A stretch of 64,000 bases of DNA from Sipunculus nudus (taxonomy: Eukaryota > Annelida > Sipuncula > Golfingiida > Sipunculidae), in the NCBI GenBank assembly GCA_026874595.1, contig CM049309.1, positions 38,455,079 through 38,519,078 on the forward strand. Reading direction: 5' to 3'. Shown piece by piece: positions 1 through 64,000 of the stretch. Within the stretch, counting starts at the first letter, position 1; every line of letters begins with the position of its first letter. The position numbers and the translations under genes are program-made. The notes under the pieces were generated by a model, which did no database searches, was not told where the DNA came from, and worked only from the letters and a program-made list of their open reading frames with translations.

Positions 1-220
1 CATAATAAGGTGGAGATGAAGGAAAGTAAATTGGTCATATTTGCAAACAAAAGATTTGCATATTGAATGTGTGAAGTGAAGTGCAGAAACTTTGAAATAT
101 GAGAATAATGTGTTGCTAAAGCATAATAATCTGATAATGAATGAAATTAAGGTACACACAACTTTATTGTAATATTTGTCATTGAAGCTTTGTTTTAAAG
201 AAAATGCTTTTCCTTTTAAG

Positions 221-272
221 GTGAAGAGGCCATGAAAAGATTACTTGCCTGCAGAGGAAAAGATCCATATAG
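221..272 (+). CDS. DNAJC14: DNAJC14 exon just before the J domain
   Basis: A pyrimidine-rich tract ending in AAG precedes the exon, and GTGAGT follows it. It encodes [17 protein letters not shown], the conserved lead-in to the J domain in invertebrate DNAJC14 proteins. It starts one base into a codon and ends with AG, which joins the C of the next exon to make the serine of the SILGV stretch. Confidence 0.85.
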
Positions 273-3200
273 GTGAGTTCATGAAAGAGGTTTGTGAAAG
301 GTTCATATCAGCCTCAGGAGTTTATGAGTCTGAGACACAGCATCTGGAATGTGCATTAAAAGTCTTGGAAAAAAGCTAAGCATGTTAATTCATAAGTAAT
401 TAATATAGATCTGCATTTGCCAAAAGGTATAATATCTAATAATACATTGATGACATGAAATAAATGAGACCATTACAGTTGGAATCACATATTGGAGTTA
501 CTAAACACAATTGATTTAGTTGAATGACTTGAGTTAAATTAAATTGACAAATTACCAAGCATTCTATGCAAGTTAAAAGTAAAATTGTATAAATTGTATC
601 CGCAAAAACAAAGTTTTGTGGATACTATGGTTTTGACCAGGTTTCTCTGCCGCCGCCGCCGTATTCATTTCCGGAGAACTCCTCTGAGACTACTGGACTG
701 ATTTTTCCGAAACTTAGACCAATTATCGGGTCACATGTGAACTGGTGTCTAACCAACTGGCGTTGACCTCTGACCTTTCCTTTCTGCCCAGCATCCATTT
801 GTGCATCTGTTTCCCTTTGACTGATCAGGAAAAAAATGTTGTACAAATGTAGCCCTTGGATAGCTTTATAACATACACAAAAAATGGTGGGGCACCTGCA
901 ACCAAGTTTGCACAGTGTCCATCTGTTTGTCTGCCTTGGGTTAAAATGACTTATATCTCTGCAGTGGTTTGACTAATTCACCTGAAATTTGCATGCATAT
1001 ACATTGTGGATAGCTTTCTTGATTTTATGACGAGTGGCGCCACCTACGTTCCCATTCATGCTGCAGACATCCATGCTTATATCTCCGGACTGGTTTGACG
1101 TATCTTCATGAAAATTTGCATGTGTATAGATCTCACATAGCTCTTTATAATACAAGAAACTGGTGGCGCCACCTGCAATCCTTTTTACAGCGTCTGTCTG
1201 TTTGTCTGCCGTGGGACAAAATTACTCATATCTTGGCAGTGGTTTGACATTTCTGCCTAAAATTTTACAGGTTTATACATCCTGGACAGCTTTCTTGATT
1301 TTATGACAGGTGGCGCCACCTACATTCTAGTTTACGCTACAGACATCCAAGCTCATATCTCGGGAACTATTTCACTGATTGGGCCAAAATTTTGCATGTG
1401 TATAGATCTCACATAGCTCTTTATTATAAGCAAAACTGGTGGCGCCATCTTGAACCATTTTTGCACAGCTTCAGTCTGTTTGTCTGCTGTGGGATAAAAT
1501 CACTCATATCTCGGCAATGGTTTGACACATCTGCCTAAAATTTTGCAGGTTTATACATCCTAGACTGCTTTCTTGATTTTATGACAGGTGGCGCCACCTA
1601 CATTCTAGTTTACGCTGCAGACATCTAAGCTCATATCTCGGACACAGTTTGACTGATTGGGCTAAAATTTGGCATGTATTTAGATCTCACATAGCTCTTT
1701 ATCATACACAAAACTGGAGGGAACACCTGCAACCATTTTTGCACAGCATCTGTCTGTTTGTCTGCCGTGGGCTAAAATCACTCATATTTCAGTATTGGTT
1801 TGACTTATCTGCCTAAAATTGTGCGTGTTTATCATCTTGGATAGCTTTCTCGATATTTTTGTCAGGTGGCGCCACCTACATTTATGTTAACGCTGCAGAT
1901 ATTCAGGCCTATATCTCAGGACTGGTTGGACATATCCCCCTGAAATTTTGCATTTGTATAGATCTCACATAGCTCTTAATCATACACAAAATTGGTGGCA
2001 CCACCTGCCACAAGTCCTTCAGTTTGTCTGCTGTGGGATAAAATCACTACTATACATGTAGTGGTTTGACTTATCTGCCTAAAATTTGCATATGTATACA
2101 GCTTGGACAGCTTTCTGAATTTTGTGGTAGGTGGCACAACCTACATACACATTTTGGCTGCAGACATCCATGCTAATATGCAACACACCTCACTGTATTT
2201 CCCATTGCCACTCAATCCATGCCTCACTTCACCTGTTCCACTCTGATTTTGGCGGATACACGTAGTCGCTTGTTGACTACCCGTATTCTAGTTTATTTGA
2301 AAATTTTGGCAGTGAACAAAATCACAAAAATGTTTATTGTACAGTGATTCAGAAAACTTTTACTAAATATAAGATAAAATTTACTTTTGTCATCATTGGA
2401 CATGGCTGATAAAAAACACCTTTGTCATTTATCAGTATTAATGGACAATGTAATAAAAATACTAATGTAGGGGTGACATGAGAGGCCTCACATTTACTTA
2501 ACATGATTAAGCAGATTGATTGCCTGCTTAATTATGCATTACAACTTTAGGCTTGGAATGTATGTTTTGGAATCAGGAGTATTCAAACTGCACAGACACT
2601 TATGCAAAGCTGCAGAATAAAGACTGAAAAAGGCTACGAAGAAGCTTATTTTACCATTATAAATACATGTGCCTATGAATAAAGAAAGCTACTTCTGTAA
2701 ATAAAATGCACTCCAAACAACAGCATCCTGCTGGGAATTTGTGAAAAAAAAGCATATGAACTACTGAGGCCACATCAAATAGTGGACCATATCTGATGAT
2801 TAACAGGTAAAAGCATCAAAGACCACACTTTGATCAGCAGCATCCTGATTGACAATCCAGATTATGTCAGTGATGCATAATGTTACACTTCCTTAATGGT
2901 CCCGATACTCTCTCCGTCACTCCCTTTTCTTCTTTCAGCTGCACTGGTTAACATTTAATGTCAAATTTATGTTGTGGTTAAAGCATTAGACTCACAGCTG
3001 AAGCTCATTCAACCCCCCCCCCCCCCATTGCCTCAACAGCAGAAAGGTGAAATCTTGATGGTACCCCAGAGATTTGCTTTAATAACTGTAATTTTATGTT
3101 ATCTGGTCTATCAGACATATTCTAAATCCTATTTTATCATCATTTCACATTTGCTGCTAAAAAATTAATAATAGGACTTTTGAATAAATTGTAGCCCATT

Positions 3201-6200
3201 TTGCAGAAGTAAAACTTTTTTCTATTGATTTTTTTTTCAACGTAAAAGAACTTGTGTGTTTTGTTAAGAATCTTTCAGCTGTACTGTAGTGTCTTTTAAC
3301 TGTGAGTGATAGTAACCACAGAAATATTGCCTGTGACAAAAAAACTTGTAGAACTCACTTAAAGCTAACAGTAGTATCTTTTACATTGTCAACATCAAAT
3401 TTCCAGGAAAGGATAGAAACAACATGTACTGCTAGATTTAAGCCATGTCTAAGCTTATCCCATGACATCACACTGGCACCAGCCAATCACATGGTTCAGG
3501 CTCTTTTTCAGGGTGCGGTAATTATACCATGTAGCCTTGGACCATGTGGATTACATTGATCAAAATTTCTGGACTATTCATAGCCCCACGTATATAAAAA
3601 CATCAGATCAGATGGCTTGACTACAATTTGTTCATATTCTTATTGTCACCTTCATTCTTATTCAGTACGCAGTGCTACCAAAGGACCATGGACCCATCCT
3701 TAAAAAAATACTCTCTATATATGATGCAGGGAGAAATGGAAGCTACCTTTGCTTGGCCTTTTTTCTACTTATTACCACTACAACTATGATTCAACTTACT
3801 GATCATTGGGAACTCCATAGTGGAAATTTGTCTAATGAATTTTAATGACAATGATGTTTTAGTGGTTTTAGGATCACAAGGTACAATGTAATGTTGTGTA
3901 TACCCCCCAAAAAATAAAGCTATCGGTATAGATCCAAGTTAGATATCTCTAGCTGGCACATGTGTGATAATTCTATCTTGGTCCAGTGCTTCTGGAGTCA
4001 TATCTGAAGATAATTAATGTGTATTCTTCTGGAATGACACCTGCCTTTTTGTTTTATCTCAGCATACTTGGAGTGAGAGTGGATGCAACAGATGAAGAAA
4101 TTAAGAAATATTACAGAAGACAGGCTGTTTTGGTACATCCTGACAAGGTGAGTGTAACATGGCCTTACCTCTTAGATAATAACCCCAGCTTTTAATTCAG
4201 TTCACTGTGTGCAACTGATATCATCCTGCTTAACATGAAGATTTATCTGGTGAAAATCAACACCATGTCTTGTCTTCCTTTGCTACATGACTGCATGGTC
4301 CACAGCCCTCCTTTGAACCAGGGAAAAATTAATTTTCATGTTTTAAGACAGGAAATTTAAGAGAAAAACCTAACATTTTCCACACAGGTGTCTCTGGTGT
4401 GATTTGCTGTGTTACCTGTGCAGTGTGGAGATTCCTTTATATCCCTGTAGCCACAGTACATGTAATTGTACATATAAGCAGCACTGCATATTTTCCCCTT
4501 GCATTTGATACAGTTTTTTAAAGTTGTCTCAACTGTTAACTTTGATGATTTAAAAAAATGGAGGCCTTGACCCTGTAAAGGGCCATTATATGTTTCAGAA
4601 TAATTTGGCCAAATTTAAAGGGGTGTCCATAGTACCTTGAAATGCATCTCTGATGCCAGGATTATTTAGAGAAACATATGTGGTGTCTAGTAAGTGTCGA
4701 TAAGGGGGAAGTTTCATTCAGACCAGTTAAAATAAGGTGTGTACCATATCAGTGTCCTGGTAATCTATCTTCTTACATGCCTGTTTAAATATAATTTAAG
4801 GACCATTACACTTACTAATACACACAAAGCATGGTTTATCTTGGGGGGAAATATTCAGATATCCCATCCTTGGATTGGTTTTTGTTTTGAATTAGGCCAC
4901 TGTAGTGTGATCATGGACATTAGCACACAACCCTAGGTAATGTAATAGCTTATTAGAATTTGAGAACTGAGACTAAATAGAATATTTTGTCTTCATTTCA
5001 GCTCTTGTCCAAACAACACTTTGCAATAAAACAGAAATTCTGAGACATAAGGAGTACCCGGTAACACAGGATTAATTGTAAAAGTCGTTAGTAACATACA
5101 GATATTTTGTCCCTATCTCGAGCGTTAAATATATTTAATATACATAATCTGGCAACGTATTTAACCTCTGTAATTAATACTTTTTTATTCTAGTCTTCAT
5201 TAAAGCAGCTATGTTGTGATTTATTTTGCTACGTGCAACTAGTTATCTTACCCTCAGGCCAGAGACGGAGTCGGGGTGCGGCCTTTAAGGGGGGTTTTGG
5301 GTTTTTGGACCTTAGTGGGAGCTCCTTTAAGAGACGTTGCAAACTCAGGGTGCGGCTATAAATAGACGTGTGGCCATAAAAACAAGATTTACGGTAACAC
5401 AGGATTAATTGTAATTTTAATATCTCCTGTGCTGTTTCAGGCAACTTCACATCTACTTATTTGCTAATTCTGATGAAATGCCCATGATGCTTTTTCAGGA
5501 TCACAGGCACCTATCACAAAGACTAAGTGAGTCTGACTCACGGTGTATTTCATAAAGAAAAACTGATGGTAGGGACTTGCTCTACCTACCTATATAAACA
5601 AGGCACTTAATTTCATCTGAGAGTGTGACAACACTCAGAGGTGCATGTTTTATACACTTTATTTTGACTTCATTTCTACAAAACAGCACAATAATCCATG
5701 TTCCTCACAAAGAACAGAACCTTGTTTTCCTGATAGCTTCACAATTAATTGATATATCCATGTCTTTTCAGCTTGCATTCTCACAAAACATTTCCTCTTA
5801 ATCTTATGATATGGAATTTCTGGTTCATGCGTAGAAGAAGGGACTTTCTGTAAGTCTGAAAATCAGCAGAAGTATGAATGTGCTGGCCGTGAGTCAGATT
5901 CTCTTAGTATTTGTGACAGGTCCCTGTGTTCAGGATATACCACCCAAGGAGGAGGGGCTTCACCATGAGCAGAACTTGTTTTGGCATTGATAAACTTGTA
6001 ACAAGTATTCTTCTTCCAGAACCCCCAACCTGGTGCTGAAGAAGCTTTCAAGATCTTAGGCCATGCATTTGAACTTATTGGTGAACCTGTAAGTGGACTT
6101 CTCAAAACAGTCTTAAGTCACTTCTGATTCAGCTTTAGGCTGACCATTTCATCAGAATCATTTGTGTCCCAGGATGTTTTCAGTTCTTTCATTTAATTCA

Positions 6201-9200
6201 GTACAAACCATCCATCTTCAAAATCAGCACTTAAGACTTCCTATCAATACTCTGTTTTGACATTAAAATTAAGTTGATGAATGTATGCTTATAATCCTAT
6301 TCATAATAATTTTAGATACAGAAATAACTGATTAAGATGTTTATAGATACACTGATTTAATTAAATGGTATTCATTTTGTGTCCATTTCACTTGTAGGTT
6401 TTTCTTATCTTTATTAACTAAATTGCTGTAATTTAGATTTTATCATTTGTATTGCCTTATTTTTTACACATTTAAGAAGCAAAATTCTTTGAAATAGGCA
6501 TTGCAGATAAATTGGAGGTATTAATGTACAGTGTATTTCCATAATGTTTTCTGAGTATATTCTTGCCAATCTTAGGAACGAAGAAAGAAGTATGATGCTC
6601 AAACTTTAGAAAAACGGGAGGCTGAAGCAGCTATGGTGAGTATCAGTTTAGTCTCTGTATGGAAAGATCTCAGTTTTACTTGGCATCTCTGTATTCTGTG
6701 GATATCTATTTAACAAAAAGTGATATAAAGATGCTCCATACTGGAATCCTGCAAGTCCCTGTTAAAAAAAGGGGGGATATATGGATGATCCAAACAGGAT
6801 TCTGCAGGTCCCTATTTAACAAAAAGAGGGATATAAAGATGATCCATTCCGGAATACTGCAGGCCCTTGTTCAACAAAAAGAGCGATATAAAGATGATCC
6901 ACACCGGAATTCTGCAGGTCCCTGTTTAACAAAAAGAGTGATATAAAGATGATCCATATTTGCAGGTCCCTGCATGACTAAAAGAGTGATATAAAGATTC
7001 CCTCGATTCTTTGGGTCCCTGTTTAACTAAGAGAGTAATACAAAGATGCACCAACATGGACCAATCATTTTACATCTTTTAAACCTGTCCATCATGACCC
7101 ACACAAACACACAGCCCAATCAGTATTGGTCATATTGGTTGTTCTTATATTTCAGGAGGAGTTTTCTGATCTGCTCACAAAACTGAAGAAAAAGATGGAT
7201 GAGGTAAGAATGTGGAAAGCTTCATAAGTACAGGGTTTAAAATGTTATGAGAGTAAGCTGAATTACAAGTGAAGAGTTTAAAATTTTTATGAGAGCGCTT
7301 GTTTAAGCTTTTGTTTTTTACCCTCCTTGCACTGCCAAGACCTGGAAATCATCAGACTGACATTGTCATTTGACTGAATTTTGTGCCCCACATGAGTTAT
7401 GTAATGTGCAGAATTTACCTGTTATAAGTACAAGGCTTGTCACAGCAAGCATTTATACAGACTTGTCCTCTCCAGAGAATGTAGATGTCTTTCCAGCTAA
7501 TCATTTGGATGGATAAGTTGTTGCATCAGCTGTTTGTGGAATATTCTCCCTGCAGAACTCTTCGTTCTTCTAATGCTTACAGGATAGTCTGTGTACCTCG
7601 CTCTCCAGAAGCGGATCCAGGGGGGGGGGGTTCAGGGGGTCCGGACCCTCCCCTTTTTCATCAGAAGCAATGTTTTTTTAAGGGCTTCAGACAAAATTTT
7701 GCAGCTTGAACTCCCCCTTTTCCAGGCTGGGGACTTTTTTTTTGGTTTTCATTAGTCCTCCTTGGTTGGACCCCCCTTTTTCTAAATCCTGGATCCGCCC
7801 CTGCTCTCATATTGTATATGGTGACAGACAATTTTCCAAGTAAGCTGTGATTGCCTGGAATCCCTTACCAGACACTGTCAGAGCGTGTACAAACCTTGGT
7901 TCATTTAAGCCTGCTCTTAAAACACACCTCATTGCTTAACCGTCTGTATAAGTGCAATGAAATGTATATTATATTTGCGCTCTTTAAATGAACTCCTGTC
8001 ATATTATAAGATTAATTTATTGTTAACTAGAAAACAGTGAACTGACTATATACAGTTAAAATATACTTTCTCATCACCATAGTTAATATGTCAAGATGAG
8101 AGTATAGAATAAACTGTTTACATTGCAGGCAGCTAACACTGCACGTTGTGATAACTGTGGTGATAGGCACAAAAGATATCCAACGGACCGCCCCTGGTAT
8201 AGCTCCCGATACTGTGATAGATGTAACACGTTCCATTCTGCAAAGGAGGTATGTAATGATTGATATAGATGGTAGAATAAAACCTATATTTTACAATGAT
8301 GAACCATGGAGCATTGGTTGTCCTGTATGTGCCCTACTGGAGCTTCAAAAACAAAATTGTGGTACCTTAATAGAATTCACTCACAAGCGAATGGGCCTTT
8401 AGGGGGTTCCTTGACGGTGTGACCCAGCAATGGGGACTATTACACACCCAGTACATGCAGGTGCAGTAGTCATTGGACCATGTTTACACCTGGATATAAA
8501 ATGAGAGAAGTGTTTGATACTGCCCTGTCACATAGTCTGAAACCAGAATGGAATTCTGCAGATGTACATATACTTAGTTAAGCTTGCATTAAAAAAAACC
8601 TAAAAAAATATTTTAAAAATAATTATAAATCTTTATAATAGAACCTCAAAGATGTGCTATATATCTTAATTTGCAGGTTATCACTTCCAATTTATTTAAG
8701 CACCACCCCTATTCAAATAGCCATATATACTCTATTCTGTAGGCATATATATTTTACTGATAGGACCTGCTCTGAGATGTGATAGCAGTCATACAGAAAA
8801 CTGTTCTACAGTGATCATGCATCCTATTTGACTGATATCACTGTAAATGGACTGTAATTGTAACATTTGGTTATAAGTCAGGAATTAACACTTACGATTT
8901 GATATGGTCAGAAAATCAGCATGCATGCAGGAGGATTTACCACTGGCAGTAAGCTTCATGACAACATCGTCTTTTATGGACATTGTGTTACTGGAAAGTA
9001 CAGAAACATATTTGAAGATTGGTCTGTTTTATTATAAGTAACAGTGCACTTTTAAGCCATGAGATGTTGTAAAAGATTACAAAATGTAAGATTCATTATC
9101 AAGATTTTCAGGGCGATTTTCTTTATGGCAAATGCTTTCACTTTGACATCATATCATACTCTTATGTCAATATAAATCAAACACTTGATTCATGAGAATT

Positions 9201-11125
9201 TGAGTATTTTTCTGCAGGGTAAATTGTTGGCCCAGTCCAAGTACATGTACACAGTAGCTGAGTTTTGTATATTTTCTGCAGGGTGATGTTTGGGCTGAGA
9301 CCCGGTACATGGGCTTCCTGTGGCATTACTATGCATGTATGGATGGAGAAGTTTATGACATCACTGAGTGGGCCAAGTGTCAGGTAGGTTACAGAATCAC
9401 CAGCATGGTATCAGTGAACCATTATGTCCAACTGTTGTTGTCTGATGGAATATGTTTTATGATAACTCATCTGGGCTAAAACAATAGTCCTTTGTCTGTC
9501 ATCCATCCATATGTCTGGCCAGATGTCACAAGGCATGTTTTGAAACTGTTGGACTTATAAATCCAAAATTCTACATACACTTAATGTCCCTAAGTTCTCC
9601 TACCAGACCATAAACTGGGTCACTGTGTCTCTCTTTCTACTAGAAATTGAGGGAAAACCTGTTTGTTTTTCAGTAAAAGCCTACTGTTACACTTAGGATT
9701 GCCTAATATCAAAACCATTTGTCTGATTTTGTTTGTATTTGGCATTAAAATTTCTCTATTTCCTATGCACTTGCCAGAAATTAGATCAGTATGAAGTAAT
9801 TTATAGAAGTTATGGATCTGAATTTGATCAAAACAGCAAGAAATATATTTTCTCACATAATATGGCAACTGTTAAAGAGAGAGACTTTTTTCAAGGATAC
9901 AACTTTATTTAATCAAGATTTAATCATATGCCTGAAATCAGATCAGAATTTAGTAATACTTCTAAGTTATTAGCATAAATGTAAAATCAGTACCTGAAAT
10001 TTTGCCAGACTTTGACCATAGCACATTTTTCCTGTAAGCACTGTTCATTTAATCCAATGTCTGTGAGTGCGTCGTCATGTCACAGACTTGGTCATACAAA
10101 GATGCTTTGGATAAAAAATATGATTTGTGATTTTTTTATGTTTGCAGGCACAGGATTTCAAACATATGCAGGCCAATGCTCACCATGTCATCTGCAGACT
10201 GCAAACGAACACTAATCGCCAACGCCACCAACCTCACCGCTCAAAGTAAGCTCATATCACAGAAATCAAGCATTATTTTTAAATATGACATTTATTCTAT
10301 TTTACTTCATCTATAATACACAAGGTGATTTTGAAATCTTAATTTGATATATTTTAAATGTTGAATTGTTTCACCTGACCACTTTAATATGATAAATCGG
10401 CAAAACAGAGGAGTTAATACAGCATTCAGTGTACACAGTCATCATGAAAATCAGGAAAATGGGTTCCCTTTTCCCAAATAAAGAAAAATTACAGAATTGA
10501 GAAAAAATGTCTCAAATCAAGGAAAATTGGGGACAGTTTAGGGGACCAGTTGATAGTGGTCAGTCTGATATGCTTTGTCACGTCCAAATGGAACGTCCAT
10601 TAATATATATTCTCCATCGAAAGTGGGGGCTTAAGTTAGAACTAATGGTACTACTGTTCATACATACAATAAATAATAATGTTTCAGTTTCACCATGTGC
10701 ACTGTCACTGCTGCTCACTGTCACATTCAAGTGTGTAGTCTGAAAATAATTATTGTGTTATTTTTTAAATACAATAGGGAAAAATCAGAGAATATGCTTT
10801 AAAAAAATGCTAGGAACCTAATCATAGGAACTTAATTGTAAGTATATCATCACATTTTCGTTTTACCTATTTTTTCTGTCCGTTGCACATTAACTTTATC
10901 AGCTGCACATTATATTCTTTACCATGTTACAGTGAAGCCGACCTACAAGACTTCATCAATCATCTGTTTAATCGCAAGTCTTCTTCAAATGGTCCAGGGG
11001 GAGGGACAGCGACCGATTCTCACCCCTCCCAGTACCCCAGCCAGCACCCACACTCACAACAACAAGCATGGACTACAGGGGTCGGGGGTGGACGCAAACG
11101 CAGGAAAGGAAAGAAGAAGCACTGA
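221..11125 (+). CDS. DNAJC14: DNAJC14-like J-domain co-chaperone, 3' nine coding exons (gene partial at window start)
   Basis: Spliced CDS read by eye: 221-272, 4063-4147, 6020-6088, 6576-6635, 7156-7203, 8129-8248, 9282-9383, 10148-10245, 10933-11125. Every junction is GT/AG and keeps one reading frame, giving about 274 C-terminal residues. In order they show: a [17 protein letters not shown]-type lead-in; the J domain with [20 protein letters not shown] and the HPDK motif that stimulates Hsp70 ATPase; an ERRKKYD helix; a lysine-rich helix; a two-pair zinc site (CDNC and CDRC); [19 protein letters not shown] and [11 protein letters not shown], typical of the Jiv90 C-terminal region; and a basic [11 protein letters not shown] end. 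Family knowledge: DNAJC14 (DRiP78) is an ER-membrane co-chaperone of Hsp70 acting in membrane-protein folding and export. Human DNAJC14 is about 700 residues, so the N-terminal half and its membrane segments should lie left of base 221. The family call is firm; an exact orthology statement would need the N-terminus. Confidence 0.93.
273..4062. other. DNAJC14 intron with inserted repeat element
   Basis: Runs from the GTGAGT at 273 to the acceptor before 4063. It holds the complete family B element at 593-2294. Otherwise it is AT-rich DNA with a poly-C tract near 3010. No coding exon was recognised in it. Confidence 0.75.
593..2294 (+). mobile_element. Family B tandem-core element (B1), apparently complete
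   Basis: The left end is a hairpin: GTATCCGCAAAA pairs imperfectly with TTTTGTGGATAC around an ACAAAG loop (596-626). A CCG triplet repeat follows at about 649-661. The core (about 880-2170) is tandem repeats of about 277 bp. Each carries two GGTGGCGCCACC-type palindromes, spaced alternately about 130 and 147 bp (1031, 1162, 1309, 1438, 1587, ~1716, ~1865, ~1994). The right end has GCGGATAC at 2252-2259, the inverted copy of the left GTATCCGC. Then comes a second hairpin, GTAGTC/GACTAC (2262-2280), and a TTCTAGTTT terminus. There is no coding capacity. The layout matches HINE/pearl-type non-autonomous elements; it sits in a DNAJC14 intron. Confidence 0.75.
4063..4147 (+). CDS. DNAJC14: DNAJC14 exon, J-domain core with HPD motif
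   Basis: The acceptor is TTTTATCTCAG and the donor GTGAGT. It encodes J-domain helices I and II and ends on the HPDK sequence. HPD is the invariant loop that activates Hsp70 in active J proteins, so this copy looks functional. Confidence 0.93.
4148..6019. other. DNAJC14 intron
   Basis: AT-rich, with no exon recognised. A 23-base direct repeat (GGTAACACAGGATTAATTG core) occurs at 5059-5081 and again at 5393-5415, flanking a GC-richer stretch. Confidence 0.65.
6020..6088 (+). CDS. DNAJC14: DNAJC14 exon, J-domain helix III
   Basis: The acceptor is TTCTTCCAG and the donor GTAAGT; it holds 23 whole codons. The product, [20 protein letters not shown] and onward, is J-domain helix III and directly follows HPDK. 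Confidence 0.93.
6576..6635 (+). CDS. DNAJC14: DNAJC14 exon, end of J domain
   Basis: Twenty codons in phase 0 between a CTTAG acceptor and a GTGAGT donor. They encode [20 protein letters not shown], the charged last helix of the J domain and the linker after it. Confidence 0.9.
6700..7050 (+). repeat. Minisatellite, about 54-55 bp unit, about seven copies
   Basis: The motif GATATAAAGATG followed by a GATCC-rich segment and CTGCAGGTCCC recurs near 6722, 6776, 6830, 6885 and 6940, with decayed copies near 6989 and 7035. The array lies wholly inside a DNAJC14 intron. The open frame across it comes from the repeat and is not a gene. Confidence 0.85.
7156..7203 (+). CDS. DNAJC14: DNAJC14 micro-exon, charged linker helix
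   Basis: Sixteen codons ([16 protein letters not shown]) between TTCAG and GTAAGA. The match is to the NEFLSKLQDDLKEAMN-like linker of vertebrate DNAJC14. The call rests on frame continuity, splice signals and helix character. Confidence 0.86.
7608..7805. mobile_element. Short inverted-repeat element (MITE-like) in DNAJC14 intron
   Basis: The left end, GCGGATCCAGGGGGG, is inverted at the right end as CCTGGATCCGCCCC. The inside is a G-rich half followed by a C- and T-rich half. It is about 200 bp long and has no coding capacity. Similar GGATCCAGG-ended repeats are common in marine invertebrates (from memory, not searched). Confidence 0.6.
8129..8248 (+). CDS. DNAJC14: DNAJC14 exon, zinc-binding CxxC/CxxC region
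   Basis: Forty codons in phase 0 between CATTGCAG and GTATGT. Two cysteine pairs (CDNC and CDRC), about 22 residues apart, form a likely zinc ribbon at the start of the Jiv90 region. The end, CNTFHSAKE, parallels the CNRLHPAEE of vertebrate DNAJC14. Confidence 0.93.
8249..9281. other. DNAJC14 intron
   Basis: AT-rich sequence between the zinc-site exon and the Jiv90 core exon. A stretch near 9220-9281 has two TTTTCTGCAGGG-like acceptors (about 9208-9219 and 9273-9282), so a local duplication of the acceptor region is possible. Only the second keeps the frame. Confidence 0.6.
9282..9383 (+). CDS. DNAJC14: DNAJC14 exon, Jiv90 core
   Basis: Thirty-four codons between TTTTCTGCAG and GTAGGT. They contain [20 protein letters not shown] and [11 protein letters not shown], which align with [20 protein letters not shown] and [11 protein letters not shown] of vertebrate DNAJC14. 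This is the most diagnostic exon of the gene. Confidence 0.95.
9463..10140 (+). repeat. Decayed family A element fragment
   Basis: It starts with an eroded end hairpin (CTCATCTGGGCTA). Then come a TTTGTCTGTCATCCATCC stretch and the type-2 family A core: GGCATGTTTTGAAAC, TCTCCTACCAG, CTGGGTCA, GCCTAATATCAAAACCA, GTACCTGAAATTTTGCC. The same order is seen at 33341-35312 and 47030 onward. It runs almost up to the acceptor of the 10148 exon. Confidence 0.65.
10148..10245 (+). CDS. DNAJC14: DNAJC14 exon, Jiv90 C-terminal part
   Basis: It opens after TTTGCAG and ends at GTAAGC after the first two bases of a codon. The product is histidine- and arginine-rich ([22 protein letters not shown]) and corresponds to the family's VPYHISFGSR and GRQR segment. 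Confidence 0.88.
10933..11125 (+). CDS. DNAJC14: DNAJC14 terminal coding exon
   Basis: The acceptor is TGTTACAG; the first T completes an asparagine codon split by the intron. It encodes [14 protein letters not shown] (compare PADLQDFLSRIFQ in vertebrates), then a low-complexity Gly/Ser/His/Gln stretch, then a lysine/arginine-rich end and a TGA at 11123-11125. An overlapping open frame here is a shadow: only this frame joins the exon before it. Confidence 0.93.
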
Positions 11126-12315
11126 GCGTATACTTCAAGAGCACTATGAGGAGTGACTTAGGATCTTCACTTAGGATTTTCAAATTATGATCTGTTGGGT
11201 GATCATGTATCAGGGTAGATACACAAAGTGTTGTGTGCCATGGTCTGCACAGTGAGAGCTATTTATAGATTATTTCCTCATTAGGCGGGTAGAATATCGG
11301 AGTGATGGATCTATACTTATGATGCCCGGGGTAAATCTTGGTTTTTTTTTCCCCCCAAGTGAAGTATTGAGCAGGTAATAACCTGTTTAAATACGTACAT
11401 TTATACATTCGCTCTCATTCATTCACCCATTGTGTTGATCCTCAGTGAGGGGAGATGATGAATGAATTAAATCAGAGTTAAGGAATGAAGATAACTAAAT
11501 TTAAAAACAGGCTGTATCAGCAGCTGCATCAGCGCTGAGAGTCTGCTGTAATAGTTTGCTTAATCAGGGCTGATGATGGTGTTCAGGTATTTGGTGGGAT
11601 TTACACTTAATCCCATACTAGGCATATCAGCTTGTAAACCTCAGCTTTGCATGTGTCTGATGGGTGCCTTGTAGTTGAGCATGTGGGGGTCCAAAAAATG
11701 GCCATATATGATGACCCAGAAGGGAATTCTGACAACCACATGTTGATTGTGTAGAGGGACAATAACTGCTGTAACCATATGAGTTAAGTATCCAGATACT
11801 AATGCCCCCTTTTTTTGAAGATTTTTAAACAAATGTTATCTGTTATAAGAAATCAGAAAAAAATTATGGTGATGTTTTGTTCAGCAAACTGTCCAAAAAA
11901 AACTCTTATATATGTGTCTTGAAGGTATAATGTTTTTTTTTTTTCATTTATGTCATTTCTGTCTCCTGAAGAAATTGCTTTATATTAAATGCACGACAAA
12001 ACATGCTAAGGCGGGTAAGAGTTTAAAATGATTTAGAGAAAATACAAGCTTAAACATAAAAGCTACACATGTTAAAATATTTTCACAGAATTTAATACAC
12101 ATTCTGCCTCTAAAGTAAATGTTTAATCTTGTGTGCCATCTTCATTGTCTCATATGAAAGTAGAATTTGATGTAGTGGATTATGACAGAAACCAAATTTT
12201 TTCCCTGAGTTTTTTTTTTTCTGAGAATTTAGAAAATGTCAAAACCTGAAAACAAGGGACCAATGCTTAAAGAACTGTTGCAGTATTACAAATAAATAAA
12301 CGCTGTATATAATAT
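11126..12315 (+). other. DNAJC14: Probable DNAJC14 3'UTR with polyadenylation signal
   Basis: No coding sequence is seen after the DNAJC14 stop. Two overlapping AATAAA hexamers at 12291-12300 are followed about 15-25 bases later by a TGT-rich stretch, a plausible cleavage and poly(A) region. That would give a 3'UTR of about 1.2 kb. The end point is an inference. Confidence 0.5.
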
Positions 12316-13118
12316 ATGTTGTTTGTGAATTCTGCCATGTAGCCATATCTACCTGGATCACTATCCTTATCAGAGAACAAAAATGATGAATAGCCACATC
12401 CTACAGATTTAACATTTGCTTGAAAACTGTAGCAAACAATAGGACCTCACAGATGTATACATCAGAGTTCTGGCCATTAAAAAAAAAACTGTTAAACCAT
12501 GCCATTTAGGCATTACCAGTATGACAGTAGAATGTTTGGAATCAAAATAAATTTATTCTATGTGAAATATTTTCATTCTTTCAAAGTTCAGTAATAGGTC
12601 ATTGAATGTAACATTTTATGGTTACAGTGTGTGAAATCTCCAGGTTGGAAGTTTGTATTTGAAAGGAATGAGAGAGTTATCATAATCTCCAGTTATCTAG
12701 ATGATAAATATATACTTACGAGTTTGTGCTGTACCCAGACATGAAGTTGGTGGTATTAGAAAATCACGAGGTGAAAGTGTGTATTGAAAAGTCAATGCCT
12801 TATAATTCCTTGGTCAGGAAACCACACAAAACTTAATAATCTGGATCGATCATTTCAAATTTAGCTTTATTTTGGAAGAACCTTATATTTCAATTGCATT
12901 TGGTACTTACAGCACAGCCATGGAAAGGACAGCTTCGTTATAATCATGATAGGACTTAATATGATTTTTTTGGTGAAAATAGCTTCTAGGACTTAGCTGC
13001 ATGAGAAGGGAAAATACATGTAAATGCTTACATAATGTTGGTACCTAATGTTGAAATGCATTTGCTGAAAGCAGTTAGATATTGAATTATGAGCTCACTT
13101 CAAGGTGTTACTCCTGGT

Positions 13119-13630
13119 GTCAAACCACAGGCTCTTATTTGCTATTAGTGTAGATTTCAGTTAAATTTGTTACTTTTCTGGGTCATTTCCTTATAACTAT
13201 TACTTATCTGACATTTCCCTAACGTTTTTCACACTAAATGGTCCCATCTCTTTATATTTACCTAATATTTTGGGTCATTAGGTCTGACAGCCATGGCATA
13301 GCAACCGAGGATTCGCTTACTGATTGGTTGATATGTTTACTAATGGAATCTTCAGATGGTGTCACCGCTGACGAAACAACAGTTCAGCTAATCACACGTA
13401 CTTCAGATTTAGCCCAAAACCAATGTGCATGGCTGTCGAACCTAACGATGGGAGCATCTTGCCTGCCTATCCCAGATATTAAGCAAATAATAAAGAGATG
13501 GACCAAATAGTGTTGAAAACGCTAGGAACATATATCAGATAGGTTATAATTAGAAGGAAATGACCCAGAGAAGTATCAAATGTAACCGAAAACTAAATTG
13601 ATAGCAATTCAAGCACCTGTGGTCAAACAC
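13119..13630. mobile_element. Foldback / MITE-like element with long inverted arms
   Basis: The left arm (from 13119) contains AAACCACAGG, then TTCTGGGTCATTTCCTT, then GGTCCCATCTCTTTAT. The right arm carries the inverted forms in reverse order: AAAGAGATGGACCAAAT, then AAGGAAATGACCCAGA, then ACCTGTGGTCAAAC. Arms are about 130-190 bp and somewhat diverged. A 90-codon open frame in its centre shows no recognisable domain and is an accident of the palindrome. Confidence 0.75.
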
Positions 13631-16600
13631 AATTGCCATATGCTGGTAGTTAAATCTGATAGCTTTTTATTTAGATTCTGCCATGATGTTCACACACTGT
13701 CCAGCTGTACTTTTTGTTTAGATTTGTAAGTGTTAGGAAAAATGTCATAATGACTGCACTGTGTGCAGGATATGACTCGGATAAGTTATAATGTCAAGTT
13801 TGAGTTGCGTTATTTGAGTTACATTATTTAGAGGGTTACTCAGGAAGGGTTACTCAGAATCCCTGAGTAGGTGAAGGTCAGATCACAACTGTAACTGTGT
13901 GGAAAAATCTTGTGATAATAGTTATTTATGTTATTGATATCATTATTTATTGTGAATACCAAGTGCTTGTTAACATGGTAGAATAGGATTGATTATGCAT
14001 TTTCTTTTCTTTTTTGTTAATGAAGTAAAACTTCTATTGTTTGACCACCAATAGGGCCTCATTGAAATGGCTGTATTTTTGAGGTTGTTGTCTGAAGGGG
14101 TTGGACAAGCAAGGATTATTTCCTTTAACTCATATTACTGTACCATTTTCAGCTGTGTGCTGTGAGCAACATGATTCAAGTCCTTGTATCATAGAGATAT
14201 TGTTTAATGTGAATCATCTGCTTACTGACTACCAACATAGAAAAAATTCTAAATCAAACTGAAAAAAAAAAATCTTAACTGAGCATATGTGGAATGTCAA
14301 ACTGATTTTTAACTATGCTACAAAATGCACTGAAGTGGTTAGAGAATCTACTTTAGCACAAAAAAGTGCCTCAAAAAGAACAAAAAAGATTTTGACATTA
14401 TTAAGAGGTTTAAATGTGCAATATATAGATCAAAAGTAATTTTGACCATAACAGTGGTCTTTCTTTCAGAGATGGATACTGGACTTGTAGTGTTTGTCCT
14501 AGGCGTTTTTACTGTATATTAATGACTGTTAATCAAAGACGGCAGACCTTAACCCAGGATATTGACGGTGACCTTGTTATATTTTTTTTTCAAATACACT
14601 GGTCTGTCCTGGAAAACAGTAAGTAGTTAATGCTGATCTGCTTCGAACTAGAGACTTTTATAACAAGGCAAACAAGGTTTATCTATACAACTGAAAGGAC
14701 GTAAATGTGTCTGTCCAAGGTTGCAAGGGATGTTACAGAAGGGCCAGAAAAATAAAAGGCCACAAGAAGTTTGACTTGCGTACTACTGGATATTTTGAAG
14801 AAATTTATAGGTTTCAAATATTTTGAAATACAGTGGCAGTTTATTTAATATTATTATAATGAAGTATTCCCAATTTTAATGAGGATAATATCTAGTTCTC
14901 TACTGCTTGTTCCTTTGCTTAGTAAATTTTCTCACATTATGGGTTGTCCCCTAAACTTTACAGATCATCAGGCTTCTACTGGGGCTAATAAGGTCAAATT
15001 GTGGATTACTATCTACAGAGCATAAAGACTTTATTGTAAAGTCAGTAAATTGTAAACATGTAGGAAATTTCTGACTAATGCAGCATGAGCTAAAGCAATG
15101 AGAGAAGTCCTTTACAGCTACTCTGTAAGATTCTGGAATTATGTGATTATGTAAGCCTGGGAAGTTGGAATTAGAAGCAGATTTATTAATGTCTCTTTAT
15201 TAAGCTGTGTAATTGAGTGGTTAACAGATTGCTGATATACTGCACACAGCTGCCTGATATGTGTTAATATCTGGTTGCTGTGTGATGCAGAGACTAGCTC
15301 AGAGATAGAATTCGCAGGTGTAAAAAATATTGATGCATCTTGCACTAAAATACCCAATAGAATGAATGCTCTCAGAGTGTCGGATGTCATTCCTGGGGTA
15401 ATTTTCTTGTTATATACAGAGGGGCCCCACTATGATCAGGAAGACTAAGAATGATCTTGCACTCACATGCCATCTGTAGCCAGAAAGAGAAACTACTTAT
15501 CTTATTGATCATGTTTGTAGTGTATATCCACGATTATATTAAATTTGACACCAGTTCATGAATCCCCAGTGTGAAGTATGCTTATCCGTACATATTTGTT
15601 CATCATTCTGTGAAAATACAAATTCCACTGTGTTCTTTCTGACAGAAATACTCAAAACTTAAATGGATAAAAATATAAACCATACTCTATCAGATCAACA
15701 GCTTTAGAACTACAAAAAGTACTTAGATTATGAAAACCAGATAAATCAGAATCGCTGATACAGCATAATGTTGGCAGTGAGTAAGTAGTAAGTCTTTTGA
15801 GAATGAACAAAACACCGTGAGACTTCATCTTTGGGCGGTCATATGATGAATGTACATTTTAGAGGTTTCTTTTTAAAAGCCTTGCTTTACTATCTTTAAT
15901 GCATATTTCCACAATTTACTCATCTTTAATAAGAAAAATATGGATACTTGATAAGAAATAAGGCCTCAAGTAGAGTTTGATAACAATATATTTTATATGT
16001 AATAACCCAATATGCTCAAATATAGCTTGTACAATGCAACCTTTTCTTTGCGATGTCCTCAACGTCTTGAATAACGTTATGGCGAAGATCAAAATGTGAT
16101 CTGATAAATTAGAAGAACAATGACTCTCAAACAAGAACACCTTTCATTATATCACCCTTATTTTTCTTAAAATTGTAAAATAGGCCTTTGCACAGAACCT
16201 CTAAAACACACATTTACTGTCATATGTTGGGGGGGGGGGGGGTTAGGGGGGTTCAGTTCCTTGTTTCCTGGTATGTGATGATGAGGATCTCCAATGATAT
16301 GAGGCTGTAAGTGGGTAAAACTCCTTATTTAACTCTTGTTGGCCTCAGCCAGTAAGCAGTATTCTCACTATTCCGGCCATGTGTTCAGGTAACACAATGT
16401 ATTCTCTTAAACTGCTTTCGACTAATTATCCATGAAATGTTACTGATTTCATTGTATGCGTTTTTACCTTAATCAGGAAAACAAGAAATTTTCTTGATAT
16501 GTGAATATATAAGTAATGGAATATGCTAGAGAAATGTTTGAATATGGACGATTACAAAAAGAAAACAATATAAGTTGATAATGTGCCATGGTGTCCTGTC

Positions 16601-18627
16601 TCGTGTGGTGGTTATATCTGGAAATCCCAAAGGTGAAATGGGCTTGAAATGTGAACATATGCAAGTACATTTACATGGGTATTGTGGTGATGTTTTTAAA
16701 ACGTTGACTATGATAAGTAAATAAGAGAGTGGTATGAAAGTGAATGTGTGCTAAATTGTCCTAAGAAGCTGATTCAGAGAAATATTTGCTGTGTTTTATG
16801 AAATACTGTAGATTCTCTATTTCATCACCGCGGCTATAAAAAGAAACTTAAATTTTAAAATCTTTTTCTTTAACTCACCGTTCAGCCATAAATATATGGT
16901 TTATCTTTAATGAACTGTGAGAAGACATTCTGATATGGTGCACAGATTTGCCTTTGAAAATGTTGCCCCAAAAATGAGCTTACAGATTTGATGTTATCAT
17001 ATATGGCTCCATATAGATGACCTTTGACTGATCAGAATTGGCTCTTCATGAAATGTCACACTGATGTTAACAAATGAAACCATGATTAAATAATACAGTA
17101 ATGTCAACATATAGTGCCTGTGTATATTTTCTGTGGCAAACCAATGCCGTGATGTTAACACGTAGCTTCAGATAAAATGATGCAAAGATGTAGTTGCTGT
17201 TAAAACATTTCAAGAGATGTTTGCTTAGATCCTGACATGTAGCTCCTGATAAGCAGTGTAGTGATGTTAACACTTGTAGCTCATAATATATGACGCAGTT
17301 ATGTGAACTATTAGTTACTGATAAAAACACGGGGATATTAAGGTAGCATCACTGGCAAAATTAAAATTGTATTTTTTTACTGAATTAAAATGTCAAAACT
17401 CATTTCTAAGTTGAAAAGAAACATGATACAAGAAAATAAACTGGAGATAGTATCGTGCAGTTTGATATAAGCCCATTAAAAGTGGTTTGCTGTTACTGGA
17501 TTCTTAAAATTGTGATACATTCAAAATTAAAATTTTTAAAAAATGTTAAAATTTCATATGAAAATGAATGTGAATTTAATAAATACATATATCATCAGAA
17601 AAAGCTCTGTACCAAGTTTAAATGATATATACTTATGGGGTCTAATACTGAAACAGCATTTGGATTAATTTCAAATTTAGTTTTTTTTTTTGCCTTAGAT
17701 GCTACCTTAAAAACATATTGTAAGTAAGAGATAAAATAAAGTGGCTTACTTGACAATGTAACTACTATGTGGATAAGCGTGACTTTCAGGTGCATTCGCT
17801 GTAAATATGACTTGTATTTGACTGTAATGGTAGGTGAAATGCCTTAAAAGAATGATCTTGATATATCACTGGATTAATGAGCAGTATTTCACCACACATA
17901 TAAGATCTGGTCCAAAATAAATCTTCTCTGTCGATGATTTAGGACTATGGATCAATATGATATTCAATATATATCACAGTTTATCAGGTTTTCAGGGATG
18001 TGTAGCTTATTTCAGCAGCAGCTTGGTTGTATTGAAATTGAGCCCTTTTTGAAACTCAGCCGACATTAATCATGACAGTGGATTTATGTAAAGGCTCAAT
18101 GTGACACCAATACATTACAGAAACAACCAGTAAAGGATGACCTTCAGTGAAACTTAAAAACGACATTGCCAGAGGAATGGTTTGCTGATATCCTGACTGA
18201 AAAATATCATGAAATAAAGAAAAAATACTGTTTATTGTGATACAGGAATATAACCATACTTTTGCTGTTAGCATTCGCAGTGTAGGCCTACCCATGATGT
18301 AGTTAAAGATCCAGGTACATATTTGTATCGTGCTTTTCTCAAATGAAACCTAGATGATTATATGATTTATATTTTGGGGTGCTATTATCAGGTTAATTAT
18401 TTTATAAATAATCCTTAATGAGCTGCTGTAGTATTTTGTGAAGAATAGCGATGGGAGCAGAGTATATTTTTGTCATGGTGTAAAACACGAGTGATGGATT
18501 ATTTATTATAAATGCCAGTATTTTTGTGTTGCTGCAGGGGGAATCCCCTTAATCATAAACACATGAATGGAAATGTGGTCTTGTCAGCGAGTTATATTAT
18601 TTAAACGCATTTTGTTTCACTTCACAG

Positions 18628-18795
18628 GTTTTGTGTATTCGGGCACCGGGAGATGCACGGTGTGCCCAGGGTTAAGCAGATACGCAGGGTGGTAGTTTCA
18701 TTACAGTACTTACGAGGATAACTGAGAACTCCATCTTATATTGCTTTCACCTAACGTGATATGATAATTGTAATAAACAGGGATGCATTGTATTC
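18628..18795 (+). other. Exon-like island with acceptor and polyadenylation hexamer
   Basis: CACTTCACAG precedes a stretch that is GC-richer than its surroundings. It is open for about 30 codons in one frame, encoding FGHREMHGVPRVKQIRRVVV and a little more before a stop. AATAAA follows at 18772-18777. I recognise no domain. It may be a terminal exon of an unannotated transcript, a non-coding RNA exon or chance. Nothing upstream on this strand can be joined to it. Confidence 0.25.
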
Positions 18796-19199
18796 AACGA
18801 GTCCGTGTTGTTTTTCAACTCAGCTGATTATATTCCTTGTCAGTACATTAACTGCGCTCAAATTTAAACCATGAAAGCCACACACCTGAAAATTGGCATA
18901 TATTTAGATAAGGGCAAAATTTCCTGTCATTAATAAAAACAGTGATTACTTTGACTATTTCCACATAATGGACAAACAATAACTAATTAAATCCATTACC
19001 AGGGCATAAATTTTAATCAGGGTTATAAATTAATGCTGGCCCACTGGAACCTGCGAGTATTATAGGGGAGATCTGGCAAATTTTTGTTATAATAGGGCAG
19101 TATATATTTTTACACAGTCTGGTCACTTTCTTACAGCAATGAGACAAAAGTATTCAGCATTGGTTCCTGGAGAACACTGAAATTGCTCATTGGAATATT

Positions 19200-21850
19200 C
19201 TTAAACTTGGCAGCAGTATTGAGTCACATGGAAACTGGTGCCTAACAAAGAATGGTGGTTCTTACTACAATCCTGCTGCTTGCAGGAGTGGTTTGAAATA
19301 TTCTTATATCTCATGAGTGGCTTGAAATATAACGGTCTGAGATTGTGCATGTCCATAAAGCAATCACTTTTGTATGATGTCAATCTGTGCCTCTATTTTG
19401 GATGAAACATCTCTTAAAATCTTGCAGGTCCATCCATCAGTCTCGTATACAAGACTGGTGGTGTCTCTTTCAGTTACGTTTTCAGATATATCCATGGACT
19501 GATCTGATTAACTTGTGGTTTGATGTATAGGCCTGAAATTCTGCATGTCCATTGATCTTTGACCTTTTTTTTCAAATATTCAAGACTTATTTTGCCACCA
19601 TGGTGATTTTTGCATGACCTCCATTCGAATATTTCAGTGAAAATCACATCTCAAGAGTGGTTTGAAATATTCTGAAAATTTGCATGTCCATAGGTCTTGG
19701 GTACCTTTATGTCTTACCCAAGATTGGTGGCACCACCTACAGTTCTTTTCTGGGTGAAAATCCTTTCTCAAAACTTTGCATGTCTATCCATTTTGTTTGG
19801 TGGTGTTAACCTTCAATCACATTTGAGTGACATCTATCCATTTAAACTACTCAGGAGTTGTTTGATGTCTTGGTCTTCAACTGTGCAACTGCTTTCATGT
19901 AGCATCCATCAGTGCATCTGATTTTGGTGAAAATCACCTGTATTTTGCACATTCATACACCTTGAACAGCTTTCTCATATGCAAGACTGGTGGCACCATC
20001 TACAGTAGCATTTCATAGCATACATCCATGCACATGTTTCAGGAGTGGTTTGAGATATTTAGTTGCTTTTTGACTTCCCATGTTCTAGTATTTTAGCGAA
20101 CCTGTTAGCTTATACAAAGTTGCAACATTGTCTGTCTTTTGTACTTAATTTGATACAAAAATCAATCATGTGCAAAACATGTCAGATGGAGCTTATTTTA
20201 GGGCTATCTGCATCGACTTCGAATTTACAAGGTAAAAAAAAACAAAATACCTTTCAAAAATATTTTCCGACGAAATTGTCAAGCCAAATCGTGTAATATT
20301 TTACTGTAAAAATTCCAGAACCAGGCCTCTCAGGTTTGTTCAATGGTTCCAGTTTGATCATTTTTGGCCAATTTACATGAAGGTGAACCTTGCCATTTTG
20401 CCAAATAAGCATACCAAGATTACTATCTCAGAAATGTTAGGAGCTAGCATAACCAAATTTTATGCAAATGTTGGTTACATGACTAATTTGAAATTGAGGT
20501 ATTTGTGGTGGTACCAGTGGATCAATCTCTTTTTTTCAGGGCCCTCCATCTTTTGTACATTAAAATATAATATCCCAGGAACCATAAGGGCCAGCATCAC
20601 CAAATTATATGCAAAAATCAGTCACATGGCAAATGTTGAAGATTGAAATTTGTGTGGTGCCACCTGCAATGCCTTCCATTTTACAAGTCTAAAGCTAGAA
20701 AACCTTTGAAAATCTTCTCTGTAATCATGCAGCCAAATTATTTCAATATTTCACAAAAATTACCTCAGGGAAGATCCTTCATTTGGTTCCAGTTTGGTGA
20801 AATGTGGCCCGGTTACAGGCATTTGAACTTGGGTGTTTTGGCCAAGTAAGTATTCTAACATTACAATCTCAGAAACGGCAGAAGCTGGCATCACCAAATT
20901 TTTGCAAATGTTTGTCATTTATGTTATATTAGTAGTATGCTTACTTGGCTAAATAACTCAGTTCAGCTTCTGGTACTCTGGCAAAAATCACCTAACTGGA
21001 ACCATTAGGTAAAACTTAGAGAGCTCCTCTCTTGGATAATTTCTGTGAAATATAAAACAATTAGGAATGACAGCCAGTTGGCAGTCGGAGATTTTTTTAA
21101 GTTTTCATAGCATCCCCCATAAAATATTAAAAAGTTGATGCAGGTGGCACCACAGAAAGCTTGATCCTACAATGTTTGACATGCGACAGAGTTTTTCATT
21201 AAATTTGGTGATGCTGGTGGCTTTGCACATTTCATTTTTTTACTTGTTTTCGAAAGGATGGCATCAGTTTGTCCTTGGCAGGGTTCAGGTCTTAGCCTCA
21301 CATAAAGACATCATGGGATTTCTCAGACTTAAATTGAGATCAAGGTGATTTATTCCATTTTTGGGGTAAAAGACACAGGTTAAAAATTCTGGTTCTTAAG
21401 ATGCTCAGAAGTCTGACTTGTAATGAACCATCGAACCTGGGAAATTCAAATTTTGCTGAGAATGTAATTCAGGTTAGAAACTCAATTTGTAGATATTTAT
21501 GAGTGTCATCAAAATCCATAAGATTTTTGGTAAGTCACAACAGTGCCACTATAGTCTGGTGACCTCTGACCTCATTAAATAGGAGCGGATTTTGCTGGAA
21601 ATTGAATTAAGGTAAGATATTATTATGATTAATATTTCTGTTGAGTTTGATCAAAATCATCTTATTCTTCATAAGTTATTGCCGCAACACCACAAAGTAG
21701 CTGAGAAACCTCTGACCTTATTAAATATGCGTGGACTTTGCCCATAATCCGAATTGGGAGAGATATCTTTGGTAAGTAGTTATGGTTAGTTTGGTGAAAA
21801 TCCATAAATGTCTCCGTAAGTTATCACAGCGACACTAAAAATTCATTGAC
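19200..21850 (+). repeat. Decayed tandem-core repeats of the family B type
   Basis: Scattered copies of the unit: 'ATTTTGCATGTCCAT' followed by a 'CTTGGATAGC'-like stretch and 'GACTGGTGGCACCACCTAC'. The palindrome in GGTGGCACCACC form is near 19726, with GGTGGCACCATC near 19990. Related half-units occur to about 21180 (GCAGGTGGCACCAC). 21540-21850 has several ACCTCTGACCTTATTAAAT units. No clear end hairpins were found, so boundaries are approximate. Confidence 0.6.
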
Positions 21851-21914
21851 ATAGAGCAGACCGTGGGTAAACCATAATACGTCCCATCATAGACAGGCAT
21901 ATAAAAAAGGACAC

Positions 21915-22708
21915 ATTTTTTTACATTTAAAGTCATACTTTATTTACAAAAATATATGTACTATCGAGTCCAAGAAGTGCACACATATATATGATGTCAA
22001 TTCTAAATATCAGACCACTTCTGTATTATGTGTATTTCTGTCCCAATGTCCTTACCACTTCTGTATTATGTGTATTTCTGTCCCAATGTCTTTGCTTTCA
22101 CAGCATGATTTATAATGAAAACTCTTTCATATCAGAAATATATAACCTGATAAAGAGAACTTGACAAATTAACCTGACAGACCATACATCTTCCGAGGCA
22201 TCTTCCAGAGTTGCTGAAACACTTCACAATATTTGTGTGTGTTGATGATTTTTTTCCCCGTCAGATCAAAACTTTACATCAGCATGTCTTTCAGGTATTT
22301 ACTGGGACTAATATGCAGAATACTAATTTTCTAGGTCAAAATGTTAAAGATGTAGAATATTTTCTACAAAAAACTGGAATTCTATGCTTTAAATTTCTTT
22401 ACTTTGTAGGATGATCTTGAGTTGTGTACCACATAACCATTAAAATATCACTTCGAGATCTGTCAGTGGATGGGAATTACTTGTTGTAAATTACATGGTT
22501 TTTTTTCAGGTGATTACAGTAATGTTTCACTTGGTTGACACTTCCTTCAGACACTTAATGTAAGGAATCACAACCAACAAAATCATGCAGTTATTTGCAG
22601 TCCTGGTCTAAAGTCATCCTCTTCTTGAACAATAAATATAATCCTTTATTGAGTTCTTTCTTCAAGTCCTGAAGGTGAAAATAAAGACTCCAAGCCTTAT
22701 GACAAATG
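21915..22708 (-). other. POLE4: POLE4 3'UTR region, alternative poly(A) signals
   Basis: Minus-strand AATAAA at 22650-22645 is 59-64 bases downstream of the stop and would give a very short 3'UTR. A second at 21944-21939 would give about 0.8 kb, including the 40-bp duplication. Which is used cannot be told from sequence. Confidence 0.4.
22014..22093 (+). repeat. 40-bp tandem duplication in the POLE4 3' region
   Basis: ACCACTTCTGTATTATGTG and the following 21 bases occur twice head to tail, nearly identical, at 22014-22053 and 22054-22093. Confidence 0.9.
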
Positions 22709-22725
22709 TCATGAATCCATGGTGC
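22709..22725 (-). CDS. POLE4: POLE4 terminal coding micro-segment (17 nt plus 3'UTR)
   Basis: Acceptor TTCTTTCAG. Joined to exon 3 it completes glycine and gives GTMDS and TGA (22711-22709), the counterpart of GTLD at the human C-terminus. An AATAAA on this strand at 22650-22645 is 59-64 bases beyond the stop; another is at 21944-21939. A longer open frame through this exon in another phase is a shadow. Confidence 0.85.
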
Positions 22726-25700
22726 CTGAAAGAAAAGAAATATTTTATATAATTACAGAGCAAAAGGTGACGTGACATTAACAATCAGCACCTGGTCCTT
22801 GGCTAAGACCAAGTTGTGGCTCTGAAGTATATACAGAGCCAGAGGCCACTGCCATCATTTATCTAGCGGACAGAGCTGCACTTATTCTAGTGAGCCCTGG
22901 AGATTTTTCAGCCAACGATTAAATCATCACTACAAACCTCCTGGCCCAGCCAGCTGTAATGTAACACATGCACCCTAAAGCTAAAGCAATAAGTGTAACT
23001 AGTGGTCCAGACACTTGGACAGACACCCAACTCATGGGATCACAAGTGCTATGCAGACAGTTGTATGCCCTCTGTTGGTTAGATAAATGAAGACAGAGGC
23101 CTGTATCTGTGTATATACTAAAGAGCCACAACTTAGTCTAGGCCTTGGCAGCAATACATAGTATTTTGTACCTTACTTATTTTAAGTTTCATAAGAGAGA
23201 TGGCTCAGATAGAGGTAATATTTGTTTTCCTTAGTTTTTGTAGTTTGATGTGAATGGTGATACCTTAATGATGAGCATAATGAGAGGTGTTCCATTAAAC
23301 TGAGTTTGTATGATCATTTCTTAGTTTGTGACATGGGATCTGAACACCTCAATGAATAGTTCAGCTCTTCCATTGTAAATACCGACATGTACCAACAGCT
23401 TCTAAAAATCACCATTTTGTGATTGCTTCAGAGAAAAGGTTACAAGCAAAGTAGTGGAATTCATGTCCCCCACTTTAACCTCTTTGTTATTTTAGCTTAC
23501 TTCTCAATATGTTTTATTTTTTTTTATTGTCCCCTGAAGATGTCTCGATATCCCATTTTTTGTGAATTCGGAACAAAAGGGAAAATTGTTTGTTTGTTTT
23601 GGAGCTAGTGATAATACATTTTCAGACAGACATTCCTACACCAATCCCAACCAAGGTATGCATGAGAACAATCACTGACCCAAATTCAATTGAAATTGGA
23701 TAACTTTTAGGAAAATTATGGCATGTACACAAAACCTGATGGACGGACAGACAGACAAACCCAAATCAATGTCCCCCATTCCCCGTAAGGGGGGGGGGGG
23801 GGGGGGACAAAAATAAGTAATAACAACTGAAATGATATTTCAAAAGTATAAGCAGTGCCAAAATTAAAAAGTCTGTTTTTATTTAAACGGACAATTAAAA
23901 CAAAAGAAACTAGAATGAGTTGATTTATGCGTCACAAAAACAGATATATGTCTCCACTCCCGATGGGTGTGACATCCCAAAATTTGAGGAAAAAGATCCT
24001 AGATTTCTGAAGATTTGACCTTGATGATGAGGTGATAAATACAGATGATGACAGACCCAACACTATATGTTTCTCCAACAGGAGAGGAGACATAATATGG
24101 CTTTATACACTTTTGACTCCATAAAAAAACTACTCTTGATCATATAAAAAGATAATATTTTTTCTTGAATAAAAAAACATGTTGGAGGATGTGATTCCTT
24201 GCCTGGAAAATGACATATATAGCATCATAAGCAACTTACCTTCAAGAAATGCCAATGCATCAACTTCATCTACCGCATTCTCTGTAAACACAATGTATTA
24301 TATTTAAACTACAAAACAGTGGAAGGAATGCCATGGTGTATTCTTAACCAAATGTGTAAATAAAAATGTTTTCCTGGTGAAAATCTAATGTTATTAAAAT
24401 GTTAACAAGGGACCCATGGTTCACTGTGCTCAGCTGAAGTTGACCTAAAAGGTAAAAATCTTAAATAATATGAAATGGAGATAAAGTCTGAGAGGTAGAG
24501 GTAATATAGGCCATGGTTGGTTTATATGATTGGTTTGTATTGATGACTAAGAAATTGGTATAAATAATATTTTGTGACCTGACCATTGGTTTCATAATGT
24601 TGAAACTGAAGCATGTGAGCAGTTTGTGAACATAAATATGTGGTCGCATTTCACAAGGTGGTAGCTTTTTTGTAACATGGGTCATTTTGACCATTTTTTT
24701 TTTAATTGTATTATTATTTGGTGGGGTTGATCTATCCTTAGGAGTTTCAAGGCTCTATTTTATTTTTTAGGAACAAGTAAAATATTAAACAAAAATTATT
24801 TAAAAAAGTATAGAAATAATGTCATGGTTAACATGACTAGGCAAAAAATAATGTAATGGTATGATCTCTTGGCAGAAAAGTCCACTCCAACATATATAAT
24901 GGAATCTACATGAATATAAGCTTGTCTCTTATTTAAACTGTAAAGATTTCATTCCTTAATTTCTTCCTGGAAATCATAGTGGTTACCACTAAGTATTTTG
25001 TATCCATTTGGGAACAAATATGGATGTAAAAATACTATTTATAAGGCTATCAGTATGTACTTTATCTGCCCATTACATTTTGTTCACCATTTTCTAGACA
25101 CATAAATATCCAAGTATTACACAATTTACAAGCACATATCATATACCGAAATAAACTTCAAGTTGGAAGCATTATGAAAAATAGCTCCATAATGTCAGTT
25201 AATTAGTTAATAGAAGAATAAACAGTGACTGTAAAAAAAGAATATAAAGTTTTTTGTGGTAAAAAGAGACTATTACATATTGTTCCCTGAAATTCAGAGT
25301 GAAAACTTCGAGTTGGTTATGGTATAAGGAAAAAAACTTGCTTGTCATTTTAAAGTACTGCTCAGGAGCATTTACTTTTAGGCCTTTACATTCCTTACAG
25401 TTAGATATTTCAGCTCTAAAATATTCAATCTTATAAATATGTCACTTTGAAAAGTTTAATGGGACAACATAACTTGCTATATAAAGTTAACCATCAACTT
25501 CCACAAGACACACACAGATTGCTCAGTTTTACATCAAAAGTAGGCTTGACACCTACAGCATGTAAAATCCTCTGAGTAATGTTTAAAAATAACAGGCAAA
25601 ATGTGCTTAGGTAAGCTTCCAAGAAAAAAATACACATCACCATGTGACACAGGACACGCCAAAATGGCATCAACCACAGGGACATTTTGTTTCATACCAC

Positions 25701-28700
25701 TGAGACTTTAGTAATTAGGAAAAAAATAATAGTACACTTGGTTGGTTAGGACATGTTTTAAGCTTTCAGATTTTAAAAAGATAATGCCTGTAGGGATTCT
25801 GAGGCCATCACAGTGGAGATTTTAATAACTTTAAGTACGGCTTGCTTGAAAAGCTACCACCTTCTGAAATGTGACCATGTATAATACTGGTATACTATTA
25901 CCATGATCATTGGTTGGCTTTTTGATAAATTTTGGACAGTTAAGCAATTAACACATTTGTTCAAGCAGATCAATTTTTTATGATATATTATTAAATACAT
26001 ATTGTTTATTTTATAAAATGAATACAGTTGTAATTAAAAGTTAATACAAAATAACTGAATATTCAAAAATTGGCAGACGGACTGGTAGACTAACAAAGCT
26101 GATCTCTTTATCTCCCATTCTGCTGAGGCAGGAATATTATATATGGAGTTTCAATTAGATCTTAATTTTTATCATATAAAATTGTTTTTTTTAATTTATA
26201 AATTGTAAACATAAGCAATATTACACATCTGAATATATAACTAAGTTGCTTTCAAATTTAAGACTTTAATAGCTTAAATTCATATACAATACAAGCATAT
26301 GAAAGTTATTTCAACAATGCTTAGAGGTTCATAAAAGTTCATAATTGATATATATATTTAATGTTAACAGAGAGATGAAAGACACACAGAGAGGGTCACT
26401 TTATGTCCCATTCTCCTGAGACAAGAATATGTTTCAATTAGATCTTATTTTTTTCTAGTACTATTTTTTTATTTTAATAAGTTTTACACATTTGCAATAA
26501 AACTAATAAAAAAATTACACAATACAGACTTAATTTTTGGTATGTATATCGGAAATATAAAAGAGAATATTTATGGTAAATATTAAGAAAAACAGATCAG
26601 TGGCCTTGATATTAGGCAGCCCTTTGGTGTGATAATAGGTTTTTAAAGGAAAAATTGAGGTTTTTCCTTAATGTCTTAAAAGAATGAAGTTTTTGGTTTT
26701 GTAGATTTTGGGGGCATTTAACAGTATGCCAAATTTTGGATTTGTCTCACATTTGAAAATGTGCCAGTCTAACAAATGGACAGACACACAGCACGACAGA
26801 CGGATGGACAATGGACCATAACTATAGCTCAGATGACTTATAGTCAGCTAAGCTAAAAACTAGAAAATTTTAAAACAATTTGACCTTAATTAATATGTGA
26901 AATAAAAGATAGCTACCTAAATCCTTCTTTTGTACTGTTTTTCTTTTGGTCTGTCCTGTGTATATGTAAGCTTCCTTTGCTAGATCATGAATAAACAGCT
27001 CCTGGAATGAGAAAATGACAAATATATAAAAATATGAGTGCAAAATACAGTAAACACATTTGCCAGGAATCTGCAGTAGACAAAGACTGACAGATGCAGT
27101 AAGATTTCTCAAAAAGTGGAAGTTTCACAAAGTAAAAAGAGACGTGGTGTTTTTAAATAAAACAAATTTGAGTAAGTCAGAGCTTCCCTAGATAAAAACT
27201 AGGTCAATTTGACCAATTTAGTTATTTCCGCCCATCTCAACAACTCAAGTCTCATTACTGAATACCTGAAAGACATTCTTTCTATCCACTTAGGAATGTC
27301 ATACTGTGATCACCTTCATATTTGCGGGGCTGATATTTTGTGATTTTCACTTTTTTTTTAGTGAGGGTTCTATTTTTACAATCTTACTATGCAGTAAGCA
27401 TCACATAACATATATCAGTTTTCATTATTGATTTAATATGTGCTCTAAATCACGACAATTTGAGGCCTATAGGCAGATAACATGAAGATCTTATATTAAT
27501 TATGTCTGTGTTTGATTGACAGGTAACATAAATACATGTATTATATATATGATTATGTATACAATCAAATTTTGGTTCTCGATTTTAAACCTAGTGGCGA
27601 GGTTACGTGGTAAACATACATAAAATGCCAATGCGGCTTTATTATATATGACCATATTAACCTGTGTAGATAGAAGTCTTATTCATGGCAGATATATTTT
27701 CGCAATAATTTCCCTTTCATAAATTATTGCCATTTGAGATCCTTGTCATATAAAGCCAACCACAGCATTACATGAGGTTAGCAATGTTTTATCTGCAGGC
27801 GCCTGCTCAAACTAGGAACGGAATGACCAAAAACAATTTTTATTTGGTGCACCTAATCCACACAAAAGGTCAAATAAGGTTTCATTTAATATTATGACAC
27901 ACAGAGTGTGGAGTTCAAACTCCCCTGAATCCTCCATCATTATACACATGAACAGGGGCCCCATGCCTCTGTTGCCATCATGTATGGCACCAGGGTCCTG
28001 GATACCGGCGCATTTAATGCAGTTAGCAAGATGTCAGATATTTTCATAATTATCATAAATACTGCATTATATGTAGAGGTTATTTAGCCATGTCATACAC
28101 CATTTGAAATTTCCATTGAAGCAGAGTATTCTGTCAAAATGGTTCAAAATTTTGATTTTTACTTTCATTAATTGCGACCATTGTTGAGGATCGAGGTGCA
28201 GATAATTTTCCCTATGTAGCGTGCATGACAGAGTCAGAGCCCCTCTCAGTCATGGTACAGGAGTGAGGACAACCCAGTACATAATGGTTATTTGGTAATT
28301 TTTGCCATTTACCTGTTGTCATTTACCAATAGCCATATTTATACCACAATTACTACTAGTATTAGACTATTAATCCAAGAAATAAACATATTCAAAACCA
28401 TGCATTTGATTTATTCTTTATTATACCATATAGCATTAATACTGTGTACCAGTTAATAAACCAATAATAATAATTAATATTCAGAAACTTAAATCATGCA
28501 TTTGATTAATTCATAATGCACATCTGTAACTTAAAAATAAAATTAATAATATTAATATTATATATAATAATAAGTCAATTAACATTTTAGGAATAACAAA
28601 GAATAACTAAAAGACCATTGTGCTCTCACTGGACTTGTAAGTTGTCATATTATTTATTACTATCATTAGCCGGAGCTGGCACCAGTCCAAGATTCTCTAA

Positions 28701-28959
28701 AATTTTACTCAGACTTCAATTTCAGCAGCACTTCGGCTACTTGTGTAAGTTTTGAGTGTTGCCTTTTGCTCACCGTGGCCTTGGCAATCATTATCACAGC
28801 ATCTTGGCTTGCGAGGGTGACGTCAGGATCTAATTTTATCATGCTCTTCACTCGGGTGATGGGTAATCGGATGACCCTCTCTTGTTTTTCGCTGTCGCCG
28901 CCCTGTGTTTCCTCTCGTTGTGTCTGCCCTTCCATTCCTGGATTCTCATCTCCCGCCAT
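22709..28959 (-). CDS. POLE4: DNA polymerase epsilon subunit 4, complete, four exons
   Basis: Spliced minus-strand CDS: 28959-28774, 27001-26917, 24281-24240, 22725-22709. All introns are GT-AG. It encodes 109 residues against about 117 in human. The order is: an acidic, Gln/Glu-rich N-terminus; the histone fold beginning RLPITRVKSMIKLDPDVTLA (compare RLPLARVKALVKADPDVTLA in human); QDAVIMIAKAT; ELFIHDLAKEAY; TKRKTVQKKDL; and ENAVDEVDALAFLEGTMDS at the end (human DNAIEAVDEFAFLEGTLD). Family knowledge: POLE4 pairs with POLE3 as an H2A/H2B-like histone-fold dimer in the leading-strand polymerase epsilon holoenzyme and handles parental H3-H4. The ATG at 28959 is chosen because it opens the frame and gives the expected N-terminal length. 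Introns 2 and 3 carry mobile elements. Confidence 0.94.
23529..23816 (+). mobile_element. Short family D element in POLE4 intron 3
   Basis: The left end has TTGTCCCC. The right end is a hairpin, TGTCCCCC/GGGGGACA, with a C-rich/GTAA loop and a long G run, then ACAAAAAT. A GGACGGACAGACAGAC simple repeat lies just inside the right end (about 23740). This is the same order of parts as in families A-C, but there is no tandem core. A left second hairpin was not identified. Confidence 0.5.
24240..24281 (-). CDS. POLE4: POLE4 exon 3 (42 bp)
   Basis: Acceptor TTTACAG, donor GTAAGT. It encodes NAVDEVDALAFLE in the only open frame and matches the last histone-fold helix of POLE4. Both ends split a codon, in phase with exons 2 and 4. 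Confidence 0.9.
24402..26857 (-). mobile_element. Family A element in POLE4 intron 2
   Basis: One end (24402-24435) has AACAAGGGACCCATGG, then GCTCAGCTGA. The other end (about 26824-26857) has the AGCTCAGATGAC/GTCAGCTAAGCT hairpin. CGACAGACGGATGGAC simple repeat lies just inside it. Between them is about 2.3 kb of very AT-rich core with weak repeat units (TCTCCCATTCTGCTGAGGCAGG near 26107 and again near 26406). It fills nearly all of the 2.6-kb intron yet leaves both splice sites clear. Confidence 0.7.
26917..27001 (-). CDS. POLE4: POLE4 exon 2
   Basis: Acceptor TCATTCCAG, donor GTAGCT (a weak donor). It encodes ELFIHDLAKEAYIYTGQTKR and KTVQKKDL, the long central histone-fold helix and the start of the next. 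It ends one base into the following glutamate codon. Confidence 0.93.
27002..28773. other. POLE4 intron 1
   Basis: AT-rich and without recognised repeats or exons. 28390-28600 is exceptionally AT-rich (TAATATTAATATTATATA-like). Confidence 0.6.
28774..28959 (-). CDS. POLE4: POLE4 exon 1
   Basis: Sixty-two codons ending in a GTGAGC donor, phase 0. It holds the variable charged N-terminus and the first histone-fold helices (TRVKSMIKLDPDVTLASQDA). GC content is clearly above that of the flanks. A plus-strand open frame overlapping it is antisense shadow. Confidence 0.94.
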
Positions 28960-29488
28960 TTTGTCAAAATAACAACACTGTTCATGTGCAAGACGCCAGG
29001 AGGTATCAGTTTATCGCACAACAGACCCAAAGAAAAAAATTACGTGAAAGTGGATAAGACAATTACATCAGTATTGTAGGAAGGTCATAAATCTCATACT
29101 TATTCTGGGCATTTCATGTATAAAACCCCACAACATCTTTGATACCTAGAAGATCCTTGCTGTGGAACTTCCAGTAGCCTTGACCTCATTTACCTTTCAA
29201 CTCTGACCCATAACAGCAGGAACGTGGAACGGGAGGTCGCCAGAACAGAGGCCCAACAGGTTTTGACAATATGTGTGAATGAGTATGACATGACCTCAAC
29301 GATCTGTGAATGCCATCTTTGCAAACTCAAGTATATTTGTTCATAGTGTGAGTGCAGTAGTATCATGTCTGTTTAAACACAATAATTACATTGGACAGCA
29401 TGCGGAACATTAGACGCAGTATCCGGCTCTGTATATATTATTAATAATACTGACAGGCAGGCTAGCGGAACATATGCAAGACGTTTAA

Positions 29489-30328
29489 CTGTTGGAAGTG
29501 GCTAAACAGCCGCCAGGGCCCAGGGTGCCGGCAGTTCAGTCCAAAGGCTAAACAGCAGCCTGGGAAAATTAACCTTGCCGACAGTCTAGCCCACAGGCTA
29601 AACTGCCGGCAAATAAATGCATGCTCTATTTCAAAGTTTCAGTGTGTTACTACGTACTTAACATTATTTTTTTTAATGAGCTGACAATATAAATTATAAT
29701 GCTTACTCCATACCAAATCAGATATTTTCTTGGTCTATATATAATAAGTATGTTAAGAAGGTATCAAAAGAGCACATTTTGTGATATTTACAGGGTAGTT
29801 TTATATATATTTGTAGGAATTGAACCAAAGTTGACAAGCATATCAGCTGCTTATTTTTGCTTATGTCAGCAGACAATGGGTAATTTGTGAAGCACAAACA
29901 ACTCATGAGATGTCATATCAAAGACAAAGGAAAAGCAAATTTTTAAATTAATTTAAAGGTAATTAAGTGTGCAGCATGACCACTATTTATACACTAGTGT
30001 GGTTATGTCTGCAGTAAACAAATAATTAGTTTTGAAAACAAACTTACACCACACCCGATTAAAGCTGTTGAGCCTAGGCCTTTTGTGTTGTGAATGTGAG
30101 ATGATGCAAGAAATATCCTTACAGACCAGCAAAATATCTAATTTTGTAAGTCGCTAAAGTCAGCACTAAATTGTCAGCTCATAGTCAAAATAATAATGGA
30201 AAGTATTGAGTATCACACTGAAACTGTGAAATAAAGCATGCATTCATTTGTCGGCAGTTTAGCCTGTGGGCTAGACTGCTGGCAAGGTCAATTTTTCCTG
30301 CCAGCTGTTTAGCCACTTCCCTAACACA
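29489..30328. mobile_element. Foldback DNA element with arms of about 190 bp
   Basis: The left arm reads GAAGTGGCTAAACAGC, then TCTAGCCCACAGGCTAAACT, then ATGCATGCTCTATTTCA, then GAGCTGACAAT. The right arm has the same blocks inverted in mirror order and ends GCTGTTTAGCCACTTCC. The middle is AT-rich and non-coding. GGCTAAACAGC-type sub-repeats occur several times inside each arm. It is probably a non-autonomous DNA transposon. Confidence 0.75.
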
Positions 30329-31559
30329 TTACTGTTCAAAGTCAATCTACTGAGAAAACTCCTTTTTTGCTGAATAAGGGAGGGAGTTGAGTACTGTGTA
30401 CAATACAAAATGCTTCCAGACTGTACCTTTTGAAAGTTGATTATCTGATTCTTAGTGATATACTTTTTTATTCAGGAAAAAACAGTTTCTTATACTTATA
30501 AATTTTTTGTCAGGTTGTGATATATATTTTTGACTCTATTTTGCATAAATCATCATCTTCTTATTTTAAGTGTTTTTTTTGCTCAAATTTAAGTTCAAGA
30601 TGGTGATTTTTTACTTTGAGACAAATATATATATGTTCAAGGACATGATGAGAGCAATAGATATATGCTCTGTTTCATATTGGTGTCATTTTATTGTGCA
30701 AAGATTTGCTGTCATCTTCCAGGGATAAAAAAAATACACAAAATATGAAATACTGGGGACATGTATATAATTGTCTATATTATTACTGCAAATATCACAC
30801 CTAAAGTTTGATTAGACTTGTCTGAAATACAGAAAATGTGTACAGTAGTTGGGCAATTTAGCATTGATATTTCCTTTTTTCAAACTGTCTTATACTTTTT
30901 CATGTAAGATTTTTATATTTTTTTTAATCCTGAGGAGTTGCAGTATATTCACCAGAACAAATAATTCTTGTCAACTAACTAAGAAACCATTTAACTCATT
31001 TTGTTTCTTCTTGAATATAAATGTAGCCACCAAGGGTCACTCAAATGATAGATATATCTGAGAGTATATTTTAGTCACCACCCCACCTATGCACTTGGGT
31101 TCTATTATAAGCTCCGTAGGATAGGTGTCTGCAAATTCATAACAATCTCTGACATATAATTTATTTTACATTTGAGTCACCACCCTATACCTATGCACTT
31201 GGGTTGGATTATAATTAAGGAGGGAACTTGAGACTCTACTGGCGCCCTCTACTGATGACACTGCAAATTAAAAATATCTGTCGGAATAAATGTGCAATGA
31301 TATAATATAAATGTGTATTGTAGCTTTCGAACAACAAATGCTGAACCATGACACATAACGAAGCAAGGGTCCATTGGTTCAAGGAAGGCTGTATAGGCCT
31401 TGGAGGTGAGATTTGGTTAAACCTGGTTAAACTAGCATTTAAAAAAAGAGGAACACCCCATACAAAAAGTGTAGATTCTTCTCACAATTTGTGAGGACCA
31501 ATTTTTTTACATATGAAGATCAGGTCCTTGGTTATGTTGCTAATTTGTGCTACATTTGT

Positions 31560-31838
31560 TTTATTGTCCTGAAAGATTCTTTTATTGTCCTAAAAGAATG
31601 TTTTGTTGTCTTTAAAGAATGTTTTATTGTCCTGAAAGAATTTTTCATTGTCCTGAAAGAATGTTTTATTGTCTTTAAAGAATGTTTTATTGTCCTGAAA
31701 GAATTTTTCATTGTCCTGAAAGAATGTTTTATTGTCCTAAAAGAATGTTTTATTGTCATGAAAGAATGTTTTATTGTCATGAAAGTGTGTTTTATTGTCC
31801 TGAAAGAATGTTTTATTGTCCTGAAAGAACTCTTAAAG
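31560..31838 (+). repeat. 21-bp minisatellite, about 13 units
   Basis: The unit TTTTATTGTCCTGAAAGAATG repeats about 13 times with point changes. Because 21 is a multiple of three, both strands stay open and read as seven-residue peptide repeats (FIVLKEC on the plus strand). No promoter, splice or homology evidence makes it a gene. Confidence 0.9.
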
Positions 31839-32874
31839 TTATGGAAATTGGATAAAATATTGTGATGATTATTTACAGCTTTTCAAATTTTTGTATTTTC
31901 AAGAAAAGCTTGAAGAATACCACTCAGATATGTTAAAGGGGCCCAGTCACCTATTTGACCATTATAAACTAAAAATAATCCTTGGAGCTTTTATAAAAAT
32001 AGGGGAAAGACAGTGTGGGTATCAGCAGACACAGGCTGCTTCAGCCTGCTTGTTTTGTTGTATCAACATGTTTATAATATGAGGGGGGCTGCCAAAAATT
32101 ATCAAAACATATTCAACAAGGGCTTCTGGCAGCAAGTCATAGTATATGTAACCTTCCACCTAAGGTGACATGTTTTTCCTCTTTGTCAACATTGCTGTGT
32201 TTACAAACATGTTGATAAACAAGTTAATACTTCCTTTACGAAGGTGTTACAAGAACTTCTCACCAAAATTACCCTTAGATCATTGATATATACACAGAGG
32301 AAGCCAGAAATCAAATAAATTCTTTTTCAAAGGTAGGTGAATGGGCACCTTTAATTGTCAGATCTTGGAAAAGCAGCTAGAAGCTTTTGTTATGTAAAAT
32401 TCATATTTTATGTTTAAATCATTCATATAAAATTAGATTGTGTTGATCAGGTGTACATCAGGATCATATATAAGAAAATCTGTCAATGGAAAGCTAAGAA
32501 AATTATTACAGCTAAAAGGGGAAGGCAGACTTTTGATCAGTAAATCTGATCAGCTCATTTTTCATCCAACTGATACTTGATATGCTAGTTTATATGATAG
32601 TGCACTCTGATTATGTAAGCATACATGAATAACAAAGAATCATTTATTCATTAAACGGAATCATGAAGGTAAATTTTCATATTTTAGAATACTGTAAATG
32701 TATGAAATTATCTATTTTCTATTCAGTTTGATTTTTAACAGAGACAAACTCAGGAGGTACATTGATAAAGCTCTTAGCTTCTTGAGTTCTGTAAACAAAT
32801 AAAAACCAGTGTTGAAATATAGATACCTAATATGCCTGATCTGTTGATGATAGTATTTACATGTTTATTGATAG

Positions 32875-33028
32875 TGGGTGTGCTGTATGGAACTACGAGT
32901 GTAGCCGTCGGTCACCCCTTCGATACCATCAAGACCAAGATGCAAGCACAGAAGGGGTTTGAAACAGGAGGCATGTTCAAGACATTCACCAAGACCCTCA
33001 GGACTCAGGGTGTTATAGGATTATACAG
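32875..33028 (+). CDS. Carrier exon, first signature motif
   Basis: The acceptor is TTGATAG, which is short of pyrimidines; the donor is GTACAG. It contains GHPFDTIKTKMQ, then the matrix helix up to GVIGLYR. The start is set by frame and splice site. An upstream methionine in the same open frame is probably intronic. Confidence 0.85.
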
Positions 33029-36000
33029 GTACAGTCAAACTTGATTTATTTTTTTCCTTGGGCAAAAAAAATCCCGTTATCTTTTGTGCAACTGTAAGAG
33101 CAAATGTGTTATTTCTTGTTGTGAAAGTAAAAAACTGACCTGATGTAATTTCCTGTGAACAGTATAACATATAGGTTAGGGTGACCTATTTTTGGGTCTG
33201 GTCAAGTTCAGCCCATTTTGTAGCGTCAAGAGTGAGCAGGCATTAAATATTGTAGGGCAGCAGAGAATTTTAGGCATAAAATGTATGAGGAAAAGTATAT
33301 TGAATCCAGATGGTGGTAGACAGGAGACTTTTAATAAATTTTAGCTCAGCTGACTATAAGTCATCTGAGCTATAATTGTGGTCCATTGTCCGTTGTCTGT
33401 CCGTCCGTCTGTCCATCCGTCTGTCCGTAGATGTGGCACGTTTTGAAACCGTAAGACTTGGGGAATCCAAAATTCGGCATAATGTAAGATTTTCCCAAGA
33501 TCTCCTACCAAGCCGAAAACTGGGTCTTTCCGACTTCGTTTCTTTGAGAAATTGAGAAAAAACCTCAATTTTTTATTAAAACCGATTTTCACACTTCAGG
33601 ACTGCCTAATATCTAAACCACTCATCTGTTTTTCCTCATATTTGCCATAAATATTCCTTTATATAGTTTCTATGAAAATGCCAGAAATTAGGTCTGTATT
33701 AGATAATTTAAAAAAGTTATGGGCTCAAACATAATGCATTTTGTAAAAAATCAGGAAAGATATTTGATCACTTTACACAAAACATGTTAAAACTAAGGAC
33801 TTTTTTTCCAGTAATATAACTTTAATTAATCAAAATGAAATTGTATACCCGAAATTAGATCAAAATCTTTTAAATTTTTTAAAATATAAGCAAAAATAAA
33901 AAATTGGTACCTTAAATTTTGCCCAACTTTGGCCATGGCACATTTTCCTCCTGTAGGTACTGTGGATTTAATTTTCACAGCATGTACACATAAGGATTTA
34001 ATCTGTTGAAATCTTAAATTTGAAAATAAAAGCTGCAAAATTAGGCTAGTTATTGAATTTTTGTAGGCTCTTGTTGTATTCCCCTACATTGTCAAGCAGT
34101 CCACTTTGGTCACTGTAGGTCATTCATTGCAGCTCTCTATGCTCCCCAGGCTGTTGGCATAATGTTAGATGTCCCCAAGATCTCCTACCAAGCTGAAAAA
34201 CTGGGTCTTTGCGACTTAGTTCCTTTGAGAAATTAAGGAAAAACCTCAATTTTTAATTAAAAAACCTATTTTCACACTTCAGGACTGCCTAATATCAAAA
34301 TCACTCATCTGTATTTCCTCATATTTTCCATAAATATTCCTATATATAGTTCCTATGTACATGCCAGAAATAAGGTCTGTATTAAATAATTTAAAAAAGT
34401 TATTCCCTTACATTGTTAAGCAGACCACTTTGGTCACTGTAGGTCATTCAGTGCAACTCTCAATGCTCCCCAGGCTTATTCTTATGCAATCCCATCACTA
34501 GGGCAAGCCCTCTCTCCACTGAGTTGAGCTTGATCAGGCTGTCTGCAGTTAATACCATACCACAGGGAGCCTTTTTCTCCCCCCCCCCCCCTACCATTCT
34601 GTTGACAGACCTGTACTATGAACTAGATGAATCTTAAAATTAACATTTTTTTCAGCAATGAGCAGTAGCAACGGAGACCCCTCCCCAACCCACCCCTTCA
34701 ATACACAGGACTAATAAACAAGATGAATCATATAATTTTAATGTTAAATCAATTCTTTTTTATGAGTCTTGAACAATTTTGATTTTTTAAAGAAAAAAAA
34801 TTCAGGAATTTAATCCTAATATTCAAATGTGATAAAATATTAGGATCTAATGTAAGTGCTAACCGACAAGATTTAAGAAGATATAAATACTTTGTAGCAT
34901 TTAATTCATATCTCTTAAAGTTGGCGGGGCCTAGGTGTGAATAACACTGTTAACTTAGTTTTAAAATTAGGAATATTAGTCAAACTTTGTGGGATTAATT
35001 TTTAACTCATATGGCCATATATTTAACTTTTGAAAACTTAATTACCTTCACACATTATTTGTTTATGAAATGTTACTTTTATATAACACTTACCGTAGGC
35101 CTAATTGTTCCCTTGTTGCATCACTAAATGGTTTAGCTCATGTCCAGGATTCTATAATTTACAGAGTTTCATTTTAGCAGGGCCATTTTCTCATAGCTTT
35201 TCTAATGATAATAAACATAAAAAAAACAAAAGAAATAAAAATATTTTGCAGTTACTTATATTTTCCAAAATTCAGCTGAGCCATGTTACCCATGGGTCCC
35301 TTGTTTTTTCCCCTAGGTAGTCATAATTTTATGTGCTGTTTGAGGGGATTGAATGTGTCAGTGCTGGTAGTGTCGGCATGGCTCGGCAGGTGGCAACATC
35401 TTTTGTGCACTATAGTTAACTTCAGAAGCTTGTCTCTAGTGGAAAAACGAGACACAGAACCCCCTGTTTTTCTGGAATAAAATAAAATTGCAGGTATTGA
35501 TCTTGAGTTTGATGTATAACATGATGCCAAACACTCGATAGAAAAAAAACTTTCCCAGTGCACACAACATGTGCACTTTATATGATAATATATAGGGCTT
35601 GGAAATACATCCCTCTAACCTATAATACAGCCATTACTGCAATGATATCTATTTGCTGTCTGCATGAATTGACAAGAAAAAGAACATTGATGATGTCACA
35701 AAATGACATCACAAGCAAAAGTGGCACCTTGAACTGTAAAACCAATGATCAAGATCAAAATTTAATTCTTTTCAGAATCCTGGGCTGCAGCATTGTTTCA
35801 TTTTTGTATTTGTTCGGTTTTTTTGTCTTCTTATGGTATCTGCACATTTGCTGAGGTACATCTGAATATTTTTTCTTCAACAGGGGTTGTATTCCTCCTT
35901 TATGGGGTTCAGGAATCTACAGATCCACACAGTTTGCCGTGTTTGAAGCCATGTATGTATATACTATGTACTGTATTTCTCGTTTGTGTTAATGCTACAA

Positions 36001-37360
36001 ATTAAGGTTTATAATTTCCATAGATGTGTAGTCAGAGCCTACATATCTCCACCAGAATCCTAATGAAACTCTCCTCTGTGCCTTTGTACACTGTGTTATG
36101 GTTCATCAAAGCCATCCCCTGAAAGTACTGCCTGTGAATGGTTGGGCTGCCTTGCCCAAACAAAGGCACAACCCAGTGTCACTATAGTATTGAATTCTTT
36201 GAATGAAACAAATATAAAAGTGATCAATGTAAAAGGATTTTTCTCAGGTATTTTTGTATCAGAATCTTTCCTGAACTTTTTAAGGTGACAAAGGGAAAAC
36301 TATAATACCTTACCTCATGGCTGATGAATATTTAATCACAAAGGCCTCAGATGAAAAAAACAGTTTGAACTTTGAAAATATGAATTATTGTAATATTTTG
36401 TCTCAGTTCAGTTGCATATCATTACAAATGGCCTCTATAAATTTGTCATTTTTATGAAATTATAGACTTTTAAGCCTCCATTTAAACAGCGCATGTTTAC
36501 CAGAAAACAATGCTTGCTTTATGTGATTGAATTTCAGATACACATACATGGACAACCCGTATGGAAAATATGAAATACCCATGACAGCAGGACTACAAAG
36601 GTAGGCTTGTTGATAGTGCCTTTCATTTATTCATACATTTATATATATACAGTCCAACCTGTCTGAACGACCATCTGTGAAATGCGGGCACCTGGCTATC
36701 ATGACCACTAGATATCAGTCCCTTTTGAAATTCTGTTATATTATCTATAGATAAACCCTGTTAAATACGACCACCAGGATATTAAGGATTAAGGGCAGTT
36801 TTTCCTGACCAAAGTGACATATTACTAATAATTGACCTGCCTAATGCAGGCATTCTTTGTGCTACTCACTGACCAGTGCTGACCAGTCAGTTGATTGACC
36901 ATGTGTGAAGTTGCGGTCACTTGCACCGCTGCTGTTTGTTTTACTGGTGCGATTGTGCGGAGCACAGACTGGTGATTGTTGGGACCCTGGCCAAACCAGG
37001 GCCTTGAGCCCAAGGCGGGCAACGTGACTGGCTTACACGACCTATTAATCCACATGGAGGGAGGTACCCCGAAGTTAATCTTTGATCTGTGCCTCTGTGA
37101 TCTGTTTTTAATCTATTCAGTGCATTACATCATATTACACAGATAAGTACATGTACATTTGTGTGCAATTACAAAATACATGTAACACCAAGATCGTTCC
37201 CTTCTGCAAATATTTTTATTTATAGTCATAAAGATGGTCTAATTTGTATATTTCTGTCATACATGTCAGCTAGATTTGTACAGTTCTTAAACACGACCAC
37301 CTGTCTATTATGACCACTTTGCCCAGTCCCTTGGGTGGTCGCATTAGACAGGTTCCACAG

Positions 37361-37415
<55 letters not shown>

Positions 37416-40400
37416 GTTTATTAATAACATAGTGGATATTTTGCTGGTACCAGTTATTTAGCCTGGTTGGCTGTTTTGTCTGTACCGGTAACATTGCCTC
37501 TGCCTATTAAATTAAGTGTTAATACTGTGGGAGTGGTTAATTTTGCTTGCTTGAAATTTCGAGCTTTCCATTTAATGGCATTAGGGCAGTTAGAATTTTC
37601 ACAGAAATTAATGTGTATAGGTATTTAATTTTGTATAAAAATATTTAAATATTTAAACAATTATATATTAGACAGGTTTATAGTGTAACCTACCTTCCAC
37701 CTAACAGGCTGTGGATGACCATTTATACATGCTATGGGCAACTGAGTACCATGACTGCAAGGTTTAAACAATACGTAATTAACTGGGATTAATCACATTT
37801 CATGATGCAATGGTACTGCACCCAGCCTTGTTGTTTGACATCCCAGAAAGCTGTAGCATTGCCCAACAACAATAACAACTGTGATTTCTAAGCAGCCCAC
37901 TCAGTGTGAACAACACACAGAGCTGAAAACCATCACAGCTGGATCTCGGCTCAGTTGTAGTTAAAATACATTGGGAGGGGGGTTCTAAAGGTCTTTAAAG
38001 GTACTGCCCGTGCGAATTTAAACCCCCTGCATCAAAAATTTTAATTTTGATTTTCATCTTTCAAAAAGATAAAATAATACAATTTTGATAAGATTTCCTT
38101 TGTTATGTAGTGGTTTTACCTGTTGAGCAAAAAATAATTCTGTTATTTTCATGCTTTTCCTTGATCATGTGACATTTCATGAAACAAAAAAGGTAAAATG
38201 AATATATTGCCTTCCCGCACTGATTTATGAAAAAAATGTACCTAAGTCCCTTATCTTTTTTTTTGCGTAAAAATATTATCTTTGGCAGTTGATTTTAATA
38301 ATTGAACAACTCCTTTAAAAATTATTTTTGAAAAAATATTAATAGATATAATGTTGACATTATGTTGTCATAATGCTGAAAATATCACTTTAGGCTCAGT
38401 AAATAAAATACAGGTACACAATTTGAATCAAACTAATAATCTCCTTGAACATTACTAGGCACCTAATATTAGTATCCATAAGGCCTGACAGGTGGCAGCA
38501 ATGTCCAAAAGTTGGTGTTTAGAGACAAACAGCATAACAATTACAACTTGCCATTTACATTTGGTGGATTTGTAAATCTGTATACTTGATCAGAAATATA
38601 GATCTCTTTATTTATTTCACAGTCGAGTAGTAGTTGCTGGACTTGTCGCATCCACAACCCGTGCCATCATTGAAACACCTTTAGAATGTGCAAAGGTTAG
38701 TCTCATTTAACTTGTATAAAAATGTTTTAATACATTGAATATATGTAGAAAAGCTTTTTACTGAAACGTAAGCGATAATATTTTGGGCTTTGTTTGAAGT
38801 TAGCAACAGTACACAGGTATAACTAAGTGATGAATGTTGATTAGGATTCATTCATAAGTAAATAAGCAAGGTTTGAGATAGCCCATAAGTATGAACTCCT
38901 CAATTGCTGTTTTGCAGTGACTGATGCAATGTGGAGTCCATAGAATGCACCTGCAGTTAACTGTGATTATAATACTCATTACACAACTGTGAGATATAAC
39001 ATATATCCACTGATTAATGTTCAGTACATATATGTGTATTGTATATTTGACCACTGGAAAACATTACTGTTCTGTTCTCAGCCCTATTTTGCACCAAGGA
39101 AGTTAAAATATGAACATAATAGTACACAGGCCTAAAGCCTTATACAGGACTGCCACCAAATGCAAGATGTCTACCGGGGCTGTTAATGCTTCATTTCTCT
39201 CTGGTCAAATAATATCAGTTGTTGATGTTATAGGTGTTTCATGCTTTCCAGAATGTGTATTTTTTATTACAGGCCTTTCGACATACAACATTATGTGAAC
39301 AGTGGTTTATTAAAACCAAAGGAAATATTTTTATTCAATTTTCTTTCTCAGAGTAACAGATCGTATTGTGCTCTAACCCCAGTTAGCCCTTTGGTGGGCC
39401 AGCGACACAACAGAAACCTGAAACCTGTTGCGTCGCTGTCAGCGGCTACATTTGAGATACTTTTATTAAATAATATGTAGAATTTTGCTTGTTTTGCATT
39501 TCTGCTCAATCAACCTATTATCAGCATAAAGACTATTGTATTGTAGCTCTAGAAAAAAGGAAGAGGAGTTCACAGACCCAATGTTGTTACATACCCTTTT
39601 GACTGACAGCTCACCTGCCTGGCAACCCCCATGAAAAGGCCACAGGCTCAGAAAGACAGGCCTGATGACCTACCAGCCCTAAGTCCTATGCACAAAGACT
39701 GCCGAGTTGGTGTGCTGTAGGCCACAGGCTCAGAAAGACAGGCCTGATGACCCACCAGCCCTAAGCCCTATGCACAAAGACTGCCGAGTTGGTGTGCTGT
39801 CAATCAAAACAAAATGTAACAACATTGGCTCTGTGCTGGGTTGGTATCCATTTTTTCTGGCAACAGATACATAGCTTAATGTAAATAGTCTTAATGTCAT
39901 AATAGGTAGGATGAAGTGGGAACGCAGAGACAGCAAAATTCTACCTAGAAGTAGGTCTGAACGAGGTGGCCTTTGGACAGGTCATCCACTGAAACAGATA
40001 TGCCCAAATCGTGCTTGGCTGAGATGTCACTAGAGACTTGTGTCATGTAGTGCACGTGCCCTGCGTGTGAACATTGACCACATCATTTTACAGTGAAACA
40101 TATCTTAAAAATAGTATTAAAGATGCTTAGTTACTTGCTACATTGTGTGTAGTATTCTGCTGTCAGTTCATGTCAGCTGAATACAAAAGTTTCCATGTGA
40201 AAATTTCAGAGCTTAAAGGGTCAGTATCCCTTCATCATCTGTTTTACATATTGCTTTTGTTCTGTGCATTGATGTGTGTCTCTTTACTATTACAATAATG
40301 CAAGATAACATGTATTTCATGTACATTTATACCCAATATGCCTTTTAAAATAATGAGCACTTTAAGTCAAACACATTATTTTTTCAACTTTTAAGTGGTT

Positions 40401-40908
40401 TTGGAGTAATTTTTCACATGATTCCACTGATAATAATAATCTTAAAATGCTACTATTATTTGTTTAATCTTCAAGAAAACACTAGTTTTTTATTACACAA
40501 ATCATCTTTTACCAGAATCCAGGAAATGATATGTTGGAAATACACAGAAACAGCATTAATACATTTGGAGCTTACCAGTGACCAAACTTTGCATACTGAT
40601 AGGTAGAGCCATCTGGAGGTCAGAAGAAGTACTAAATTATGTAATCACCTCTGTCAGCTATTATTTAGGTATTAACTGCTAAAATAAAATACCTAACTCA
40701 TTGATTTAAAATGAAGTAGTGATCAATCAATGCTAAATATTTCTGCTGCTTGTAACATTGTAATACATTAACTTTTACCTGTCTTATAATTTTATTTTTT
40801 ACAATCATGGAACGGTTTCCCTAATTACGTGTCTGTCATTTTTACTCATAATCATTACAGATCAGGAGACAGACCCAGCAAACATGGAGGTTTAGGGAAT
40901 TATACACA
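32875..40908 (+). CDS. SLC25-type mitochondrial carrier, five internal exons (partial)
   Basis: Spliced: 32875-33028, 35884-35952, 36538-36600, 38623-38695, 40861-40908, all GT-AG and in one frame, about 135 residues of the usual ~300. Repeat 1 of the carrier fold shows VAVGHPFDTIKTKMQAQ, the Px[DE]xx[KR] signature. Then come RTQGVIGLYRG, PPLWGSGIYRSTQFAVFEA and a matrix/helix stretch. Repeat 2 shows AGLVASTTRAIIETPLECAK and IRRQTQQTWRFRELYT. Family knowledge: SLC25 proteins are three-repeat, six-helix inner-membrane transporters. The GHPFDT signature is typical of the carnitine/basic-amino-acid branch, but the substrate is not assignable. The start (helix 1) and everything after mid repeat 2 were not found. 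The 3' intron would exceed 23 kb if the gene is intact. Confidence 0.88.
33341..35312 (+). mobile_element. Family A element (type-2 core) in carrier intron
   Basis: The left end is the hairpin TAGCTCAGCTGAC...GTCATCTGAGCTA (33342-33372), followed by TTGTCTGTCCGTCCGTCTG simple repeat. The core has two copies of a unit with TCTCCTACCAAGC, GGACTGCCTAATATC and TTTAAAAAAGTTATGGG (about 33470 and 34170). The right end has TCAGCTGAGC, then TACCCATGGGTC, then CCTTGTT. It is non-coding. Confidence 0.75.
35884..35952 (+). CDS. Carrier exon, end of helix 2 region
   Basis: Acceptor TTCTTCAACAG, donor GTATGT. It encodes GCIPPLWGSGIYRSTQFAVF, the [FY]xG...P...RxxxxF-type stretch that closes carrier repeat 1. 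It joins the TACAG of the exon before in phase. Confidence 0.87.
36538..36600 (+). CDS. Carrier exon between repeats 1 and 2
   Basis: Acceptor GAATTTCAG, donor GTAGGC. It encodes YTYMDNPYGKYEIPMTAGLQ, the intermembrane-side link into helix 3. Confidence 0.83.
36648..37362. mobile_element. MITE-like element with TACAGT... inverted ends
   Basis: The left end, TACAGTCCAACCTGTCTGAA, is answered at the right by AGACAGGTTCCACAGTA. GACCACC-type sub-repeats lie near both ends. TA dinucleotides flank it, and the right end runs straight into a TA microsatellite. This fits a Tc1/mariner-type non-autonomous element. It lies in a carrier intron. Confidence 0.65.
37361..37408. repeat. TA microsatellite
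   Basis: About 24 TA dinucleotides, interrupted once near the start, immediately right of the MITE-like element. Confidence 0.95.
38623..38695 (+). CDS. Carrier exon, second signature motif
   Basis: Acceptor TTTATTTCACAG, donor GTTAGT. It encodes RVVVAGLVASTTRAIIETPL and then ECAK, giving the second Px[DE]xx[KR] motif (PLECAK). Phase 0 at its end. Confidence 0.88.
39571..39835. mobile_element. MITE-like element with internal 82-bp duplication
   Basis: Inverted ends: CACAGACCCAATGTTGTTAC on the left and GTAACAACATTGGCTCTGTG on the right. The inside holds two nearly identical head-to-tail 82-bp units (39638-39719 and 39720-39801) starting GGCCACAGGCTCAGAAAGAC. It is non-coding and lies in the carrier intron before the 40861 exon. 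Confidence 0.75.
40861..40908 (+). CDS. Carrier exon, after second signature
   Basis: Acceptor ATCATTACAG, donor GTGAGT. Sixteen whole codons: IRRQTQQTWRFRELYT, the matrix segment following repeat-2's signature. No following exon (a FGxxxxxxRxxx stretch would be expected) was found to the right. Confidence 0.85.
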
Positions 40909-41099
40909 GTGAGTTTTATCTTTTATTTAATGCAAATTATCATCAAAATATCTTAAGGCACAAACCTGTTAAATACATATGTTTCGATTTCTGTTAGTCC
41001 TCTTCCTGGTGGGACTTACTTTTCACCTGTTGTGGCTTACCTGCTGTTGTTTAATATTATGCTGGAGCAATATTGGGTTAATAAGCTCTTCAGCCTACA

Positions 41100-43000
41100 T
41101 ACATTGCAAATTGGTATGTTGATGTGATATGGTTGCATGTATATGTACCTTGGAAGCTTTCTCATACACAAGCATGATGGCATCACCTAAAATTGTTTCT
41201 GTGCAATATGTACTTATATCTTGATTAGCTTTCTCATACACAAGTATGGGACACAACCTCAAATTTTAGTGTGTGTAATATACATCTGTGTACATATCTC
41301 CGAAGTAGTTTTATGTATTAGCTTGAAATTTTGCATATTCCTATATCTTGAATAGTTTTTTTCATGCAAAAGACTGGTGGTGCCACCTACAGTCATTGTT
41401 GTGTAACAAAAATATATGCACATATCTTGGGAGTGGTTTGTATCTGCCTGAAAGATTGCATATCAATAGCTCTTAGACAGGTGCAATTCATACACAAGAC
41501 TTGTGGTCAAGAATGTTCAAGTATTTTATCAGTGAAGGTTTATACCTGGTGTATATTGCATTACACAGGTTCGCATTTGGCCTGTATGCTTTGTTATTGG
41601 AATGCTGTTCAGTCTGTACACCCCTAGTGATAGTGGGGCCCTCCTTGAGAAGGAGTGCAAACTATATGTACCCTTTAGCTAGTGCTCCATATATGAGTAT
41701 GCGAATGCAGTACATTTGTGTAATGCAGCTGGAAAAAAGACCTGTGATTCCATTAATATGTATGCCTATGCAGTACCTATACAGAAAATTCAATCCTAGG
41801 TATAGAGCTGCACAAACAGAGAAGTCATAGCTTTCAAGTCAAGGAATACTTTATATATGGCTTAAACTTAGGTATTTCCTGTAGGTTACCATGTGTATGC
41901 GTTTTCAGTACAGGATATCTCTAATGCAGCCCATTTGTGCAGGCAAGCATGATTCTCAGACACTCATTAGTACGGACAAAACTGACAGTTCCCACTAAGT
42001 TAGCTTATTGTATCCCAAGAACAAGTCGGGATACTATGGTTGAGGCACAGTTGTGCCGCTGCGGCCCTGATTTTGTTTGGAAACTAAAAAAATATTTATG
42101 GATCTTTACCCAACTTGACATGTGCATAGATATGGGTGAGAGGACAATCTGTTCAAAATGGGGTTATGACCTTTACCAGGAGAGTGACCTTGACCTTGAA
42201 TAGGTCCATTTTGGGGAAAATCACTCAAATTCATAAATATCTAAAGAAATCTTGCATGGATTGATCCAAAAATCAAGTTGACCAAAGATCATGGATAGTG
42301 TTTTCATGTACTGGAAACTGGTGGCACCACCTGTTATCCTTTTCTTGTTTTTGTGCCATTTAATACCCCCATCATTGCCACTTAACAGAACTATGAGCAT
42401 TATTAGTCAAAACCTAATGGACAGATATTTCATATTATGCATATACATATAAATGGGATATGGGATGATGTATATTAAAATTGGTGTCATGACCTTTCCT
42501 ATAAGAATTGCCTTGACCTTGAATATTGACATATATCGTGAAAATCACACAAAATCATATATATCTCAATAAGGGATGCATGGATTGGTCCAAAAATCAA
42601 ATTGACTGAGGATCTTGGATAGCTTTATCTTCTGGAAGACAGGTGGCACCCCTGCTGTCCTTTTCTTGTTTTGCACCTTTCAGTATCCCATCATTGCCAC
42701 TTGACAGTACTGTGAGCATTATAAGTCTAAAACTAATGGACAGATTTGGCTGAAATTGTACATGTCCATTGATCTTGGTTACTTTTCCTTGTATTCAAGA
42801 CTGGTGGCCCTATCTGCAATCATAATTGTGTGGCGTCCATCTGTACTTTTGCTTTCAGTGAAAATTGCTCATATCTCCGGAGTTGTTAAAGGTATTAATC
42901 TGAAATTTGGCATGTCCATCCATTTTGGAAAGTTTTTTCGTAAACCAGACAGGTGGCGCTACCTACCTTCCCATTTCTGTAAAATAAATTAATGCTTTTT
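41100..43000 (+). repeat. Family B-type fragments
   Basis: 41140-41480 has core-like units (CTTTCTCATACACAAG, GACTGGTGGTGCCACCTAC). At 42007-42038 there is a B end hairpin, GTATCCCAAGAACAAGTCGG then GATAC, followed by GCCGCTGCGG. The core continues to 42970 with GGTGGCACCACC (42319-42330) and ACCTTGACCTTGAA-type stretches. No right-hand end was found; a family A element follows directly. Confidence 0.6.
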
Positions 43001-46000
43001 TAGCTTAGCTGACTTACAGTCAAGCTGAGCTATAGCGATCACTCTTTTTTGTCGTCCGTCTGTCTGTACATCTGTCCGTTAACTAGGCACAAATCATAAC
43101 GGCTGGACCTAGAATCTTGTAACTTGACATTCTGAGAGGTTGATAAAAAATCTCCTTGGAAACCAGAAATTAGGTCTCTGTTACCCATATCTTTTGAGCT
43201 ATGGGGCCCCAAAGTACCCCCCCAGAATAGTAAAAAATTTCATACAAAAACTTCAATATCTCATTAACTACATCACTGATGGTCATGATTTTTGGCATAC
43301 ATATTAATCATGAGATGTTCCATCAGTTCCTGTAGACTGGTGGCACCACCTGTATTTTTCGAATTATTACGAATTTTTTCTCTATTTTTGAGACCTTTTA
43401 AAAATGTAAACATCTGTTAACAGGGCACAAATCGTTTAGACTGGACCTAGAATCTTCATTCTTGACACACTGAGAGACCTATGAAAAGTCTCCAGGGAAA
43501 CCAGAAATAAGGTCTCTGTTACCCGTATCCTTTGAGCTGTGGGGCTCCCAATTACCCCACAGAATAATGGAAAATTTGATAAAAACTAGATGTGTCGGAA
43601 CGACACGAATGCCCCCCGCCTGGGGCAAATAAGAAACATTTGTAAAATTTTGAAACATTTTTTAAGTTCAGGATGTGTCGTATGGTCAAAAGTAGGTCAA
43701 GTAGGGCAAAATGCAAACTAGATCTGTAACTGGTCATTATCAAGCAACACACCAAAAATCAAGCAGTGTATGCAGGCATAGTGAAAAAAAGTCCATACAT
43801 GTGCATTTTCCATAAAAATTTATGTCTTTCATGAAATTTTCTATGTTTAGGAGCCGTAAAACAATCAAAAGTAGGTCAACCGGGACGAAATGCGAACTCA
43901 ATCTGTAACTGTCATTATCTGCCCACACATAAAAAATCAGGGTGGTATCTGCAGGCAATGGGGGAAAAAAGTCAGTACATATGCATTTGTTATGGCAATT
44001 CCTATTTTTCATGAAACTCTCTATGTTCAGGAGCAGTCAGATGGTCAAAAGTACGTCTACAGGGACGAAACGCGAACTCGATCTGTAAGAGGTCATTATC
44101 TGCCCACACACAAAAAATCAGGCCAATATCTGCAGGCATTGCAAAAAAAAGTCCGTTCATGTGTATTTGTTATGAAAATTTCTATTTTTCATGAAATTTT
44201 CTAAGTTTAGGAGCCGTAAAACGGTCAAAAGTAGGTCAACTGGGACGAAACTCGAACTCGATCTGTAACTGGTCCATATCTGCCCACACACCAAAAATCA
44301 GGCCAATATCTGCAAGCATTGCGAAAAAAAGTCCGTACAACTGTTTGATTTCGGAATGACAATGAAAGAAGGACGGAATGACGGAAGGACAGAAGGATGG
44401 ACATGGGTAAAACTATATGCCCCGGCCACTTTGTGGCGGGGGCATAAAAACTGCAACATCTCAATATGTACAACACTGATGGTCATGATTTTTGGCATAC
44501 ATATTGATGGTGCCACCTGTATTTTATCAAATTTTTACAAATTTTTAGCTCAGCTGACTTTTAGCTCAGCTGACTGTAAGTCATCTGAGCTTAAGCAATC
44601 ACTTTTTGTCTGTCGATCGTCCGGCCGTCCGGTCGTCTGTCCATTAAGAGGGCACAAATTGTAACCGCTGGACCTGGAATCTTCTAACTTTACATCCTGA
44701 GAGGTCCTTGAAAAATCTCCTTGGACACCTGGAATTAAGTCTCTGTTGCCCATATTCTTCGAGCTATGGGGCTCGAAAGTACCCCCAAGAAAAATGGAAA
44801 AGTTGATACAAAAGCTCAAGTATCTGAACAACTAATGCATTGATCACCATGATTCTTTGCACAGATATTGATCATGAAGTGTTTCATCAATTTCTGCAGG
44901 CTGGTGGCGCCACCTATATTTTTTCGATTTTTTACGATTTTTTTCTCTATTTTTGAGACCTTAAAAGATGTGGTCATCTGTTAACAGAGCACAAATCGTA
45001 ACAACTGGACCTAAAATCTTCTATCTTGACATGTGGGGAGGCCCATGAAAAGTCTCCTTGGAAACCAGGAATTAGGTCTCTGTTTCCCAGATTCTTCAAG
45101 CTATGGGGCTCTGAAGTACCCCCCAGAATAATGGAAATTTGATACAAAAACTCAAATATCTGAACAACTAATGCATTGATCACTATGATTCTTTGCATGG
45201 ATATTGATTATGGAGTGTTTCATCAGTTTCTGCAGACTGGTGGCGCCACCTGTCTTTTTTCGATATTTTACAATTTTCTTTCTCTATTTTTGAGACCTTT
45301 AAAGATGCAGTCATCCTTTAACAGGGCACAAATCGTAACGACCGGTCCTAGAATCTTCTATCTTGACATGCAGAGAGGCCAATGAAAAGTCTCCTTTGAA
45401 ACTGAAAATAGGTCTCTGTTACCCAAAACCTCAGAGCTATGGGGCTCTGATATATCCCCCAGAATAATGGAAAATTTGATACAAAAGCTCAAGTATCTGA
45501 ACAACTAATGCATTGATCACCATGATTCTTTGCATGGATTCTGATCATGGAGTGTTTCATCAGTTTCTGCAGACTGGTGGCGCAACCTGTATTTTTTTTA
45601 TTTTTTACAATATTTTCTCTGTTTATGATACCTCAAAAGATGTGGTCATCTGATAACAGGGCACAAATCATAATGACTGGACCTAGAATCTTCCTTCTCG
45701 ATATGCAGGGAGAACCATGAAAAGTCTTGGAGACCTAAAATAAGGTCTCTGTTACCCACAACCTCAGAGCTATGGGGCTCTGAAGTATCCACCAAAAATA
45801 ATGTAAAATTTGATACAAAAGCTAAAGTATCTCAACAACTAATGCATAAGTCATCATGATTCTTTGCATGGATATTGGTCATGGAATGTTTCATAAGTTT
45901 CTGCAGACTGGTGGCGCCACCTGTTTTTTTTTTATTTTTAAAATTTTTTTTTCTGTTTTTGAGACCTTTAAAGATGTGGTCATCCTTTAACAGTGCACAA

Positions 46001-46663
46001 ATCATAACCATTGGTTCTAGATTCTTCTTACTTGACATCCAGGGAGGTCCATGAAAAGTCTTCTTAGAAACATGAAATTAGGTCTCTGTTACCCATATTT
46101 TCCAAGCTATGGGGCTTATAAGTACCCCCAGAATAATTGAAAATTTGATACCAAAGCAGGGCACAAATCTTAACCATTGGACCTAGAATCTTCTATTTTG
46201 ACAACCTGGGAGGTCCATGAAAAAGTCTTCTTTGAAACCTGAAATTAGGTCTCTGTTACCCATATTCTCCAAGCTATGGGGCTCATAAGCACCCCCAGAA
46301 TAATTGAAAAAATTATACCAAAGCAGGGCACAAATCATAACCATTTGACCTTAATCTTCATATTTGACATCCTGAGAGTTCTCCTCAGAAACTTGAATTG
46401 AGGTCACTGTGACCTATATTATCTGAGTTACAGGCCATGTTTGAGTACCCCAGAAATAATGCAAAATACAAACAACTTGCTAGATTCCTCAGGAGCAGCT
46501 GGATGGATTGTCATCAAAATTGATATGCGTATGGGTGTTGATGAACTTCAGCTAATATGTATGAACTATGATGCCACCTACATTATCTTAATTTGTTGCT
46601 ATGCAAGGACATATTGTCAACATGCCAGTCGGCTGAGCATGATGACCCATGGGTCACTTGTTA
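43001..46663 (+). mobile_element. Family A element (type-1 core), interrupted by a nested C element
   Basis: The left end at 43001 is TAGCTTAGCTGACTTACAGT then CAAGCTGAGCTA, followed by GTCCGTCTGTCTG simple repeat. The core is tandem units of about 336 bp with a GGTGGCGCCACC-type palindrome at 44903, 45239, 45576 and 45910. A second family A left end lies at 44545, with a 17-bp local repeat at 44545/44562. The right end has GGCTGAGC and the palindrome GACCCATGGGTC (46644-46655), then ACTTGTTA. Short open frames in it are repeat shadows. Confidence 0.75.
43588..44445 (+). mobile_element. Family C element (pearl/HINE-like), nested, with 7-bp flanking repeat
   Basis: It begins AGATG, then the hairpin TGTGTCGGAACGACAC, then ATGCCCCCCGCC. 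The core is about four tandem units of about 180 bp; TCAAAAGTAGG-type marks are at 43686, 43865, 44045 and 44225. GACGGAAGGACAGAAGG simple repeat follows at about 44374-44402. It ends in ATGCCCC, the hairpin GGCCACTTTGTGGC, then GGGGGCAT. AAAAACT flanks it on both sides (43581-43587, 44446-44452). It is non-coding. Confidence 0.8.
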
Positions 46664-49333
46664 ATTTGTATTATCATTGACTAAATACGAGGTTACAATT
46701 GTTGCGAACCATAATGTTTGACAAATTCAATGAAACTTGTAAAATTTTATCTTTATCAATAACTAAAGACCCTGTGTACATTTTCTTCATATCATCCACT
46801 ACAAGGCAGTTGATTCAAGATCAAATTCTAATGCAAACAGTGCTGAATGCAGATCTTATGTCTTTTCATATTTCTGAAATATGTTTTAACACAGCATAAT
46901 AAATATGATAAATAATAAGGATCAGAATGATCAGCAATTATAAACACTGTCCAGTGCCCAATTGCTGTGTTGAATGAATTAGCTGGTCAGGCTGGACACT
47001 TGGGGGCACAAGTTGTTTGCCTGCAGTTTTTAGCTCAGCTGAATATAAGTCATCTGAGCTATAGTCGTGGTCCTTTGTCCGTCGGCTGTCCGTCCGTCCA
47101 TTAAACTGGCATGTTTTGAAATAGTTGGACCTACGAATCTGAAATTCCGCATACCTTTAGATGTCCCCAAAATATCCTACCATACCGAAAATTGGGTCAC
47201 TAGGACTTTGTTCCTTCGAATTATTAAAGAAAAACCTCCGTTTTCCATTTAAAACCCATTGTTACACTTCAAGACTGCCTAATATCAAGACCACTGACCT
47301 GATATTGACCATTTTTAGCTCAGCTGACTATAAGTCATCTGAGCTATAGTCGTGGTCCATTGTCCGTCGTCAGTCCGTCTGTCTGTCCGTCTGTCTGTCC
47401 GTCCGTCCGTTTGTCCGGATGGCCGTCTGTAAGACTGGCATGTTTTGACACCGTTGGACCTACCAATCTGAAATTCGGCATACAGTTAGATGTCCCCAAA
47501 ATCTCCTACCATGCTGAAAATTGGGTCAATAGGACTTCGTTCCTACGAGATATTAAGGAAAAACCTCAATTTTTTATTAGAAATCTATTTTCACACTTCA
47601 GGACGCCCTAATATCAAAACCACTCATCTGGTTTTCTTCATATTTACCATAAATATTCCTCTATATAGTTCCTATGTACATGCCAGATATTAAGTCAGTA
47701 TTATATAATTTAAAAAAGTTATGGGCCCAAACATAATGGACTTTGTAAAAAAATCAGGAAGATATTTGGTCACTTAAGACCAAAAGTGTTAAAGGTAGGG
47801 ACTTTTTTCCAGTAATACAACTTTAATTAATCAAAATTTAATTGTATACCAAAAATTAGATCAAAATCTGTTAAATTTTTTTAAATATTGGCAAAAATAT
47901 AAAAAATTGTACCTTAAATTTTGCCAAACTTTTGCCACGGCACATTTTTTTCCTGTAAGTACTGTGGATTTAATTTTCACAGCATGTATACATAAGGATT
48001 TAATCTGTTTAAATCTGAAATTTGAAAATAAAAGCTGCAAAATTAGGCTAGTTATTGAATTTTTGGGGAGGCTCTTGTTGTATTCCCTTACATTGTTAAG
48101 CAGTCCACTTTGATGACTGCAGGTCATTCAGTGCACATCCTTATGCTCCCCAGGCTGTTGGCATAATTTTAGATGTCCCCAAAATCTCCTACCATACCGA
48201 AAATTGGGTCATTAGGACTTAGTTCCTTCGAGATATTAAGGAAAAAAAACTCCGTTTTCCATAAAAAAAGCCATTGTTACACTTCAAGGCTGCCTAATAT
48301 CAAAACCACTGATCTGTTTTTGATCGTATTTAGTATTTACATTCTTTCATACATTTTCTATGAACATACCAAAAATTAGGTCAGTATTGGGTATTATTTT
48401 GAAGTTATGGGCCAAAAAATAATGCAATTTTTAAAAAAATCAGGAAATATATTTACTCACCTTACATGAGAATTGCTGAACCTAGAGACTTTTTTTCAGG
48501 AATATAACTTTATTTAATCAAGATTCAATTGTTTACCCAAAATTAGATCTGAATTTTGCATATTTTTCAAGTTATTAGCATAAATAAAAAATCAATACCT
48601 TAAATTTTGTCCAACTTTGGCACTGTTGATTTAATTTTCACAGTATAAATACATAAGGATTTAATCTTTTAAAATCTGAAATTTCAAAGAAATTGATTGG
48701 AAAGAATAGCTTTTATTCATGTTTTCATACACCATGTCAAGTGTTGTTTACATCTAGCCCACCTAGTAGTACAGCCTTCACTTGCATTATGTAACCCACC
48801 CCAGGCAGCTTGCCTTGGGTCAGCCTGGCCACTACCAGCAGGCTTCCCTTCTGCCCTGCACTACCCCCCCCCCAGATGGTGCATAAACTAGATGAATGTT
48901 ATTATTTTCTGTATTTGATTCATTCTTATTCTAGGCTATGCTACATTTTAGATTTTGTATTGTACCACCAGGGTTACAATGATTAAAGTGTACATTTAAT
49001 TGTGTCCACATAGTGGTGTATTGTTATGAAAGTGTGGATGTTCATCAGATAAGTAATTCCTTACTTCAGAAGAGTAAAAACTTCACCAGGTGTGAAATTG
49101 ACTATTAATTCCAGAAATAAATTAAAACTGGTATAGTAATTAGCACAATGATATTGTTTGTCCCTCATTCAACCAACAGTGTGTATACTTTATTTGAAAA
49201 GATGTTTTATTTTATCAAATTTACTTTTATTTTATTTTGGTGAATAAAATTAAGCATGTACTGAAAACTCCAATGTGCAAAACTTGTTAATAGTGATTCA
49301 AGGAATATTCTTGTAGATGCCATGTTGTCGCAT

Positions 49334-51660
49334 TATTGTATCCCCACACAAAGTCGCTGGATACTATGTTTTCATACCGGTCCCGCCGCCGCCGCTGCCG
49401 CATATGAATCTTGTTGGCGCGATAACCCAAAAAATATTTCACAGAACTTTACCAAACTTGGTTTATATATGTATAGATATGGGTAAGAGGACGACGCCTA
49501 TTTAAAATGAGGTCATGACCTTTACTAGGAGAGTGTCCTTGACCTTGAATAGGTCCAATTTAGGGGAAAATCACACAAATTCTTTAATATCTCAAGAAAT
49601 CTTGCATGGATTTATCCCAAAATCAAGTTGATGGAAGATCATGGATAGGGTTGTCATGTTCCAGAAACTGGTGGCGCCACCTATTATTCTTTACTTGTTT
49701 TCGTGCCGTTTAATACCCCCAAAATTGCCACCTTACAGTACTATGAGCATTATAAGTCAAAAACTAATGGACAGATTTCTTTTATTTTATGCATATACAT
49801 AGGTATGGGTTATGGGATGATGTTTATTTAAATTGGGGTCATGATCTTTCCTATGAGAGCGGCCTTGACGTTGAATATTGCCATGTATGGTGAAAATCAC
49901 ACACCTCTTATGATATCTCCAGTGTTGATAGCCATATGGATTTCAAACATGACTTATGTATGGCCCACCAATAAAGTAAGAACCCTATAGGTTCTAGGGT
50001 CATTAGGTCAAAGGTCAAGGTCACTGGACTGGCATCTTAAAAGATACTGTGGATGCATTTTAAGCCAAACTTTCATCCCAGGTCTTCCATCTTCAATATA
50101 TAGCTCACTTGCCAATAGTGGATGATCCATATAAATTTTGGGGTCACAAGGTCAAAGGTCAAGGCCACTGGAGCTATCTGTCCAATAATTAATTAGTTTC
50201 TGGATGATAATTCCTGCTTTTATTGATGTATTGATTTCAAACTTGACTTATATATGTCCAATTGAAAAACCAAGACTCCAATTGATTTTGGGGTCGTGAG
50301 GTCAAAGGTCAAGGTCACAGGACACATCTTTAAAAAGATTGTGGATGCATTTTCAGCCAAACATTTCATCTCAGACCTTTCATCTTGCGCATATAGTTCA
50401 TCTGCCAATAGAAGAGACCTCTATCAATTTTGAGGTCACAAGGTCAAAGGTGAAGGTCACAGGAGCCATCTGTCCAGAAATTAGTTTCTTGATGATAATT
50501 CCTTCTTTTATTGATGTATGGATTTCAAACTTGACTTGTATTTGACCCATAGAAAACCAAGACTCCAATTGATTTTGGGGTCATGAGGTCAAAGGTCAAG
50601 ATCACAGGACATATCTTTAAAAAGATTGTGGATGCATTTTCAGCCAAACATTTCATCTCAGACCTTTCATCTTGCACATATAATTCATCTGCCAAGAGCG
50701 GAAGACCTCTATCAATTTTGAGGTCCAGGGTCAAAGGTGAAGGTCACAGGAGCCATCTGTCCAAAAAATTAGTTTCTGGATGATAATTCCTGTTTTTATT
50801 GATGTATGGATTTCAAACTTGACTTGTATATGTCCCATTGGAAAAGCAAGACCCAAATTGATTTTGGGGTCATGAGGTCAAAGGTCAAGGTCACAGGAAA
50901 TCTCTCTAAAAAGATTGTGGATGCATTTTCAGCCAAACATTTCATCTCAGACCTTTCATCTTGCACATATAATTCATCTGCCAAGAGTGGAAGACCCCTA
51001 TCAATTTTGAGGTCCAGGGTCAAAGGTGAAGGTCACAGGAGCCATCTGTCCAAAAATTAGTTTCTGGATGATAATTCCTCCTTTTATTGATGTATGGATT
51101 TCAAACTTGACTTGTATATGTCCCATTGGTAAAAGCAAGACCCAAATTGATTTTGGGGTCATGAGGGCAAAGGTCAAGGTCACAGGACACATCTTTAAAA
51201 AGATGTGGATGTATTTTCAGCAAAACATTTCATCTCTGATCTTTCATCTTGCACATATAGTTAACCTGCCAAGAGAGGAAGAACCCTATCAATTTTGAGG
51301 TCACAAGGTCAAAGGTTAAGGTCACAGGAGCCATCTGTCCAAAAATTACTTTCTGGATGATAATTCCTGCTTTATTGATGTATAGATTTCAAACTTGACT
51401 TGTATATGTCCCATTGGAAAAGCAAGACCCGAATTGATTTTTGGGTCAAAGGTCAAGGTCACAGGACACATCTTTAAAAAGATCAAGGTCACAGGACCAA
51501 CATCTTCAACAAGATTGTGGATTAATAGATGAAAGAAACAATAAATATGCCAAGTGTCAGTATATGCTGCTAAAAATGGGGGCCTATTCTTAAAGGGGGG
51601 GGGGGGCCTACTATGTCTGGGGATACTCTGGCACCTGCGGTGCCAAGAAATGTCTAGTTT
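49334..51660 (+). mobile_element. Family B element (B2) with 145-bp core, nested inside family A
   Basis: The left end has TTGTATCCCC, a CACAAAGTCGC loop and GGATAC, then CCGCCGCCGCCGCTGCCG. The first core part is B-like, with GGTGGCGCCACC near 49670. From about 49990 to 51490 about eleven units of about 145 bp follow, with AAGGTCAAAGGTCAAGGTCA and ACATCTTTAAAAAGATTGTG marks. The right end has GGGGATAC (51619-51626), hairpin GGCACCTGCGGTGCC (51630-51644) and AAGAAATGTCTAGTTTT. There is no coding capacity; several open frames across the units are shadows. Confidence 0.75.
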
Positions 51661-51749
51661 TCTTTTAAATTCAGTTTAAACATTTATAATTTAAAAATAA
51701 TAAAATATATGTGTATGCATAATATGGCCCAATATGAGCTACACTCTGG

Positions 51750-51890
51750 ATATATGATGATTGCAACTTTTTCAACAATTCTAATATTTTAACTTATAGT
51801 TTCAGTTTTTTACTCTGTATATATAATGATTGCAACTTTTGCAACAATTCTAATATTTTAACTTATATTTTCAGTTTTTTTTTATTCAAA
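51750..51890 (+). repeat. Tandem duplication, about 70-bp unit
   Basis: TGATTGCAACTTTTTCAAC plus the following bases to TTTCAGTTTTTT occur twice in a row (about 51757-51811 and 51826-51881), with only a few differences. Confidence 0.85.
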
Positions 51891-54800
51891 ATTTAAAAAA
51901 CCTGTAAATAAAAAAATGATTCAGATAAAAACTTCTTAATGGAAAAAGTGGATATGCTTAAAAAAAATAGGATTATATATAAACTTAAATGCATTATTTC
52001 CTTGAAAGTGAAATAAAGGTATTAGTCCATTCTGTCTACTTGCCTGTCCATCTGTAAATTTTCATATGCATCACAGTATCTCAAAATTTTACTGTTTTTC
52101 TTCATGACAGTCTTGTCAGAGTATTAGTTTGCAATCATATATTTAGAACTTTACTATAATGAAGTAGGAGGGCCCCTTTCCTCTTAGCTTTTCATATTCT
52201 TATATAAATGAAAAACATTACAATAGAATATTTCTACATCCACCTTCGTGCTGCCCTCACTTTTCCTTTCTCCGAACCCCATCCCAAAGTCAGCCTCAGT
52301 AAGCAAGAACAAGATGAATCAGATATATTCATACTTTAATATTTTGTATAACTATACGTCCATAGGTACCTATGTACATGCCAGAAATTATGTCAATATT
52401 GTGTAATATGTAGACATAGTGGGCATCACAATAATGTACCTTGTCAAGACTAAAGAGATATTGTGTCATACAGACACAAATTCATAAATCACTTCATCAG
52501 CAAAGTTAATCATAACATCATATCTGTCAAATTGAAAGCTTGCAGACTACCACACACTTTAGATCCTTCAACAAATAGCCTTATCATCATTCTACTACTG
52601 CTTATTACTGCTGTCATTGCATTCATATTTGCTCAAATATATCACAATTTTCAACCCCTCCTAAATAAATAAAAAATAAACCAATATATTTGACTCTATT
52701 AATCCATCAGTCAGGTAATTTCATTTATCATTTACTCACATATTACATTACATTCCTTTATAATAGCCCAACATGTCCATGATATTCTTAAGCTTTATCG
52801 ACTCGATATAGTATCACAGTGGAGAAACATTTACAGTACAATCACGATTAGCTGAGCGCCGTGACCCATGGGTCCCTTGTTAATATATTAAATCCTCTAT
52901 ACATTTCCTATGTACATACCAGAAATTAGTTCAATAATTTTTAAATTCTTGAAGTAATGGGCCCAAACATAATGCGCTTTGTAAAAATTCAGGAAATATG
53001 TTTACTCCCTTAACTTAAGAATTGCTGAAGCTAGAGACTTTCTTTCAGGTATATAACTATATTTAATCAAGATTCAAATATATACCCAAAATTAGATCTG
53101 AATTTTTAAAATTTATAAAATTAATACCTTAAATTTTACCCAGATTTGACCATGGCACATTTTTTCCTGTAACTGCTGTGGAGTTATTTTTCACAGCATG
53201 TTACCATAAGCATTTCATCTCTAAACATCCGAAATTTGAAACCAGTTGATCAAAAACTGTAGATTTAATTCAAGTTTTCAAGCACCATTTAAAGTATTGT
53301 TTAGATCAAGCAAGTGTTATGCAGTTTGCTAGGGCTCAGCTCCCGAGCTCCATTCCTTTGAGATATTAAGAAAAAAAACTTTAATTTTCAATTAAAAACC
53401 CATTGTTACACATCAAGACTGCCTAATATCAAAACCACTGATCTAACTTTGATCATATAAAATATACATGTTCTTCTGTTTATACTCTATGCAAATGCCA
53501 GCATTGATGTGAGTATTGCTAAATTATTTTAAGTTATGGGCCCGAAACATAATGCACTTTGTAAAAAAGAAATATATACTCCCATAACATGAAAATTGCT
53601 GAAGCTAGAGATTTCTTTTTTTTTGTCAGGGATATAACATTATTTAATCAAGATTCAATTGTATACCCAAAATTAGTTCTGAATTTTCCAAATTTATAAG
53701 TTATTAGTATAAATTTAAAATCAGTACCTTAAATTTTGCCTAATTTAGATCATGGCATGTTTGTTTGCTTTAAGCACTGTTTATATAATTTTCATATAAT
53801 GCTGAAATAAGGATTTCAACTTGTTAGTTTTGAAAGTTGAAAGAAACTGGTCAAAAACTGTAGCTTTTATTAAAGTTTTTTTATGAGACCATGTCAGACC
53901 CAGGCTCAACCCAACCCCCCTCCAGTCACCTGTATGTCCTCTACTTGACCTTTCAGGCCAATTATGCACACTTGACGTGAGGCATATACTTGCAACTGGG
54001 CAGCTTATTGCTGGCCACAGCTGATCGAGGTGTCCAACCCAGCTCATCTATTAATTGTTTTGACCGACAGCATAACAATAAACAATGAAAAAATAAATTT
54101 TTATAGGTCTATAATAACAACTTTAAAAGTAATCAATAGAAAAGTAATTTGACAGTTGATGATTAACAGGGAATCAACTTGCAGTTACTGAGGTTTTATG
54201 GATTTTGTATGGATTGTTGAAAATGTATTCCAAATAACACCATTGAGTCACCTATGGTATTTTTCTTTTCAGTTTTAATAATAAAAAAAAAATATTTAAA
54301 TTATATTGTTCTTTACTATTAGGAATTATATGAAGGAAATTAATGATTGACAAAGATGCAGTTGATAATATAAATCTAAATTTCGTGGTCTTTTCCAGGT
54401 GTTTCAGCTTGTTAATTTATATTTATTTCAAAACTTAAAAATAGTTAAAATGTCAGAATTTTTAAATTTTACTCAGACAGGTACTGATTAAAGATGTCAA
54501 TATGTTTCACTTATGACATTCAGACCCATAACTGTAACAGCTGTCACAAGACTGTAAATTATCAAAAATTTATATTACTGGTTCATATATTTCAGTTAAT
54601 AAAATTAAACTTGCCCATCTCTAGTTTTCTCTTGTATAATTTATTGGGTGTTCTTATCCTAGGGACATTTTTTAAACATATAATGGTTTCATAGCTGAGA
54701 TACTTCAAATTTTTTTCTGATACATTTTTTTTTAAATAAAAAAATTGAATATGATAAAAAATCAGATCTTAGAAAAGTTCTCATTATGATTTCTGTAATG

Positions 54801-56670
54801 TTAATAATTGTCATAAGACTTTTGCTAGTGCATAGATTGATGTGAAGGTAGTCCAAAGTGAATATTATAGTTTTATTTTTTGAATATAAATAAAATTCAT
54901 AAAACTGGGTACTTATGATCATTATTTAAATTTGTGATATTTGTTTATTCTGGATTCTCAAGAACTTTGTTTGGTTGAAACTGAATAAATACTAGACATG
55001 GTGCAGTACTTTGCAAATGTATTTGAATGCAAATATGAATATATTCTCCATAATTTCATGTATAAGGATAGGAATACAGGTAAAAATTTAAGTATTTGAA
55101 TACAAATGCATTCATGAATATATTCTATAATATCATTTAATAATCATTTATTTTGATAATATTATTAAAAAAACTTTGATTAAAAAAAACCAGATGATGC
55201 TGTTATTATTTTTAATTTAAATTATACTTGACACAATATTTGTTATTAATTTTTAATAAATAGTTTAACTTTTCAAATAATTCTGCTGCAATGTAGGTAA
55301 AGTGTTATGGCCAAGTCAAAACCTGTGTGATAATAGCACACCATTTCCAACTGTAAATAATATTAGTGACATCAATCCTCTTCCATGTCTCCAAGGATAT
55401 TATCAAAATCTAATACTTATAAAAGGAATTCGGTTCACAATGTTCTCTAAAACCGCGTTGTGTACAATACTGCGCCATACATCATTTTAAAGGTTATTAT
55501 CTGTGCAGTGACATAGGCGATATAAGAATAAATAATTTTATATGTACATTTAGTTTTGAGTGATTTTTCAGTTTTTACTGACTTGCACAGAGGTTAGACC
55601 AAGCACAGCCGATCTGCCTTCGGCAATGACCGGCATCATGGTCACTCAAAGGACTATTGTTCATATGAGAAACGCTTGCTTTCAGTGAGGGATTTGAGCA
55701 TGTCTGGCCCTTTAAATAGGAACAAGGCTCTCGCCCACGTGTGTGATCAGTTAAAGAGAAAAGCACATGTTTATCGCTTTATGAAATGGATAGTTCAACC
55801 CAGGAGGATTAATGACAAAACCTATTTCAGGGTCCCGCTATTTCAGGAACAGGGGTGAGGTAGGGTGGAAATGGCGGATGGGGTTTCAGGCCTCAAAATA
55901 TGTCTGATAGGATGAAAAAATAAAAAAAGATTGTGGTGGCTGAAAATGGGATAGGGACCCTCTGCATGGAGTCCCGTTGGGTCCGCTTCTGCTGCTTACG
56001 AGGTATGCATATTTCTGTTCCTACCTCAGGAACATTTTCCTTGCAACATACATTCAATAAATCTTTCATGTGTTCCTAACATCAACCTTATCTTTATAAG
56101 TCTAACGAAAGAATCCAGTCAAATATCAACAAAAACCTGATGCCCCCGCATCTCAATCTGGTTCGCAATGTAAACATCATCACTGACCAGGTCTTCAAGG
56201 TAAACATACCAGGGTATGAAATTCTTGCCACGAGCACAGAGCCACAAAATAAATGTAAAACATATATATACACTTTTTATTGAGACAGTTTCTCACTGAA
56301 AAAACTATATTTTCTGTTAACTTTTAGAATAAAAAAGGAGCCAACATTCCGCATCTCAGTTTATATATCTCCCCAACCAAGGTAATAAGCCCAGTATACA
56401 GGGTTTATCAGCTAGTCTTACATAACTTGAGTTAAACACCATCAACTCATAATAGAGCTTATATTACCTCACAAAACCAGCCTATGCCTACCTCCTCTTC
56501 CAAATCATATTTTGTGATCATATATAACTGCTGAGCGCCGTGACCCATGGGTTCCGTGTTCAAGCAGGTAGTCATTTACTGCCTCCACACACGAGAGTAT
56601 TGATATAAGCAATATCCTGTAATGCTACCCTGAACAGTTGAAACTTGCTGCATACGTATATATGCATTTT

Positions 56671-59070
56671 TAGCTCAGCTGACTAAGTAATGTGAGCTAT
56701 AGTTGTGGGCCATTGTCCGTCGTCTGTCTGTCTGTCTGTCCCTCCTTTAGACTGGCACGTTTTGAAACAGTTAGACCTATGAATCCAAAATTCGGCGTAC
56801 TGTTAGATGTCCCCAAAATCTCCTACCATACTGAAAATTGGGTCAATATGACTTCGTCCCTTTGAGATATTTAGGAAAAACCTCAAATTTCCATTAAAAA
56901 TCTTATTATTACACTTCAGGACTGCCTAATATCAAGACTATTCATCTGTTTTTCTTAATATTTACCAGAAGTAATCTCCTATTTATTTCCTATATAAATG
57001 CCAGAAATTAAGTCGGTTAAGTGTAATTTCTCTAAGTTATGGGCCGGAATATAATGGACTTTATAAAAATCAGGAAAAATATTTACTCACTTAACATGAA
57101 ATATTTTGAAACTAGAGACTTTTCCCCAAGTATATAACTTTGTCAATTTAAGATTCAATTGTTTTATCCAAAATTCGATCTGATTTTTGTAAATTTTTTA
57201 AGTTATAAGCATAAAAATCAAATCAGTACCTTTAATTTTGCCCAACTTTGACCATGGCACATTTTTTGCCTGTAAGTTCTATGGATTTAATTTTCACAGT
57301 AAGTAAATGTAAGTATTTAATTTGTTTCAATCTGAAATTTGAAAAAAGTTTGAAAATTAGGCTAGTTATTGATTTTTTTCTTGAGGCTCTATTGTAGTCA
57401 TTTGCTTTGATTACAGATGCAGGGTCCCACTCCAGGTCACTGGAAGTCAGCTATGCCAGGGTTTCTGATTTGTTACAGTCACTGGGGGAGAGATCCCTTG
57501 CCGTGACAGGTGTACAGTTATTCTCATATCATCACCTAAACCCCCCCCCCCCTCCAACAAAGCCAACCAACCAAGTGTTATGCAGTAATTGTTATTGTTT
57601 TCATTGTATCTCCTTAATTGTAATGCTGTTTCCACTCCAATAACCAAAAACTTTCCTTGAAAAAGAAATTCAAGGATTAAAAGATGCCATGTTGTGTGAT
57701 GAAGCAAATTATGGATAAATAAAGGCACACTTTAAAATTGTGAAATCTGAGTCAGGTATTATTTTTAGATATTTATTGTTTTGCAAATTTAAAAGATATA
57801 TTTTTGTGGTAAAAAATAAATAAACATGTGTATGCATGATATGGTGTTATCAGACAAGATTGAGATTTATGATGATGCAATTTAGAATTATGAATCCACT
57901 TTGATATTCAGATATATATGTTACATTTGAAATGTATAGAAATATAAACTTATAATAAAAAATTGATGTGATTAAAAAATGAGGATCTAATACAAACATT
58001 TGTTCATTATTTTCCTGCCTAAGCAGAATTAGAAATCAGGCTTTGTTTGCCCTGTATGTATATGCAGAAGTAATGTTAATCCCATCATCTCCCCCCCCCC
58101 CCCCCCCCCCTGTTCTGCTGCCATTGATTCCTGTGCACTGGGACATTAGTTTTATTGCAAATGTGTAAAATTTATTAACTTAAAAAATAATTGGATAAAA
58201 AAATTTCAGATCTGAAACATATTCTTGCCTTAGGAGAAAGGAACATAAGCTAATCAGCTCTGTCCATCATCTCTCCGTTATCATTAAATATATATTAATT
58301 ATGAAATTTTCGTATAAGCACTGTTGAAATAACTTTCATATGCTGTATGTGTTTTGAATTATGCTATTTAAGTCTGAAATTTGAAAGCAAATTATATATT
58401 CAGTTGTGTATTATTGCAGATGTTAAACTTTGATATAATAAATAAATTAAGAAATTATTGAAACTTTATATATTATCAGCTTTGTTTGTCTAGCAGTCTG
58501 TCTGTCCTTTTTAAATATTAAGTAATTATGAATGAACTTTTTTATCTTGTAAGCATTGTTGAATTAAGTGAAAATCCTATATATATACACTATGATAATA
58601 CAGATATGTTTTAACTCCCTCCATTCCACATCCCCCCCCCCCCCCAACACCACCATCAAGTCCTTTCATATATGGACTGGGGTCATTAGTTTCAACTGTA
58701 TACATTTCATAACATAAAAAATACATATATTTAATAATATATATTTTAAAAAAAGATTCAATTGAACAAATGTGTAAACTACTGAAATGATAACAGTTAA
58801 TCAAAAAGCCAACTAATGATCATGGTAATAGTACAGATTGTTTGTTCCCAAACTGCTCACATGCTTCAGTTTCAACATTCAGAAACACATGGTCAGGTCA
58901 CAAAATATTATTTGCAACAATTTCTTGCTCATCCATACAAACCAATCATAAAAATCAACCATGGCCTATATTACCTTTTCCAATACACTTTATCTCCAAT
59001 TGATATTACTTTGATTTTTACGTACAAGGTCAACTTCAGCTGAGTACAGTGACCCATTGGTCCCTTGTTA
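56671..59070 (+). mobile_element. Family A element (type-2 core)
   Basis: The left end hairpin TAGCTCAGCTGAC...ATGTGAGCTATAG is followed by GTCCGTCGTCTGTCTGTC. Core unit marks TCTCCTACCATACTG and GGACTGCCTAATATCA are present once. Later sequence is eroded, with poly-C tracts near 57540, 58091 and 58632. The right end CAGCTGAGTACAGTGACCCA then TTGGTCCCTTGTTA is at 59036-59070. Confidence 0.7.
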
Positions 59071-60218
59071 TACAGTGAAACCCCTCTGGGGCGGACAGTC
59101 ACAGGACCGGATGATTTGTCCATTATAGCAGGGTGTCCATCCCAGAGGGGGTCGAGCCCAAGAGGTCCGGCTGCTGCCACATATTGGACACCCAAGTATG
59201 TTACTTAATCAACTAGGAAAGCTGGGGTTTTTTTTCCTTTAATATTTAACCTTATATATATGTAACCTACATGTGATTTCAATTTATGGCTACCAGTTGT
59301 TGTGTTTTATTTATTTATTTATTTTGTGTGTGTGTGGGGGGGGGAAGAGGCTTTTAATATTAACTGGAACATTATCGTCATTTCCTGTGAGAAAATAATA
59401 TTTTAACATTGATTGACATCAACAGGATTTACTTGTATCAACATATGCATTTCTGCACTGGGTCTGTAAAATTTCTCAATTACTCACCATTTCCGTGATA
59501 ATTTCTGACATCTTGTTCAAGTTTTGTTTAACATCTTTTTGGAGTGTAAGCAAATATGATAAATAAATGCTTGCTATCATATACGCCTTATGGTTGGTAG
59601 TTGGGACTTATTTCTGTGATGCAAAAGTTTCAGGATCAGGGATTGGTTGATATCGCTGAGCCCAGACCCAGGCTAAAGGTCACAACCGGTGTCTGTTATC
59701 GTCCAAGTGTAAGAGATACTTCCGTTATCCTCACACCTTGGCCTGTGATAGAATAATGTGGCCCGAATTTAAAATTGAATATTGGCTTCACTGAAAGCTC
59801 GGCACAATAGAAACTGTGAATTCCGTTATTTTGTGGGCACTGCTATTGATAAAAGGATACATAAATAAATGTTCCAGCTGAAAAAAAGGTAAATTCAGTA
59901 AAACTAGCTCCAGTCTTATAGTCATGGCAGTATGCCTAAATCATAAGAATATTTAAATGATATAAGGTGTACCGAAAGCAGACCATATTTGCAATATGAA
60001 AGTTTTCGGATGACTTAGACCTCGGCAGCTGCTTGGGTGTCCGTTAGCCGGAATTATTTTAGCCATCGGGCGGACAAAAAGTGTTTGTTGTCCTGAATAC
60101 TGGGGTGTCTGCCCCAGAGGGGTTCTTAAAGTAGTAAAATTGCATGTCGGCCAAAAATGTGTCCATAAGGTGGGATGTCCGCCCCAGAGGGGTGTTCAAT
60201 GCCCAGGGTTTCACAGTA
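59071..60218. mobile_element. MITE-like element abutting family A end
   Basis: Left end TACAGTGAAACCC; right end GGGTTTCACAGTA, its near-perfect inverted copy. CCCCTCTGGGGCGGAC at the left end has inverted partners GTCCGCCCCAGAGGGG (60179-60194) and GTCTGCCCCAGAGGGG (about 60107-60122). It is about 1.15 kb, non-coding, and flanked by TA, as expected for Tc1/mariner-type insertion. Confidence 0.7.
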
Positions 60219-60359
60219 TGTGGAATTACATGGAGAGAAATTAATGGGTGTGATTCCGAGCTGCATACCCATACATAACACATGTAAACACACAAACGGA
60301 ACGCTACATTACATGAGAGGAAACCAATATATGAAGTGAAAAAAGGTACTGTAATGAAA

Positions 60360-60509
60360 AAAAAGGGACCTGTGGATCACGGGGCTAAGCTGAAATTCTA
60401 ACGGTCTAACGGTTTCAAAATGTGCCCTATTAATGAGAGGCAGAACAGCCCAAAGACAGACATAGGACCATGACTCTAGCTCACATGACTTACAGTCTGC
60501 TAAGCTAAA
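60360..60509 (-). mobile_element. Minimal family A element without core
   Basis: In about 150 bp it has both ends: AGGGACCTGTGGATCACGG then GCTAAGCTGA at the left, and AGCTCACATGAC...GTCTGCTAAGCTA at the right. Between them is only TTTCAAAATGTGCCC and a short CAAAGACAGACATAGGACCA stretch. It is an internally deleted copy in reverse orientation to most others. Confidence 0.65.
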
Positions 60510-61523
60510 TGAGGAAGAAAGTTATTTCTAGACTTATTGTCCAGTTCACCACCTGCTGTCCACCTGTTTTTTGTAGATGATTTACTTAAAAGTTTAAATT
60601 TTTCAGTATTTTCCAAGTAAACAACATATGGAAGTGACAACCTAATATGGCAGTCAAGAATTTTACAATAAATCCCCCGTTTATGTTTCACAACATTTTA
60701 GTCTCTTTGTCATGATGTGGTTGATATGGTGTGTCCTTCCATAAGTAGCCATCTTTGTTTTGTCTGGTTATATTTTTTTGAGTGTTTACATGACATCATC
60801 CAATCAGCAGCTGTCAGTTGAGGCTGTTTTTGCAAGTGACCAATGACCTTGACCGCCATAAGTGGGTCTGATATGTTGTAAAATATAGACTGATTTCTCA
60901 TATTTTCAAATAATTCTGTTACTCAAATATGGTATAAGGCAGGAATTTAGTTACCTAGTTGAAAATAAATTAGGTTCTGTAATCCTCTCTTCTACACTAT
61001 AATTGTTTCTCTTGAAATGTACGTAATAAAAATTTTCATAGCAAAAAACAGGTGGACATGAGGGGATGAAACGGACTATAATTTATTTACTCCTTTACAT
61101 GATGAAAGTTTTTAATACCACAGTCAGCACAATAACATCCAAAACTTTCACATATATGTAATTTCTAAAATTGGTTTGAAGACTTATCTAATGCTGGAAA
61201 TCCTAATGATTCACTGAGTTTTTAACAGAAGCCATTACGGAAGTAGGGGCTTTGTCTGACAACTCCAATCTTCCGGATCTAATGCAAGGATTTTTTTCCA
61301 ACATAATTATTGACACTGCTTATTACCGAACCTACTATAGAAGATTCCATTTGCCTTGGAAATGCATCACTGCTGATGATCATTATGTGATGTTAATTTC
61401 AGATTAATTTGAATGGAGCACAGACTGATTTAGGTGGTAAAATTTAAATTAATGTCCAAATAAATTCATAGTTATTAGATTCCAGGGAACCCAAAGTCAA
61501 TTTGTGGTTTATAGATAATATAC

Positions 61524-61526
<3 letters not shown>

Positions 61527-61581
<55 letters not shown>
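61527..61581. repeat. TA microsatellite
   Basis: About 27 perfect TA dinucleotides. Confidence 0.95.
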
Positions 61582-61583
<2 letters not shown>

Positions 61584-62378
61584 ATGTGTATAAATATGTC
61601 TAACCTGTTTATAAGTGTAAGTGACAGTAATTGTACAGTTAAGTATAATTATTTAAGTAATACCAGGTAATGGAAACTAGATTATAGAAGTTTGAGAGAA
61701 CATAACCCAGGTTTTGTCATCAGTGTAATTTGCTTAATCATTGATCAATTCCTTCCTTTCAGACCCAACCGTTCCAAACTTCTCCACTTACTATAAATGC
61801 AAATTATTTCAGTTCCTGGTTGGGAACTGTATTCAATATATGGACATGGTCAAAATAAGAAATATTTTTATTATATTGCCTTACCTCAGTTCAATCCCTA
61901 CCTCTGAACATAATTACTGTAATTGAAGTGCCTCCAAAATATTGCATATAAAATATTCAGCATTATATTTGGTTATATATTTTAAAAAGTTTCCAGGATT
62001 TCCTGCTAAAATGAGCATTATTTTTATGGTATATCCATGGTTCTTCTGCCCTTCAACTTTTAGTGTAGCCGTGATAACTTATTTTCTCTCCCAAGTTTGG
62101 TAATAAGTAAAATCTACACATATTTAATGATGTCAGAAGTCATGAGGCTACTCAATGCCAAAACTTATCAAGAATATGATGGATTTTGATTAAACTAAAC
62201 AGAAATATTAACCAATATAATATCTCGCCTGAGTCTGATTCCCCGGAAAATGCACAAATATTTAATGAGGTCAGAGGTAACCAGACTTTGATAGTACCAT
62301 TATGACTACCAAAAATCTTATGAATATTCATGAAGCTCATTATAAATAAAAACCAATACAGTTTCTCAATACAGTTTT

Positions 62379-64000
62379 TAGCTCAGCTGACTGTAAGTCA
62401 TCTGAGCTATAGCCATCACTCTTTGTCCGTCGTCCATCCGTCCGTCTGTCCGTCCGTCTGTCCGTCTGTCCGTTAACCTGGCACAAATCGTGACCGTTGG
62501 ACCTAGAATCTTGTAACTTGACATTCTGAGAGGTCCATGAAAAATCTCCTTGGAAACCAGAAATCAGGTCTCTGTTACCCATATCCTTCAAGCTATGGGG
62601 CCCCAAAGTACCCCCCAGAATAGTAAAAAATTTCATACAAAATCTTCAATATCTCATTAACTACAACACTGATGGTCATGATTTTTGGCATACATATTGA
62701 TCATGAGATGTTTCATTAGTTCCTGCAGACTGGTGGCGCCACCTGTATTTTTTTATTTTTTACGAATTTTTTTCTCTATTTTTGATACCTTTAAAAATGT
62801 GGACATCTGTTAACAGGGCACAAATCGTAAAGACTTGACCTAGAATCTTCATTCCTGACATTCTGACAGATCTATGAAAAGTCTCCATGGAAACTAGAAA
62901 TTAGGTCTCTATTACCCATATCCTTCAAGCTATGGGGCCCGAAAGTACTCCCCAGAATAGTGAAAAATTTCATACAAAAACTTCAATATCTCATTAACTA
63001 CATCACTGATGGTCATGATTTTTGGCATACATATTAATCATGCGATATTTCATCAGTTTCTGCAGACTGGTGGCGCAACCTATATTTTTCGATTTTTACG
63101 AATTTTTTTCTCTATTTTTGAGACCTTGAAAAATGTGGACATCTGTTAACATGGCACAAATCGTTAAGACTGGATCTAGAAGCTTTATTCTTGATATTCT
63201 GAGAGACCTATGAAAAGTCTCCATGGAAACCAAAAATTAGGTCTCTGTTACCCATATCCTTCGAGCTATGAGGCCCCAAAGTACTCCCCAGAATAGTGAA
63301 AAATTTCATACAAAAACTTCAATATCTCATTAACTACATCACTGATGGTCATGATTTTTGGCATACATATTAATCATGAGATTTTTCATCAGTTTCTGCA
63401 GACTGCAGACGCCATCTGTATTTTTTCGATTTTTTACGATTTTTTTCTCTATTTTTGAGACCTTAAAAGATGCAGTCATCTGTTAACAGGGCACAAATCA
63501 TAACAACTGGACCTAGAATCTTCATTTTTGACATCGGGGGAGGCCCATGAAAAGTCTCCTTGGAAACCTGGAATTAGGACTCTGTTACCCAGATTCTTCA
63601 AGCTATGGGGCTCTGAAGTACCCCTGCTGAATAATGAAAATTTGATACAAAAACTGAAATATCTGAACAACTAATGCATTGATTACCATGGTTCTTTGCA
63701 TGGATATTGATCATAGAGTGTTTCATAGGTTTCTGCAGACTGGTGGCGCCACCTGTATTTTTCGATTCTTTACAAATTTTTTTCTTTATTTTTGAGACCT
63801 TTAAAGATATGAACATCTGTTAACAGGGCACAAATCATAACAACTGGACCTAGAATCTTCATTCTTGACACACTGGGAGACCGATGAAAAGTCTCCATGG
63901 AAACCTGAAATTAGGTCTCTGTTACCCATATCCTTCATGCTGTAGGGCCCCAAAGTACCCCCCAGAATAGTCAAAAATTTCATACAAAGAGATCATGAGA
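62379..64000 (+). mobile_element. Family A element (type-1 core), runs past window end
   Basis: The left end hairpin TAGCTCAGCTGACTGTAAG then TCATCTGAGCTA is followed by TCCGTCCGTCTGTCCG simple repeat. The core is about 336-bp units, with the palindrome or its decayed form at 62732, 63069, 63405 and 63742. Units are closely alike, so the copy looks younger than most. The right end lies outside the window. Confidence 0.8.

Follow-up and report, generated by a model that had tools for sequence, protein, structure and literature searches.

The question raised by this 64-kb stretch of DNA from Sipunculus nudus, referred to below as the window, is whether repeat families that look unrelated in sequence belong together and, if so, whether they are mobilised by one rolling-circle machinery, as a first-pass annotation had proposed.

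Body plan of the elements in the window

The proposal that families A, B (variants B1 and B2) and C have the same order of parts was borne out in the window. Read 5′ to 3′, the plan comprises a 5′ subterminal inverted repeat (subTIR) with an inverted copy (IR) that folds with it into a hairpin, a microsatellite, a tandem core, a 3′ subTIR and a 3′ palindrome. The 5′ subTIR and IR forming the 5′ hairpin are present in A, B1, B2 and C of the window, as are a 3′ subTIR that complements its 5′ counterpart and, following it, a palindrome near the 3′ end; the microsatellite and the central tandem repeats (arrays called by TRF) stand in the order known from oyster elements and DINE-1. The window holds no ORF of at least 150 aa. 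The features are as follows.

596–625 (+): B1 left end, hairpin GTATCCGC...GTGGATAC of 5′ subTIR and IR with one G.T wobble and an ACAAAGT loop
647–661 (+): B1 microsatellite, (CCG)n
860–2179 (+): B1 tandem core, array of 278-bp units with GGTGGCGCCACC (TRF)
2251–2292 (+): B1 right end, 3′ subTIR GCGGATAC, palindrome GTAGTC/GACTAC, terminus CTAGT
23770–23810 (−): candidate D, left-end-like hairpin TTGTCC.../GGGGGACA and GTCTGTCC run, not accepted as an element
24404–26854 (−): A1 element, left hairpin 26854–26816, right end 24437–24404
33343–35305 (+): A1 element, left hairpin 33343–33378, GTCC run 33387–33428, repeats spaced ~683 bp, right end 35272–35305
43002–43580 (+): A2 left end plus the beginning of its array, interrupted by C; no right end seen for it
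43585–44445 (−): C element lying within the A2 array, with left hairpin at 44445–44417 and GTCC-like run
44339–43684 (−): C array, 180-bp units (TRF)
43620–43585 (−): C right end, subTIR, TGTGTCG/CGACACA palindrome, CTAGT
44563–46662 (+): A2 element, left hairpin 44563–44596, GTCC-like run, 337-bp array 44640–46378 (TRF), right end 46629–46662
47317–52881 (+): A1 ends flanking B2, left 47317 (another at 47032), right 52848–52881, read as nested
49338–51658 (+): B2 element, left hairpin 49338–49364, CCG run 49382–49395
49935–51483 (+): B2 array, 288-bp units (TRF)
51619–51658 (+): B2 right end, GGGGATAC, palindrome TGGCACC/GGTGCCA, terminus CTAGT
56672–59069 (+): A-type ends, left 56672–56698, diverged right 59036–59069, pairing uncertain
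62380–64000 (+): A2 left end (62380–62414), microsatellite and 337-bp array, running off the window

Two of these elements are nested in others, C inside an A2 array and B2 between A1 left and right ends. Several of the component sequences are far more frequent in the window than expected: of the family A sequences, AGCTCAGCTGA, allowing at most one mismatch, has 18 matches (0.67 expected) and GACCCATGGGTC has six (0.04 expected), and GGTGGCRCCACCT, again with at most one mismatch, has 34 (0.05 expected), which represent 22 places, about half of them matching on both strands. The palindrome GGTGGCGCCACC, counted through these matches to GGTGGCRCCACCT and overlooked in the earlier reading, is common to the A2 core, the B1 core and the B2 interior. 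When the window was scanned automatically for the complete plan (hairpin, inverted stem copy, palindrome), eight overlapping matches came up over both strands: three registers of B1, three from the A element starting at 44563, and two that are apparently spurious. In ten single strands obtained by Markov shuffling the counts were 0, 0, 0, 0, 0, 2, 1, 0, 0 and 0; C, B2 and the other A copies were not picked up by this strict scan.

Some finer points of the annotation needed amendment. The CCG runs assigned to B were confirmed in both variants, and the CCGT repeat assigned to A reads GTCC/GTCT in the element's left-to-right orientation. The loop motif ACTTTGTG, said to be shared by B and C, is found in the C and B2 hairpins, while B1 has only the shorter ACAAAGT; as an 8-mer it occurs six times against 3.96 expected, a count equalled in 26 of 100 shuffles, and we therefore reject the loop as significant by itself. 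CTAGT does end B1, B2 and C but is not exclusive to them, given that among the A subfamilies of the genome one ends in CTAGT(T) and others in CTTGTT. Candidate D, which had been tentatively added to the group, was not accepted as a family member, having a left-end-like hairpin and no right end: no inverted stem copy followed by a palindrome was found (exact GGGGACA over positions 20,000–27,000, and ~1.4 kb read downstream of 23810 on the − strand), no tandem array was seen, and the rejection covers exact ends within that range.

The two ends also co-occur in a fixed order and orientation, as the annotation had implied. Of 38 exact C right ends on contig C1, 20 are preceded, at no more than 3 kb and on their own strand, by an exact C left end, against one with such an end downstream and none with one on the opposite strand (random mean 0.125).

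Autonomous Helentrons with matching ends

Whether autonomous Rep/helicase Helentrons carry the same ends was answered affirmatively for A2 and C, for which both ends were found; A1, A3 and a further A variant are matched by the right end only, and no match to B was found. Of 62 stretches following Helentron-type coding ends (64,930 bp together, each 298 to 1,250 bp), 28 contain an A or C right end in the sense orientation and none in antisense at up to four mismatches, compared with a density in the window of eight per 64 kb on both strands; the coding end is an estimate in L076 and L077, and L020, which has no coding match and no row in the tree, was kept among the 62 and scanned from its first base. 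At five mismatches a single antisense match appears (L053), overlapping the sense palindrome. The A and C right ends lie at lineage-specific distances behind the coding end, and L028 has its own A3 end at about 1636 plus a second A/C end. The copies counted are not independent, since the group III copies are 98% identical and L024 and V_C7 seem to stem from a single segmental duplication. The remaining 34 stretches have no A or C end; nine of them belong to group I/II and one to group IV on the tree. Around the seven Helentron loci found first, which include group I/II and IV and whose right ends lie beyond the DNA examined or are of an unrecognised kind, pairs of hairpin and inverted copy were few and none was convincing. 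A search of ~31 kb (C7 copy) and 16 kb (C3 copy) upstream of the right end found no A1 left end.

On the left and on the right, copies of A2 and C are bounded where their hairpin ends lie. In A2-type copies homology starts at 1512 (L037) and 1755 (L038), with the hairpins at 1517 and 1760, and it ends at CTTGTT, at positions 1223–1226 in III_C17, L017, L018 and L033. In C-type copies it starts at 4996 and 4438, with hairpins at 5002 and 4444, and ends at CTAGTTT. The 5′ flanks of the autonomous copies end in T5 or T6 (all five of the left boundaries read) and are otherwise unlike. So delimited, the autonomous A2 elements measure 16,128, 15,937 and 14,885 bp and the C elements 12,004 and 12,385 bp. 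The left end and array of the window's A2 element at 44563–46662 recur in L037/L038, and the ends and array of its C element in L035/L025 and L036/L032; over left end plus array, HINE and autonomous element are 79.8% identical across 1,771 bp in A2 and 86.3% identical across 798 bp in C. Of the alignments listed for the window's A2 element against the 3′ region of the autonomous copies, none covers anything but the array and the final ~35 bp, which is why A2 is called here no more than a probable deletion derivative. Transfer of the array in the reverse direction, from HINE to parent, could also account for its presence in both.

The coding regions are of Helentron type. The RGS-type motif 2 signature was present in six of six ORFs read (in group III as FYRVEFQQRGSPHIH), and the pieces of groups III and I scanned against Pfam matched Helitron_like_N, PIF1 and Exo_endo_phos, the group III endonuclease scoring 21.3 bits, under the 24.5 cut-off. 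The C lineage showed Rep domain matches and an endonuclease, the Rep motif and helicase falling outside the parts read. No other transposase domain was among the Pfam matches of the pieces scanned, which are not whole elements. In a tree of the C-terminal region with 21 rows (V_C7 and the long-branched L031 left out, L039–L078 outside it for having too little coding sequence), the A and C ends fall on widely separated Rep/helicase/endonuclease clades with long, well supported branches, and the A1, A2 and A3 loci form separate subclades. By these sequence criteria A1, A2, A3 and C are one superfamily with what appear to be several machines.

For B, no autonomous Helentron with its right end was found behind the coding ends scanned, where one of the scans used a narrow pattern and the group I/II ends were outside reach. 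The sole B sighting at Helentron loci is a B element nested inside an A2-type Helentron, and the B left-end pattern, too strict to be informative, has two matches in the genome, one perfect and one with a wobble. B is a putative HINE, and it is anatomy alone that argues against an independent origin for it.

We consider it highly probable that A, B and C are HINEs, that A2 and C are related by internal deletion to two different autonomous Helentron lineages of this genome, and that the plan was inherited from separate parents. The sequences show that A2 and C each keep the left hairpin, the microsatellite and the left-hand array of their parent and, so far as the listed alignments go, only about the last 35 bases of its right end. 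What the families have in common would therefore be the end structure of Helentrons as a superfamily, passed on by different parents. Each lineage's own Rep/PIF1-helicase/endonuclease would recognise its ends; one strand, by analogy with the family, would be peeled off and copied by rolling-circle replication; copying would stop at the 3′ palindrome, and the copy would be joined between T residues.

The annotation's one superfamily of HINEs is thus upheld for the ends, order and orientation of A, B and C, and its shared machinery, understood as one enzyme, is not supported because the A and C ends lie on separate, well supported Helentron lineages. A single enzyme that moves all three families, tolerating their differing stems and recognising nothing but the shape of the hairpin, the loop ACAAAGT and the terminus CTAGT, is unlikely: loop and terminus are common to B and C, one A subfamily ends in CTAGTT and B is so far without its own partner, but A and C each have their own clade, with long supported branches between, and the loop motif is absent from the A1 and A2 hairpins read. 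Still less probable is independent convergence, whether of foldback or MITE-like elements moved by cut-and-paste transposases or of satellites with captured ends. Such an origin would fit the unlike stems of A, B and C and their unlike central monomer lengths; against it, the partners of A2 and C encode Helentron domains, with no other transposase domain in the Pfam pieces, and comparison of filled and unfilled A2 monomers shows no duplication at the C insertion beyond the A5/T5 run itself, although in this one comparison a 5-bp duplication is indistinguishable from the element's own T run. That HINE ends came to lie near Helentron genes by chance nesting is scarcely credible and for A2 and C is refuted by the two-sided boundaries: the ends are frequent in the genome (about 30,600 A left ends) and C is nested in A2 in the window, but right ends follow the coding regions in one orientation at lineage-specific distances, copy homology stops there, and left boundaries coincide with hairpins too.

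The imperfect left hairpin

To our knowledge, it is not established how Helentron ends find each other. The left hairpin has an internal mismatch that is kept across the genome copies, in A by 17,057 to 52 and in C by 2,524 to 16, while the A1 right repeat is a perfect complement in 2,792 cases against 13. Duplex energies, which take no account of a near local versus a far 3′ partner, give, in A, C and B2, a local partner that is weaker than the 3′ one across the same stretch, with different bases in each; the counterpart in B1 is a wobble, which CpG decay could have produced. Taken together, the hairpin mismatch and the perfect right repeat of A1 suggest, at the level of sequence, a switch of pairing partner. 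The peeled 5′ arm might pair first with its local imperfect copy and then swap to the perfectly complementary 3′ repeat, joining both ends in space. We offer only tentatively, as less likely than not, the broader idea that Helentron ends are a single-strand switch, in which the local hairpin, maintained in evolution with one mismatch, would lose its arm to the perfectly complementary 3′ repeat once the whole strand has been displaced, and the ends so paired would flag a full-length copy for joining, and with similar reserve the corollary that each end family, having its own stem, has its own insulated switch.

The mismatch may instead be a functionless founder accident passed to all descendants, a reading that we regard as evenly poised between true and false. 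The ratios can be mere inheritance from few masters, and with few masters per family the thousands of copies are non-independent tests of the mismatch. Against an accident stand the same asymmetry in A, C and B2 (in B1 as a wobble) with different bases, and the autonomous A2 copy L015, in which A replaces T at the mismatch position and is still unpaired. Counted in favour of the HINE reading, the A 3′ palindrome has one pair changed on both sides (AU in seven, GC in six and another combination in one of 14 distinct rows), a single covarying pair that perhaps reflects one or two events. Of the five measures taken, two do not rise above shuffling: the number of doubly changed pairs was equalled or exceeded in 357 of 500 shuffles, and that of pair types in 500 of 500.

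Relation to known HINEs

The body plan has already been published for DINE-1/HINE (PMC4067079) and for oyster elements (PMC7492417). In the portions used, Cg_HINE of the Pacific oyster has, as here, a 5′ subTIR, complementary IR, microsatellite, tandem core, 3′ subTIR and palindrome, with microsatellites mostly of 4-nt units, several of them GTCY/GTCC, and with sequence-unrelated families built on one plan; it inserts at T-rich sites with no target duplication (PMC7492417). Its monomers are mostly 140–180 bp, compared with 180, 278, 288 and 337 bp here, and 13 HINE-borne repeat clusters are described as making up 49% of the detected 100–500 bp arrays (PMC7492417). The comparison is one of layout, and those portions make no mention of a conserved hairpin mismatch (PMC7492417). 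Pearl of bivalves, as described there, likewise has short arrays between conserved ends and was reclassified as a non-autonomous Helentron; its ~160 bp units, compared by description rather than sequence, are unlike those here (PMC7492417). DINE-1 resembles the present elements in having an IR with its 5′ side lying within the 5′ subTIR, a microsatellite, central repeats and a 3′ palindrome, and work on DINE-1/HINE-Mo, in the sections consulted, treats HINEs as deletion derivatives of Rep/helicase/endonuclease Helentrons with the RGS signature, as here (PMC4067079). Those elements come from other hosts (PMC4067079), whereas here several end families sit on several Rep clades in one genome and a tandem array is common to parent and derivative.

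With parent/derivative pairs that share both ends and array, the assignment of enzymes to families can be put to the test, and such pairs place tandem cores already in the parent; an imperfect hairpin facing a perfect distant partner offers a specific proposal, accessible to mutagenesis, of how Helentron ends meet. In the oyster, the accounts drawn on report none of ten autonomous Repbase elements as relatable to Cg_HINE (PMC7492417) and no autonomous partner detected (PMC7992393), whereas here two families are matched at both ends. The architecture itself is known, and the addition made here is matched autonomous partners for A2 and C.

Repeat families in the window

Family A runs in the window from a T run through a left hairpin (AGCTCAGCTGAC, a short loop, GTCATCTGAGCT), a GTCC-type run and long tandem units to a right end (TCAGCTGAGC, then the GACCCATGGGTC palindrome and the terminus CTTGTT), although copies vary; we divided the family into subtypes. 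The same order of parts is present in families B and C, as the first-pass annotation had claimed, and the two B copies do carry different palindromes. Family D, thought to share the plan probably, showed only a left-end-like hairpin and was not accepted as an element. No ORF of at least 150 aa occurs in the whole window.

Features of the families and of a shared palindrome in the window
A1 left ends: hairpin continues with TCGTGGTCC or near variants
52848: A1 right end, GCGCCGTGACCC...CCCTTGTT
A2: 337-bp units; right end in CATGATGACCC...CACTTGTT
596-2292 and 49338-51658: two B copies
44445-43585, minus strand: single C copy, nested within an A2 array
1033-2142, 42320-45922, 49669-49682, 62731-63754, 19726-20001 and 41375-41388: palindrome GGTGGCGCCACC, by motif search

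A mechanical scan of the window for the whole plan picked out B1 and A2 together with two hits that are likely spurious, while 10 shuffled strands gave three. C, B2 and the remaining A copies escaped the scan, which supports but does not prove the count.

Several other repeats were seen in the window. The 12-bp palindrome GGTGGCGCCACC recurs in the A2 and B1 tandem units, the B2 interior and further places, and is common to otherwise unrelated cores; matches to GGTGGCRCCACCT with at most one mismatch number 34 at 22 places in the window (0.05 expected). A minisatellite of 13 copies of a 21-bp unit (TGTTTTATTGTCCTGAAAGAA) lies outside the listed elements at 31557-31829. A-type right ends at 24403-24632 and 58843-59070, in opposite orientation, share an extra 139 bp (89%) adjoining the end and perhaps constitute one further A subfamily.

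Autonomous Helentrons and element boundaries

The genome searched (1.43 Gb, 153 contigs; the window is G000:C4:38455079-38519078) holds at least 143 Helitron_like_N matches by family search, several within open frames of more than 2,000 codons. Loci were picked by length, score and spread, not randomly: seven with both flanks, 17 more 3′ stretches, and then 20 and 18 further 3′ stretches based on C-terminal coding ends mapped with a 309-aa query (129 matches). Right ends of type A or C lay on the coding strand in 28 of 62 post-coding stretches (64,930 bp, at most 4 mismatches) and on the opposite strand in 0 of 62, whereas the density in the window (8 right ends per 64 kb, both strands) predicts about 4 per strand. 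Because copies within a lineage are near-identical, the 28 stretches represent perhaps six lineages, all sense. The set of 20, fetched after the prediction was formed, had a sense A right end in 10 (at most 2 mismatches), and the set of 18 in six (at most 3 mismatches). The proposed check for autonomous Helentrons with the ends of these non-autonomous Helentron-associated elements (HINEs) yielded partners for A2 and C; A1, A3 and a further A variant were matched by the right end, and B had no partner among the Helentron loci examined.

Similarity between copies starts and stops at the hairpins and right-end termini, and the search for boundaries away from hairpins, or for ends without fixed orientation, therefore favours the finding. 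Four A2-type loci (III_C17, L017, L018, L033) agree at 98% as far as position 1223-1226 of the stretch compared, where the CTTGTT end lies, and are unrelated beyond; two C-type copies are 98.8% alike across 567 bp, stopping at CTAGTTT. On the left, similarity starts at 1512/1755 in L037/L038 (A hairpins at 1517/1760) and at 4996/4438 in L035/L036 (C hairpins at 5002/4444), the few bases ahead of the hairpins being the T run. Full lengths are 16,128, 15,937 and 14,885 bp for autonomous A2 and 12,004 and 12,385 bp for autonomous C. Among the matches listed for the first 31.9 Mb of contig C1, 20 of 38 exact C right ends were preceded on their own strand, at no more than 3 kb, by an exact left end; it lay downstream on that strand in 1/38 and on the opposite strand in 0/38 (random placement: mean 0.125, maximum 2).

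Pfam matches in the Helentron proteins scanned were Helitron_like_N, PIF1 and Exo_endo_phos, the endonuclease scoring 50.4 bits in group I, 37.8 in the C lineage and 21.3 in the A2-type group III (below the cut-off of 24.5). The longest A2-type ORF has 2,342 aa, with FYR preceding VEFQQRGSPHIH, and the RGS signature was present in 6/6 ORFs read. A Herpes_teg_N-like domain (8.6e-14, Pfam) was seen at the N-terminus of the A2-type protein (L009/L010 ORF). In an unrooted C-terminal tree (21 rows, ~340 aa), A1 (2 rows), A2 (4) and A3 (3) are separate clades within one A group (support 100/99), and C (2 rows) groups with I/II beyond the midpoint, with branch lengths of 0.98 and 1.01 changes per column; one A-group row (IV) and all nine of group I/II are without assigned end.

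Thirteen loci (L001-L008, L022, L026, L027, L029, L030) belong to a second Helentron group, with frames of ~2,230-2,430 codons where complete; repeated arrays lie 3′ of their coding ends, and no A, B or C end was recognisable within their fetched DNA. Two A1-type copies (L013, L016, L059 and L079 versus L034 and L060) stay homologous for more than 15 kb upstream with no left hairpin along the way, so that either the element is very long or both copies lie in one duplication. Three Rep matches of near-equal score, ~30-32 kb apart (G000:C7:48525832, 48556035, 48587672), look like a tandemly repeated Helentron-bearing segment.

Imperfect hairpins and the 3′ repeat

The local inverted repeat of the left hairpin is imperfectly complementary to the 5′ arm in A, B2 and C, and weakly so in B1. 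A has GTCATCTGAGCT in place of the pairing GTCAGCTGAGCT, and C has GTGGCCGGGGCAT in place of GTGGCGGGGGCAT; in B2 six bases only are paired, and B1 has one G.T wobble. Over the same span, computed pairing was stronger with the distant 3′ repeat in 4/4 cases, by energies that ignore the nearness of the local partner.

Same-span pairing energies of the 5′ arm (kcal/mol)
A: 3′ repeat -13.0, local -8.6
C: 3′ repeat -17.0 (right repeat from a copy in L014), local -11.6
B1: 3′ repeat -10.3, local -7.6
B2: 3′ repeat -8.6, local -5.7

Autonomous C copies gave -15.2 versus -9.8 kcal/mol for a 10-nt pairing, and in the window copy of C, which has an extra G, the 3′ repeat is still stronger (-14.1 versus -11.6). 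With full-arm pairing the advantage persists in A, C and B2, while the two partners score nearly the same in B1 (local -10.6, distant -10.3). Exact genome-wide counts were T 17,057 versus G 52 for the A local copy, G 2,792 versus T 13 for the A1 right end, and mismatched 2,524 versus perfect 16 for the C local copy. An autonomous A2 copy (L015) has A at the mismatch position, where pairing is still impossible. Such an arrangement may reflect a switch of pairing partner. Within any one family, inheritance from a few masters accounts for the mismatch equally well; the weight of the partner-switch reading therefore rests on the asymmetry appearing in three or four families, with different bases.

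In the A 3′ palindrome, one pair was AU in 7/14, GC in 6/14 and unpaired in 1/14 rows, these being the distinct strings among 26 A right ends from post-coding stretches. Three of five covariation measures exceeded shuffles and two did not. This single covarying pair, from perhaps one or two events, lends modest support to selection on the structure.

Small elements, their probable parents and oyster HINEs

The window A2 is 79.8% identical to L037 across 1,771 bp, from hairpin through the 337-bp array, and C is 86.3% identical to L036 across 798 bp, through a 180-bp array. Since identity is found there and no alignable sequence was seen between array and right end, A2 and C retain the parent's left end, left array and last ~35 bp. 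By these alignments the parent already carries the central repeats, with either direction of transfer possible. The A2-type Helentron L009 contains a nested B element complete with ends of its own (~263-1140, reverse strand). This B element probably travelled with its host, because L038 has a 279-bp array, and L037 aligned repeats, at the matching place.

The HINE body plan is already known from print, and the elements described here are of an ordinary kind, with useful detail. The top-ranked titles and abstract openings, from a search mostly outside subscription journals, announced no autonomous Helentron partner for any mollusc, and one oyster report states that none was detected in its oyster assembly (PMC7992393). 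Another oyster study describes 11 Cg_HINE elements with parts in the order seen here, one group having every module unrelated in sequence, and asks whether elements captured their central repeats or generated them from their own sequence (PMC7492417), a question on which parent-borne repeats bear. Sequence-unrelated families share one plan both in oyster and in A, B and C. In contrast, none of ten autonomous oyster elements in Repbase was relatable to any Cg_HINE (PMC7492417), whereas A2 and C have autonomous partners.
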